Origin: a virus
DNA length: 41,522 nt
IMG/VR virus record: IMGVR_UViG_3300022821_000046
Location: 1-41,522 of that record
Reading direction: 5' to 3' (one strand)
The notes under the pieces were generated by a model. The model was not told the DNA's origin. It made no database searches and was given only the letters and a program-made list of their open reading frames with translations. Below are positions 1 to 41,522 of this stretch, piece after piece (positions within the stretch are counted from its first letter, which is position 1; the number at the start of each line of letters is the position of its first letter). A program made the translations under genes and the position numbers.

Positions 1-88
1 CAGATATTTCAGGATGCTTAAACCTTAAATGAGTATTTCTACCTCTACTATTTTTTGATATATGCCCACATATTTTACATTCTACCAT
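1..88 (-). CDS. C2H2 zinc-finger mini protein (cut by window edge)
   Basis: The frame starts at the ATG at 88-86, which shares one base with the stop codon of the polymerase gene, and runs off the window start. The 29 visible residues hold C4-x2-C7-x12-H20-x4-H25, a classical single C2H2 finger with basic residues between (KNSRGRN, LRFKH). It probably binds nucleic acid or protein and is translationally coupled to PolB. If base 41522 is joined to base 1 the frame closes after four more residues (EERK, then TGA), giving a 33-residue protein. Family known, exact role unknown. Confidence 0.6.
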   Translation of the reverse strand, partial: MVECKICGHISKNSRGRNTHLRFKHPEIS

Positions 89-2091
89 TATACATTCATC
101 TCGAAGAATATCTCGTTCTCAATGAACTCCTCATCATCAATATCATCACCCACAGCGTAACTATCAAACAAATCACTTTCAATAAATGCGTCTAATTCTT
201 TCTGTTTTCCATCAAGATATTGCTGAATAACTTTTCTATCTTTATCATCATCCATAAAACCATTAGCACAGAACGGTTGTAACTCATTATTAATCTTATC
301 CAAATCAATATCAAATATGCTTAATTTATGTTCTTTAGCTTCATCAACTGTGCAATATTTCATAGATTTACCAGCTTTACCATAAACTTTATTTTTTATT
401 AATCGAATAGTTCCATCTCGACCATTAAAATATCCTTCACTAATTTGTGCTTGAATTGTTGACATTGATTTATAACTAGATGCGTTCTTGACTCTGAACT
501 CTTTTGCAAATAATTCTATAACATCATCTCTCTCTAAATATCCATTCAAAATATATTTTAAATCTTCTCTAGGAAATTTAGCTGTCTGTTGCTCCTTAAT
601 CATAGGTAACAACACTTCACTTAATATTATCTTACCCAATGGTGTAGCATTATCTTTAATAACAGGAAGTCCCATACATTTAATGTAGTCATCAGCTATG
701 TAAACATAGTTTTTCTTTTTAAAATCACCAGTCTTCATATCTTTAGGCCACATAATATAATCGAGATAATTTTCAATCTCAATCTCAAACGTTGGTTGTG
801 GTAATGGTACATTCTCATTTATTTCTGATACAATCTTTGCTAAACATTTAGTGACATACGCTTTTGACCATTTCTCTTTTTCTAAACAGAATATCGAATC
901 AGTATCACCTGCAACTGTTTCAAAACCAAATTCATTCATACGTTTTTCCATATATTTATTAATTTGTTGACCTATCCAACAACAATCCCATCCACCATTT
1001 TCTGTATAAATTTGTCTGAATACAGCACTTCTTGCAGCACCATAAAATGAATTGATGAATATCTTTATCGCATAAGCTAACGGATTGTTTGGGTCATTCT
1101 CTTTTAGATGCATCCTAATTTTTAATTTTTCCATCAAATCAATAGCTAATGGGTGTGGTTTACTAATATTATAATATCCTTTAACTTCAAACATATCATT
1201 ACCATGCCATATTGTGTCTGGTGCTAATTTAAAATCCTCATCAGTCATACCCTCGACTTCAGCACTTAAATTGAACATTGCGAATATATGTGGATATAAT
1301 GAACGAACATCAACATACCAAACATTTCTAGCTTCTTCAAATTTAGGTGTAATAACTCTACCACCCATCTTTTCAGCACCACCTATTTTTTCTCCATATA
1401 TTTCTTCAGCACCTAATGTGTTACAAGCACATTTATATGTCAATGCAGCGATGCTGGATGTTATCCAATGTAATTTATTTTTTGATACAGTATCAATCAT
1501 GTCTGCAAACGGATACCAGAACTCAATAACCTTGTCAATTAGCTGTTTAGTTACCATAACATCAGCTTTCAAATAGTGCCTAATTTCGACTTGTTCTTCG
1601 TCTGTCCAATCGTTTTTATGGAATATTTTATAATCAATATCACCTTTCTGAACATCTAATTTAAATGCTTCAGCCATATGTTTTAAACTATTAGATTTTA
1701 ATTTAACACCCATCAATTTGGCTCTATTTTTATGACCTTTATGTTTTGCATATCCCAACACTTCCATAATATCAATTTGTGCTTTATATCCATTAAAAAA
1801 ACCAGTATTATACATTATTGGTGTATCAAATTCTTTTGAATTGAACCCAGCCATGAATTTATGATCTTCAAATATTGTCATAATTTCTTCTTCATTACCT
1901 TTAACAATAAAATCCATATATTTTTCATACTTATATGAATAGAACCCAATATATTTTGGTTTTGCATGTTTCAAATAACTTTCAAAATTCCAAATCGGTA
2001 TTGGAACATCATTATGGTCATGTGAGCTTGTCTCAATATCATATACAAGAATTTCTTTTGTTAATGCTTTAATGTCATCTGGCACATTCAT
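88..2091 (-). CDS. polB: Family B DNA polymerase with 3'-5' exonuclease
   Basis: Replicative DNA polymerase, 667 residues. Exonuclease motifs: Exo I D18-x-E20 in DIETSS, Exo II NSKEFD near 84-89, Exo III Y173-x3-D177 (YLKAD). Polymerase motifs: A at 261-267 (DVRSLYP), B at 343-351 (KIFINSFYG), C at 396-399 (DTDS). All catalytic acidic residues are present, so both activities should be intact. The length is short for a family B enzyme; because a primase-helicase is encoded nearby it is more likely nucleic-acid-primed than protein-primed, though I cannot exclude TPR insertions. The start ATG overlaps the upstream winged-helix gene by 4 bases (ATGA), indicating coupling in an early operon. Confidence 0.95.
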   Translation of the reverse strand: MNVPDDIKALTKEILVYDIETSSHDHNDVPIPIWNFESYLKHAKPKYIGFYSYKYEKYMDFIVKGNEEEIMTIFEDHKFMAGFNSKEFDTPIMYNTGFFNGYKAQIDIMEVLGYAKHKGHKNRAKLMGVKLKSNSLKHMAEAFKLDVQKGDIDYKIFHKNDWTDEEQVEIRHYLKADVMVTKQLIDKVIEFWYPFADMIDTVSKNKLHWITSSIAALTYKCACNTLGAEEIYGEKIGGAEKMGGRVITPKFEEARNVWYVDVRSLYPHIFAMFNLSAEVEGMTDEDFKLAPDTIWHGNDMFEVKGYYNISKPHPLAIDLMEKLKIRMHLKENDPNNPLAYAIKIFINSFYGAARSAVFRQIYTENGGWDCCWIGQQINKYMEKRMNEFGFETVAGDTDSIFCLEKEKWSKAYVTKCLAKIVSEINENVPLPQPTFEIEIENYLDYIMWPKDMKTGDFKKKNYVYIADDYIKCMGLPVIKDNATPLGKIILSEVLLPMIKEQQTAKFPREDLKYILNGYLERDDVIELFAKEFRVKNASSYKSMSTIQAQISEGYFNGRDGTIRLIKNKVYGKAGKSMKYCTVDEAKEHKLSIFDIDLDKINNELQPFCANGFMDDDKDRKVIQQYLDGKQKELDAFIESDLFDSYAVGDDIDDEEFIENEIFFEMNV

Positions 2092-2378
2092 TTAAGTACA
2101 CCTTTTTCAAAACTAAAGTCATAATTATTATATGCTGTTGTTAAATTGTTCCTAACAATTTCACCTTTTTCAGTTATTGTGTAAAGTATTTCTCTTTTTT
2201 TTTCAAGTGCATTTAATAAACCAGCTTTAGAAAGACTCCGTAATACCATTACATTATAATGTTGTGATGTGTCTGATAATCGAGCTATTTTTGATCCATT
2301 TTTATTAGGATTAGAACAAACAGTGTTTAATACTCTTAACACTCTATCACATCCTATTTTAACAATATTATTTACCAT
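2088..2378 (-). CDS. Winged helix-turn-helix regulator-like protein
   Basis: A 96-residue protein whose middle reads as a winged helix: a helix near residues 10-18, a second with the KIARLSDTS turn, a recognition-helix candidate (YNVMVLRSLSKAGLL) and a wing (REILYTITEKGEIV). The TITEKGE wing is typical of archaeal one-domain transcription regulators of the MarR/PadR/ArsR fold. It lies between a Cys-rich mini protein and PolB and overlaps PolB by 4 bases. It may set early gene expression or be a replication accessory factor. The fold assignment is by pattern only. Confidence 0.65.
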   Translation of the reverse strand: MVNNIVKIGCDRVLRVLNTVCSNPNKNGSKIARLSDTSQHYNVMVLRSLSKAGLLNALEKKREILYTITEKGEIVRNNLTTAYNNYDFSFEKGVLK

Positions 2379-2391
2379 TTTTTAGTTCACC

Positions 2392-2547
2392 TTATATTAA
2401 TTCATTGTTCATAAAATTATACATAAATATATCTTCGTTTACATCGTCATTATATCCTGCATTAAGTTTGATGTAACACCCTTTACATCTAACACCTTTA
2501 TTGTATTTAGGACATAATTTATTGAAACATTTGTTATTATTCACCAT
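2392..2547 (-). CDS. Small cysteine-rich protein (putative zinc-binding)
   Basis: A 51-residue frame starting at ATG 2547-2545 with a good ribosome binding site (GAGGTGG) ahead and ending TAA at 2394-2392. Cysteines at 7, 12, 21 and 24 form a C-x4-C ... C-x2-C cluster that could bind one zinc; the C-terminal half is acidic and aromatic. It follows the terminator of the SSB-like gene and precedes the winged-helix gene. I do not recognise the family; function unknown. Confidence 0.6.
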   Translation of the reverse strand: MVNNNKCFNKLCPKYNKGVRCKGCYIKLNAGYNDDVNEDIFMYNFMNNELI

Positions 2548-2565
2548 TTAATCCACCTCTTTTAT

Positions 2566-2591
2566 AAAAAAAAAGTAGGGACTAAGCCCTA
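2566..2591 (-). terminator. Hairpin plus T-run terminator
   Basis: On the minus strand TAGGG-loop-CCCTA (5-bp stem) is followed by a run of nine T. It begins a few bases after the stop codon of the SSB-like gene and separates it from the next minus-strand gene. U-rich tracts are the main archaeal termination signal, so the T run may matter more than the short stem. It may be only partial, since the genes beyond have no clear TATA box of their own. Confidence 0.6.
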
Positions 2592-2597
2592 AAAAAT

Positions 2598-2963
2598 TTA
2601 TTCTGCTTTCTCAGCTTCTGTTTTTATTTCAAATTCCTTAACAGAATAATTTGTGTTAAATTTGTCACCAATTTTGATGATAGAAATTCCAATTTTGTCT
2701 GTTGGTTTTCTTTCCTCAAGAAGTGGTCTTAATTTATTTTTCAATCTGTTTGAAGTTGTTGTAAATAATTTGCCATCTTTTGATGTAATTTCTTCACCGT
2801 CTTCTTCAAGAATATCTGCTACTAATTCAATTTGTTCCTTATCAAATTTCTCAACTTTTTCAAGTTTCCAATTTGTAATAACTAATTTCTTAGCTTCGCC
2901 TTCTTCAAGTGTTACAAATTTTCCACTCTTTGTTGCTTCATTCCAACTAATTTCTTCTGACAT
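2598..2963 (-). CDS. Single-stranded DNA-binding-like protein (OB-fold candidate)
   Basis: A 121-residue acidic protein. I place the start at ATG 2963 (MSEEISWNEA) because GAGGT lies 6-10 bases ahead; an in-frame ATG at 3044 would add 27 low-complexity residues with no ribosome binding site. The pattern SGKFVTLEEGE, then KNKLRPLLEE, then IGISIIKIGDKFNTNYSVKEF is the arrangement seen in viral OB-fold SSB-like proteins, with a final aromatic strand and a charged tail (KTEAEKAE). It sits among PolB, primase and other replication genes. It probably coats single-stranded DNA; assigned by pattern and context. Confidence 0.55.
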   Translation of the reverse strand: MSEEISWNEATKSGKFVTLEEGEAKKLVITNWKLEKVEKFDKEQIELVADILEEDGEEITSKDGKLFTTTSNRLKNKLRPLLEERKPTDKIGISIIKIGDKFNTNYSVKEFEIKTEAEKAE

Positions 2964-3107
2964 TTTCTTACCTCTTGACTTTGACCTTTGGTCTTGTCTG
3001 TTTTGATGTCGGGGTGATGGTAGCCCAATATTGATTTTACACAATGATGTCTTTATGGTATCACTAAGCCATATAGTTTTTTTCGGGCATTATTGTAAAA
3101 ATAAAAG

Positions 3108-3254
3108 CTAATTAATTATTAAAGCATTTATTTCATTTATTTGTTTTTCTGATAATTCAATAAATATTGATGGTGATTCAGCTAAATTAATAAAATTTTT
3201 TCTAACAATACTTAAACAATTACCGTCTATTGAACAGGTTAGTTTATCTTCCAT
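3108..3254 (-). CDS. Small hypothetical protein, 48 aa
   Basis: ATG at 3254, one base after the stop of the coiled-coil gene, ending with TAG at 3110-3108. Cysteines at 7 and 13, then a helical, Ile-rich C-terminus (SEKQINEINALIIN). The tight spacing and coding-like composition support a real gene co-transcribed with its upstream neighbour. No family recognised. The 144 bases that follow, up to the SSB-like start, hold no clear TATA box; they include a short GACC-AAA-GGTC inverted repeat. Confidence 0.5.
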   Translation of the reverse strand: MEDKLTCSIDGNCLSIVRKNFINLAESPSIFIELSEKQINEINALIIN

Positions 3255-3255
3255 T

Positions 3256-3684
3256 TTATTCATCTAATTTTAATTCCTTTGGGAATTGTGCTTTTATCAT
3301 TTCTTCATATTTTACGAAGTCTAGTTTATTATCTTTAATATGTGCCTTAAACATTTTTGTGTTTAATTTTTCTAATATTGCTACTGGCATATTTTTTCTT
3401 GCCCATTCTATAGCTTCTGAATCTTCATAATCGTATGTTTTTGAAACTGCTATAGAAAGACCACCTGTTAATTGTTTGCTTCCTGTTTCTTTATATTCTA
3501 CAAGTCCTTGCTCTTTTAGTTGTTCCTTGTGATCTACCATATCTTCTTTATGTGTTTTTATTTGATTAATAATGCTACTATTTTCCACATCAAACTGTTC
3601 TTGTAGTTCTGATAATTGTTTCTCATATCTAATAACTGTATCTTCGCAGTTTTTATATTGTTTAATTAATTCTTTATTTATCAT
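3256..3684 (-). CDS. Coiled-coil early phage protein, unknown function
   Basis: A 142-residue protein. Residues 1-60 are a charged heptad-like coiled coil; residues 70-140 hold a compact domain (GGLSIAVSKTYDYEDSEAIE, then LNTKMFKAHIKD). The sequence YDYEDSEAIEWARKNMP followed by an LDFVKYEE-like end recalls a conserved phage early protein found beside recombination genes; that link is from memory and uncertain. It is the first gene of a minus-strand unit with its own TATA box and a 19-bp palindrome. Ribosome binding site GAGGT lies just before ATG 3684. Confidence 0.5.
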   Translation of the reverse strand: MINKELIKQYKNCEDTVIRYEKQLSELQEQFDVENSSIINQIKTHKEDMVDHKEQLKEQGLVEYKETGSKQLTGGLSIAVSKTYDYEDSEAIEWARKNMPVAILEKLNTKMFKAHIKDNKLDFVKYEEMIKAQFPKELKLDE

Positions 3685-3708
3685 TTTTTACCTCATTATT
3701 GTTAATTT

Positions 3709-3730
3709 GTTATATAAGTTATATAACTTA
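3709..3730 (-). promoter_or_regulatory. Palindromic operator at early minus-strand promoter
   Basis: GTTATATAAGTTATATAAC at 3709-3727 is a perfect 9+1+9 inverted repeat; TAAGTTATATAACTTA at 3715-3730 is a second perfect palindrome overlapping it. It lies around the predicted transcription start of the minus-strand unit headed by the coiled-coil gene. A 17/19 match occurs at 6644-6662 in the promoter of the RHH gene, so the RHH protein is the leading candidate to bind it and repress. Confidence 0.7.
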
Positions 3731-3738
3731 CATACTAA

Positions 3739-3746
3739 TATATAAA
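3739..3746 (-). promoter_or_regulatory. Archaeal TATA box, early minus-strand unit
   Basis: Minus-strand TTTATATA preceded by purine-rich AAAAG, which could serve as BRE. A start about 25 bases downstream falls in the palindrome at 3709-3730, 25-35 bases before ATG 3684. It drives the coiled-coil, 48-aa and SSB-like genes. Confidence 0.65.
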
Positions 3747-3759
3747 CTTTTCTATTTAT

Positions 3760-5967
3760 TCACAAATATTTGATCCCAACCCACACACGCTTATTCTCAA
3801 ATAAACCAGATTCAGCGTTTTTAATAGCTTTTTGTGAATATTTAATAGGGTTACTACTTAGTATTGCACCACATTCTTTTTTAATTTGTGGAATAATACC
3901 TTTTTCTTTACAATATTTAGTATAACTAACATGCAAATCCTCAGCAACAATATAATCAGAGTTATTTACTGTTATCTCACAACAATCTATTAAAAACGAC
4001 TTCATTGAACTAGAATTCTTGTCCCAAAAATCTTTTACTTCTTGTGTTGAAACTGAATTTGTAAATTGTCCTTTATTTTTCCAAAGTCTATGCAATCCTT
4101 CTAATGACCAATTCAACATACCACTTAATTCAGATGATGTTGTGATTTTATCTGTCATTTCAATATCAGCTATCTTATATTTACCACTAGCTTTATCTTC
4201 ATCAGACAATAAATCGTAATCAATCTGCTTCTTAAATGAGTATGGAAATTTGATTACACTCCATCTAGTAAAAAACCCATCTGATTTATCGTCAGTATCT
4301 GGTACATTATTTGCTGCAAAGAAAAACTTAGCATAATTCTTAAACTTAACTGGTGTCATAAATTTCCTATGAGCTTCAATTGAGTCACCAGATACTAATT
4401 TCTTGAACAACTGTGATTCATTAAGTTTCTGCCCACTAATATCTGCATTCATATTAACCATTTTACCAAACAATCCAGCAGCTGAGAACTTCTCTGTATC
4501 TAAATCATGTAAACTAACATTAGATATGTTACTAACACCAATCAATGATTCAAATCCATCTAATAATACAGATTTACCATTATCACCACCACCTATTAAG
4601 AAAAATGCCTTCTTATATTTATTATCTTTCCATAAACAATAACCAAAAGCCTCTTGTATTGTTTCAATATCTTTTTCTGTCTTAACAGTTGATTTTAAAA
4701 ATCCCATGAATTTCTCAGACTTAATATCTGGATTATAATATACTGGTAATTTATTAAAAAATATTCTACTAGATGTAAAACCAGATAATTTGTTTGTTCT
4801 AATATTCAATATACCATTCATTACTGGAACTTCATCTGGATATACTGTATTAAAAAAATCCTCTTCCTCAACATAAGTATCACGCATAATCTTTTCTAAA
4901 ACCAAATTATATATGTGTGTTGTAAAATATTCTTGAAGTGTCGCTCTAATAAACTGACCAATATATGATTTTCCATTAGGTATATATATTCCATTATTAT
5001 AAATCCATACCTCAGTTTTCAAATCATTCCTAGTCGTCATAATTGAATTAGACTCTAAAAACTTTGTCACTAACAATTCAGATGCGTCAGCTTTCAATTT
5101 AGCTTGTACCATTTGTTGTGCTTGTTTTATAACAGCCTTTGGAACACCAACTTTGTCGGCTAACCTGTCCTTTACTTCATTAAAACTCTCTTTATAATAT
5201 TCACTCGCTAAATCAAATATAGACCCACTTCTATTACAATGAAAACAATGATAAAAATGGTCCTCATAACTTAAACAAGCGTTACTTTCTGAACTATGAA
5301 ATGGACATCCACAATTCTTTCCACTATGTGTGTCAATATTCCATTCTTCTAACAAATCTCGAATAGTTAATTTAGATTTAATATAATTAATGACTGGATC
5401 TATTTCATCATTATTTATGTTGCCCTTTCTGTCTACTTTTTTAGGCTCAGCATTCTTAATTTCACCGATACCTGGAATCATTGTTGAACATAATTCCTTA
5501 AGTGATTCTAACGGAACATTTTGAATTTCATTATCTCTAACAACTTCATACATGTTATCTACAGTCTCTAATTTTGAGCCTGGTCCTAACACCTGTGTGC
5601 CTTTTCCTTGCAAATCTGCCACTCTAATCTTATCCACATCATATCGTGCTCCACTATCACCATCACAATAGAAATAGTAATGATATAACCCCTTAGTTGC
5701 CGTCTTACATGTGAATGTGTTCTGAAACAATGGGAGTTTCTCACACGCTTCTTGGAACTTACTAGAATCACAATCAATTACCATCAAATTGTTATGGCCA
5801 CACAACACACCATATTTCGGTACATTCATAGTGCCTAATTCTTCATATGAATAGTTCTGCTCTTTGTTCCAACCTTTTTCATATGGTACTTTGCATATTT
5901 TTGGGTTTTTACTTGGTGTTATCAATATAAATCGTTGGTTGATTAGTTGTTTGGGTATGTTAAGCAT
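3760..5967 (-). CDS. Primase-polymerase / CHC2 zinc finger / SF3 helicase fusion
   Basis: A 735-residue replication protein. Residues 1-165: archaeo-eukaryotic primase (prim-pol) domain with the DxD pair D65/D67 in VIDCDSS and a downstream YHYYF plus GTQVLGPGS stretch. Residues 190-260: CHC2-type zinc finger with C221, H224, C241, C244. Residues 300-450: D5-type linker. Residues 455-620: SF3 helicase with Walker A GGGDNGKS (459-466), a Walker B-like NMNADISG, and motif C in FFFAANNVP. The C-terminal 100 residues resemble the winged helix usual in this family. It should both prime and unwind. Having both an AEP-type primase and a DnaG-type CHC2 finger is notable. ATG 5967 overlaps the end of the YopX-like gene. 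Confidence 0.9.
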   Translation of the reverse strand: MLNIPKQLINQRFILITPSKNPKICKVPYEKGWNKEQNYSYEELGTMNVPKYGVLCGHNNLMVIDCDSSKFQEACEKLPLFQNTFTCKTATKGLYHYYFYCDGDSGARYDVDKIRVADLQGKGTQVLGPGSKLETVDNMYEVVRDNEIQNVPLESLKELCSTMIPGIGEIKNAEPKKVDRKGNINNDEIDPVINYIKSKLTIRDLLEEWNIDTHSGKNCGCPFHSSESNACLSYEDHFYHCFHCNRSGSIFDLASEYYKESFNEVKDRLADKVGVPKAVIKQAQQMVQAKLKADASELLVTKFLESNSIMTTRNDLKTEVWIYNNGIYIPNGKSYIGQFIRATLQEYFTTHIYNLVLEKIMRDTYVEEEDFFNTVYPDEVPVMNGILNIRTNKLSGFTSSRIFFNKLPVYYNPDIKSEKFMGFLKSTVKTEKDIETIQEAFGYCLWKDNKYKKAFFLIGGGDNGKSVLLDGFESLIGVSNISNVSLHDLDTEKFSAAGLFGKMVNMNADISGQKLNESQLFKKLVSGDSIEAHRKFMTPVKFKNYAKFFFAANNVPDTDDKSDGFFTRWSVIKFPYSFKKQIDYDLLSDEDKASGKYKIADIEMTDKITTSSELSGMLNWSLEGLHRLWKNKGQFTNSVSTQEVKDFWDKNSSSMKSFLIDCCEITVNNSDYIVAEDLHVSYTKYCKEKGIIPQIKKECGAILSSNPIKYSQKAIKNAESGLFENKRVWVGIKYL

Positions 5968-6115
5968 TATGCATCACCCATTCAACTATTAAATTATCTG
6001 TGTAAATTATCAAATTACCCTCTTTACTGAACAATCTTCCATCTTGTGACATCAATATATCATCAATATAACATTTATTCTTATTATCCCACACTCTAAA
6101 TTTTTTATCACTCAT
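5960..6115 (-). CDS. YopX-like small protein
   Basis: A 51-residue frame from ATG 6115 to TAA 5962-5960. The N-terminus KKFRVWDNKNKCYI matches the KFRxWD opening typical of YopX-family phage proteins, but it is much shorter than the usual 120 or so residues, so it is a minimal or truncated member. It overlaps the 6108-6428 gene by 8 bases and the primase by 8 bases, so all three are co-translated. The function of the family is unknown. Confidence 0.6.
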   Translation of the reverse strand: MSDKKFRVWDNKNKCYIDDILMSQDGRLFSKEGNLIIYTDNLIVEWVMHNA

Positions 6116-6428
6116 TGTTCATACCCACTATCCCATATTCACTTTTATACACAGATAAATCTATATTCTCATTTAATTCAATTTTTGTCAAAAGTTTATC
6201 AACTTCTTCCCTATTTAATGCCAAATTTGGAACTGCATTATCTGCTGGACTAATTACTATAGATCTAAAATTATTATTCATAATTGTTAACCCTGTGCCA
6301 CAATATATGAACAATTTTTCGTCTTTTATTAACACTTTTAAAACTTTATCACAAATATTAAATTCAACCGTTTTGAAGTCTTTTGATATAATTTTTAACA
6401 CCTCTGTTTTTTCTATAAAAAATATCAT
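6108..6428 (-). CDS. Hypothetical protein, first gene of the replication operon
   Basis: Up to 106 residues, mixed alpha/beta (EVLKIISKDFKTVEFNICD, then KLFIYCGTGLTIM). No family recognised. The ATG at 6428 lies only about 12 bases from a TATA-like TTTATATA (minus strand, 6447-6440), so if that box is used transcription would start inside the frame and a GTG at 6401 (residue 10) would be the start. An alternative TATA-like site is in the palindrome at 6479-6492. It leads the YopX-like and primase genes. Confidence 0.6.
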   Translation of the reverse strand: MIFFIEKTEVLKIISKDFKTVEFNICDKVLKVLIKDEKLFIYCGTGLTIMNNNFRSIVISPADNAVPNLALNREEVDKLLTKIELNENIDLSVYKSEYGIVGMNNE

Positions 6429-6632
6429 ATTGGTGAAAGTATATAAAACTTTCTATTATTTCGTGATTATTGTGGTAAAAAGTATATACTTTACTCTTTT
6501 TCTATCACGAAAATCACAATAATCGCACTTTCCATATTCCTCAGTTCAGTAAAAATTAATATACCTATAGGGTGCAAAACCACGATTATCTTGATTATCT
6601 TGATAGATTAACATTTATGCATAACAGGAATA
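6429..6632. promoter_or_regulatory. Divergent control region, possible origin
   Basis: No gene is seen. The stretch lies between the minus-strand replication operon and the plus-strand RHH gene. It contains a 10-bp inverted repeat (GATTATTGTG 6465-6474 and CACAATAATC 6515-6524), a perfect palindrome AAAGTATATACTTT (6479-6492) at its centre, a TCGTGAT/ATCACGA pair, and a direct repeat of GATTATCTT at 6584-6601. The recurring GATTAT half-site suggests binding of a regulator or initiator. Origin function is inference from position beside the primase-helicase. Confidence 0.45.
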
Positions 6633-6662
6633 TTTATATATAAGTTATACAACTTATATAAC
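6633..6662 (+). promoter_or_regulatory. RHH gene promoter: TATA box plus operator
   Basis: TTTATATA at 6633-6640, then GTTATACAACTTATATAAC at 6644-6662, which matches the 3709-3727 operator at 17 of 19 bases. The expected start is at about 6660-6666, so the ATG at 6666 would be translated from a leaderless or near-leaderless message, and a protein on the operator would cover the start site. Fits simple autorepression. Confidence 0.7.
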
Positions 6663-6665
6663 ATT

Positions 6666-6788
6666 ATGGCGATAAAAAGAATATCAATAAGTGTGGACGA
6701 AGATGACATGAATTATTGTGAAAATAGAAACATAAATAAGTCTAAATTATTTAGAAAAGCTGTCCAACAACATCGAGAGTATAAATAA
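6666..6788 (+). CDS. Ribbon-helix-helix (CopG/MetJ-type) regulator
   Basis: A 40-residue protein: a short N-terminal strand (IKRISISVDEDD) followed by two helices (MNYCENRNI, and NKSKLFRKAVQQHREY), the minimal ribbon-helix-helix pattern with alternating Arg/Ser in the strand for base contacts. RHH dimers bind short inverted repeats in the major groove, which suits the palindromes at 6644 and 3709. It is the first plus-strand gene, placed against the divergent early operon, and is therefore the likely early-gene switch. The start follows a TATA box by 33 bases. Confidence 0.8.
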   Translation: MAIKRISISVDEDDMNYCENRNINKSKLFRKAVQQHREYK

Positions 6789-6822
6789 TAAAATGAATGA
6801 TAATATAAACAACGGGGTAAGT

Positions 6823-7026
6823 ATGAAAATACAACAGGTTGATGTTGATAAGATATTGCACTATGATAAAAACACAAAAAAGCATCCAGATGATCAAATA
6901 AAGAAGATTGCAGCAGAACAATTAAATCGTAGATGTTATATTATGGAGTTTGAGCCAATATATTGTCAAGTAATAATTAACAGATGGCAGAAGCTAACAG
7001 GCAAGACAGCGGAGAAAATAGTATGA
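6823..7026 (+). pseudogene. ParB-domain / DNA methyltransferase remnant (internal deletion)
   Basis: The first 27 or so residues (KIQQVDVDKILHYDKNTKKH) are the opening of a ParB-like nuclease domain; the last 35 (EQLNRRCYIMEFEPIYCQV, IINRWQKLTGK) are the C-terminal end of a DNA N6-adenine/N4-cytosine methyltransferase of the kind fused to ParB in phages. Everything between, normally several hundred residues including the DPPY motif, is absent, yet the frame is kept. GGGGTAAG before ATG 6823 suggests this start; an ATG at 6793 is in frame. The product cannot be an active methylase. Either a real deletion relic or an assembly collapse. Confidence 0.7.
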
Positions 7027-7442
7027 GCAACAACGGAAACCTTGTCTCATTTGCAACACGTCCAGTGGAAGAGCGTAAGGCGATAGCACGTAAGGGTGGA
7101 CTTGTATGTTCAGAGAATAAGAAGATTGCAGCGAGATTGCGTGGATTAAAGAAAAAAGGATTGACATCTGAAAATTCCAAACGATTAATGGATATTATGA
7201 CTGAAACAGATATGAGTTCATTGGATATTTTATTGTATTTGGAATCATTAAAGAAAGGTGCAACCAATATTAAAGAGAAAACAGCATTAGCAAAGAGTCT
7301 TATTGATTGGCATAAAATGCATCACGGTGATAAGATTAAGATTGATATGCAAGTACATCATGTGACAGAAGATATTGATCGATTTTTCAAACGTAAAGGA
7401 GAAGGCAAGATTATAGAAGCTGAGATTGTGGAGGAGAAGTAA
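7023..7442 (+). CDS. Candidate terminase small subunit
   Basis: Starts at ATG 7023, overlapping the previous stop (ATGA). 139 residues. The N-terminus (NLVSFATRPVEERKAIARKG, with KGG) is the form found in many phage proteins annotated as small terminase or DUF5681-like, followed by basic helices (AARLRGLKKKGLT), a helical middle (SLDILLYLESLKK) and an acidic end. Small terminases recognise the packaging site and hand DNA to the large subunit. It lies 4 kb upstream of the large terminase, which is farther than usual, so the assignment rests on sequence form. Confidence 0.5.
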   Translation: MSNNGNLVSFATRPVEERKAIARKGGLVCSENKKIAARLRGLKKKGLTSENSKRLMDIMTETDMSSLDILLYLESLKKGATNIKEKTALAKSLIDWHKMHHGDKIKIDMQVHHVTEDIDRFFKRKGEGKIIEAEIVEEK

Positions 7443-7444
7443 GA

Positions 7445-7664
7445 ATGAATGCAATAGAACTATTACAAGCAGCTGAGCGTCAAACATATAAAGAACTTCT
7501 TGAAGTAAGAGATAAGTGGATAGAATGTAGATTAAAACTATCTGCCCATGAAATAGCTAAGAAGATAGATACTGAGTTAATTGAGAAATTATCAAAAAAA
7601 AGAAGAGTATATTAACAAAGCAATAGAGATATTTGGTGAAGATATTGTTAAAAAGGAGGAGTAA
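7445..7664 (+). pseudogene. Small helical gene broken at an A8 run
   Basis: ATG 7445 opens a helical frame (AIELLQAAERQTYKELLEV) that stops at 7613-7615. Just before that stop lies a run of eight A (about 7593-7600). Removing one A joins the frame to a clearly coding tail (YINKAIEIFGEDIVKKEE) ending TAA 7662-7664, right where GGAGGAG serves as ribosome binding site of the next gene. The intact protein would have 72 residues. This could be a true +1 slip, a mutation or a homopolymer error. Function unknown. Confidence 0.6.
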
Positions 7665-7666
7665 AG

Positions 7667-7957
7667 ATGGACAAAAATACAGCAACAGAGTTAGTTGATT
7701 TAAAAATTAAGTTAGGGATTATAGAAAAGAAAGATCGAAAGAAGTGTATTGATATTTTAATAGAAACTAAAGAGGGTGATTATTTAGAGCACCAGTCTGC
7801 TATTGGTAAATTAAGATATTATAAGGAAAAAGGTAGTTATGGTGATATGAAGATAGTAGTAGATGCAATATTAGAGTTAGATGATAAGAATAATAAAGGT
7901 GAGATAATATTTATGTCAACTGGAATAAACCCTAATATGGATTGCAAATGGAAATAA
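7667..7957 (+). CDS. Hypothetical protein, 96 aa
   Basis: A charged helical protein with a strong ribosome binding site (AAGGAGGAG) 4 bases before ATG 7667. Motifs that can be seen: repeated Lys/Asp/Glu helices (DLKIKLGIIEKKDRKKC, IDILIETKEGD) and a C-terminus with MDCKW. It overlaps the next gene by 10 bases. No family recognised; part of the small accessory gene string after the RHH regulator. Confidence 0.55.
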   Translation: MDKNTATELVDLKIKLGIIEKKDRKKCIDILIETKEGDYLEHQSAIGKLRYYKEKGSYGDMKIVVDAILELDDKNNKGEIIFMSTGINPNMDCKWK

Positions 7958-8109
7958 ACATACAACCAAATGAATCGTTTGTTGTTATTTGTATGAATGG
8001 TAATAAAGAAGAAAGATTGATTATTAAGGCTAATGAAGAGGGAGATCTTATAGGAATGAAAGAGCAAAAAAATCTTGGAGGAATGGTACTTGGCAAAAAA
8101 AGAGAATGA
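7948..8109 (+). CDS. Hypothetical protein, 53 aa
   Basis: ATG 7948 overlaps the end of the 7667 gene; TGA at 8107-8109. The sequence (MEINIQPNESFVVICMNGNK) looks like a small beta protein followed by a basic tail (LGKKRE). There is no good ribosome binding site, so translation is probably coupled to the gene before. It overlaps the next gene by 20 bases. Unknown function. Confidence 0.45.
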   Translation: MEINIQPNESFVVICMNGNKEERLIIKANEEGDLIGMKEQKNLGGMVLGKKRE

Positions 8110-8341
8110 ATATATAAGATATAATATCACAGCACCAATACATATTACTCCTCCTCCGATGAACATGATATTTAGCGATGTTGAGCATGATGGTAAAGAG
8201 ATAGGTGCTTTTACATGGGACAAGACAGGCTTCAAATTTAAAGGCAATGCATCCAAATCAGCAAAGATATTTATTGATTATTGTAAACAAATAGCAGATG
8301 ATTATATTAAAGATAATTATGTGGAGAAGCCAAAAGAGTGA
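8090..8341 (+). CDS. Hypothetical protein, TTG start
   Basis: The frame has no early ATG. A TTG at 8090 lies 7 bases after GGAGGA and gives an opening MAKKENEYIRYNITAPIHIT, so I choose it; a TTG at 8075 is also in frame but has no site before it. 83 residues: a Pro-rich stretch (ITPPPMN), a beta-like middle (GAFTWDKTGFKFKG) and a helical end (KIFIDYCKQIADDYIKD). No family recognised. It ends in a GTGA overlap with the next gene. Confidence 0.55.
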   Translation: MAKKENEYIRYNITAPIHITPPPMNMIFSDVEHDGKEIGAFTWDKTGFKFKGNASKSAKIFIDYCKQIADDYIKDNYVEKPKE

Positions 8342-8550
8342 AATATGTAGAACAATTCCCTAATTTAAGTTTAAAGGTTCATGCTGGATATCCAGAGTAT
8401 ATATTCTCTGCATGGACTATGGAGAGATTATTAGAAGACATTCAAAAATATTGTATTGATAGACAGAGACTTAAAGAAGCAATTAGTAAATCAGCATTCA
8501 TTAAGCATTTAACAGAACTACAACAAAAAGAATTATTTAATATGTTATAA
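8338..8550 (+). CDS. Hypothetical protein, GTG start, 70 aa
   Basis: GTG at 8338 overlaps the preceding TGA by 4 bases (GTGA), with GGAG ahead. The protein is mainly helical (TMERLLEDIQKYCIDRQRLK, KSAFIKHLTELQQKELFNML). Translational coupling with the previous gene suggests that the two products act together. No family recognised. Confidence 0.55.
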   Translation: MKYVEQFPNLSLKVHAGYPEYIFSAWTMERLLEDIQKYCIDRQRLKEAISKSAFIKHLTELQQKELFNML

Positions 8551-8564
8551 ACCAGAAACACCAC

Positions 8565-8705
8565 ATGTATTTATCGAAGTGCCGTCATGGTAACTGGGAA
8601 GTATATGTAGTCGCAATTAATTATCCTAGCCTTAGAGAAATCAGTGACAGATGACAAAAATTGATTGTTGGTGCTGGATTTTATTGTCCATCAGACGAAT
8701 ACTAA
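8565..8705 (+). pseudogene. Small Cys-containing gene with internal TGA
   Basis: A 46-codon frame from ATG 8565 to TAA 8703-8705 is interrupted by TGA at 8652-8654. Before the stop: YLSKCRHGNWEVYVVAINYP; after it: KLIVGAGFYCPSDEY. Both halves look protein-like and the two C/H clusters (CRHG and YCPSDEY) would pair as a zinc-ribbon-like knuckle. The end coincides with the start of a strong terminator. TGA ends many other genes here, so recoding is unlikely; a nonsense mutation is the simplest reading. No ribosome binding site precedes the ATG. Confidence 0.4.
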
Positions 8706-8763
8706 TGACACATTTAAACAGGACTTTCCCAAGTGAGCTTTTCTGTGTCATTAGTATTTTTTT
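8698..8763 (+). terminator. Long-arm hairpin terminator
   Basis: Perfect 14-bp inverted repeat AATACTAATGACAC (8698-8711) and GTGTCATTAGTATT (8745-8758), a 33-base loop, then a T run through 8763. It ends the first accessory transcription unit. The stretch 8551-8782 otherwise holds only the broken 8565 frame. Confidence 0.7.
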
Positions 8764-8782
8764 ATATCAGTAGGAGGAGACC

Positions 8783-8869
8783 ATGGTAAATTTTTGGATT
8801 ATATTTATAATAGTATTTATAATATATTGGTTGAGGTATGACAATGAGCAAATTAGTAAAATGTCTTAG
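8783..8869 (+). CDS. Small single-pass membrane protein, 28 aa
   Basis: ATG 8783 follows a strong ribosome binding site (TAGGAGGAGACC). The 28 residues are mostly one hydrophobic helix (NFWIIFIIVFIIYWL) followed by a basic/polar tail with an Arg just after the helix. A TATA-like TTTTATAT lies just upstream, after the terminator. It overlaps the next gene by 26 bases. Probably membrane-bound; function unknown. Confidence 0.5.
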   Translation: MVNFWIIFIIVFIIYWLRYDNEQISKMS

Positions 8870-9020
8870 TGATAAAGAATGGATAAAAAAAGGACAAACT
8901 TGTTTATTCATTGATGAAATAGAAAACTTAGAAGAACATGGAGTTTATTCTTTTAATGGAGATGTTCATTATGGATATCATATGGAAGATTTTGAAGAAT
9001 ATAGAGAGGCGATAGAATGA
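8844..9020 (+). CDS. Hypothetical acidic protein, 58 aa
   Basis: Start chosen at ATG 8844 because GAGG lies 7 bases ahead; the in-frame ATG at 8838 is too close to it. The sequence (LSDKEWIKKGQTCLFIDEIE, then GVYSFNGDVHYGYHMEDFEE) looks like a small beta barrel with an acidic helical end. It overlaps the next frame by 4 bases (ATGA). No family recognised. Confidence 0.5.
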   Translation: MSKLVKCLSDKEWIKKGQTCLFIDEIENLEEHGVYSFNGDVHYGYHMEDFEEYREAIE

Positions 9021-9164
9021 GAGATGATATAATCATGAACATAATATTGTCTTGATAAACAAAAGGTAATAGATGCAATATATGGAATATTAGGCAAAGA
9101 AGATTATCAAGGTGATATGTTTTATAGAAAGTTATTATTAAAAGAATTAAATTTGGAGGAATAA
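9017..9164 (+). pseudogene. Small gene with apparent +1 frameshift
   Basis: ATG 9017 overlaps the previous stop (ATGA) but its frame ends at 9053-9055 after 12 residues. One base further on, a frame with no start codon of its own reads LDKQKVIDAIYGILGKEDYQ, GDMFYRKLLLKELNLEE and stops at 9162-9164, where GGAGGA serves the next gene. Skipping one base near 9050-9052 joins the two into a protein of about 48 residues. Mutation or sequence error. Function unknown. Confidence 0.5.
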
Positions 9165-9165
9165 A

Positions 9166-9309
9166 ATGGTTAAAACAAAAGAGAAAGTAAAATTTGGTGA
9201 TTTAAGTGGACCATGTAAATTTGGTATAGTAGGTGGATATTTCTATATGTCAATATTCGTTGTGTCATTTATCATAGGATTTGTGATTGGATTCACAGGA
9301 GCGATTTAA
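9166..9309 (+). CDS. Small membrane protein, 47 aa
   Basis: ATG 9166 preceded by GGAGGAATAAA. The N-terminal half is basic and glycine-containing (KTKEKVKFGDLSGPCKFG); residues 24-46 form one hydrophobic segment (GYFYMSIFVVSFIIGFVIGF). One transmembrane helix with the N-terminus probably cytoplasmic. It could be a small holin-like or envelope protein, but position among accessory genes gives no specific role. Confidence 0.5.
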   Translation: MVKTKEKVKFGDLSGPCKFGIVGGYFYMSIFVVSFIIGFVIGFTGAI

Positions 9310-9310
9310 A

Positions 9311-9565
9311 ATGGTAAAGATAAAACAGATAAAAACAAACAAATCAAAAAGAAAAGCAAGAATAACTGTAAAAAGTCTAATGTTAGATGTTAAGAAAAAA
9401 CTTAATAAAGAAAAAGTTACAGCAGTAATGAAAATACTTGAAGATAAATATAGATGTCTTGATACTGCAAAAAAAGTTGTATCTAAATTAAAGCAACAAA
9501 TTGCTGAAATAGAAGATATGGATATTGAAGACATAGATACAGAAGATTTTGAATACGAAGAATGA
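9311..9565 (+). CDS. Basic/acidic coiled-coil protein, 84 aa
   Basis: Start at ATG 9311, one base after the previous TAA. The N-terminal 25 residues are very basic (KIKQIKTNKSKRKARITVK), the middle is a Lys-rich helix (KKKLNKEKVTAVMKILEDKY) and the last 20 are highly acidic (DMDIEDIDTEDFEYEE). Such charge segregation suggests nucleic-acid or protein binding. Ends in an ATGA overlap with the next gene. Confidence 0.5.
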   Translation: MVKIKQIKTNKSKRKARITVKSLMLDVKKKLNKEKVTAVMKILEDKYRCLDTAKKVVSKLKQQIAEIEDMDIEDIDTEDFEYEE

Positions 9566-10113
9566 TTCCTAAAGCTAATTGGTATAGAGAATCTGTAATG
9601 CAATTTCATAGAAGTATCATTCTATGGGATTGTATTTGTGACCATTTTGCGACATATATACCAATGACGGCACATCGTCAAATGGTGTTTAGACAAGAGT
9701 TTATGCAGCTGTGTAATGAAAATCTTATTATACCTTTAAACTTTCATGGAAAGTTAGGTCTTAATATTGATAAAACAGGATGTAGAATATTTGATTGGAA
9801 AATGTTATCAACACCACAAGTTAAAGAAGCTATGAAGTTATGTGGAGACTTTAGAACTATTGAAGTCTGTGACAATCCTATAACACATATAGTATCTACT
9901 CTTAGTGAAACCACCTCATTAACTGTTCCAGTATATGAGAAATATAGTAAGTTTTTGAATGTTACATATTTAGTTAATGATGAATTTATGACAGATTGGT
10001 GTAACCCACATTATGAAGACCTAAATATTGCTAATAAAAATGTAAAAGAGTGTAGCGTTCAAGAATTATTATTTGCAATTAAGAAAAAATTAGATAAACA
10101 GGAGGAAAAATAA
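9562..10113 (+). CDS. Hypothetical protein, 183 aa
   Basis: The largest intact accessory protein before the head module. It is alpha-rich at the start (WYRESVMQFHRSIILWDCIC), with several cysteines and histidines and a helical tail (SVQELLFAIKKKLDKQEEK). A weak resemblance of the helical N-terminus to phage packaging or adaptor proteins is not enough to name it. The start is set by the ATGA overlap. The 56 bases after it hold a possible hairpin (TGAGAT...ATCTCA) before the next gene. Confidence 0.55.
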   Translation: MIPKANWYRESVMQFHRSIILWDCICDHFATYIPMTAHRQMVFRQEFMQLCNENLIIPLNFHGKLGLNIDKTGCRIFDWKMLSTPQVKEAMKLCGDFRTIEVCDNPITHIVSTLSETTSLTVPVYEKYSKFLNVTYLVNDEFMTDWCNPHYEDLNIANKNVKECSVQELLFAIKKKLDKQEEK

Positions 10114-10169
10114 AATGGTGAGATAGATGGGAAAATTAACACCCGGCATCTCAAGGAAAGGTGAAAAAA

Positions 10170-10574
10170 ATGAAAGAAGTAAAAAACATAAAACTAATGA
10201 AATTAAATAAAGTTAACTCCAATGGTGTTTTATATACTGAAGAGAGCTTTAAAGACTCTCTAAATGACATTGGTACTTGCCCCTTATATGAAAGTTATGA
10301 TTCAAAGAAGATAATAGGGAGTGTTATTAATATTAGAAAAGAAGGAGAATATATAATAGGGGATATACACATCAACGATGAGTTCAATGAGGCAAAAACC
10401 GTCGGTATGTATCTAGAGGTCACACTTACCCGTCATGGGATAGAGATAATACCCATAGATGTAAAGATAAGGGGAGTATCATTAATAAGTGGTAGACATG
10501 CGCAAGAAGAACTCAATGATAATATATTATATGCAGAAAGGAATTATGAAGGAGGTCACAAAAAGGGGGAATGA
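10170..10574 (+). CDS. Prohead-protease-fold-like protein without catalytic residues
   Basis: Start at ATG 10170 with AAGGTG 7 bases ahead (a GTG at 10161 is in frame). 134 residues. The stretch VNSNGVLYTEESFKDSL followed by PLYESYDSKKIIGSV parallels the true prohead protease at 17262 (TRNGVKYTAEEL ... PILKDHENSIDNIIGKV), but the catalytic His is replaced by Tyr/Ser and only a GVSLISG stretch echoes the Ser motif. I infer a protease-fold relative with a binding role. Alternatives: convergent pattern only. Confidence 0.45.
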   Translation: MKEVKNIKLMKLNKVNSNGVLYTEESFKDSLNDIGTCPLYESYDSKKIIGSVINIRKEGEYIIGDIHINDEFNEAKTVGMYLEVTLTRHGIEIIPIDVKIRGVSLISGRHAQEELNDNILYAERNYEGGHKKGE

Positions 10575-10761
10575 ACAACATAATATTATTGAAGACGATA
10601 TAGAGATATTCAGTAAAGAGGAACAAAACATGTTAGAAGAAGAAACAATAAAAAAAATATTAAAAGTAGATGATAAACACAACTTTTTAACTATAGAAGA
10701 AGTTGCAGGACTAGAAGGTGAACATAAAAATGAAGAAAAAAGAATTATTAGAGGACATTAA
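10546..10761 (+). CDS. Acidic hypothetical protein, 71 aa
   Basis: Start chosen at ATG 10546 (AAAGGAATT ahead), overlapping the end of the previous gene in another frame. Very acidic and helical (IIEDDIEIFSKEEQNMLEEE, then a LTIEEVAGLEGEHKNEEK tail). In-frame starts upstream exist but lack a ribosome binding site. No family recognised. Confidence 0.45.
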   Translation: MKEVTKRGNEQHNIIEDDIEIFSKEEQNMLEEETIKKILKVDDKHNFLTIEEVAGLEGEHKNEEKRIIRGH

Positions 10762-10867
10762 AACAACGCTTTTATAAATAGAAGATGACGTAGATTATTC
10801 TTTACACACAACTACAGAACATGATTGTGGAATCGCAAAGATTATCCTTAAAATAAATAGGACTTAA
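10730..10867 (+). pseudogene. Small gene with internal TAA
   Basis: GGTGA precedes ATG 10730, and the frame reads MKKKELLEDIKTTLL, then TAA at 10775-10777, then continues in the same frame for 29 codons (IEDDVDYSLHTTTEHDCGIA, KIILKINRT) to TAA 10865-10867, just before the next gene. The continuous coding character on both sides points to a single nonsense change in a 45-residue gene. Function unknown. Confidence 0.45.
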
Positions 10868-10869
10868 AA

Positions 10870-11145
10870 ATGAAAAGATTAAAATTAGCAATGGCAATAG
10901 TAGAAACATTGTTTGCAATACCAGTATTAGGTATGATGATAATTGTAGGTATGATTTGGATACCGTTAGCATTAGCATTAGTTGGACATATTATCAATTT
11001 AGTGTTTAGTGTTAAAGGCAAAGAGAAAACAACAGGTTCAATATTAGGTATAATTGCATCAACAGTAGGATTAATCCCAGTAGTTGGTTGGATCTTACAT
11101 GTATTAACAGCAATATTTTTATTCATTGAAGCATTTGAAGAATAA
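10870..11145 (+). CDS. Integral membrane protein, 91 aa
   Basis: Hydrophobic segments at about residues 7-28 (AMAIVETLFAIPVLGMMIIV), 30-47 (IWIPLALALVGHIINLVF) and 58-87 (ILGIIASTVGLIPVVGWILH), with a KGKEKT loop between: three transmembrane helices, with an acidic C-terminus. Could be a holin-like or envelope protein; size and topology would allow class I holin, but it is far from the lysis region. A T-rich stretch follows. Confidence 0.6.
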   Translation: MKRLKLAMAIVETLFAIPVLGMMIIVGMIWIPLALALVGHIINLVFSVKGKEKTTGSILGIIASTVGLIPVVGWILHVLTAIFLFIEAFEE

Positions 11146-11165
11146 ACAGTATGTAATTATTACTG

Positions 11166-11190
11166 ATTTTTTTATTTATTTTTATTTTAT
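11166..11190 (+). terminator. T-rich terminator candidate
   Basis: A tract of about 25 bases that is nearly all T with single A interruptions, right after the membrane protein gene. Archaeal RNA polymerase terminates at such U-rich tracts without a hairpin. It would separate accessory transcripts from the terminase unit. Confidence 0.5.
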
Positions 11191-11213
11191 AATAAAGAGG
11201 TGAAATAAACATA

Positions 11214-11480
11214 ATGGAAGACAAACTGACAATATACGAATTAAGAAGAGAAACCATTGCTAAATTTAAAGATGTTATACCCCATGATGAATGGAAGATA
11301 ATTAATAAGTTGGTTGATACATTGATTGCTTATTATAGAGACAATTATGTGTCACGATATAAATATGATACATCGGCTAATTATAATCAAAGGTTAGAGA
11401 TCGAGCTGAGAGAGATAAAGAAACAAAATAAAAACCTAAGAGAGTCCTTGGTATTTGTCAAGAGACATATAATGGATTAA
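11214..11480 (+). CDS. Helical protein upstream of large terminase
   Basis: ATG 11214 with GAGGTGA 8-14 bases ahead. 88 residues, helical, with a coiled-coil C-terminal half (NQRLEIELREIKKQNKNLRE) and HDEWKIINKLVDTLIAYY in the middle. It sits 2 bases before the large terminase, the usual place of a small terminase, so it is a rival candidate to the 7023 protein for that role; it lacks a visible HTH. Function unproven. Confidence 0.55.
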   Translation: MEDKLTIYELRRETIAKFKDVIPHDEWKIINKLVDTLIAYYRDNYVSRYKYDTSANYNQRLEIELREIKKQNKNLRESLVFVKRHIMD

Positions 11481-11482
11481 AG

Positions 11483-12739
11483 ATGCAGATAGAATATAAA
11501 AATTGTGTATTAGACCAACAGGCATTATTTGATACTATTGGTTATGCTCCCCATCCCAAGCAATGGATATTGCATAATTCGAATTCTAAGTTTAGAGTAT
11601 TAGCATGTGGAAGACGATGGGGTAAATCAGTCTCTGCAGCAGCTGAAGTAATGAAAGGAGCAGTCATACCAAATCAAATGTTATGGTGTGTTGCTCCAAC
11701 ATATGATTTAGCACGAAAGGTATTCAGAGAAGTATATAAATATTTTACACATAAGCTTCCACATTGGATTGAAGTAAAATCAGAATCACGTATGTATTTA
11801 AAATTAATTAACGGCACTGTTATTGAAGGAAAGTCAGCAGATAACCCAGATTCTTTGATAGGAGAGGGTGTTGATGGGATGATAATAGATGAAGCTGCTC
11901 GTATTAAGAAAACAACATGGGAAGAAAGTTTATTACCTACTTTAACAGATAAAGACGGATGGTGCATTGCTATTTCTACTCCAAGAGGACGTAATTGGTT
12001 TCATGAGATTTTTGTTGAAGGACAAGATAATTTGATAATGGATGTATCAAGCTGGACATTCCCTAGTATTACTAATCCATACTTAAATCCGGATGTAATT
12101 GCAGCTCAAAAGAGAAGGATCTCAAGTAGAGCAGCAGAACAAGAATATGATGCTATATTTTTAACAGATACAGGTGGTGTATTCAGAAATGTAAGAGGAT
12201 GTGTCAGTGGTGAACTAAGAACAATAGCAGAAGGAAATGTTAATTATGTTATGGGTGTAGATCTAGCCAAGTATCAAGATTTTACAGTATTAATCGTAAT
12301 AGACACCAGAGATAATCATGTTGTTTACTTTGATAGATTCAATAAGATAGATTGGAAGTTACAAAAAGATCGTATCATAGCAACAGCCAAGAAATTCAAC
12401 GATGCCAAAGTACATTTAGATGCAACTGGATTGGGAGATCCAATACTTGATGATTTAAGAGGAACTGGAATGAATATTATAGGACATAAATTTAATAATA
12501 AGTTTAAGAATGATATTATTGATAATTTATCCATGATGATTGAAACACAGGAGATTACATTCCCAGAGATTGAAGTTTTAATTAACGAGCTTACTATATT
12601 TGAGTATGAAATCACAGCAAGTGGTAGAACAAGACTAAATGCACCAGAAGGATATCATGATGATTGTGTCTGCAGTTTAGCATTAGGATGTATTGGAGCA
12701 ATGTCGAATAGAACTTGTGATTCCTTCGAAATAGCCTAA
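11483..12739 (+). CDS. terL: Terminase large subunit
   Basis: DNA-packaging motor, 418 residues. ATPase domain: Walker A CGRRWGKS (42-49), Walker B MIIDEA (133-138), coupling motif STPRG (165-169). Nuclease domain with RNase H fold: D260 in GVDLAKYQDF, D313 in HLDATGLGD, and the DDC acidic pair near 399. All catalytic positions are present. It pumps genomic DNA into the prohead through the portal and cuts it. The gene begins 2 bases after the previous stop and is followed by a strong late promoter, so portal and terminase can be expressed separately. Confidence 0.95.
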   Translation: MQIEYKNCVLDQQALFDTIGYAPHPKQWILHNSNSKFRVLACGRRWGKSVSAAAEVMKGAVIPNQMLWCVAPTYDLARKVFREVYKYFTHKLPHWIEVKSESRMYLKLINGTVIEGKSADNPDSLIGEGVDGMIIDEAARIKKTTWEESLLPTLTDKDGWCIAISTPRGRNWFHEIFVEGQDNLIMDVSSWTFPSITNPYLNPDVIAAQKRRISSRAAEQEYDAIFLTDTGGVFRNVRGCVSGELRTIAEGNVNYVMGVDLAKYQDFTVLIVIDTRDNHVVYFDRFNKIDWKLQKDRIIATAKKFNDAKVHLDATGLGDPILDDLRGTGMNIIGHKFNNKFKNDIIDNLSMMIETQEITFPEIEVLINELTIFEYEITASGRTRLNAPEGYHDDCVCSLALGCIGAMSNRTCDSFEIA

Positions 12740-12788
12740 ATTATATAATTAAGATAATAACATTTAAATATTAATAAAAATATATTTT
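12739..12788 (+). promoter_or_regulatory. Late promoter P1 (portal): palindrome, TATA, start element
   Basis: AATTATATAATT at 12739-12750 (perfect palindrome), 12 bases, TTTAAATA at 12763-12770, then AAAAATATATTTT around the expected start at about 12790. The same three-part layout recurs at 17179 and 22643. The palindrome lies at about -50, upstream of TATA/BRE, as an activator site would. Confidence 0.75.
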
Positions 12789-12826
12789 ATTTATCAGGAT
12801 AAACAATCAGCAATCACTTCACATTC

Positions 12827-14839
12827 ATGGGAATTAAAGATTTATTCACAACTATAAAAGGCAAATTCACTAGTTCTACTTCTAATACTTCCGATGCTTC
12901 TGATTTTGGGATTGAATTTCCAGGAACAGTAGATTTCACAGAGCAATTTAAAGGTGAAGTAAGAAATGTTAATAAAACGACTCCTGAAGATTTAGGTGAA
13001 GAACATCTGTTTGATTTTTCTATGATGGATAAGTTATATATGACATTCGGAATGGCAACAGCAACAATTGATAAATATGTTGATTATATTGTTGGTCCTG
13101 GAATATATTTAAAGGTAGCTGAAGAAGATAAACTTGCACAAAAGGCTAAAATAATACTAGAAGATTGGATGAAGGATATTAATTTTGACACTTTGTTAAG
13201 ACAATGGACTAAAGAAGCATTAAAGAAAGGTTCAGGTTTTATGGAGTTAGGAGATGAAGAGATCCTTAAAGCTAAAATACTAAATGCAACATATATGTAT
13301 ATTAAACGTGATGAATTTGGTGAAGTCCAGGAATATAATCAATATGTTGGTGGATTTAAAAGATTTGATAAAAAACAAGTGACACATTTCAAGCCAAATG
13401 AAGTTGCTCATATTGCATTTAACATAGTGGGTGATTATCCTTATGGAATTGGTATATTATATCCAACATTAAAAACAACAGAATCATTAGTATTTAATGA
13501 AGCACAATTATCAATGTTATTAAAAAGAAAAGCTAATTCTCCAATACATGCTAAATTAGGTGATAAGGAAAAAGGTATTATTCCAACTGCTGCAGCATTA
13601 TCAGCATTTGGTAAGAAAATGGAATGGCTTAATAACAAACATGAATGGGCAACAGGTCCTAATGTTGATATGAAAGTCTTAGAATTTGTTGGTGTTGGTG
13701 ATAAGTTTAACAGTATTTTAGATTATCAACAAAACATGTATTTTTATACAACTCAGATTCCAGAAGTATTAATGGGTAAAGGAAACATCCCAGAAGGATT
13801 AGCAAAAGTACAAATGAAAGCCTTTATGATGAGGATCCAAAGTTTCCAAGAAGAAATCGAGAAGGTAGTTGAACAACAAATATTTAAAAGAATTCTTAAT
13901 GTTCAAGGAATAGATGCTCATGTTGAATTAGAATGGGGATTGCCAGATGAAGAAGCGTCTAATGAAAAATTAGATAGAGTTAGCAACTTAATGAAGACCC
14001 CAACAACAACTAAAGCATTTTATACGTTACTAGAAGCAGAAGCAGTGAAACTATTAGGGCTAGATGAAGACAAATATGAACAATTATTATTAATAGAACC
14101 AGAACCTGTTGAAGAGCCTGTTGAAGATAAGAAAGAATTAACAGATAAAGAAAAACAGAAGATAGCCGATGAGAAAGAAAGAGACAAAGAAGAAACTACA
14201 TCACTACCATTAATTCCAGGAGAGCAAAGACAAGCAATAGATGATGAGCATATTCATACTGAATTATGCACTTGTGATATATGTAATGAAGGAGATATGT
14301 TTAAAGAATATAGCCTACAAGAATGGTTAGGTTTTAATTATCAAACATATATAGAAGACATACAAGATGTTATTGCATCAGACCAATTCAAATTATTAAA
14401 AGCAACAACACAACAAGATATAAAATTAGGTAAACTTAAACAAGTTAAAATAGAAAAACTTAGAAACATAATGCATGTTGGATTCACAGAAGGAAAGAGT
14501 GTAAAATGGATTGAGAACGAAATAAAAAGATCTGTAAAACCTCCTAACACATATAAAGAAAAAGACGGCAAATTTATTAAAACTACTGATAAAAGTTTAA
14601 GACCAAATATGATTGCAAGAACAGAAACAACACGATTTGCATCTCAAGGAGCATTAAAGAATTATGCTAGTAAAGGAGTTAAGAATGTTAGATGGGTGTC
14701 ATCATTAGGAGAAAGAACTTGCCAAGAATGTTCAGCAATGAATGGTGAAATATTTACAATCAACGAAGCAAATAACCAAATACCATTACATGTAGCTTGT
14801 AGATGTACATTTGCACCTATAACAGAGTTGGATTTATAA
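12827..14839 (+). CDS. Portal protein fused to head-morphogenesis (Mu gpF-like) domain
   Basis: A 670-residue fusion. Residues 1-430: portal protein (MDKLYMTFGMATATIDKYVD, GVGDKFNSILDYQQNMYFYT, and a helical TTQIPEVLMGKGN segment) forming the dodecameric DNA gate and connector. Residues 430-480: acidic linker. Residues 480-500: HIHTELCTCDICNEG, a possible zinc site. Residues 520-670: SPP1 gp7/Mu gpF-like minor head domain ending in TCQECSAMNGEIF ... HVACRCTFAP with C-x2-C and CRC. Such fusions are known in tailed viruses. The start follows late promoter P1, but no strong ribosome binding site is visible before ATG 12827. Confidence 0.9.
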   Translation: MGIKDLFTTIKGKFTSSTSNTSDASDFGIEFPGTVDFTEQFKGEVRNVNKTTPEDLGEEHLFDFSMMDKLYMTFGMATATIDKYVDYIVGPGIYLKVAEEDKLAQKAKIILEDWMKDINFDTLLRQWTKEALKKGSGFMELGDEEILKAKILNATYMYIKRDEFGEVQEYNQYVGGFKRFDKKQVTHFKPNEVAHIAFNIVGDYPYGIGILYPTLKTTESLVFNEAQLSMLLKRKANSPIHAKLGDKEKGIIPTAAALSAFGKKMEWLNNKHEWATGPNVDMKVLEFVGVGDKFNSILDYQQNMYFYTTQIPEVLMGKGNIPEGLAKVQMKAFMMRIQSFQEEIEKVVEQQIFKRILNVQGIDAHVELEWGLPDEEASNEKLDRVSNLMKTPTTTKAFYTLLEAEAVKLLGLDEDKYEQLLLIEPEPVEEPVEDKKELTDKEKQKIADEKERDKEETTSLPLIPGEQRQAIDDEHIHTELCTCDICNEGDMFKEYSLQEWLGFNYQTYIEDIQDVIASDQFKLLKATTQQDIKLGKLKQVKIEKLRNIMHVGFTEGKSVKWIENEIKRSVKPPNTYKEKDGKFIKTTDKSLRPNMIARTETTRFASQGALKNYASKGVKNVRWVSSLGERTCQECSAMNGEIFTINEANNQIPLHVACRCTFAPITELDL

Positions 14840-14994
14840 TGGAAAAACCAGTATGTTGTGTTAAAGGTTGTGAAAACCCAGCATTTATTTGTGTATATGA
14901 TGAATGGTATTGTGGAGAGTGCATGCATAAACTTCATAATAATAATAAGAAATTTTTACAAGAATCATTAAAAAGTAAGATCCGAGGTGATTAA
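14839..14994 (+). CDS. Zinc-ribbon-like small protein, 51 aa
   Basis: The ATG at 14839 shares its A with the portal stop. Cysteines at about 6, 7, 11, 18, 26 and 29 (PVCCVKGCENPAFICVYDEW, YCGECMHKL) form two knuckles able to bind zinc; the C-terminus is basic. This resembles small zinc-binding proteins found beside portal genes; role unknown. It ends with GAGGTGA that serves the next gene. Confidence 0.65.
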   Translation: MEKPVCCVKGCENPAFICVYDEWYCGECMHKLHNNNKKFLQESLKSKIRGD

Positions 14995-14995
14995 T

Positions 14996-15067
14996 ATGCC
15001 AGATAGAGATGGAACTGGACCAAGTGGACAAGGTGCAGGTACAGGAAAAGGAAGAGGAAATTGTTAA
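14996..15067 (+). CDS. DUF5320-like Gly-rich mini protein, 23 aa
   Basis: A 23-residue frame with GAGGTGA 5 bases before ATG 14996. The pattern MPDRDGTGPSGQGAGTGKGR ending in a single Cys follows the MPxxDxTGPxGxGxxTGxGxGxC form of DUF5320-like mini proteins frequent in methanogens and anaerobic bacteria. It lies between two head genes with no gaps, which supports a real gene. Function unknown; resemblance is by memory of the pattern. Confidence 0.5.
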   Translation: MPDRDGTGPSGQGAGTGKGRGNC

Positions 15068-15382
15068 ATGGTAGTGTTTATCAGCCCAAGATTTAATCAA
15101 AGGTTTTTACGAGATAAATTTAATACAGACATTGTTATTGACAGTGATTCTGCTACAGATTCGCTTAAAAATGAAGATGTATTGGTAACTGGCGATTGGG
15201 TAGATTATACAGGTAGCGAAACAGTTACTAGATCTCAAGCACAGTTTGCTGGTGTACCTAACGAATTACAATTATCAAGAGCAGGTATTATGGGTGAAGA
15301 GCAGCAACAACTAACACGAAGAGGTAATTCAGCACAAATGTATAGAACAAGAAAACACTTGGAGTATTTAGATTTCAAATGA
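15068..15382 (+). CDS. Hypothetical head-region protein, 104 aa
   Basis: ATG 15068 directly follows the mini gene's TAA. It has a beta-like first half (VFISPRFNQRFL, DIVIDSDSATDSL) and a polar second half rich in Gln and Arg (GEEQQQLTRRGNSAQMYRTR). Position between portal and prohead protease suggests a structural or assembly role. No family recognised. Confidence 0.5.
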   Translation: MVVFISPRFNQRFLRDKFNTDIVIDSDSATDSLKNEDVLVTGDWVDYTGSETVTRSQAQFAGVPNELQLSRAGIMGEEQQQLTRRGNSAQMYRTRKHLEYLDFK

Positions 15383-15777
15383 AAAAAACAGAAGAAGGAA
15401 TTGAAGTAACAATACGAGAAACAGAAGACATTAAAGAGGAGAATATTAAAGAATTAATATTACAATTGAATACAATAGACAGTACAGAAGCATCTTTGAT
15501 TACTCCATTAATTAATGGAAAATTACTTGCAGGTATTATAACATCAAATTTACCAGTTCACATTACAATATCATTAGTCAATAATCCATCAATCAAAATA
15601 TATGATAATAAAGAATTTGAGGGAAGTTATTATTTACCATTTATGATTTCATCAGTAAGTCATTCAGGAAATGTGTTTAACTTTGCTCTGTCTAATTGGA
15701 TGCTTAATGATATGTTAAAGATTAGCATTAAAGGACGAAAAGAAACTAATACTGAAATTAAATTAAGATATAAATAA
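15379..15777 (+). CDS. Hypothetical beta-rich head-region protein, 132 aa
   Basis: Overlaps the preceding gene by 4 bases (ATGA). Acidic N-terminus, then alternating strands (ASLITPLINGKLLAGIITSN, LPVHITISLVNN, FEGSYYLPFMISS, NFALSNWMLNDML), a beta-sandwich-like profile. Probably a virion structural or decoration protein. No family recognised. Confidence 0.5.
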   Translation: MKKTEEGIEVTIRETEDIKEENIKELILQLNTIDSTEASLITPLINGKLLAGIITSNLPVHITISLVNNPSIKIYDNKEFEGSYYLPFMISSVSHSGNVFNFALSNWMLNDMLKISIKGRKETNTEIKLRYK

Positions 15778-15788
15778 GGTGATAACCA

Positions 15789-16163
15789 ATGGTTAGAGAA
15801 GACAGAATAAAAACAGCAAATTTAACAACAGATACATTCACAGTAGCAACATCAGGAGTTGCAGTATATTTAGATAATCCTATTAATGGACAGATAGTTC
15901 AAATAGACCAATCAGCATTCTGGCAAAATGGTAGTTTATCATTATCAGTTTCAGGAACAGGTCAAGTAATATGGTTAAATAATGCATCAAGTGGTGCAGG
16001 AGTGAGTAATCATTATCCAGCACATTTCAATCAAACAGCTGCAGGAAGTATAGCAAACGCATCATTAGTTCCATATTGTGTAGATAATGTATTAATACTT
16101 AAAACAGGAAGCACAGCAAGTGGAACAGACCAAATATTAAGTGTAGATATTAAATATATTTAA
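15789..16163 (+). CDS. Predicted beta-sandwich virion protein, 124 aa
   Basis: GGTGA precedes ATG 15789. Ser/Thr/Gly-rich strands (DTFTVATSGVAVYLDNPING, SLSLSVSGTGQVIWLNNASS) and ending in DQILSVDIKYI. This composition is usual for capsid decoration or fibre-like proteins that face the medium. It lies in the run of small genes between portal and protease. Role inferred from composition only. Confidence 0.5.
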   Translation: MVREDRIKTANLTTDTFTVATSGVAVYLDNPINGQIVQIDQSAFWQNGSLSLSVSGTGQVIWLNNASSGAGVSNHYPAHFNQTAAGSIANASLVPYCVDNVLILKTGSTASGTDQILSVDIKYI

Positions 16164-16171
16164 GGTGAACT

Positions 16172-16507
16172 ATGGCAGAGGCGATAATTGATGGTACAGG
16201 AAGTGGAAACTACTGGCGAATAAATTCATCAGGAGCAGGATTAGTAGTATTAGATGCTCCAATAGTTATTGGTAGTGTTAGTGTCGCAGTAGACACAGTT
16301 TATGTTCAAAGTGGAGTTACTTTTGTTGATACAAGACGACCTACATTAGATTCTTGGAATCCTGGATTAACAATGGTATGGTCTTCTGGAGTTGGAGTTA
16401 ATGGTAGTCAATTAACACAAGTAATAAAAGGAGACGGAGCAGGAAGTGTTGTTCAAGATTTATCATGGACAGATGATACATTAACTAATGTAGGAAGTTG
16501 GTATTAA
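16172..16507 (+). CDS. Predicted virion surface protein, 111 aa
   Basis: AAGGTGA lies ahead of ATG 16172. Gly/Ser/Val-rich beta protein (GTGSGNYWRINSSGAGLVVL, VIGSVSVAVDTVYVQSGVTF) with several tryptophans. It ends directly against the next start. Likely structural, with a role similar to its neighbour at 15789; no family recognised. Confidence 0.5.
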   Translation: MAEAIIDGTGSGNYWRINSSGAGLVVLDAPIVIGSVSVAVDTVYVQSGVTFVDTRRPTLDSWNPGLTMVWSSGVGVNGSQLTQVIKGDGAGSVVQDLSWTDDTLTNVGSWY

Positions 16508-16705
16508 ATGCCAAAACCAAATCCTCCAAGACCTGATTTTACTAATTTTATTATTGAACATCAAATTTATTCTCATAATGGTGAATTTCTTAAATTAGAT
16601 GGTTCTAATGCTAATACAGATATTGATATTGGTATTTATAACTTTACAGCTACAGATGGGACAGTAGTAATATTAACATACGAGACAACAGAGGGATGGT
16701 ATTAA
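16508..16705 (+). CDS. Hypothetical small beta protein, 65 aa
   Basis: ATG 16508 directly follows the previous TAA. Pro-rich opening (PKPNPPRPDFTNF), then DGSNANTDIDIGIYNFTATD and VVILTYETTEGWY. Its C-terminal sequence resembles that of the broken next gene (TVIYE ending), so the two may be related modules. Function unknown. Confidence 0.5.
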   Translation: MPKPNPPRPDFTNFIIEHQIYSHNGEFLKLDGSNANTDIDIGIYNFTATDGTVVILTYETTEGWY

Positions 16706-16706
16706 A

Positions 16707-16809
16707 ATGAGCAGTATCTTTAGATTTTCAAGGAATGCCATTTAGTGATGGATTAAGATTATATGTAGAAACAGGAAAAGATGCAAGTTTAACAGTAATA
16801 TACGAATAA
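16707..16809 (+). pseudogene. Small gene disrupted at its start codon
   Basis: ATG 16707 opens a frame that stops after 12 residues. If the A at 16710 is removed the ATG joins a coding-like frame (AVSLDFQGMPFSDGLRLYVE, TGKDASLTVIYE) ending TAA 16807-16809, which overlaps the next ATG by one base as is usual here. That frame has no other start until an internal ATG (23 residues). One-base insertion by mutation or sequencing error. Confidence 0.5.
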
Positions 16810-17003
16810 TGGAGACAATGGAAGAGCAACATAAAAATAAATTAATAAATAATATGCAAATTAAATTAAGATTTTTGCAGAAAGATTTATTAAAAGCACT
16901 AAGATGTGCTAATGTAAGAATTAAATTTTTACAAAATGATTTAGATAGATTAAAAACTTCAGAGGAGGTAAACGAAAATGGAACAACAAAAACAATTAAC
17001 TAA
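16809..17003 (+). CDS. Coiled-coil protein, 64 aa
   Basis: ATG 16809 overlaps the previous stop. Basic helical heptads (NKLINNMQIKLRFLQKDLLK, NVRIKFLQNDLDRLK). It overlaps the next gene, in another frame, by 26 bases, and its last codons carry the GAGGT ribosome binding site for it. Unknown function; may act in assembly. Confidence 0.5.
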   Translation: METMEEQHKNKLINNMQIKLRFLQKDLLKALRCANVRIKFLQNDLDRLKTSEEVNENGTTKTIN

Positions 17004-17160
17004 AGAGCAAGCATTTGCATTAGTAGATAGAGTGTGCTCAAATGTTCAATTAACTAGAGCAGATAATGCATCAGTAATTGCAGCACTTCAATTGATAGCT
17101 AAAGAGTTGTCAGACAAACCAGTAGAACCAGTAAAAAAAGAAATAGACAAAAAGGTGTAA
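16978..17160 (+). CDS. Hypothetical helical protein, 60 aa
   Basis: GAGGTAAACGAAA precedes ATG 16978. A compact helical protein (LTKEQAFALVDRVCSNVQLT, SVIAALQLIAKELSD) with a charged tail, resembling small phage helical proteins rather than any named family. It ends the portal transcription unit, just upstream of late promoter P2. Confidence 0.5.
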   Translation: MEQQKQLTKEQAFALVDRVCSNVQLTRADNASVIAALQLIAKELSDKPVEPVKKEIDKKV

Positions 17161-17178
17161 AAACCTTATTTTCTTCTT

Positions 17179-17230
17179 AATTATATAATTAGGTTAATAA
17201 CATTTAAATATTATAAAAAATATATTTTCT
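17179..17230 (+). promoter_or_regulatory. Late promoter P2 (protease, scaffold, capsid)
   Basis: AATTATATAATT at 17179-17190, 12 bases (AGGTTAATAACA), TTTAAATA at 17203-17210, then AAAAAATATATTTT near the expected start at about 17230. Nearly identical to P1 over more than 40 bases despite lying between unrelated genes. Drives the capsid genes. Confidence 0.75.
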
Positions 17231-17261
17231 CTATGAGGAGTTTAATTTAAAGGTGGAAAAC

Positions 17262-17888
17262 ATGACCGATATATCTAATACAGAAAAATTATGCGAATTT
17301 ATGGTTCCTATTTCCGAAGCAGTAACAGTCGGAGAAGATTTTATAATAAAAGGAATAGCCATAAACTCAACAACAACACGTAATGGTGTTAAATACACAG
17401 CTGAAGAATTATCTAAAGCAGCTCATACCTTAACAGGTAGACCAATTCTAAAAGACCATGAGAATTCTATTGATAACATTATTGGTAAAGTAAAAAAGTC
17501 TTCATTTGATAATGCTATAAAGGCAATACCATTTGAAGGAAAGATAATGGAAAAGAAATATCAAGAAATGATAAAAGATGGTAGAATTAATAGTGTTAGT
17601 ATTGGTGCCATGGTTAAAGAAATAACAGAAGAGAAAGTAAATGAAGATTCTAATGAAACAGTGTTAGTACCTAAGGGTATTGAGTTTGTAGAATTGAGTC
17701 TTGTCGCAGTACCATCAGACCCTAATGCAAATTTTGCGAGAGCAGTTTGTGAAAAGTTTGCTAATACAGATAATACAAAAATATTAAAAGAAAATATTGA
17801 AAAGCTTGAATTACAAACAGGAATTTTTAAATGCAGAAAAGAAATGAATTCAAGAATAGAAAAACAAAATAGGAGGTTTTCTAAATGA
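17262..17888 (+). CDS. Prohead protease (HK97/U35-type)
   Basis: Start at ATG 17262 with AGGTGG ahead; an in-frame GTG at 17253 overlaps that site. 208 residues. Catalytic His66 in KDHENS and Ser111/113 in NSVSIGAM fit the serine protease fold of head maturation proteases; a third landmark is VELSLVAVPSDPNA. It cleaves scaffold and capsid N-termini inside the procapsid. The C-terminal 35 residues are helical and basic. It overlaps the scaffold gene by 4 bases (ATGA), the usual arrangement. Confidence 0.85.
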   Translation: MTDISNTEKLCEFMVPISEAVTVGEDFIIKGIAINSTTTRNGVKYTAEELSKAAHTLTGRPILKDHENSIDNIIGKVKKSSFDNAIKAIPFEGKIMEKKYQEMIKDGRINSVSIGAMVKEITEEKVNEDSNETVLVPKGIEFVELSLVAVPSDPNANFARAVCEKFANTDNTKILKENIEKLELQTGIFKCRKEMNSRIEKQNRRFSK

Positions 17889-18325
17889 CCGAAACAGAAG
17901 ATATGAAAGCTCAGTTATCCCAATTGGAAGAAGAGTTAAAAAATCTGAAAGAAGCTGAAGAAGTACCTGCAGAGGAACCAGCAGAAGAAGCTGAAGTTCC
18001 AGCTGAAGAAGTAGCAGAACCAGTAGAGGAAGAAAAACCAGTTGAAGAACCAGTTGAAGCCCCTGCAGAAGAAGTTGCAGAATCAGAAGAAGTTGCAGAA
18101 AAAGTTGATATTTCAGAAATTAAAGAAAGCATTGGAAAAGTGCTTAAGGAATTAAAAACAATGAAAGAATCAAAAGTTAAATTAAAAGGAAAAATAGTAA
18201 AAGAAAAAGCAGATTCTGAATTAGATAATTATATGTTTGAAAGAACAGAATTTGGAAAAGGATTTTCAATGTATGAAGACCCAGCAAAGTTGGACGCTAA
18301 AAAGTACCAACGATTAGTGAGGTAG
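17885..18325 (+). CDS. Putative scaffolding protein
   Basis: A 146-residue, highly acidic helical protein. Residues 5-20 are coiled coil (MKAQLSQLEEELKNLKEAEE), 20-75 are a Pro/Ala/Glu repeat (PAEEPAEEAEVPAEEV), 75-115 a second Lys-rich helix, and the C-terminus is basic/aromatic and could bind capsid protein. Position between protease and capsid plus composition fit an internal scaffold. The repeats make it low-complexity, so homology evidence would be weak. Confidence 0.65.
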   Translation: MTETEDMKAQLSQLEEELKNLKEAEEVPAEEPAEEAEVPAEEVAEPVEEEKPVEEPVEAPAEEVAESEEVAEKVDISEIKESIGKVLKELKTMKESKVKLKGKIVKEKADSELDNYMFERTEFGKGFSMYEDPAKLDAKKYQRLVR

Positions 18326-18332
18326 ATAGAAA

Positions 18333-18767
18333 ATGGTTATGAATCCAAACGGAGCAGTACCAGTACTTGATGGTGGTACTCCAAGAACAATATCAGGATA
18401 CGCAAAAGAAATTATCTCAGGTGGAATGTTTGTAGCAGCATCAGGAGCAACAGGCGTAGTTTCATCAGGAGCAGATTCAGTTGCAACAAGCGACATTGAA
18501 TTTACAAATAGTGCAAGTGGAGCAGAATTTACAGGAATTGCTATGAATACAGCAGCATCAGGAGCATTAATAACAGTAGCAACAAGAGGAGTCTTTATTG
18601 TTCCAACAGATGCTACAGTAGATGCAGGTGTTTTAGTAAGATGTGATGGACAGCAAGTACAAGCATTAGGTTCAGTTGCAGCAAATTTAGCATCACAGCA
18701 ACCTATAGGTAGAGCATTAACAGGAGGAGCATCAGGTGGATTTTTACTTGTTGACATCCACGGATAG
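18333..18767 (+). CDS. Capsid decoration-like protein A
   Basis: A 144-residue Ala/Gly/Ser/Val-rich beta protein just before the major capsid gene. The motif AKEIISGGMFVAASGATG is shared with the protein at 19751 (EAIISGGMWVVGSAASG), so the two are paralogues flanking the capsid gene. Small beta proteins of this type (DUF2190 or gpD-like) stabilise mature capsids at the lattice axes. GAGGT precedes ATG 18333. Confidence 0.65.
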   Translation: MVMNPNGAVPVLDGGTPRTISGYAKEIISGGMFVAASGATGVVSSGADSVATSDIEFTNSASGAEFTGIAMNTAASGALITVATRGVFIVPTDATVDAGVLVRCDGQQVQALGSVAANLASQQPIGRALTGGASGGFLLVDIHG

Positions 18768-18778
18768 GTGAAAAGAAG

Positions 18779-19636
18779 ATGACACTAGAATACTTAAAAG
18801 AATATTTAAGCACAGCAGATGGTACAGAAGGAAGTTTGTTAATTGCGAAAAAGATTTACGATACACTTATTGAGGAAGTAGATAAAAACTTAATCCCAAG
18901 AAGTGAAGCAGGATTATATTTTGGTCCAGGAGACATTCCAGGTTCAAGTATAGACATAGATTTAGCAACAGCTAATACTATGGGTGTTAGAATTGTATCT
19001 GAAGGAACAGAAATCCCTATGGATCAAGTTGCTTACACAAGCACTAACCTAAAACCAGTTAAATACGGAGTGGCTATTAGAATCACTCGTGAATTAATGG
19101 AAGATGGTAAGTGGAATTTGTTACAACACAATGTAAAAATTGCAGGAAAAAGATTATCCGAAAACGAAACAAGTTTAATATTAAACTCATTCGCAGACGC
19201 ATCTAATACAGTAACAGGTGGAGCAGCAGCAACAATAGCAAACATTACAAGAGCAATGCAGTATTTAGATGATGCAGATTATCAACCTACTACATTATTT
19301 ATTGGAATGGAATTCCTTAACGACTTAAGAAACATTGATACTTTCGTTGAAGCAAATAAAGTAGGTAATACTGAAATGCTTGATAGAGGATTTGTAGGAA
19401 CAATCTATGGTTTGAATGTAGTTAAATTCTCAACAAATGCAGCACCAACAACAACTTGGAGCAAATATGGTATCGTAACAGATAAAATGAATGCTTATGC
19501 AATTGCTGAAAAAAGACCAGTATCAGTTGAAAACTTTGACTTACCAACATACGATATGAGTGCAGCAGCTGTAACTCAAAGAATCGTTGTTGAATTAATC
19601 AGAGCAGATGCAGTTTGTAAAATTACTACTTCTTAA
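18779..19636 (+). CDS. Major capsid protein (HK97 fold)
   Basis: A 285-residue protein. The N-terminal helix and E-loop region (LIPRSEAGLYFGPGDIPGSS), spine (SENETSLILNSFADASNT), P-domain and A-domain strands (YGLNVVKFSTNAAPTT, VENFDLPTYDMSAAAVTQRI) follow the HK97-fold order seen in phage and archaeal tailed-virus capsids. It forms the icosahedral shell. The N-terminus shows no long delta domain, fitting a separate scaffold gene. GGTGA precedes ATG 18779. A T-rich terminator follows directly, usual for this most abundant product. Confidence 0.85.
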   Translation: MTLEYLKEYLSTADGTEGSLLIAKKIYDTLIEEVDKNLIPRSEAGLYFGPGDIPGSSIDIDLATANTMGVRIVSEGTEIPMDQVAYTSTNLKPVKYGVAIRITRELMEDGKWNLLQHNVKIAGKRLSENETSLILNSFADASNTVTGGAAATIANITRAMQYLDDADYQPTTLFIGMEFLNDLRNIDTFVEANKVGNTEMLDRGFVGTIYGLNVVKFSTNAAPTTTWSKYGIVTDKMNAYAIAEKRPVSVENFDLPTYDMSAAAVTQRIVVELIRADAVCKITTS

Positions 19637-19672
19637 AGTAGTTTATTTTTTTTTATTTTTTTTATTTTAATA
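19637..19672 (+). terminator. T-rich terminator after major capsid gene
   Basis: Beginning at the capsid stop codon, about 33 bases are nearly all T with a few A (three T runs of 5 to 9). No hairpin is needed for archaeal termination. It probably sets a high ratio of capsid to downstream products. Confidence 0.6.
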
Positions 19673-19680
19673 TTTAATCA

Positions 19681-19733
19681 ATTCACAATATTGTGAATAT
19701 CCCGAATAGCTGGATGCCCAGTGTTCAATTGAA
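19681..19733 (+). promoter_or_regulatory. Two palindromes in the leader of the second decoration gene
   Basis: ATTCACAATATTGTGAAT (19681-19698) is a perfect 18-bp palindrome and GTTCAATTGAAC (19722-19733) a perfect 12-bp one. They lie between the capsid terminator and the AAGGAGG ribosome binding site of the gene at 19751. They could be operators, RNA hairpins or a processing site; no TATA box as clear as those of P1-P4 is present. Confidence 0.4.
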
Positions 19734-19750
19734 CGAGTAAGGAGGAACAA

Positions 19751-20323
19751 ATGACAAAAGACGGATTACGAAGAACTAATTTTAGAATAATAAATTTAGA
19801 CGTTGCAGGTTCAACAACAATTAATACTATTAATGTTACTGGAAGTGCAACATTCTCAGGTGAAATAGATGCAACATTAGGTTCAGTAACAGCTGGAGCA
19901 TTAATTGCATATAATGATTTAGAAGTTTCTAAGAGTATATTTACATCAGCTAACAATGAAGAAGGAACAATTATAAATAACATTCCAGCAGAAGCAATAA
20001 TTTCAGGTGGAATGTGGGTTGTTGGAAGTGCAGCAAGTGGAACAACAATGGCTATGGTATCAAAACCAAGTGCAAGTACAACAACAGTTCCATTAGGGAT
20101 ATGTTTAGGAACAACAGCAAGTGGAGCATTTCCAAACATTCAAATCAAAGGACAAAATAATTCTATCATAGCAGACACAACTGTAATTGCAGGAGCATCA
20201 GTTTCAGCAGGTTCAGGTGGAGCACATAATACAGGAATAACAACAACTGTAGCAGGTAGAGGAAGAGCAATTGCTTTAAGAGGAGCAGGTTCAGAAGGAT
20301 TATTATCAGTTTATTTAATATAG
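19751..20323 (+). CDS. Capsid decoration-like protein B
   Basis: A 190-residue protein with ribosome binding site AAGGAGG. Residues 1-70 are a polar beta extension (NFRIINLDVAGSTTINTINV, TGSATFSGEIDATLGSVTAG) reminiscent of virion-surface repeats; residues 75-190 repeat the decoration motif shared with the protein at 18333. The extra N-terminal domain probably projects outward. It likely binds capsid hexamers or trimers. Confidence 0.6.
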   Translation: MTKDGLRRTNFRIINLDVAGSTTINTINVTGSATFSGEIDATLGSVTAGALIAYNDLEVSKSIFTSANNEEGTIINNIPAEAIISGGMWVVGSAASGTTMAMVSKPSASTTTVPLGICLGTTASGAFPNIQIKGQNNSIIADTTVIAGASVSAGSGGAHNTGITTTVAGRGRAIALRGAGSEGLLSVYLI

Positions 20324-20335
20324 GTGACAAAAAAA

Positions 20336-20530
20336 ATGGTAAAGAAAAAACAATCAATTTCAGAAGTAATTCCAGAAAAGGAAGAAGCAATTCCAGTAAA
20401 GGAACAAGAAGTTCCTGTAGAACATAAATGTCCAAGATGTGGTGCAAATATGGTTATTACTGGTGGTGGTCCATCTGGTTCAGATTTACATTGTAATAAA
20501 TGTGGATTAAACAACACAAAGGTGATATAA
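20336..20530 (+). CDS. Zinc-ribbon protein
   Basis: Start at ATG 20336, with GGTGA 8 bases ahead; a GTG at 20324 overlaps that site. 64 residues: a basic start (KKKQSISEV), a Glu/Pro/Val linker and a C-terminal ribbon CPRCGANMVITGGG ... LHCNKCGLNN with two C-x2-C pairs. One zinc is expected. Its place among capsid genes suggests a virion or assembly protein; function unknown. Confidence 0.6.
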   Translation: MVKKKQSISEVIPEKEEAIPVKEQEVPVEHKCPRCGANMVITGGGPSGSDLHCNKCGLNNTKVI

Positions 20531-20531
20531 T

Positions 20532-20768
20532 ATGACAACAGGAAGTACAGTAAAAGGTTTAGTTCCAGGATTAAGAGAACATTTAGGTGGAGCAGAAATT
20601 ATGTATGTTCTAGGTAACCCAAGTGGTATAGTATGTCCAGCAGCAGAAGGAGTAGGTCCAGGACAAGGTGTAAGTGGTGGAGTTGTTGCGTATGATAATG
20701 CTAACAATGAATATTATGTTAATAATTCAGGAACAGATTGGTTACATTTAGGAAGTGTAGATTTTTAG
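20532..20768 (+). CDS. Hypothetical Gly-rich head protein, 78 aa
   Basis: ATG 20532 follows the zinc-ribbon stop by one base. Gly/Val-rich with short strands (GGAEIMYVLGNPSGIVCPAA, GVVAYDNANNEYYVNNSGTD), ending in WLHLGSVDF. Composition suits a small structural protein. No family recognised. Confidence 0.5.
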   Translation: MTTGSTVKGLVPGLREHLGGAEIMYVLGNPSGIVCPAAEGVGPGQGVSGGVVAYDNANNEYYVNNSGTDWLHLGSVDF

Positions 20769-20774
20769 GTAATT

Positions 20775-20894
20775 ATGATGGGTTATAAAAAAGGATATAT
20801 TCCATGGAACAAAGGAATAAATTTATCCCCATCTTATAAACTTAAATTAAGTATTGCACATAAAGGACAAAAAGCATGGCAAGACAAAATATAA
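20775..20894 (+). CDS. NUMOD3-like motif peptide (homing endonuclease remnant?)
   Basis: A 39-residue frame from ATG 20775. The sequence GYIPWNKGINLSPSYKLKLS followed by IAHKGQKAW matches the NUMOD3 DNA-binding motif (WNKGxxxS...KxSxxxKGxxxW) that occurs at the ends of HNH and GIY-YIG homing endonucleases. No nuclease domain is present nearby, so this is a lone motif or the remains of an inserted endonuclease gene. The 56 bases after it hold no gene. Confidence 0.5.
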   Translation: MMGYKKGYIPWNKGINLSPSYKLKLSIAHKGQKAWQDKI

Positions 20895-20950
20895 TTGAAG
20901 AACGATTAAATTGTCATTTTTCAAGAATACCGATAGGAGAGGTGGTTTAA

Positions 20951-21334
20951 ATTTCATTATGGAGTTTAGGTTCAGTAACAGAAGCAGTATATGGTTTGGT
21001 AGATAATGTACCAGATAATATAAGCGGATTAAGAATGTTAGAGATAGCAGACCAAAAACGTGAGTATATTGAACAATATACAGGAGCAAGTATTGGTTCT
21101 AATTCTATTGATATTACATTCCAAGGTCCATTAACAAAACTAACAGCAGCAGAAACATTAAATTATATGCAACTTGTTGGTGCAGATGTTTCATCAGTTA
21201 AGTTAGGAGATTTTTCAGAGAAAAAAGGAGCAGACAGTAATATTAATACTGCTGCAGATAATTTTAATAAACTTGCTATGCAAGAATTAAATGCATTTGG
21301 TGTAAATATCAAAAGCTATAAATCAAACGGATAG
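20951..21334 (+). CDS. Head-tail region protein with ATT start codon
   Basis: The frame opens right after TAA 20948-20950; GAGGTGG lies 5 bases before ATT 20951 and no ATG, GTG or TTG is in frame until TTG 20996 (which has no site). From ATT the protein reads (M)SLWSLGSVTEAVYGLVDN ... NISGLRMLEIADQKREYIEQ, a form I associate with conserved proteins beside connector genes in tailed viruses. 127 residues. AUU is a rare but known start; a mutated ATG is the alternative. Confidence 0.6.
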   Translation: MSLWSLGSVTEAVYGLVDNVPDNISGLRMLEIADQKREYIEQYTGASIGSNSIDITFQGPLTKLTAAETLNYMQLVGADVSSVKLGDFSEKKGADSNINTAADNFNKLAMQELNAFGVNIKSYKSNG

Positions 21335-21346
21335 GTGACATATTTG

Positions 21347-21658
21347 GTAAAGAAAGGAACGATAGAGAAACACCAATTTAAAATTACAATAGCAGTTGCA
21401 GTTTTGGTATTATTATTTATAATGACAACTACTTTCACTGTGGCTACTTGGAAATCAAATATTGAATCAGACTATAAAGGGCTTTGTGATGAAGTTAATC
21501 ATATTAGTGAGAAATTTATTGCTATAAGAATTGATATTGATGAGTTGTCTGATAAGGCTAACAATAGAGATATTCAATTAACCGAAATACAAGTTAAATT
21601 AGTTAATATTGAATCGCTTTTACTAGAAGTAAAGCAAGATATTAAAGATAACAGGTGA
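21347..21658 (+). CDS. Single-TM coiled-coil protein, probable TTG start
   Basis: AGGTGA lies 5 bases before TTG 21347, which I choose over the GTG at 21335 inside that site. 103 residues: one transmembrane helix near residues 10-32 (FKITIAVAVLVLLFIMTTTF) then a long coiled coil (CDEVNHISEKFIAIRIDIDE, LTEIQVKLVNIESLLLEVKQ). Such proteins occur in phage head-tail and lysis regions (spanin-like or holin-associated); here the role is unclear. Confidence 0.55.
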   Translation, partial: VKKGTIEKHQFKITIAVAVLVLLFIMTTTFTVATWKSNIESDYKGLCDEVNHISEKFIAIRIDIDELSDKANNRDIQLTEIQVKLVNIESLLLEVKQDIKDNR

Positions 21659-21663
21659 ATACA

Positions 21664-21864
21664 ATGACAAAAATAAAATTAAAATGTATTAGTCCATTTC
21701 AACCTCGAGGTATAATAGAGGTAGAACAGAGCGAAGTAAAAAGTTTATTAGAAACAAAACATTACATACTTACTGAAGATGTATTAAGTAAGACAGAACT
21801 AAAGATAGACAAAAGCAAAAAGGACGATATCAAAAAGGAATCAAAATATGGTAACAGCGAGTGA
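21664..21864 (+). CDS. Small head-tail connector-region protein, 66 aa
   Basis: Start at ATG 21664 with AGGTGA ahead. The opening IKLKCISPFQPRGIIEVEQS recalls small phage proteins with a ribbon fold placed before connector genes; the C-terminus is very basic and disordered. It overlaps the next gene by 17 bases. Function unknown. Confidence 0.5.
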   Translation: MTKIKLKCISPFQPRGIIEVEQSEVKSLLETKHYILTEDVLSKTELKIDKSKKDDIKKESKYGNSE

Positions 21865-22273
21865 ATTGCAGAACACCGTTCAAGATGTAATTAATACGAA
21901 TGGGACTTCTGTTAGATTTAGATATTATAGTGTGACTGATACAGGTTCATACTATGATGATAGTTATAAATATGCTCAATCGGGTTCAGATGTTTGGGCA
22001 TCAGGATTACAACAACCAATTAAAGGAGCCCAAGGAAGCTCAGAAGCTCGTTTAATTGAACAAGGTAAACTTACTACTAACGATAGTCGATTGTATGTTT
22101 TAGGAACAGTAAACACATCTGGAGCAGCTATTAAGGTTGGATTAGGTTCTCCAAACACAGAACAATTTTCATTATTAGACGATGGAGTAGAATCATGGCC
22201 AATAGGTGCCGAAATTGTATATAAAAAAATGTTTATAAGAGAACTTCCAACAGGAAGTTTAGATAAAGAATGA
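21848..22273 (+). CDS. Putative head-tail adaptor/stopper protein
   Basis: A 141-residue beta-rich protein (VRFRYYSVTDTGSYYDDSYK, SRLYVLGTVNTSGAAIKVGL) located directly before an HK97 gp10-like gene, the canonical place of the head-tail joining proteins. It probably forms a ring closing the portal. Assignment is by order and secondary-structure pattern. It ends in an ATGA overlap with the next gene. Confidence 0.5.
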   Translation: MVTASELQNTVQDVINTNGTSVRFRYYSVTDTGSYYDDSYKYAQSGSDVWASGLQQPIKGAQGSSEARLIEQGKLTTNDSRLYVLGTVNTSGAAIKVGLGSPNTEQFSLLDDGVESWPIGAEIVYKKMFIRELPTGSLDKE

Positions 22274-22644
22274 AAAAGGTTAATATATTAGGAGTTAATA
22301 AAGCAATAGGATATTTGAGTGGTAGAGGTAAAGCGATTGATGCAGCAACCAAAAAAGGTGTTGAACAAGCCACATTATATGTAGAAGGGCAAGTAAAAGA
22401 TAGTATTGCTGGAAGAAATGCAGAACCACGAAGTGTTGACACAGGACTTTTTATGAAGACAGTATATTCAAAAACAAAAGGTGCATCAGGAACAGTAGCA
22501 AGTAATGTAGAATATTCAGGCGAGTTAGAACACGGTTCATCTAAAAGACAAGGTAGATATCATTTTAGAAATACATTAGCAAGAACAAAAGGTAAAGTAG
22601 AAACATACATCAGAGATAAAGTAAAAAAGGCAACACATTTATAA
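22270..22644 (+). CDS. HK97 gp10-like head-tail/tail completion protein
   Basis: A 124-residue protein with the typical helix VEQATLYVEGQVKDSI, the loop RSVDTGLFMKTVYSKT, the strand ASNVEYSGELEHGSSKRQGR (the family's conserved Y-x3-E-G) and a final helix. Proteins of this family complete the head-tail interface or the tail terminator ring. Late promoter P3 begins at its stop codon. Confidence 0.75.
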   Translation: MKKVNILGVNKAIGYLSGRGKAIDAATKKGVEQATLYVEGQVKDSIAGRNAEPRSVDTGLFMKTVYSKTKGASGTVASNVEYSGELEHGSSKRQGRYHFRNTLARTKGKVETYIRDKVKKATHL

Positions 22645-22690
22645 TTATATAATTAGGTTAATTAAATTTAAATAAGATAAAAAATATATT
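22643..22690 (+). promoter_or_regulatory. Late promoter P3 (tail operon)
   Basis: AATTATATAATT at 22643-22654, overlapping the stop of the gp10-like gene, 12 bases (AGGTTAATTAAA), TTTAAATA at 22667-22674, then AAAAAATATATTTT. It matches P1 and P2 in order and spacing. Expected start about 22694; the tail genes follow. Confidence 0.75.
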
Positions 22691-22738
22691 TTATTAAACA
22701 GTTGAAGCGATATTGTTTAATCCAATGCGAGGAAAGAA

Positions 22739-23191
22739 ATGGCAGTAGCAAGTAGCACATTAATAAGTGACACAGTAATATTTGTAAGGAATTTACTCCG
22801 AACAAATGTAACAGATCCTATTACATCTACAAGAGGTTCTAGTTCTAAATTCGTAATGACATCATATCCAAGAAGACCAGTGAAATATCCTTTAATAACA
22901 GTAAAATTGACAGATATGATTGCTAGTAAATTAGGTATGCAAACAAGTGCTCAATTAGTAAATAGTGAATTAGAAGTTAGAGTTTGGGCTAGAAATGTCA
23001 CAGAGCGAGATGAACTAACCCAAAAAGTTTATGGAGTATTAAGAACAAAACAATATATAGCATCATCAGGAAGTTATGCTAATGATTTAAATGATTTCGC
23101 AGTTACATCAATGACAGATGTTGACGAAGAAGGCGAACAAGGATTACGTTCAAAAATAATTATAATTAAATATATGTTTATATCAACTTAG
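22739..23191 (+). CDS. Putative tail terminator protein
   Basis: A 150-residue protein placed between gp10-like and tail tube genes. N-terminal helix (SSTLISDTVIFVRNLLRTNV), strand and loop (YPRRPVKYPLITVKLTDM), then SELEVRVWARNVTERDELTQ and a C-terminal strand IIIIKYMFIST: the alpha/beta order of tail terminators that cap the tail tube. GCGAGGAAAG precedes ATG 22739. Confidence 0.6.
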   Translation: MAVASSTLISDTVIFVRNLLRTNVTDPITSTRGSSSKFVMTSYPRRPVKYPLITVKLTDMIASKLGMQTSAQLVNSELEVRVWARNVTERDELTQKVYGVLRTKQYIASSGSYANDLNDFAVTSMTDVDEEGEQGLRSKIIIIKYMFIST

Positions 23192-23209
23192 AATAATGGA
23201 GGAATAAGA

Positions 23210-24202
23210 ATGGCAAGATACGTCGCAGACGGAAATAAATTTGGAATGGTAATGGAGTCAGGTACTTATGCAAATACATCAGGAGCAGGTATTTGGATAG
23301 GACAAGTACAAGAGCACACACCAGATGAATCATTCCCAAGAGAAATGATTAGATATCAAGGAGCAAACACTAGAAACGTTAGTAGTTTCGCAGATTTGGT
23401 AATAGATTTAGCAGGAACTTTTAATTATTATCCACAAAATTGGAGAATGTTAGGTTACGCTTTAGGAAGTAATGTAGATGGAGGTGCAGCAGGAAGTTAC
23501 ACACATACAATGTCAGAAACAAATTCAACAGATGGTAATGCTTTCACAAGTGGAACAACAGCACCTTTTATGAGTTTCGGATTAGTAGATGTTCATCAAT
23601 TTAACCCAACAGGGCTTAATTTCATTAGAAATTATAATGGTTGTATGGTAGATTCATTTACATTGACAGCATCACAAGGTGAAATATTAAATTGTGAAGT
23701 AGGATATACAGCTCAAGAAGTAGTTCCAGGTTCATCAGGATTAGGAATAACATTAACAGCAGATACAGAAAGACCATACATTTATGCTGATACAGTAATA
23801 CATTGGCCAAGTGGAACAAAAGTAGACTATGTTAATAATTGGAGTTTATCTATAAATAACAATTTAGAAGCTAAACATTATGCTAATGGAAGTAAAGAAA
23901 TTTATTTACCACAACCTTTGAATAGAGATTATGAAGTGTCTTTATCTGTAGATTCAACATCAGACAAAGCATACGAATATTATGACCAATATTATAAAGG
24001 TGGAAGCGAATTTAATATGTTATTAGAAGTTAATATCGCAAGTCCAGCAAAAAATTTATTTATTGCATTAAGTGGTTGTGAAATCACACAAATGGAAACA
24101 CCGTCACCAATCGAAGGATTAGACGAGCAAACAATGACAATAACACCAAAAAGTTGTTCAGCAGTTGCAACAGATGCGATAGCTTCATACAATCCTTGGT
24201 AA
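23210..24202 (+). CDS. Major tail (tube) protein
   Basis: A 330-residue protein rich in strands, starting after GGAGGAATAAG. Segments include GIWIGQVQEHTPDESFPREM, FADLVIDLAGTFNYYPQNWR, DSFTLTASQGEILNCEVGYT and a C-terminal repeat ending NPW. This size, beta character and the position before tail chaperones fit the tube subunit of a long non-contractile tail. A second domain (residues 190-330) may be a surface Ig-like domain. Confidence 0.75.
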   Translation: MARYVADGNKFGMVMESGTYANTSGAGIWIGQVQEHTPDESFPREMIRYQGANTRNVSSFADLVIDLAGTFNYYPQNWRMLGYALGSNVDGGAAGSYTHTMSETNSTDGNAFTSGTTAPFMSFGLVDVHQFNPTGLNFIRNYNGCMVDSFTLTASQGEILNCEVGYTAQEVVPGSSGLGITLTADTERPYIYADTVIHWPSGTKVDYVNNWSLSINNNLEAKHYANGSKEIYLPQPLNRDYEVSLSVDSTSDKAYEYYDQYYKGGSEFNMLLEVNIASPAKNLFIALSGCEITQMETPSPIEGLDEQTMTITPKSCSAVATDAIASYNPW

Positions 24203-24240
24203 ATTGTTAATAATTTAGAACTCAGAGGAGGTGCTATACA

Positions 24241-24815
24241 ATGGCATATTTAGACCTAAAACAGGCAGTCTTTCAGAGAGACGAAAACAATAAATTAATT
24301 GCACAAGAAGTGGTATTAGAATTACTAGAAGATAAACCACTAATGAAATTAACACCTTTACTTAAAGGTGAGATTCAAAGAGTAGTGTCAGCTACAAAAA
24401 ATACTGGCACAACAGAGAAAGAATTAGATAATGAAATAATTTCTCAGCATACAGTAGAACCTAGTATAACTTTAGAACAAGCTAAAGACTTAAAACTAGA
24501 TTATGCACAAGCAATCATTGTAGCTTTGATGTCAATAAGTATTGGTAAAACACAAACAGAAATGAAGAAATTAATGGACAATTCAAATACTCTAAAAGTA
24601 TTAGAGGATGAGAATTTTTTATCGAAAAAAGACTAAACAACGATAGGAGTCTAGCCTTTTTTTTACATGACCGAGGATATAATTTTTTCACAATACCTCA
24701 ATTAATCCCTATCGAAATAACTTGTTTAGTTGATGAGTTCAACAGACAAGAAAAGAAAAAAGAACAAGCACACAAAAAAGCTAAATCAAAATCAAAAAGC
24801 CCAAGGAGAAGATAA
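24241..24815 (+). CDS. Tail assembly chaperones, short and -1 frameshifted long form
   Basis: Frame 0 (24241-24636) gives the 131-residue G-type chaperone (LELLEDKPLMKLTPLLKGEI ... DNSNTLKVLEDENFLSKKD). Near its end lies the slippery heptamer T TTT TTA at 24615-24621, in the correct phase. A -1 slip there continues as IEKRLNNDRSLAFFLHDRGY, NFFTIPQLIPIEITCLVDEF and a basic tail to TAA 24813-24815, giving about 191 residues. The LNNDRSLAFFL ... PIEI pattern is that of T-type extensions in phages. The proteins wrap the tape measure during tail assembly. The stop at 24636 is only 15 bases after the heptamer. GAGGAGGTG precedes ATG 24241. Confidence 0.85.
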
Positions 24816-26915
24816 ATGGTAGTAGGAGCAGTAATGGGAGGAATGGCAGGTGGTGCTGTTGTTTCCATAGTTGTAAGAGGAGTTGATAGTTTTAGTGGAA
24901 CTTTTGCTAAAGCAGCAACAGGACTAGGAGGTTTAGCTACAGCAGCAGGAGTTGCAGGTGTAGCAATTGCAGCAGGTTTAGCAGTGATAGGAACAGTATC
25001 AGTTAAAACATTTGCTAAAGTTGAAACTGGTTTTGCTAAAGTAAATACTTTACTTGGTGAAGGTGTTGATTCTTATGATTTATATGGTGATTCTATTAGA
25101 AAAGTTAGTAATGAGATGGGTTTACAAGGTGGAGAGGTTTCTGCATTGAATGGTTTATACCAAACAATTTCGGCAGGTATAACAGATACAGCCAAAGCAG
25201 AAGAATTCTTATTAGCTGCATCAACAGCAGCAGTCGGTGGTAGTGCAGAATTAAGTTCAATAATTAATGTTGGAACTAAAACTATGGCAGCATTTGGTGA
25301 TGAAGCAGGTAGTGCAGCAGATGTAATGGATACATTTGCAGCAGCAGTAGTAGCAGGACAAACAACAATGCCAGAATTAGCTAATGCTTTCCCAAAAGTT
25401 GCAGGATTAGCAGCAGAAATGGGTATGTCATTAGATGAAACAGCTGGTGCATTTGCAGGACTGACTAAAGTATTAGCAAACAGCGATGTAACAGCTACAG
25501 GTATGAAAGCTACATTAACACAATTATTAAAACCACAACAAGACTTACAAAATGGATTGAAAGCAATAGGTTTTGAATCAGGTAAAGCAGCAATAGAAGA
25601 ACTTGGATTAATAGGAACATTAGAAGCATTACAAGATTCTGTAGGTGGTAATGTTGTTAAATTAGGTGAGATGTTTGGAAATGTAAGAGCAATAACATCG
25701 GTTTTGCCAGCAGTAGGTAAAGCATCTGATGGTATAGCTAAATCAATGGATATATTAGCCAACAAAACAGGATTGTCTAATAAACAATTTGATGATATGA
25801 ATAAGACAGCAGGTCAAGGATTTATTAAATTAAAAAATACAGCAGCTGGAGCATTTACAGATCTTGGAAGAATAATAACTCCAGCATTATTACCACTTGT
25901 TTCTGGAATGGCAGATTTCTTTGCAAGTATTGACACATCAAAGATAACTAATTTTATGTCTATAATGAAAAATGGATTATTACCAGTATGGAAAGGATTT
26001 AAAGGAGTATTAGAAACAATATCACCAGTTGTGAAAATGATATGGAGTGGATTAAAAACAATGTTTTCTATTATATTACCTCCAGCAAGAGAATTTGTTG
26101 GAAAGATACTTGTTGGAATTAAACAAATATTTACAGACATTGTAGAGAAAATAGTAAAATATAAACCACAGATAGAATCAATGTTTAAAAATATGGGAAT
26201 ATTAGGAGCAATAGTTTTTGATGTTCTTGGTAGTATATTTTCAATAGTTATGTCTATTTGGGATGTACTTGTAGGATTAGGATTTTTAGATTTAATAATA
26301 TGGTCAGTAACTACATATATAAAATTATTAACATTTGCATGGGACCTCATTAGTAGAATATTTCAAGGAATTGCAATATTTTTCAAATTCATGCCAAAAG
26401 CATTAGAATCAACAAAGAACTTTTTTATGGGTTTCTTCAAATTTTTAGGAAACGAATGGTACCAAACAGTATCTTGGGTAAAATCAATTTGGGATATGTT
26501 AATAAATGTGAAAAACTTTATTAAAGGTGGATTTGTTGCAGCATTTGGAGTATTTAAAACTATTATAGACAAGATAGGTGATGGGTTTGGATATTTTGTT
26601 GATAAAATAAAATCAGCAATAGGTTTTGTTAAAGACTTAGCATCTGCAATAGGTGACTCTGCAATAGGTAATTTTTTTGGAAGTGCAATCGGTGGAGTAA
26701 GTAAAGCAATAGACTTTCTTAAGTTTGATGATTTTATGATTGCTCCTGGAGGACAACCAATGTCAATAAGTCCTAATGATACTATTGTTGGATATAAAGG
26801 TGATTCACCATTTGGTGGAGGTATGATAGTTAATATTGAAAACATATATGGAACAGACCCATCAGAAATGGCGACAGCATTAGAAGAAAACTTAATGGAG
26901 AAGATATCATTATGA
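24816..26915 (+). CDS. Tape measure protein
   Basis: A 699-residue protein beginning right after the chaperone stop. Residues 1-60 are Gly/Ala-rich and hydrophobic (GGLATAAGVAGVAIAAGLAV); residues 70-350 match the TP901-type tape-measure core (KVSNEMGLQGGEVSALNGLY, AAEMGMSLDETAGAFAGL); residues 380-560 have several hydrophobic segments that may enter the host membrane; the C-terminus has GGMIVNIENIYG. By the usual scaling the tail would be about 100 nm long, so siphovirus-like. It overlaps the next gene by 4 bases. Confidence 0.85.
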   Translation: MVVGAVMGGMAGGAVVSIVVRGVDSFSGTFAKAATGLGGLATAAGVAGVAIAAGLAVIGTVSVKTFAKVETGFAKVNTLLGEGVDSYDLYGDSIRKVSNEMGLQGGEVSALNGLYQTISAGITDTAKAEEFLLAASTAAVGGSAELSSIINVGTKTMAAFGDEAGSAADVMDTFAAAVVAGQTTMPELANAFPKVAGLAAEMGMSLDETAGAFAGLTKVLANSDVTATGMKATLTQLLKPQQDLQNGLKAIGFESGKAAIEELGLIGTLEALQDSVGGNVVKLGEMFGNVRAITSVLPAVGKASDGIAKSMDILANKTGLSNKQFDDMNKTAGQGFIKLKNTAAGAFTDLGRIITPALLPLVSGMADFFASIDTSKITNFMSIMKNGLLPVWKGFKGVLETISPVVKMIWSGLKTMFSIILPPAREFVGKILVGIKQIFTDIVEKIVKYKPQIESMFKNMGILGAIVFDVLGSIFSIVMSIWDVLVGLGFLDLIIWSVTTYIKLLTFAWDLISRIFQGIAIFFKFMPKALESTKNFFMGFFKFLGNEWYQTVSWVKSIWDMLINVKNFIKGGFVAAFGVFKTIIDKIGDGFGYFVDKIKSAIGFVKDLASAIGDSAIGNFFGSAIGGVSKAIDFLKFDDFMIAPGGQPMSISPNDTIVGYKGDSPFGGGMIVNIENIYGTDPSEMATALEENLMEKISL

Positions 26916-28504
26916 TAACACCAAAGTTTGAAGTAGCTGGAACTGGTTATAATGTTAATACTCTAAAGGTAACTTCAACTATTGGTGATTCAAATTCTGC
27001 TAGTACATTCACTTCTTTTGTAAAAAACCCAAACAATAAATATGATGATGTGTTTGATATTGGTGAAGAAGTGATTATTTATGCAGACAAAGATACAACA
27101 ACACCAACAACAAAAATATTTACTGGATTAATAGAAACAGCAACACATAAAGGTACAGGTCAAGATAGTACATTAGAAATTAAAGGTCGTGATTATTCTA
27201 AATATTTAATGGATGTTATTGTTGAACCAGAGATATATACAGACCAAGAAGTTAGTATAACAATCACAGATTTAATGGCTAAATATGCACCATTATTGAC
27301 AGTAGTAAATGTTGCAGTAACAACCACTATATTAGAAAGAATTTCTTTTAATAATATAAGTATGTTTGATGCTATAAAAAAATTAGCAGCTAAAGCAAAC
27401 TTTTATTTTTATGTAGACAACGATAAAGATTTACATTTCGTAGAGCAAGAAAGTAATCCAAGTGGAATAACACTAGACAATACCAATGTAATTAGTAGTT
27501 CATTTTCAGAAACATCAAGAGAGATATATAATAATGTATGGGTTTATGGTGACAGAATATTATCAGGATGGACTAATACATTTACAGGTGATGGAGTAGG
27601 AAGTGTTTACACATTAGATTATAAACCACACAACACAAAAAACTTTGTTAATGATGTATTACAGAAAGGTGGAATATATGAGATGATGGCTCTTGCTCCA
27701 GAATCAGGTATAAATTATTTAGTTGATTACGATTCAAAAAATATCATATTTATTAGTGGAACTGATGCAGGATATAACATCCCAGGAAGTGGCAGTGGTG
27801 TAACTATTAATTACGATAGAAGCACACCAATAATTAAATATGGAGTTAATAGAGCAAGTGAAACAACTTATGGTAAAAAAGATAAAGTTATTGTAGACAC
27901 TAATATAAAAGACCCACGAGAAGCAAAACAAATAGTTTTACAAACACTTAATGAATATTCAGCACCAAGAATTCAAGGTTCGGTAAATATCGAAGGCATT
28001 ATAGCAATAACTGCTGGGGATACAGTTAAAATCAATTTACCAGACACTACAATAATTAATCAAACTTATCAAATATTATCAGTATCATATAATTTCAACG
28101 ACACCACAATACAAAATGGAAAGGTTGTTTCAATATCAGTATCAAAAAAATTATTAGATTTAACAGATACATTAAAAGATATGCTAATACAATTAAGACA
28201 ATTGCAAGCAAACAATCAAATAACAGATGGTGTAATATCAAGATTAGAAACAGACGAAATAAATCAAAAATTTAGAGTTAAAGAATGGAAAGTAACAAAA
28301 TCAGAAGTAGAAAATTCATTTATACTTGGTGGTTCTGTGAATGGATTATTAGGTAGTCCATATTTAGCACCCAATGGTTCACAATTAATATTGGGTTCAA
28401 GTTCTGCCATTACAACAATAATAGCAAGTGGAACAGAAGCAAGTGGTGGATTATTATGGCCAACAGCATGGGGAACATGGGGATTAGCCCAAGAATATAA
28501 TTAA
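26912..28504 (+). CDS. Tail hub / distal tail protein
   Basis: A 530-residue protein placed after the tape measure. Residues 1-110 (FTSFVKNPNNKYDDVFDIGE, KIFTGLIETATHKGTGQDST, LEIKGRDYSKYL) match the first domain of phage hub proteins of the gp27/gpD late-control family; residues 110-210 (FNNISMFDAIKKLAAKANFY, FYVDNDKDLHFVEQES) match the second. The last 70 residues end in Gly/Trp-rich strands (WPTAWGTWGLAQEY). It links the tail tip to the fibres. Confidence 0.7.
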   Translation: MITPKFEVAGTGYNVNTLKVTSTIGDSNSASTFTSFVKNPNNKYDDVFDIGEEVIIYADKDTTTPTTKIFTGLIETATHKGTGQDSTLEIKGRDYSKYLMDVIVEPEIYTDQEVSITITDLMAKYAPLLTVVNVAVTTTILERISFNNISMFDAIKKLAAKANFYFYVDNDKDLHFVEQESNPSGITLDNTNVISSSFSETSREIYNNVWVYGDRILSGWTNTFTGDGVGSVYTLDYKPHNTKNFVNDVLQKGGIYEMMALAPESGINYLVDYDSKNIIFISGTDAGYNIPGSGSGVTINYDRSTPIIKYGVNRASETTYGKKDKVIVDTNIKDPREAKQIVLQTLNEYSAPRIQGSVNIEGIIAITAGDTVKINLPDTTIINQTYQILSVSYNFNDTTIQNGKVVSISVSKKLLDLTDTLKDMLIQLRQLQANNQITDGVISRLETDEINQKFRVKEWKVTKSEVENSFILGGSVNGLLGSPYLAPNGSQLILGSSSAITTIIASGTEASGGLLWPTAWGTWGLAQEYN

Positions 28505-28513
28505 TGAGGAAAA

Positions 28514-28618
28514 ATGACAGATACAAAATCAATTTCAGGTACACAATTCGGAACATGGGGAAAAGAATCTTCTGTTCATACAACATTAACAGATATAGAA
28601 ATAAAACACGAGGTATAA
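28514..28618 (+). CDS. Tiny tail-region protein, 34 aa
   Basis: ATG 28514 preceded by GAGGAAAA and followed 5 bases later by the fibre gene. The sequence has FGTWGKESSVHTTLTDIEIK; its GTWG echoes the end of the hub protein. It may be a fibre adaptor or a hub extension split off as a separate gene. Function unknown. Confidence 0.45.
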   Translation: MTDTKSISGTQFGTWGKESSVHTTLTDIEIKHEV

Positions 28619-28622
28619 TAAC

Positions 28623-30059
28623 ATGGCAACAATAACACTTATATCAGATATAGCGTCAGGATTTTTAGAAGCAGACTTTAATCAAATAAAGACATTAACA
28701 AACGGATTAGATGATGGTTCAATAGCGTCAAATAATGCTAAAATATCATATACAGATGCAGCAGCAGTAGGATTAAACACAACACATAGAACATCAACTG
28801 GTGCTAACCATACATGGCTTGACCAAGCTTTATTAACTACATCAAGTCCAACATTCGCTGGATTAACAGTTGATACAAATACATTATATGTAGATGCTAC
28901 AAATGATAGAGTAGGAATCGGAACAACAAGTCCTATTGATAAATTAGAAGTTGTAAATAATAACAATTCTGTTATATGGCCAGTTGTTTCAAGAAATAAA
29001 TATCATAATACAGATATTGGTTATGGAACAGGAATTAAATTTAAATTAAGTAGTGTTGATACAACAATTGAAGCATATAAATGGTCAGGAATTGCAGGAG
29101 TAAGTGAATCAACTTATGGTAGTAGAAGTGGATTAGCATTTTATACTCAACAATCTACAACAAGTGCTCTTCCACCAGTAGAATCTATGAGAATATCGTA
29201 TGATGGTAAAGTAGGAATCGGAACAACAACTCCATCATCATTATTACATACTTATACAGCAATATCAACTCCAGGAAGTGGAGAAGCTACAGGAGTAGGT
29301 CAAATAAGAATAGATAATGCTGCAGGTAGTTTATCAAGTGCTGGTGGTATTGAATTTAAGGTTGCTGGAGATTCAAATGGTTTTGGAAGTAAGATACAAG
29401 CAATAAATAGTGGAGGTTCACAATTAGTGTTTGCAAATAGACATGGTACTGCTACATGGACAGAACGTATGAGATTAAGTGATGCAGGAAACTTAACAAT
29501 AACAGGAGCATTAAGTAAAGGTTCAGGAACATTTACAATAGACCATCCATTAGACCCTAAGAATAAATTATTACAACATTCATTCGTGGAAAGTCCAGAA
29601 ATGAGAAATATGTATTATGGTCAAGCAGATATTATTAATGGAAAAGCTATAATAGTTTTACCAGATTGGTGGGAAGCATTGAACGGAACTGATAAAGAAG
29701 AATATAATTATCAATTTACACCAATAGGAGAATTTGCTAATATATTTGTATCAAAAGAAATATCAAATGGAGAGTTTGAAATATCAGCAGATAAAGATAT
29801 AAAAGTATCTTGGCAAATATCAGCAATTAGACATGATAAGTTTGCAGAAGCTAACAGAGTAATAGTTGAAGTTGATAAAGAAGAACCAGTTGAAGTTGAT
29901 GAAATTGTTGAACAAGAAGAGAAAGATGAAGAAGGAAAAATAATAAAAGAAGCAAAAACAAAGAAAGTAATTAATAATAAATCACAAGCTAAAGGATTTT
30001 ATAGACATCCAGAAGTATATAAGGTTAAAGAAAAGAAAGAGGATTTAATAGGTAAATAA
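28623..30059 (+). CDS. Tail fibre protein 1
   Basis: A 478-residue protein. The N-terminus (ISDIASGFLEADFNQIKTLT) probably attaches to the tail tip. The shaft has repeats with NDRVGIGTTSPIDKLEV and GKVGIGTTTPSSLLHTY, the GIGT-x-SP turn typical of trimeric beta fibres with intramolecular chaperones. Residues 300-410 hold IDHPLDPKNKLLQHSFVESP and a beta domain also known from bacterial surface proteins. The last 60 residues are a Lys/Glu-rich helix. It likely mediates host recognition. No catalytic Ser/Lys dyad of an S74 peptidase is evident. Confidence 0.75.
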   Translation: MATITLISDIASGFLEADFNQIKTLTNGLDDGSIASNNAKISYTDAAAVGLNTTHRTSTGANHTWLDQALLTTSSPTFAGLTVDTNTLYVDATNDRVGIGTTSPIDKLEVVNNNNSVIWPVVSRNKYHNTDIGYGTGIKFKLSSVDTTIEAYKWSGIAGVSESTYGSRSGLAFYTQQSTTSALPPVESMRISYDGKVGIGTTTPSSLLHTYTAISTPGSGEATGVGQIRIDNAAGSLSSAGGIEFKVAGDSNGFGSKIQAINSGGSQLVFANRHGTATWTERMRLSDAGNLTITGALSKGSGTFTIDHPLDPKNKLLQHSFVESPEMRNMYYGQADIINGKAIIVLPDWWEALNGTDKEEYNYQFTPIGEFANIFVSKEISNGEFEISADKDIKVSWQISAIRHDKFAEANRVIVEVDKEEPVEVDEIVEQEEKDEEGKIIKEAKTKKVINNKSQAKGFYRHPEVYKVKEKKEDLIGK

Positions 30060-30061
30060 AA

Positions 30062-30421
30062 ATGGGAATAACTCATGTAGGAAAATCAGGATTAGCATTA
30101 TTACTTGGTCCATCTGGCTCAAGACCTTTAGCAATAGCCATAGGTACTGGTAGTGGAATTGTTAATGAATTTAATACTGACTTAATTAATGAAACAGATA
30201 GAGCAACATTTTCTTCAACTGATATAGCAACAGCAGAAGAAACAACATTTATTTCAGATTTTAATTCATTAGAAATGAGTGGAACAACATTAACAGAATT
30301 TGGTGTATATTCTTCTGGCTCTTCAGGAGTTGGTAAGTGCTGGAGTAGAGAAGGATTCACAGGAGTAGATTTTGACGGTACAAATGAAGTACAAATACAA
30401 GTTATTTATAAAATAGTTTGA
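30062..30421 (+). CDS. Fibre-associated structural protein, 119 aa
   Basis: ATG 30062 follows the fibre stop by 2 bases. A beta-rich protein (GLALLLGPSGSRPLAIAIGT, TTLTEFGVYSSGSSGVGKCW) ending in EVQIQVIYKIV. Such LTEFG-VYSS proteins are common between phage fibre genes and are probably baseplate or fibre connectors. Role inferred from position. Confidence 0.55.
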   Translation: MGITHVGKSGLALLLGPSGSRPLAIAIGTGSGIVNEFNTDLINETDRATFSSTDIATAEETTFISDFNSLEMSGTTLTEFGVYSSGSSGVGKCWSREGFTGVDFDGTNEVQIQVIYKIV

Positions 30422-30432
30422 GGTAAATAAAG

Positions 30433-31461
30433 ATGACAAATAAAAATACAGCATTAGGAGGGACTGATTGGGTAGATGGTGAAATATTATATGCAGCAGA
30501 TTTAAATGATACATTTGATGTATTAACAAACGGTGCACCACTTTATATTGATATTACTAACAATAGACTAGGAATAGGGACATCAAGTCCAACAGAAAAA
30601 TTGGATGTCCTTAATGGAAATATAACAATGAATAAAGGTTATAGTTTACAATTAGGTGGAGACGCTAATGCAGAGATAAGAGTAGACGATGCACCAGCTT
30701 GGTCAACAAGAAACAATGTAATGACATTCAAGACTTATGATGTAGCAGGTACTACAGGTGCATGGATTTTTAGAGGAAGTAATACTGGTACTAATTTTAT
30801 GTCAATATTAGGAAGTGGTTATGTAGGAATCGGAACATCAAGTCCAGCAGGAAAATTAGAAGTAGAAAATGCAGGAACAGACCCTGGAATATTTATAGAC
30901 CAAAATGGTAATGGTATAAGTTTAAATATAGATAGTGAAGCAACTACAGCTAATGCAATTGCTCTTGCTTGTTTAGGTACTGGAGCAGGAATGCTTATTA
31001 CACAAGCTGGAGCTGGTTATGGATTAGACATAGACCAAAATGGAGCTGCAGATGGTATACATATAGATATGGCTTCTGGTAGTTTAAAAGGAATAGATAT
31101 GACTACTTTAGGTGATACTGGTATGCAAATTTATAAAACAGGTGGTGCAGGTTATGGAATAGGAATCGCAAATAGTGGTGGAACTGGTGATTCATTGCAT
31201 ATATACAATACAGTAGATGAATGGTGTGTATATCTTTCACAAGATGGTGATGAAGGTGGATTACACATCAGTATGGACAGTCCAACAGTAGGTGGAGCAT
31301 CTAAACCAGCAATAGATATAAGTATGTCAGACAGTACTTGTTGGCCATTAGAATTTAGTTCAACAAGTCCAACAAGCCCAGCAAATGGTGCATTTTGGTA
31401 TGATGGTAGTAATCTAAAATTTAGGACAGGTGGCACTACATACACTTTAACGATGAGTTAA
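30433..31461 (+). CDS. Tail fibre protein 2
   Basis: A 342-residue fibre. It opens with DWVDGEILYAADLNDTFDVL (attachment), then NNRLGIGTSSPTEKLDVLNG and VGIGTSSPAGKLEVENAG repeats as in fibre 1, followed by a Gly/Asp-rich series of about 20-residue strands (GAGYGLDIDQNGAADGIHID, GLHISMDS) that looks like a beta-helix. It ends in a small domain (FWYDGSNLKFRTGGTTYTLT) common at phage fibre tips. Probably a receptor-binding partner of fibre 1. Confidence 0.7.
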   Translation: MTNKNTALGGTDWVDGEILYAADLNDTFDVLTNGAPLYIDITNNRLGIGTSSPTEKLDVLNGNITMNKGYSLQLGGDANAEIRVDDAPAWSTRNNVMTFKTYDVAGTTGAWIFRGSNTGTNFMSILGSGYVGIGTSSPAGKLEVENAGTDPGIFIDQNGNGISLNIDSEATTANAIALACLGTGAGMLITQAGAGYGLDIDQNGAADGIHIDMASGSLKGIDMTTLGDTGMQIYKTGGAGYGIGIANSGGTGDSLHIYNTVDEWCVYLSQDGDEGGLHISMDSPTVGGASKPAIDISMSDSTCWPLEFSSTSPTSPANGAFWYDGSNLKFRTGGTTYTLTMS

Positions 31462-31463
31462 AA

Positions 31464-32060
31464 ATGAAATACGATTTGTTTTATTATAAATTATTATCAA
31501 TATACAACATTAAGTTAGTAGGTACTAACTTTATTTCTAGTTCTATTTCTTGGCTAATAGATGCTAAATATAGAAAATATAGTACATTAAATTCTTGGTT
31601 ACATAAACAATTAATTAATCCATCTAAATCATTAAAAACATTAGCTTTATCATTAACTAACTCTGAAAGAGATGATGATAAAACAGTTGTTAATATAGTT
31701 AAATGGGTTAAAAATAATGTTAAATATAAAGCAGATCCATATGAAGAATGGAAAGGAGCATATCAAACATTCATAGATAAATATGGAGATTGTGATGATA
31801 TGAATTGTCTTGTGTATATATTATGTAGATTAGCTGGTGTTCATCAATTCAAACTATTTTGTGGTATAGGTGAGATGGACTTAGGTGGACATTTCTTTCC
31901 ACTATATTATAGTACAAAAGAATTAAAGTTAGTTACTTTAGATACTACATATTATCCTAATAATATTTCTGTAAAGAAAAGACAAGAATTTAATGATTTA
32001 GAATATCATAAAAATATATGGTATATGTTTAACGAAGATATTTGTATAAAACCACTTTAA
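31464..32060 (+). CDS. Transglutaminase-like cysteine peptidase
   Basis: A 198-residue protein with the Cys-His-Asp triad of the transglutaminase-like fold: C110 in YGDCDDMNCL, H143 in GGHFFPLYY and D160 in TLDTTYYP. The N-terminal 80 residues are helical. In viruses of methanogens this fold is used by pseudomurein endopeptidases, and in other phages by maturation or tail-tip peptidases. Its place after the fibres and before a holin-like gene suits cell-envelope cleavage at entry or lysis. The true substrate cannot be read from sequence. Confidence 0.75.
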   Translation: MKYDLFYYKLLSIYNIKLVGTNFISSSISWLIDAKYRKYSTLNSWLHKQLINPSKSLKTLALSLTNSERDDDKTVVNIVKWVKNNVKYKADPYEEWKGAYQTFIDKYGDCDDMNCLVYILCRLAGVHQFKLFCGIGEMDLGGHFFPLYYSTKELKLVTLDTTYYPNNISVKKRQEFNDLEYHKNIWYMFNEDICIKPL

Positions 32061-32076
32061 AATTACGGAGGAAAAA

Positions 32077-32263
32077 AATGGCAATAAAATTTATTAAAGA
32101 TAAAAAATGGTATAAATCAAAAACAGTGTGGGTTAGTATTTTAACAATAGTTGGTGGAATAATAACTGCAGTTACAGCAGATTTAACAGCAGGAGTTACA
32201 ATCACAACATTGGGAGTAATAAATACAGCACTTAGAATAATTACTAAAACACAACTTAAATAA
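32077..32263 (+). CDS. Holin-like small membrane protein
   Basis: Start at ATG 32077 with GGAGG 6 bases ahead. 61 residues: basic N-terminus (KFIKDKKWYKSKT), hydrophobic segment (VWVSILTIVGGIITAVTADL), a short turn and a second amphipathic segment (TTLGVINTALRIITKTQLK). Small proteins with WYKSKT-W near phage lysis genes are often proposed as holins. It ends the tail operon before a terminator. Holin role is inference. Confidence 0.55.
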
Positions 32264-32282
32264 TTATAACCCCCCTAACAAT

Positions 32283-32328
32283 CCCATAGGCGTAGTTTAT
32301 TCTCTCTTTATTTGTCTATGGGTTTTTT
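32283..32328 (+). terminator. Terminator of the tail operon
   Basis: CCCATAG (32283-32289) and CTATGGG (32316-32322) form a 7-bp stem with a 26-base T-rich loop, then six T. It lies just after the holin-like gene and right before late promoter P4. Confidence 0.65.
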
Positions 32329-32331
32329 CTT

Positions 32332-32363
32332 AATTATATAATTATGGTAATAAGGTTTATATA
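32332..32363 (+). promoter_or_regulatory. Late promoter P4 (32389 operon)
   Basis: AATTATATAATT at 32332-32343, 12 bases (ATGGTAATAAGG), TTTATATA at 32356-32363. The ATG at 32389 is 33 bases after the TATA start, so the transcript is leaderless or nearly so. Same geometry as P1-P3. Confidence 0.75.
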
Positions 32364-32388
32364 TCACTAAATATATATATAAATATAT

Positions 32389-32613
32389 ATGGAAATATAT
32401 TCTAACGAGCAACCAATAGATGTACAGAAAGTTCAAGTACAAGTCAAAGATCCTGTATGTGGAAAAAGTAGGAGTTTTACTGTTCATAATGTAACAGTCG
32501 ATGAATTATTTAATAAAATAATGTTCTTAATTGAAAGATTATCTAAAACAGAGGATGATGTGCAATTAGTATATTATAAAGGAGGACTGAAACAATGTCA
32601 AAAAGAGAATTAA
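32389..32613 (+). CDS. Hypothetical protein, leaderless, 74 aa
   Basis: First gene of a three-gene unit under P4. It contains VQVQVKDPVCGKSRSFTVHN and VDELFNKIMFLIERLSKTED, with two cysteines near the middle and end. The overlap of 19 bases with the next gene includes that gene's GGAGG site. No family recognised; late timing is inferred from the promoter. Confidence 0.55.
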   Translation: MEIYSNEQPIDVQKVQVQVKDPVCGKSRSFTVHNVTVDELFNKIMFLIERLSKTEDDVQLVYYKGGLKQCQKEN

Positions 32614-32900
32614 CAACTGAAGAAAAGGAAGTAACAACAAAGAATGTAAAAACTTTGAAAGAAGACATAGAATATGTAAACTTTCAAAAAGAATATCATA
32701 ATCTTATGATTGAAAAAGGATTAAAATTAAATTATGAAAGAAAGCTTGCAGAGTTTCGTAACAATTTAAAAAAAATAGAAACGGATGGTGCTAAAGCAGA
32801 ATTTACTATTGCTAGTGCAGAGGACCAATTAAAAAATGGTGTAGAAGTTAAAGAGCCAAAAGTAGTAGAAGAACCAGAAGAAGTAGAGGAGAGTGATTAA
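32595..32900 (+). CDS. Coiled-coil protein, 101 aa
   Basis: AAAGGAGG precedes ATG 32595. Highly charged helix throughout (TTKNVKTLKEDIEYVNFQKE, LAEFRNNLKKIETDGAKAEF) with an acidic tail (EEPEEVEESD). Likely an oligomeric structural or adaptor protein; unknown. Confidence 0.5.
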   Translation: MSKRELTTEEKEVTTKNVKTLKEDIEYVNFQKEYHNLMIEKGLKLNYERKLAEFRNNLKKIETDGAKAEFTIASAEDQLKNGVEVKEPKVVEEPEEVEESD

Positions 32901-32901
32901 T

Positions 32902-33387
32902 ATGGATGGAATAATTAGAGTAGCTACAGACGAAGAAAAAAGAAATTTTGTAGATTTAACTACTAAAAAGAAATCAGTTTTTGAAGAACAAATAGCAACA
33001 AAAGAACAAGATGCTATAGAATTTCATAAACCATTTTGTGCAAGATGTGCAAGATTAGATTATAAAGATAAAATGAAAAGTATTGTTACTGAGTTAGAAA
33101 GATCTCAAGGATTTGTAGACCCTAACGATAAAAAAATAACAGATGTTACTATTGACCTTTCACAATATGGTAAAAGAGATAGATTTACATTATTAGCAAC
33201 AAGCCCTACTACAGAAAATAAATTAATTGATGGAGTTCGAGTTCCTTACACAACTGGGTATTTTATGAAATATCAATGTAGAAAAAGAGGTTGTGGAGTA
33301 TCTGTAGAAGTACCACTAGATTATTATAATGAGCATTATAATAAAGACAAAATTATTAAAGTGCCCCTTTCTGATAAAAAGGTTTAA
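32902..33387 (+). CDS. Zinc-binding hypothetical protein, 161 aa
   Basis: Start at ATG 32902 (a GTG at 32893 is in frame; GAGGAGAG lies ahead). Cysteine pairs FCARCARLDY near residue 46 and YQCRKRGCGVSV near 137 are spaced as a split zinc knuckle. An alpha/beta middle (TDVTIDLSQYGKRDRFTLLA). No family recognised. Its last codons carry the TATA box of the AbrB-like gene. Confidence 0.55.
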   Translation: MDGIIRVATDEEKRNFVDLTTKKKSVFEEQIATKEQDAIEFHKPFCARCARLDYKDKMKSIVTELERSQGFVDPNDKKITDVTIDLSQYGKRDRFTLLATSPTTENKLIDGVRVPYTTGYFMKYQCRKRGCGVSVEVPLDYYNEHYNKDKIIKVPLSDKKV

Positions 33388-33404
33388 ATAGTAATTATAT
33401 AATT
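33383..33404 (+). promoter_or_regulatory. AbrB-like gene promoter with palindrome inside the core
   Basis: TTTAAATA at 33383-33390 and, only 2 bases on, AATTATATAATT at 33393-33404. The ATG at 33413 lies at the expected start, so the message is leaderless. Here the palindrome lies between TATA and start, where a bound protein would block RNA polymerase, in contrast to its upstream place in P1-P4. Confidence 0.75.
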
Positions 33405-33412
33405 AACATTGT

Positions 33413-33625
33413 ATGGAAAAAAGTAGGTATTTCAGAAAGATAAGAAAATTAACACATGGTAACAAAACTGGTGATGCCTACGGTATTACCATTCCACGTT
33501 TTTTAGCAGACAAGTTCTATAATACATCTATGCATATTTATAGTAGCGGTAACGCTATTATCATAGAGAGTGGAGCATTAATTAATAAAGGAAAAATAGG
33601 TAATGATAATGTACTACCATATTAA
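33413..33625 (+). CDS. AbrB/SpoVT-like (swapped-hairpin) transcription regulator
   Basis: A 70-residue protein. Residues 5-55 read as an AbrB-type domain: RKIRKLTHGNKTGDAYGITI, then PRFLADKF, then MHIYSSGNAIIIESG, with the characteristic ITIP-R turn and the final strand pair. These proteins dimerise and bind AT-rich palindromes. The palindrome shared by five promoters makes it the best candidate for the late-gene switch: activator at P1-P4 and autorepressor here. It also heads the glycosyltransferase cassette, 17 bases before the first enzyme gene. Confidence 0.7.
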   Translation: MEKSRYFRKIRKLTHGNKTGDAYGITIPRFLADKFYNTSMHIYSSGNAIIIESGALINKGKIGNDNVLPY

Positions 33626-33642
33626 AAAATTAGAGGGAAAAT

Positions 33643-34860
33643 ATGAATAAACCAAAATTAATGATGTTATCAGATTCTTGCACAACTTGTACTGGATATT
33701 CAAATCAAACTATGAATATTCTTAATAGATTAAAAGGGTTTGAGAAACATGAACAGGCACATAACTATGTCGGTCAAGATATACAACCAGGACTTACATT
33801 TAAAGATGGAACGAAATTAGATTTCTGGTTACATGGAACAGGAACAAAACCATACAGTCAAGATTTATTAGTTCCAAGAATAAGAGAATTAGGTATAGAT
33901 ATATTTGGAATATTACTTGATAGTTTTATGACATATCCATGGCTATTAAATTTAGATTTTGCACCAGCAAAAACATTCTTTTATTTTCCAACAGATGGAG
34001 AAAATGCAATGCCACAAGGTTGTGATAGTATATTAAGAAAAGTTCATTATCCAATTTGTATGAGTAAGTTTGGTCAAGAACAAGTAAAAAGAGAATACAA
34101 TATTAATGTAGACCATATACCACATGGTGTAGACTCTAAACAGTTCTTTCCATTAAAAAAGGAAGATAAAAAAAAATTAAAAGAAAACACAACAGCTTAT
34201 ATTTTATCCAATAATTCTATGATACCAATTAAAGGAGCATTAGAAAATAAGTTTGTAATTGGTGTAGTGGCTAGAAATCAAGGTAGAAAAATGCTTGATA
34301 GAACATTTAAAGCTATGAGTTTAATTAAACCATTAATACCAGAAGCAGTGTTATACATGCATACAGACCCATCAGATTCAGCTGGTGTACATAATATTCA
34401 GCAATTAATAAAAGATTATCATTTAGAAAATAGAGTATTCTTTAGTGGAATGAATTTTTATAAAGGATTTGAACATAAACAAATGAATTCTGTATATAGT
34501 GTAATGGATTTATTTTTCTTATCAACATCAGGTGAAGGATTTGGTATTCCCATAATTGAGGCAATGTCAGCAGGTATTCCAGTTGTTGCTACAGATTATA
34601 CTACTACTAAAGAACTTGTTACAGATAATGAATGCGGTATTGCAATTAAACTTAATACAACAATTTTAGGTAATTGGAATGTTGAAAGAGGAGTAATGGA
34701 TATTCAAGATGCATCAGATGTAATAGTTAAATTATATCAAGATAAAAAATTATTAAAAAAATATTCAAAGAATGGTAGAAAGGCAGTCTTGAAAATATAT
34801 GATTGGCCAGTAGTCATGAAATTATGGCAAAATAAGTTCAAACAAATGCTGGAGGATTAA
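33643..34860 (+). CDS. Glycosyltransferase, GT4-type (GT-B fold)
   Basis: A 405-residue enzyme. The N-terminal Rossmann domain begins with LMMLSDSCTTCTGYSNQT; the C-terminal domain has IPHGVDSKQFFP, FVIGVVARNQGRK and GEGFGIPIIEAMSAGIPVVA, with the E-x7-E donor-binding motif. It transfers a sugar from a nucleotide-sugar to an acceptor, probably in the cytoplasm. First enzyme of a five-gene cassette; AGAGGGAAAAT precedes the start. Confidence 0.85.
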   Translation: MNKPKLMMLSDSCTTCTGYSNQTMNILNRLKGFEKHEQAHNYVGQDIQPGLTFKDGTKLDFWLHGTGTKPYSQDLLVPRIRELGIDIFGILLDSFMTYPWLLNLDFAPAKTFFYFPTDGENAMPQGCDSILRKVHYPICMSKFGQEQVKREYNINVDHIPHGVDSKQFFPLKKEDKKKLKENTTAYILSNNSMIPIKGALENKFVIGVVARNQGRKMLDRTFKAMSLIKPLIPEAVLYMHTDPSDSAGVHNIQQLIKDYHLENRVFFSGMNFYKGFEHKQMNSVYSVMDLFFLSTSGEGFGIPIIEAMSAGIPVVATDYTTTKELVTDNECGIAIKLNTTILGNWNVERGVMDIQDASDVIVKLYQDKKLLKKYSKNGRKAVLKIYDWPVVMKLWQNKFKQMLED

Positions 34861-34862
34861 TA

Positions 34863-36134
34863 ATGGATAAAATAGTAGTCTGTTTAATAGGACAAGATAC
34901 TTCTGAATGGCTAGACTTAGCCTTAGAAAGTGTGAAAGATGCAGACAAAATAGTATATATTGATGGTGGTAGTTCTGATAATAGTGTTGATGTAGCAAGA
35001 TTACATAATGCACATATTATTGAAAGACAATTTGAAAGAGAACATCCAGGAGCAATAGGAAGAGCAAGACAAACATATTTAAATTATGTTAAAAAGAACT
35101 GTGATGGTTGGATGTGTTTAGTAATAGACCCTGATGAAGTAGTTGAGGGTTTTAGTAAATTAAAAGAAAACTTACATTTTTTTAATAAGACGTTATATTC
35201 TCCAACGATGAGGCATTTAATTAATGATTTTTGTCATGAAGATGCTACAAAACCAATGCATCTTTGTCTTAATAGATTATTTAGAATAAAACAATGTCAA
35301 AATTATCCTGAAACAGAACATAGTGTTTTACACTCTAAAGGTGAAAAATGTTATCACTCTGTGCCAGACTTATGTTTATGGCATTTTGGTTATGTTAAGA
35401 ACAAATTAGAATTGTATAATAAATATAAAAATCATAAAAGTAAAAGTAAAATACATGATGACAAATTTTTAGATAGTTGGTATTATAGTCACATGACAAA
35501 TAGGTATCCAGTTAAAGAATTTGATATTAATGAATTACCTAAATTAATTAAAGACAGATTTGAATTAAACAAACTTTGTGAAATAGAATATTTCAAAGGA
35601 AGAACAAGTTTAGAACCAAAACATTTACAAGATGCTAAAGACTGGATAAAATATTTCAAGACTGATAGTGTTTTATTTTTAGGTAGTGGATTTGGTCAGA
35701 GAGTATTTGCAGTAAACTCAATATTTAATTATAAAGTTTATGATTCAGGCTGCTGTGCAGAAGGTATTGAGATTTCTAAATTAGCTTGTGAATCTCCTTT
35801 CTATGATGACAATATTATTAATGATACGATAATAAATTTAGATAAAATTTATGTTAAAAATCAAGTAAAATTAATTGTCGCTTATGATATATTAGAACAT
35901 TTGAGTTATGATGAATTAGATAATGTATTAAAACAAGTATATGAGACGACAAGCAAAAACATTTTAATATCTGTACCTGTTATTGGAGATCCTAATTTAG
36001 AAGCAGATAGCACACATAAAATAAAACAGACAAAAGAATGGTGGATTAATAAAATTGAGAGTAAAGGATTTAAAATAATACCAACTCCTGATAATTTCCA
36101 ATACAAAGAACAAATAATAATAGGTGAAAAATGA
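34863..36134 (+). CDS. GT2 glycosyltransferase fused to class I methyltransferase
   Basis: A 423-residue two-domain protein. Residues 1-230: GT-A glycosyltransferase with ADKIVYIDGGSSDNSVDVAR and the metal-binding VIDPDEVVE motif. Residues 260-423: SAM-dependent methyltransferase with the glycine loop VLFLGSGFGQR and LIVAYDILEHLSYDELDNVL (motif II/post-I). The fusion would add and methylate a sugar in one protein, giving a capped glycan. Ribosome binding site GGAGG lies at the end of the previous gene. Confidence 0.8.
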   Translation: MDKIVVCLIGQDTSEWLDLALESVKDADKIVYIDGGSSDNSVDVARLHNAHIIERQFEREHPGAIGRARQTYLNYVKKNCDGWMCLVIDPDEVVEGFSKLKENLHFFNKTLYSPTMRHLINDFCHEDATKPMHLCLNRLFRIKQCQNYPETEHSVLHSKGEKCYHSVPDLCLWHFGYVKNKLELYNKYKNHKSKSKIHDDKFLDSWYYSHMTNRYPVKEFDINELPKLIKDRFELNKLCEIEYFKGRTSLEPKHLQDAKDWIKYFKTDSVLFLGSGFGQRVFAVNSIFNYKVYDSGCCAEGIEISKLACESPFYDDNIINDTIINLDKIYVKNQVKLIVAYDILEHLSYDELDNVLKQVYETTSKNILISVPVIGDPNLEADSTHKIKQTKEWWINKIESKGFKIIPTPDNFQYKEQIIIGEK

Positions 36135-36691
36135 ATAGCGATAGATGGCATAAATTATTAAAAGAAAATACTGCAGAATTTGGTGGTATTTCTAGTGGAA
36201 CTATTGAAGATTGTCCACATAAAAAAATAACATTTGATTTTTTTAAATCATTAAAAATAGATGGTAAAGATAAAGTATTGTTAGATATAGGCAGTGGTTT
36301 TGCTGATTTAGGAAAAAATGTTAAATCTATTTGTGTAGCTACAGATTTAGTAACAAGTCAAACAGGACATGTATTGTTAGCAGATGCTCACGAATTACCT
36401 TTCTCTGATGAACAGTTTGATATTATATATTGCAATCATGTATTAGAACACACACTTTCACCATTAATATGTTTATTAGAAATGAAAAGAGTATGTAAAA
36501 AAAATGGTTTTATAATTATAGGTGTTCCTATACATCCAGGATTTTATAGTGATTGTCATAATTATATATTAACAGAACAAGGATGGGAATTATTAATTTC
36601 AAGAGTAGGTTTAAAAATTAAAGATAAAACAAAACCTGAATTAGATTGTAAATGTTATTGTTGTAATAAAGGAGCTGAGAAAAATGAATAG
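36131..36691 (+). CDS. SAM-dependent methyltransferase
   Basis: A 186-residue class I methyltransferase: motif I KVLLDIGSGFADLGKNV, motif II VATDLV, then LLADAHELPFSDEQFDIIYC and NHVLEHTLSP of the Methyltransf_11 family. The C-terminus has CKCYCCNKG, a possible zinc site. It overlaps the fusion gene by 4 bases, so it probably acts on the same glycan. The substrate is unknown. Confidence 0.8.
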   Translation: MNSDRWHKLLKENTAEFGGISSGTIEDCPHKKITFDFFKSLKIDGKDKVLLDIGSGFADLGKNVKSICVATDLVTSQTGHVLLADAHELPFSDEQFDIIYCNHVLEHTLSPLICLLEMKRVCKKNGFIIIGVPIHPGFYSDCHNYILTEQGWELLISRVGLKIKDKTKPELDCKCYCCNKGAEKNE

Positions 36692-37601
36692 AATAACGAT
36701 ACAAGTATGCAGTAAGGACAGACACAGTGAACTTGGATTATTACTACAAAGTTTGAGAACCCAAACATTTCAAGATTGGGATATAATAATTGGTGATGAA
36801 AGTTCAACACCTATTGCTAGTTGTAATTTTTTAATAATGTTAATTAATAGACTTAAACATGAAGGACATGGTGTAGAATTAATAAGACACGGAACATCAC
36901 AAGGTGTATGTTTCATTAGAAATGTATTAATAAAAAAGAATCCATGGATTAAAAACAAATACTCTGCTAGATTAGATGATGATGTAATATTAGAATCAAA
37001 TTATTTAGAGAAAATGGTTTATGGTTTAAAACTTGGTTATGATATAATGTCAGGAGTAACACCAACATTAAACACTCCATTATGGAAGAGAGAAAACAAA
37101 AGAGTAAAACCATTAATTAATGACATCAAAATAGATAGCAAAGGCAACATAACAAAATACACTGATGATTGTGGTATTGGATATATTGATAGTGATATAA
37201 TACCAGCAACAAATTTCAGAAGTAATGCTGTTTACAAAACAAAAGTAACAAATGATAACATTAAATACCCTAACAATTTAACTAAAGTTGGATTTAGAGA
37301 AGAAGCATTTTTCAGTTTTTCTGCAATACTTAAAGGATACAAAATAGGTGTAGATACTGGAGCAATTGCTTGGCATTTACAATCTCCATCAGGAGGATGT
37401 AGAACACCAGATTATAGCGAGTGTGTTCAAATAGATGAACAAACATTCAGAAAATGGGTTAAAAGATTATATAAGAAACATGGAGATTTCATAAAAAAAT
37501 ATAAATTAAACAAATTTGGAATAAAAAGAAAATTTAATTTTAGTAAAGATTACACAACAACATCCAATTTATATTTAGGAGGAATATTAAAATGCAAATA
37601 A
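36684..37601 (+). CDS. Glycosyltransferase family 2
   Basis: A 305-residue GT-A enzyme: nucleotide-binding start (ITIQVCSKDRHSELGLLLQS, WDIIIGDESS), metal site SARLDDDVILES, then AYFSFS-like acceptor region (REEAFFSFSAILKGYKIGVD) and W-H-L-Q. It should transfer a sugar to a protein or glycan. It overlaps the methyltransferase by 8 bases and the next gene by 10, so the whole cassette is one translation-coupled unit. Confidence 0.8.
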   Translation: MNRITIQVCSKDRHSELGLLLQSLRTQTFQDWDIIIGDESSTPIASCNFLIMLINRLKHEGHGVELIRHGTSQGVCFIRNVLIKKNPWIKNKYSARLDDDVILESNYLEKMVYGLKLGYDIMSGVTPTLNTPLWKRENKRVKPLINDIKIDSKGNITKYTDDCGIGYIDSDIIPATNFRSNAVYKTKVTNDNIKYPNNLTKVGFREEAFFSFSAILKGYKIGVDTGAIAWHLQSPSGGCRTPDYSECVQIDEQTFRKWVKRLYKKHGDFIKKYKLNKFGIKRKFNFSKDYTTTSNLYLGGILKCK

Positions 37602-38719
37602 ATATTATAGGAAATATATTCGGAACATCAGGATATGTTGCTCACACAAAACAATTAGCAAAAGGTATCTATGAAATGGGTGGAGATGTAAGAATAGAAA
37701 GTCCACAGCCAGTTGGTTGGGAAGCAGCTGTTTCTGATGCAGAACTTCTTATGTTACAAAAAGAAAAGGAAGATGATAGGGTAGATATTGCAATAGACTT
37801 GCCACATAATTGGCCACAATATATTTCAATGCAACCTAAAAAGTTCATAGGATTCTGTGTATGGGAAGGAAGTAACATACCTAAATTTTGGATCGAACAC
37901 ATATTGAATCCCAAAGTAGATGCAATATTTGTTCCAAGTACTCATGTTAAGAAAGCAATATTGAAAACATTTAAAGATGATAATTCACTTAATTATGTTA
38001 TTAAAGCCATCACAGATAAAATACATATAATATCTCATGGTGTAGATCCTTGTATATTTTATCCAGATACTGTTAAACGAAATAAGAAATGTACATTTTT
38101 AGCAAATAAAGGATGGGCAAATCTTCATAATGATAGAGGAGGATTACAATTTGTAGTTCAAGCATACACAGAAGAATTCAAAAAGAAAGATAAAGTAAAA
38201 TTAATATTAAAAGTAAATAAAACATATAATCCAGCTTTTGATGTTAAGAAAGCAGTTCTTGAATTAATTAAAGGTAAGGATAAAACAAAATTACCAGAAA
38301 CACAAATAACAGAAACATTGGTAGGATACGAAAAACTTAATTTATTATATAATGAAGCTGACATATTTGTAACAGCATCAATGGCTGAAGGATTTAACAT
38401 TCCAGCATTAGAAGCAATGTCATGTGGTTTACCAGTAATAAGTACAAATTATGGTGGTCAGACAGACTTTGTTAATAAAAAAAATGGTTGGTTAGTAGAC
38501 TATAAATTATTTGACCAAACAACTGATTTAATGTATGAAGGAGTTAAATGGGCAAAACCTAGTATAAAAGATTTACGGAAAAAAATGCGTGAAGCATATA
38601 ATTTATGGATTGCTAAGAAACTTAAACCTAAAAACATTTCAGCATTTGACACAGCATCTAAATTTCAATGGAGAACTAGTGGCAAAAAAGTAATTGACAT
38701 AGTTGATAAATTAGAATGA
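37592..38719 (+). CDS. Glycosyltransferase, GT4-type
   Basis: A 375-residue GT-B enzyme: the glycine-rich opening IIGNIFGTSGYVAHTKQLAK, the central HIISHGVDPCIFYP, and EGFNIPALEAMSCGLPVIST with E-x7-E, followed by NYGGQTDFV. It differs enough from the 33643 enzyme to be a separate specificity. GGAGGAATATTAAA precedes ATG 37592. Overlaps the zinc-ribbon gene by 4 bases. Confidence 0.85.
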   Translation: MQINIIGNIFGTSGYVAHTKQLAKGIYEMGGDVRIESPQPVGWEAAVSDAELLMLQKEKEDDRVDIAIDLPHNWPQYISMQPKKFIGFCVWEGSNIPKFWIEHILNPKVDAIFVPSTHVKKAILKTFKDDNSLNYVIKAITDKIHIISHGVDPCIFYPDTVKRNKKCTFLANKGWANLHNDRGGLQFVVQAYTEEFKKKDKVKLILKVNKTYNPAFDVKKAVLELIKGKDKTKLPETQITETLVGYEKLNLLYNEADIFVTASMAEGFNIPALEAMSCGLPVISTNYGGQTDFVNKKNGWLVDYKLFDQTTDLMYEGVKWAKPSIKDLRKKMREAYNLWIAKKLKPKNISAFDTASKFQWRTSGKKVIDIVDKLE

Positions 38720-38868
38720 AATGTATATGTGGTAATGATGAATTTAAACCTAGCGTTAGAATGATTAATCAAAAAGGTTCTATCGGTTTAGGTATTAAAA
38801 TGATTTGCACTGAATGTGGTTTAGAAATGCAAGAAGAAAAAATTGATTCTGAATTTTGTTTAGAATAA
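38716..38868 (+). CDS. Zinc-ribbon (restriction-alleviation Lar-type-like) small protein
   Basis: ATG 38716 overlaps the previous stop (ATGA). 50 residues with C3-x-C5 (KCICGNDEF) and C31-x2-C34 (ICTECGLEM), a two-pair zinc ribbon in the CxCG...CxxCG spacing common in phage proteins. Last plus-strand gene; it ends convergently with the minus gene at 38860, overlapping by 9 bases. Function unknown. Confidence 0.55.
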   Translation: MKCICGNDEFKPSVRMINQKGSIGLGIKMICTECGLEMQEEKIDSEFCLE

Positions 38869-39186
38869 TGTTTTTCTTAGTTTACCTTGCATAAATTCTC
38901 TATGAGCGATGTAAACTGGATTTGTTTTACCTAATATGTTATTGATATCTATTATATTATCATACATTTCATAATTGTCTATCACTGCATCTCTTATTCT
39001 ATTAGCCATCACATATGATTCTTTAACAATATATGGATTTAATTTTTTTTTAATATCATGTGGTATATTTAATTCTTCACCTACAGCACATGCATAATCA
39101 TAACAAAAATTGAAGAATGTTACAAGATCCACTATACCTTTATTACATTCTATTTCTTTTATAATATCTGTTATGCTTTCAGTCAT
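38860..39186 (-). CDS. Hypothetical helical protein, 108 aa
   Basis: Helical (TESITDIIKEIECNKGIVDL, NPYIVKESYVMANRIRDAVI) with a C-terminal basic end (GKLRKTLF). ATGA overlap with the gene upstream. It ends the minus-strand block convergently with the glycosylation cassette. No family recognised. Confidence 0.55.
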   Translation of the reverse strand: MTESITDIIKEIECNKGIVDLVTFFNFCYDYACAVGEELNIPHDIKKKLNPYIVKESYVMANRIRDAVIDNYEMYDNIIDINNILGKTNPVYIAHREFMQGKLRKTLF

Positions 39187-39506
39187 TTTAAATACTCCAA
39201 ATCGTGTTCTTTTTGTGGGCTTATATCACAATTCATTATACCTTTACACTGATAATTACAGTGTTCTTTACATAATTTATAATATCTATTAGGATCTCTG
39301 TTAAAATCTGCTCTAAATTCAATCGCTTTATCGCTTGTGGTCCAATCAACCATTGCTTCTTCTAAATCAACTGGTCTACCATATTGTTCAGTTAAATACT
39401 GTTGATGATTTCTTCCTCTTGCTATCTGGTGACCCATGTAAAATAGGTACTTTTGCTTGTCATCTGGTTCTGGTTCCTCGTCTGAAATAACTTCATCGAT
39501 TGACAC
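39183..39506 (-). CDS. Hypothetical Cys-containing protein, GTG start
   Basis: GTG start at 39506 (AAAAAGGT ahead). 107 residues: acidic start (DEVISDEEPEPDDKQ), middle MGHQIARGRNHQQYLTEQYG, and C-terminal cysteines KLCKEHCNYQCKGIMNCD that may bind zinc. A TATA box at 39531-39538 lies 25-32 bases ahead, so transcription may begin almost at the start codon. No family recognised. Confidence 0.55.
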   Translation of the reverse strand: MSIDEVISDEEPEPDDKQKYLFYMGHQIARGRNHQQYLTEQYGRPVDLEEAMVDWTTSDKAIEFRADFNRDPNRYYKLCKEHCNYQCKGIMNCDISPQKEHDLEYLK

Positions 39507-39530
39507 TTTAATACCTTTTTATTTTTAAAA

Positions 39531-39538
39531 TATTTAAA
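39531..39538 (-). promoter_or_regulatory. Archaeal TATA box for the 39506 gene
   Basis: Minus-strand TTTAAATA, preceded by an AAAGT stretch and a second TTTATAAA about 12 bases upstream. Start expected near 39506-39512. No copy of the late or early palindromes is present, so it is probably an ungoverned early promoter. Confidence 0.5.
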
Positions 39539-39566
39539 ACTTTGTTTTATAAACTCTCAAACATTT

Positions 39567-39773
39567 TTATTCTAATTTCCTCACATACATTCTACTCATT
39601 CTAAATAAAACATTTAATGTATATTCAGATTGTTTTAGATAATCCATTTTTTGATAAGCTTTATTTAATCTTAATCTATTTGTAATATTCATATATGCTT
39701 TTGGTAGTTCTGCATCATGAATTTGTTTGATATATGGTTTTAATTGATCTACTATATCATTTATATTTTTCAT
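39567..39773 (-). CDS. Hypothetical helical protein, 68 aa
   Basis: Start chosen at ATG 39773 because AAGGTGA lies 8 bases ahead; the longer frame from 39818 lacks such a site. Basic helical protein (INDIVDQLKPYIKQIHDAEL, RLRLNKAYQKMDYLKQSEYT) ending RMSRMYVRKLE. No family recognised. Confidence 0.5.
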   Translation of the reverse strand: MKNINDIVDQLKPYIKQIHDAELPKAYMNITNRLRLNKAYQKMDYLKQSEYTLNVLFRMSRMYVRKLE

Positions 39774-39786
39774 TTTATTTTTCACC

Positions 39787-39999
39787 TTATCTTTGATTGC
39801 TTTTATGAGTGTTTCCACTTGCAGAGCATAAATTACTTTTTGCCTGTTCTTTTATAGATTTCTTAGTTATGCGTTCAATTCTTTTGTATAATCCGTAAGG
39901 AATATATGCTAATCCTTTTTCGTGTCTAGCAATTTTCCCATTTATTACACTAATTCCAATTCCACATTCTGGGCAAATTATAATATCGTCTCTTGTCAT
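39787..39999 (-). CDS. Zinc-finger-like small protein, 70 aa
   Basis: The N-terminal DDIIICPECGIGISVINGKI holds one C-x2-C pair, with a His and another Cys later (IARHEKG, SNLCSASGN). The middle is basic (YKRIERITKKSIKEQAKSN). Probably nucleic-acid binding; function unknown. Confidence 0.5.
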   Translation of the reverse strand: MTRDDIIICPECGIGISVINGKIARHEKGLAYIPYGLYKRIERITKKSIKEQAKSNLCSASGNTHKSNQR

Positions 40000-40020
40000 T
40001 TGTTTAACCTTTTACGAGTA

Positions 40021-40308
40021 TCACAATCCAAACATATAATTTAAATGAGATTTAATGTTTCCAACAACTTCAAAACTATTGGTTATTTTATTTAAGCAAA
40101 TATCTTCATATTCCCAATTTCTTAAATTAATACAAAATGGATTTAATGAAAAATATTGATTTATTTTTGTATTAATATTAATCTTAACCTCTGTCTCAAA
40201 ACCATATAAAATTTTACTTCTATATCTTGCTTCTTTTATTGCTTTTTTAAAGTTATTATATGTTTTGTTTTTTCTATTTATTTGTGCTTTTAATTTTCTT
40301 TGATTCAT
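40021..40308 (-). CDS. Hypothetical basic protein, 95 aa
   Basis: Very basic helical N-terminus (RKLKAQINRKNKTYNNFKKA) followed by a beta-like half (FETEVKININTKINQYFSLN). ATGA-type overlap with the 40305 gene. No family recognised. Confidence 0.5.
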   Translation of the reverse strand: MNQRKLKAQINRKNKTYNNFKKAIKEARYRSKILYGFETEVKININTKINQYFSLNPFCINLRNWEYEDICLNKITNSFEVVGNIKSHLNYMFGL

Positions 40309-40634
40309 TTTTCCCTCTTATTTTTGGATAATTGTGTGTATTCTCCTTTTTTAATTGCTTCAACTACTTTTTCTAAAACTATCCCTCTAGAATCTAGTGG
40401 ATAGCTAAGAACATTATCTAATTGTTCTAATATTTCTTTTCTTGAAATAAATTCATCTACACTTGATTCTGAAACAATTAATTCATCATTGTTTTCCATA
40501 AATTTTTCAAATTCATCACAACCATAACATTTAGGTTCATAGCTTTCTGGTTCTGTTTGATTATGTAAATCACATTTTTTACTATCACAAAAAGCATTTC
40601 CAAGTAAATCTTCATCTTTATAATATATTTTCAT
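40305..40634 (-). CDS. Cys-rich acidic protein, 109 aa
   Basis: N-terminal cysteines (FCDSKKCDLHNQ, KCYGCDEFEKF) form a four-Cys zinc-type cluster; the C-terminal half is helical (FISRKEILEQLDNVLSYPLD, VLEKVVEAIKKGEY). This C-x4-C ... C-x2-C layout resembles that of the mini protein at 2392. It overlaps the repeat-protein gene by 17 bases. Function unknown. Confidence 0.5.
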   Translation of the reverse strand: MKIYYKDEDLLGNAFCDSKKCDLHNQTEPESYEPKCYGCDEFEKFMENNDELIVSESSVDEFISRKEILEQLDNVLSYPLDSRGIVLEKVVEAIKKGEYTQLSKNKREK

Positions 40635-41484
40635 TTTTTATCCTCTTGCCCTCTTCTTTTTTTTGATATTTTCGGATGGCATCTTTTTTTAATTTCATTT
40701 TACTTATTTTAAAAACTACTTTAGCTTCTTTCCCTGAATGTAATCTCCAATATTTTCCATCAAAACTTGGAACTAATCCTTGTTTCCAAAGTTTAACTAC
40801 TGGCATAAATGGATATTCTTTTGTTTTAATGTTCTCTGTATATTTCCATTTGTTTCTACTTATCTTAAAATTATATACAATATAAGCCCCAACAGAATCC
40901 CCAACAGAAGCCCCAACAGAATCCCAAACAGAATCCCTAACAGAATCCCTAACAGAAGCTCCAACAGAATCCCAAACAGAATCCCAAACAGAAGCCCCAA
41001 CAGAAGCTCCAACAGAATCCCAAACAGAATCCCTAACAGAAGCTCCAACAGAAGCTCCAACAGAATCCCAAACAGAAGCCATAACAGAAGCTCCAACAGA
41101 ATCCCATTGTTTTAATAGTTTAATATGTTGTTTTGTTGGTTTCTTCACCATTGGAATATCATTAAAAGGATGGATTAAATTTTTTAATTTATTTATATGT
41201 AATTTCTTCCTTAATTGTGTATTCCATTCTTTATGTGCTGACCAACAAGCTTTTTCATGTGATACTTTCCACCAATCTGGACAATTATCATCAAACTTAA
41301 ATATCCATTCATCAGGTTCAACATAGTTATTATTCTTAGGTACTATTTCTATTGCACATTGATTTCTTTTCTTATTTTCTCTATCTAATTTAAATTTGTC
41401 AATAATATCTTCGTGACTATCTATCCCTAACTTCCAACAAACTTTCCTATTTCTTGTTATTATACAACTAAATGCTTTACACAT
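40618..41484 (-). CDS. Tetrapeptide-repeat protein (xSVx repeats)
   Basis: A 288-residue protein. Residues 1-125: a conserved-looking domain (MCKAFSCIITRNRKVCWKLG, IDSHEDIIDKF ... EKACWSAHKEWN) that I recall from archaeal and phage proteins of unknown role. Residues 127-200: 18 tandem tetrapeptides of the form D/A-S-V-G/W/R/M. Residues 205-288: mixed domain (YPFMPVVKLWKQGLVPSFDG, KYWRLHSGKEAKVVFK) and a basic tail. The repeat would form a regular solenoid or stalk. GAGGTG precedes ATG 41484. First gene visible of the right-hand minus block. Confidence 0.65.
   Translation of the reverse strand: MCKAFSCIITRNRKVCWKLGIDSHEDIIDKFKLDRENKKRNQCAIEIVPKNNNYVEPDEWIFKFDDNCPDWWKVSHEKACWSAHKEWNTQLRKKLHINKLKNLIHPFNDIPMVKKPTKQHIKLLKQWDSVGASVMASVWDSVGASVGASVRDSVWDSVGASVGASVWDSVWDSVGASVRDSVRDSVWDSVGASVGDSVGAYIVYNFKISRNKWKYTENIKTKEYPFMPVVKLWKQGLVPSFDGKYWRLHSGKEAKVVFKISKMKLKKDAIRKYQKKEEGKRIKNENIL
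40887..41103 (-). repeat. 12-bp tandem repeat, 18 units, in frame
   Basis: About 18 imperfect copies of a 12-base unit (plus-strand form ACAGAATCCCAA and variants). Serine and valine codons are constant; only the first codon (GAT or GCT) and the fourth (GGG, TGG, AGG, ATG) vary. Unit length is a multiple of three, so gain or loss of copies keeps the frame. Confidence 0.85.
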
Positions 41485-41522
41485 TGTTTAACACCTCTAT
41501 ATATTTACTCATTTTCTTTCTT

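Follow-up and report, generated by a model that had tools for sequence, protein, structure and literature searches.

A putative autorepressor of the RHH kind and its two near-identical operators in a probable archaeal tailed virus

Two promoters of a tailed-virus genome carry near-identical 24-bp palindromes, one directly before the gene of a 40-aa RHH-like protein and the other before a leftward gene unit. We propose, with a probability of roughly 75%, that the 40-aa protein acts as an autorepressor whose regulon would comprise two promoters, that of its own gene and that of the leftward unit. The window analyzed is the whole of IMG/VR virus record IMGVR_UViG_3300022821_000046 (41,522 bp; 30.5% G+C by base counts). 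Small RHH autorepressors of archaeal viruses are an already known kind; the least expected part of the finding is that the same operator word stands beside unrelated bacterial RHH genes.

Two near-identical sites at two promoters

The features of the two promoters and of the genes behind them are:

~2565–2590: hairpin with T-run, after the 121-aa gene
2598–2963, minus strand: gene of a 121-aa protein, probably the SSB-like gene of an earlier note on this DNA; may have its own promoter
3108–3263, minus strand: gene of a 51-aa protein of the leftward unit, overlapping the end of the 142-aa gene
3256–3684, minus strand: gene of a 142-aa protein of no named family, the first behind operator 1
3711–3734, minus strand: operator 1, 24-bp near-palindrome with halves TATGTAAGTTAT and ATAACTTATATA, in the leftward-unit promoter
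3739–3746, minus strand: TATA box TTTATATA for the gene at 3684
6633–6640, plus strand: RHH gene TATA box TTTATATA, its centre ~29 nt upstream of the ATG
6637–6660, plus strand: operator 2, 24-bp near-palindrome with halves TATATAAGTTAT and ACAACTTATATA, in the RHH gene promoter
6666–6788, plus strand: gene of the 40-aa RHH-like protein, with no Shine-Dalgarno sequence

The earlier note had described two 19-mers, at 3709–3727 in the operator 1 region and at 6644–6662 in the operator 2 region, agreeing at 17 of 19 positions. Both are exact at those coordinates, and the count is that of plus strand against plus strand. Since the gene at 3684 lies on the minus strand, gene orientation is the right comparison, and in it the agreement rises to 18 of 19 and, over the extended sites TAAGTTATATAACTTATATAACA (3730–3708, minus strand) and TAAGTTATACAACTTATATAACA (6641–6663, plus strand), to 22 of 23, with the consensus TAAGTTATAyAACTTATATAACA. 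The likeness is real and had been understated. Both near-palindromes are centred between GTTAT and ATAAC; an alternative reading divides each into three 9-bp units, TTATATAAS.

The two sites are unique in the record. A scan with the 19-mer at up to three mismatches returned six matches, each of which was one of the two sites read on either strand or in a shifted register (0.10 expected from 100 dinucleotide shuffles), and the best other 23-mer match in the window, at 12737, has five mismatches. The genome-wide motif search that the earlier note had proposed as a check thus yields only two copies in 41.5 kb, and the chance recurrence in coding DNA that it had named as a refutation does not occur within three mismatches beyond the two sites. 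In 60 trials with shuffled intergenic pairs, the best 23-mer agreement left five to eight mismatches, compared with the one observed. Both copies are non-coding, in a record with a non-coding share of only ~8%.

Both sites lie at TATA-box promoters, the second directly preceding the RHH gene, as had been claimed. Operator 1 starts 4 nt downstream of the TATA box at 3746–3739, which places the expected start (~3716) inside it; start positions are those predicted from normal archaeal spacing. The gene at 3684 has a predicted leader of ~30 nt with a GAGGT Shine-Dalgarno sequence. At the RHH gene, the TATA box overlaps the left end of operator 2, which fills the stretch between that box and the expected start (~6662–6666) and ends 5 nt before the ATG. 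The earlier statement that the sites overlap the expected starts therefore holds for operator 1 and is too narrow for operator 2, which covers the TBP/TFB/RNAP region and not the start only. Sigma-70-like promoters in the region did not exceed chance level.

The intergenic region 6429–6665, from which the leftward and rightward units diverge, also contains the inverted and repeated GATTATTGTG (6465, 6515) and GATTATCTT (6584, 6593). The sign of the GC skew switches in this region and a second time near 39 kb, and the skew also tracks gene direction; the region, beside the RHH promoter, is a candidate replication origin.

The virus and its RHH-like protein

The record encodes a tailed-virus set (TerL, portal with a Mu-F-like domain, prohead protease, capsid, tail tube and tape measure), a PrimPol/D5-type primase-helicase and a family B DNA polymerase. 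Among phage records, the largest group of polymerase matches is that of haloarchaeal tailed viruses, all at low identity. Three genes that lack a Shine-Dalgarno sequence (6666, 32389 and 33413) have the element TTTAWATA centred 26–29 nt upstream of the ATG (0.04 expected), and Shine-Dalgarno sequences are present at many internal genes. Based on the polymerase matches and these TATA-like elements, the virus is probably archaeal and would begin some of its units with leaderless transcripts; the transcript of the gene at 6666–6788 is probably of this type. Near the end of the record (40618–41484, minus strand), a 288-aa ORF carries GASVWDSV/RDSVGASV-like repeats at ~40888–41110 and has no Pfam match.

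A second, shorter record (IMGVR_UViG_3300035698_011486, 29.7 kb; stretches L003, L004, L006 and L007) is 100% identical over the compared stretches and represents the same virus, so that it adds no independent evidence of conservation. Searches with the 142-aa protein, primase, PolB and TerL found only this copy and an 80–85% relative (L008/L085/L089), whose sequence does not include the operator region; the more distant relatives L086 and L087 have no such operator site. As no relative covering the operator region was found, the virus lineage offers no conservation test.

The 40-aa protein (MAIKRISISVDEDDMNYCENRNINKSKLFRKAVQQHREYK) scores 19.0 bits against Pfam RHH_1 (E=0.0013), below the family cut-off of 20.5, and 15.1 bits with the CcdA profile. 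An AlphaFold2 monomer (pLDDT 78) has helices at residues 12–20 and 28–39 with no strand formed, and the alternating KRISISV ahead of helix 1 fits a strand. As judged by the strand-helix-helix order, its length and the operator, the protein is likely an RHH protein despite a score under the formal cut-off. Archaeal cell-cycle RHH regulators of the aCcr1 family (NCBIfam NF053762) are likewise very short and have viral homologues, but the window protein reaches only 17.1 bits against them, far below the 60-bit cut-off. A sequence search against PDB chains gave no match, and tblastn against phages gave weak matches only, nearly all in mycobacteriophages and annotated as primase.

The description of the leftward genes as an SSB-like operon is partly right. 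The first gene behind operator 1 encodes the 142-aa protein, which has no family match by profile search (Pfam, PHROGs) and is largely helical in a low-confidence model (pLDDT 61). The SSB candidate (2598–2963) lies farther down and likewise matches no family in Pfam or PHROGs, so that neither gene has an SSB/OB-fold profile match there. The 144 nt between the preceding gene and the 121-aa gene contain the TATA-like CTATATGG, and the 121-aa gene may have a promoter of its own. The stretch from the primase gene to 3684 showed no site resembling an intrinsic terminator, so transcription may run on from the upstream primase gene into the leftward unit and could give a basal level.

The operator word in other elements

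Among 2.9 million viral contigs, AAGTTATANAACTTATATAAC occurs only in the second copy of this virus and in one further contig (L005), there directly before an RHH gene (MAVDKDKNTQVLVTFPNEMLDEIKEFWHNEKLSNRNVAIRTLITKGLEK...). The word RTAAGTTATAYAACTTATA occurs in 33 stretches of viral contigs, 23 of which adjoin an RHH gene: one is the second copy of this virus, 21 lie beside members of the RHH family seen in L005 (~50–60 aa), mostly with a divergent integrase and largely a single integrase/rhh family of Bacillota, and in L016 the neighbor is a different phage RHH-like gene. The remaining ten have no RHH linkage, seven of them being one phage family. In L014, L029, L035, L036, L042, L043 and L044, which form a phage family, RTAAGTTATATAACTTATA lies 23 bp before a conserved gene (LDPFTMA...) and is not RHH-adjacent. 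In 257 Gb of genomes, RTAAGTTATAYAACTTATA occurs in only 36 stretches, nine of them RHH-linked as assigned by eye (seven of the integrase/rhh type, L051 and L073); in L051, the protein scores above the RHH_1 cut-off and the RHH start lies 121 bp from the word. These counts are not independent events but stem from few lineages: counted by lineage, the linkage is present in the window virus, the Bacillota family and L016, probably in L073 and weakly in L051. A search of open-licence papers gave no instance of the operator word.

The Bacillota elements (Anoxybacillus, Halobacillus, Salipaludibacillus, Paenibacillus, Tissierellia) resemble the window in having the word just before the RHH gene and a second copy at the divergent promoter; they differ in their RHH family, in their bacterial promoters with Shine-Dalgarno sequences and in their tyrosine integrase partner (the three partner genes tested match PF00589 in Pfam). 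Among 22 distinct integrase/rhh intergenic regions, conservation of the rhh-side operator is no test, since it was the search key; the second copy on the integrase side, GTTATATAAnnTATATAAC, which was not the search key, is present in most. BLASTP did not align the window protein with the Bacillota RHH, and the strand residues presumed to face the DNA are not the same in the two; from sequence, shared specificity would not be expected. In Komagataeibacter phage phiKX2, an RHH homologue is preceded by TGGTTATATAACCA and GGTTATCTAACC; a Geobacillus phage homologue has no such operator upstream.

A further arrangement is found in a Eubacteriaceae MAG (L073), where a ParA gene and a small gene are flanked by arrays of the 9-bp unit TATATAAGT in 6.7 and 14.8 copies (genes and arrays at 3427–3498, 3518–4279, 4282–4593 and 4587–4719 of that stretch). 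Like the window, the locus has tandem 9-bp units beside a gene with an RHH-like C-terminus, an assignment made by eye with no Pfam match; it differs in its long arrays beside a ParA gene, a centromere-like layout that is probably a partition locus of the ParA/RHH type. Three perfect 9-bp units were not found in viral contigs.

A candidate repression circuit and its alternatives

We infer binding, stoichiometry, repression and timing as follows. RHH dimers would bind the palindrome (halves TATRTAAGTTAT and AYAACTTATATA), probably two or three side by side on the 9-bp-spaced units TTATATAAS. At its own promoter, bound protein would cover the stretch from TATA box to start and hold its own level down; at 3711–3734 it would cover the start region of the leftward promoter before the 142-aa gene, and once accumulated it would keep the replication-side unit behind operator 1 low. 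Repression would work by promoter occlusion, the mode reported for SvtR and F55 (PMC5569661). Self-repression and repression of the unit at 3684 had already been put forward in the earlier note, and the same word adjoining RHH genes in unrelated elements gives that reading good comparative support; what falls short is its SSB-like operon label.

SvtR of SIRV1, an archaeal rudivirus RHH repressor, is likewise small and virus-encoded and represses its own and a few other viral promoters (PMC5569661), but its consensus ATnnTTCAAnAnnnnnAAAATG is unrelated to the window operator, its main target is a structural gene, and no PDB chain matches the window protein by sequence. F55 of SSV1, an RHH regulator with a demonstrated role in lysogeny (PMC5569661, PMC9608457), has a few closely similar repeated sites over the start or BRE of early promoters and of its own promoter; in contrast to the window protein, it reads tandem ATAGATAGAGT, and the window proteins that were scanned include no integrase. 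As in these two systems, a specific site occurs, as judged from sequence, in the promoter of the RHH gene itself and in a further viral promoter (22/23 sites, two promoters only).

Could the palindromes be operators of another protein, with the RHH gene merely one target? The gene of a winged-helix protein (2088–2378; HTH_27, E=2.3e-05) lies downstream and shares the strand of operator 1, palindromes of ~20 bp are common targets of this protein type, and a host regulator might serve as well. The hairpin with T-run, however, separates the leftward unit from the winged-helix gene, and the word recurs beside RHH genes and not winged-helix genes (Bacillota family, L016 and probably L073), which makes this reading unlikely. 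That the two sites resemble each other only because core promoters are AT-rich, with no repressor at all, is highly improbable: TTATATAA does resemble an archaeal TATA box in a record of 30.5% G+C, but the 23-base identity lies beyond all shuffles, each of the two sites has a separate TATA box, the operator word is absent from the virus's other TATA promoters, and the word is tied to RHH genes in other elements.

The core TTATATAA recurs in a second element. In four rightward promoters before late or structural genes, TAATTATATAATTA-RGRTAAT precedes a TATA box at a constant distance (four found, 0.00 expected):

12738–12770, plus strand: late-promoter element
17178–17210, plus strand: late-promoter element
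22642–22674, plus strand: late-promoter element
32331–32363, plus strand: late-promoter element

In three of the four, AAAATATATTTT follows downstream, and the 80–85% relative has three of the copies conserved in matching positions (L085 2343 and 9584; L089 ~3798). At 33393, a late-type palindrome lies downstream of the TATA box instead.

The palindrome of the four late promoters stands a constant distance upstream of the TATA box, the position of an activator site, and it is conserved in a relative. The RHH protein might then also read TAATTATATAATTA and bring about an early-to-late switch, as repressor at operators 1 and 2 and as activator at the late promoters. We regard this as very unlikely, because the outer G/C of GTTATATAAC, kept in the window, Bacillota and phiKX2 sites, is replaced by A/T in all late sites, which suggests that a different protein probably reads the late element. 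Somewhat speculative, and on balance improbable, is a broader proposal in which unrelated RHH proteins (of an archaeal virus, Bacillota integrase elements and a bacterial ParA/RHH locus) have come to use a single word, AAGTTATATAACTT, built on 9-bp TTATATAAS units, despite differences in the residues presumed to face the DNA, and in which one RHH protein could set an early-to-late switch via TTATATAA at late promoters.

The preferred reading, autorepression by the 40-aa protein with control of the leftward unit, would amount to a small, complete and directly testable circuit of one 40-aa protein and two operators, in a group, the tailed viruses of uncultivated archaea, whose gene regulation is little studied. 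It also suggests that an RHH operator can be recognized by its DNA word across very distant elements, even where the proteins share no detectable similarity.

Follow-up and report, generated by a model that had tools for sequence, protein, structure and literature searches.

A palindrome at two fixed promoter positions in a group of uncultured, probably archaeal, tailed viruses: a candidate operator of a proposed AbrB-like late-gene switch

Among the described regulators of archaeal virus-like elements, C68 of pSSVx is a small AbrB-like protein with a swapped-hairpin fold which binds its own promoter, where it recognises TATG(C/GG)TTTTC overlapping the BRE; its effect on activity is not known (PMC5569661). 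AvtR of Acidianus filamentous virus 6, which has a ribbon-helix-helix (RHH) fold, covers about 100 nt with degenerate sites; reportedly it represses the gene that encodes it and either activates or represses a second one, being termed the only archaeal viral protein known to do both (review, PMC5569661). For the cellular regulators Ptr2, LysM and Ss-LrpB of the archaeal Lrp family, the activating dimer site lies just upstream of the BRE at a highly constrained position, and activation proceeds via contact with TBP (PMC2995911). Conserved sequences of early genes in SIRV2 and other archaeal viruses, which include the core promoter and BRE, are an example of regulatory sequence around the TATA box marking a temporal gene class (PMC11065993). 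For HFTV1, the parts of the published study that concern promoter terms give temporal classes, with no motif or TATA box mentioned there (PMC12542753).

The window analysed here is a stretch of 41,522 nt from a tailed virus which, like its relatives, probably has an archaeal host. It encodes a 70-aa candidate regulator (gene 33413, named by its start position) and carries a 12-letter palindrome, AATTATATAATT. As with C68, the candidate is a small, probably swapped-hairpin protein with predicted binding to its own promoter, but its putative site is a 12-bp palindrome located at a fixed distance before structural operons and past the TATA box at the regulator gene. The proposed self-limitation combined with action on other genes recalls AvtR, from which the window differs in that each late operon of this tailed virus is preceded by one palindrome at a set spacing. 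A dimer-type site just upstream of the BRE at a constrained distance is shared with the Lrp-type activators, which are cellular and of another fold. The early-gene sequences of SIRV2 and others likewise mark a temporal class, but have no separate palindrome common to structural genes and a regulator promoter. No seemingly related paper was found for the AATTATATAATT string, and the literature searched, with subscription papers mostly outside it, contained neither a late-promoter palindrome nor an AbrB-like late activator for archaeal tailed viruses.

A preliminary description of this DNA, made from its letters, had reported five copies of the palindrome, four of them exactly 12 bp before the TATA boxes of the portal, capsid, tail and 32389 units and the fifth 2 bases past the TATA box of gene 33413. 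All five are present exactly as described and are the only exact copies across the window; the fifth ends 8 bases short of the ATG. The portal, capsid and tail assignments also proved right, the capsid operon encoding a protease-like protein and the major capsid protein (Table 1); the operon that starts at 32389 is unassigned. When two mismatches are allowed, 35 matches are observed in the window against 27.6 expected, which is no significant enrichment; the signal in the window is the exact copies. The portal, capsid and tail operons are called late from their gene content. Alignment of their promoters gives a longer common module, in which the palindrome is followed by a spacer with a TAATAA-like end, the TATA box TTTAAATA and, 5 bp past the latter, AAAAATATATTTT. 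At the late-operon promoters the centre of the palindrome lies 22 bp, about two helical turns, from that of the TATA box.

Table 1. Promoter elements and genes of the palindrome-bearing operons in the window.
Feature	Position	Strand	Remarks
Palindrome AATTATATAATT, upstream (activator-type) position, portal operon	12739..12750	+	Exact at the same place in relative L015
TATA box TTTAAATA, portal operon	12763..12770	+	
AAAAATATATTTT element past TATA box	12776..12788	+	About where DNA first melts; aligned in portal, capsid and tail promoters of the window and L015
Portal/Mu F-like gene	12827..14839	+	First gene of operon; Pfam/PHROG
Palindrome AATTATATAATT, upstream position, protease/capsid operon	17179..17190	+	
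TATA box TTTAAATA, protease/capsid operon	17203..17210	+	
Prohead protease-like gene	17253..17888	+	NCBIfam
HK97-fold major capsid protein	18779..19636	+	Served as query for relatives
Palindrome AATTATATAATT, upstream position, tail operon	22643..22654	+	
TATA box TTTAAATA, tail operon	22667..22674	+	
First gene of tail operon	22739..23191	+	Followed by minor tail protein gene 23210; homologs with same leader
Palindrome AATTATATAATT, upstream position, 32389-32595-32893 operon	32332..32343	+	
TATA box TTTATATA, 32389 operon	32356..32363	+	TATA-to-ATG distance compatible with leaderless transcript
First gene of 32389 operon	32389..32613	+	Homologs in G033 and G034; slot taken by RHH gene in many relatives
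TATA box TTTAAATA, gene 33413	33383..33390	+	
Palindrome AATTATATAATT, between TATA box and start codon (repressor-type position), gene 33413	33393..33404	+	
Gene 33413, 70-aa candidate regulator	33413..33625	+	Probable swapped-hairpin (AbrB/MazE-like) DNA-binding protein; homologs, profile comparison, model
Glycosyltransferase-like gene directly behind 33413	33643..34860	+	Sequence reading

Terminase matches in IMG/VR came from two contigs, one identical to the window and the other (L015) 85% identical. In L015 the palindrome and its spacing are kept at all three late promoters, with the surrounding DNA 77-82% identical, and more distant relatives, whose capsid protein is 75% identical, carry exact copies at their capsid and tail promoters. 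A pattern using DNA only (palindrome, 12 N, TTTAWATA) was run over 2.9 million viral contigs of IMG/VR and returned 37 stretches. For 26 of them the surrounding locus encodes a relative of this virus, in some cases with portal identity as low as 35%. The module is thus usable as a DNA-only probe, one scan having drawn relatives from this collection, and it can help to gather and annotate viruses whose archaeal hosts are uncultured.

A set of relatives independent of the pattern was obtained with an alignment of six capsid proteins, which yielded 315 relatives with 80 loci kept; de-replication gave 62 loci including the window (690 kb). These hold 60 exact copies of AATTATATAATT against 1.24 expected under a second-order Markov model, while the other 63 A/T-only 12-bp palindromes average 1.9 copies. 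A TATA-like box lies downstream at a fixed distance and in one orientation for 53 of the 60, and in the profile over these oriented sites the TATA box stands out sharply at positions 25-32. With the window left out, the late-promoter regions of relatives number 111, and 69 of them contain the palindrome when up to one mismatch is allowed (the median of 64 A/T palindromes is 7), the commonest distance to the best TATA box being 12 bp. On this sequence evidence, many related viruses share one palindrome, which takes either of two fixed arrangements.

Both the palindrome and the 12-bp spacing are retained where flanks and proteins diverge, and changed forms keep the dyad symmetry and the spacing. 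These are GATTATATAATC in L027, GTTTATATAAAC in G030 (with GTTTAACTAAAC at the tail) and TTTTATATAAAA in G034, where it is the late palindrome and is placed before the TATA boxes of late operons; in G029 the element that recurs at this distance, AATAATATAATA, is less symmetric. The spacing mode and the symmetric variants are as would be expected of a dimer-type site at a constrained distance before BRE/TATA. Among promoters lacking the canonical palindrome, general dyad symmetry has no clear peak at offset -24.

A direct search of IMG/VR and phage records gave no relatives of the 33413 protein. Homologs emerged once long contigs of capsid-related viruses had been assembled and their ORFs searched iteratively, which gave seven further genomes, G027 (= L173) being added by a six-frame search. 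The carriers are eight long relatives (G025-G029, G031, G033, G034), among them every examined relative of at least 55 kb (G025-G029), plus contig L172; none was found in G030 (42 kb, with a palindrome of its own) or G032, which may be incomplete. In G000, G025, G026 and G027 an exact copy of the palindrome, and in G028 a copy with one mismatch, separates the TATA box from the homolog's start, although gene neighbourhoods differ among G025-G028. In L172 the homolog is the last gene of an operon whose promoter has TATTATATAATT after the TATA box, and in G034 TTTTATATAAAA is found between the TATA box and the homolog's start as well as 12 bp before the TATA box of a divergent 32389-type operon. 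An operator between the TATA box and the start of its own gene or operon is thus found in G000, G025-G028, L172 and G034. Of 454 genes predicted in five long genomes, no more than three start within 50 bp of an exact palindrome, each of them a 33413 homolog. In G029, G031 and G033 the homolog sits inside an operon with no matching palindrome recognised nearby. The pair of 33413 and a glycosyltransferase-like gene recurs in G029 and G034; in L171, L172 and L175, too, what follows the homolog begins in a similar way.

The homologs share the pattern K-x-R ... YGITIP ... IA..F ... SG.SIILESG. The protein had been called AbrB-like; this assignment is weak, and we class the protein as probably AbrB-like but not as a family member. 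The window protein has no match in Pfam or NCBIfam and stays below the curated cut-off for AbrB/MazE/SpoVT; two of eight homologs match PF04014 weakly (best E 0.035), and a six-frame AbrB-family match in G028 (E 0.0025) is below the cut-off. No relatives were found among PDB profiles. With hhalign, ten homologs compared with five PF04014 proteins of an archaeal MAG give an E-value of 0.00072, albeit at a probability of only 26%, against an E-value of 0.42 for a capsid-protein control. A first fold model made without homologs was too poor to use; the later AlphaFold2 model, built with eight homologs, is of medium confidence (mean pLDDT 65) and has the elements E10-14 E22-25 H29-34 E39-45 E48-54, that is, the strand-strand-helix-strand-strand order of a swapped hairpin. 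The first three PDB matches to the model in Foldseek are C56 of pSSVi, MazE and AbrB, all non-significant (E > 1), while the best E-value in a viral set is 0.54; these values may stem from comparing a monomer model of what would be an interlocked dimer.

Taking these observations together, we consider it reasonably probable that AATTATATAATT is bound by a dimeric DNA-binding protein which the virus encodes, the 33413 protein being the most likely one. Gene context supports this protein as the reader, which would activate the late operons from the upstream site and limit itself, and by analogy with Ptr2, LysM and Ss-LrpB the upstream position would correspond to activation. The 33413 protein would first be made from its own short promoter. 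Its dimers would then bind the upstream palindromes which, with centres about two turns from those of the TATA boxes, would place them on the same face and next to the TFB site, and may there help bring TBP/TFB to the promoters of the portal, capsid, tail and 32389 operons. Bound in front of gene 33413, the protein would cover the stretch from TATA box to start codon and block the polymerase, which would put a ceiling on expression of 33413 and of the glycosyltransferase genes that follow, the outcome being a late switch with negative feedback. The preliminary description had claimed such a self-limiting activator bound to all five sites, which the present results support in part. In its favour, the two-position architecture recurs in diverged and differently ordered genomes, and G034 has the same changed palindrome in both positions, which is what such an activator predicts; the three relatives with the gene and no recognisable site count against it, as does the existence of another candidate reader.

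That candidate is a small RHH protein, represented in the window by a 40-aa protein encoded at 6666-6788 (RHH_1 E 0.0013, just under the cut-off). In many relatives an RHH gene is the first of a palindrome-led operon, lying directly behind the palindrome in G012, G014, G017, G025, G026, G028 and G040 and more distantly in G010, and archaeal viral RHH regulators are known, AvtR both activating and repressing (PMC5569661). The same slot, however, holds a 32389-type gene in G000, G033 and G034, and G000 keeps the exact palindrome; moreover, the RHH promoters of relatives have the site solely at the late-gene position, like any late gene. The RHH gene of the window has its own element AAGTTATAcAACTTATATAAC after the TATA box, with another copy at the replication operon (3709-3729), and while its core TTATATAA is common with the late palindrome, the operator at these two promoters is a different, tandem one with G/C flanks. 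Homology between the window protein and the RHH proteins of the family is not clear (E about 0.5-1.3). An RHH reader is judged unlikely, though it is the main rival, and the RHH and 33413 proteins may possibly act together.

As a palindrome within a promoter does not reveal its reader, gene 33413 could also be a target only, with another factor activating the late genes and shutting off the 33413-glycosyltransferase operon via the same site; a glycosyltransferase-like gene does lie directly behind the homologs wherever the downstream gene was read. We hold this to be distinctly unlikely, since 33413 is a probable DNA-binding protein which is present in all examined relatives of at least 55 kb and moves between gene contexts, and DNA-binding proteins acting on their own promoter are common. 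Archaeal viruses rely on the host transcription machinery (PMC5569661) and a host transcription factor might read the site, but the palindrome varies between related viruses at constant spacing, and a Pacearchaeota MAG of roughly 0.8 Mb has one module match (one mismatch), located on a viral contig; such a reader seems improbable. The promoters of these viruses are about 85-95% A/T and often contain a second A/T palindrome, AAAATATATTTT, which would suit an extended core-promoter element or one that is easily melted or bent and serves no regulator. This is very hard to reconcile with an exact 12-mer far above other A/T palindromes, with symmetric variants at constant spacing and with a second, different position at one gene.

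Whether the 33413 circuit extends to the group as a whole is an evenly balanced matter: across this large, uncultured and probably archaeal set of tailed viruses, one small AbrB-like viral protein would activate structural operons via a palindrome 12 bp before the TATA box and repress itself via the same palindrome past the TATA box, operator and regulator changing together between lineages. The operator, its two positions, the candidate reader and the natural variants (AATTATATAATT, GTTTATATAAAC and TTTTATATAAAA) make late-gene activation in archaeal tailed viruses directly testable. As to the host, a search of genome contigs with TerL gave no match, and the capsid alignment matched one contig of the Pacearchaeota MAG named above, the sole close capsid relative found; with a close match in only one of 371 Pacearchaeota genomes, this assignment is tentative. 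The leader of the tail operon, which has no match in Rfam, contains a covarying tandem RNA hairpin with AAGCGA loops.

Besides the late palindrome, the window appears to have a second operator, with the sequence AAGTTATAYAACTTATATAAC. This element is located both at the replication operon (minus strand) and at a small ribbon-helix-helix (RHH) gene, which had been left out by an ORF cut-off of 50 aa. Allowing up to 3 mismatches, six matches to the element were found against 0.04 expected, all of these being at the two places listed for it below. Following the RHH gene, the stretch at 6793-7026, when read in translation, resembles a ParB-like/DNA methyltransferase gene that has kept both of its ends but lost the part between them.

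Features of the window
Feature	Position	Details
Second candidate operator, AAGTTATAYAACTTATATAAC	3709-3729; 6642-6662	3′ of TATA boxes
Ribbon-helix-helix protein	6666-6788	40 aa
Hairpin and second similar motif	22693-22732	tail-operon leader; hairpin loop AAGCGA; second motif just 5′ of start codon

The tandem hairpins of the tail-operon leader are likely to form a translational operator. Among the 29 relatives having both motifs, mean stem length is 7.3 bp for the first and 3.5 bp for the second (control, 0.29), and the stem sequences vary while pairing is kept. The loop variants AAACGA and AAGTGA also occur in this set, the change being mostly joint in both hairpins. No match to these hairpins was found in Rfam.

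Directly 3′ of the candidate regulator gene 33413 is a glycosyltransferase-like gene (33413-34860 for the pair), and the same pair is present in two related genomes (G029 and G034). In three further loci (L171, L172, L175), the regulator homolog is followed by a gene with a similar start.

The contig that carries one capsid relative (L063, L181, L182) was assigned by binning to a Pacearchaeota MAG, which suggests a DPANN host, binning error being possible; RtcB, RlaP and a poly(A) polymerase/HD protein are encoded on the same contig. The window itself also encodes, at 40618-41484, a protein with a run of near-identical repeats of the VWDSVGASV type.
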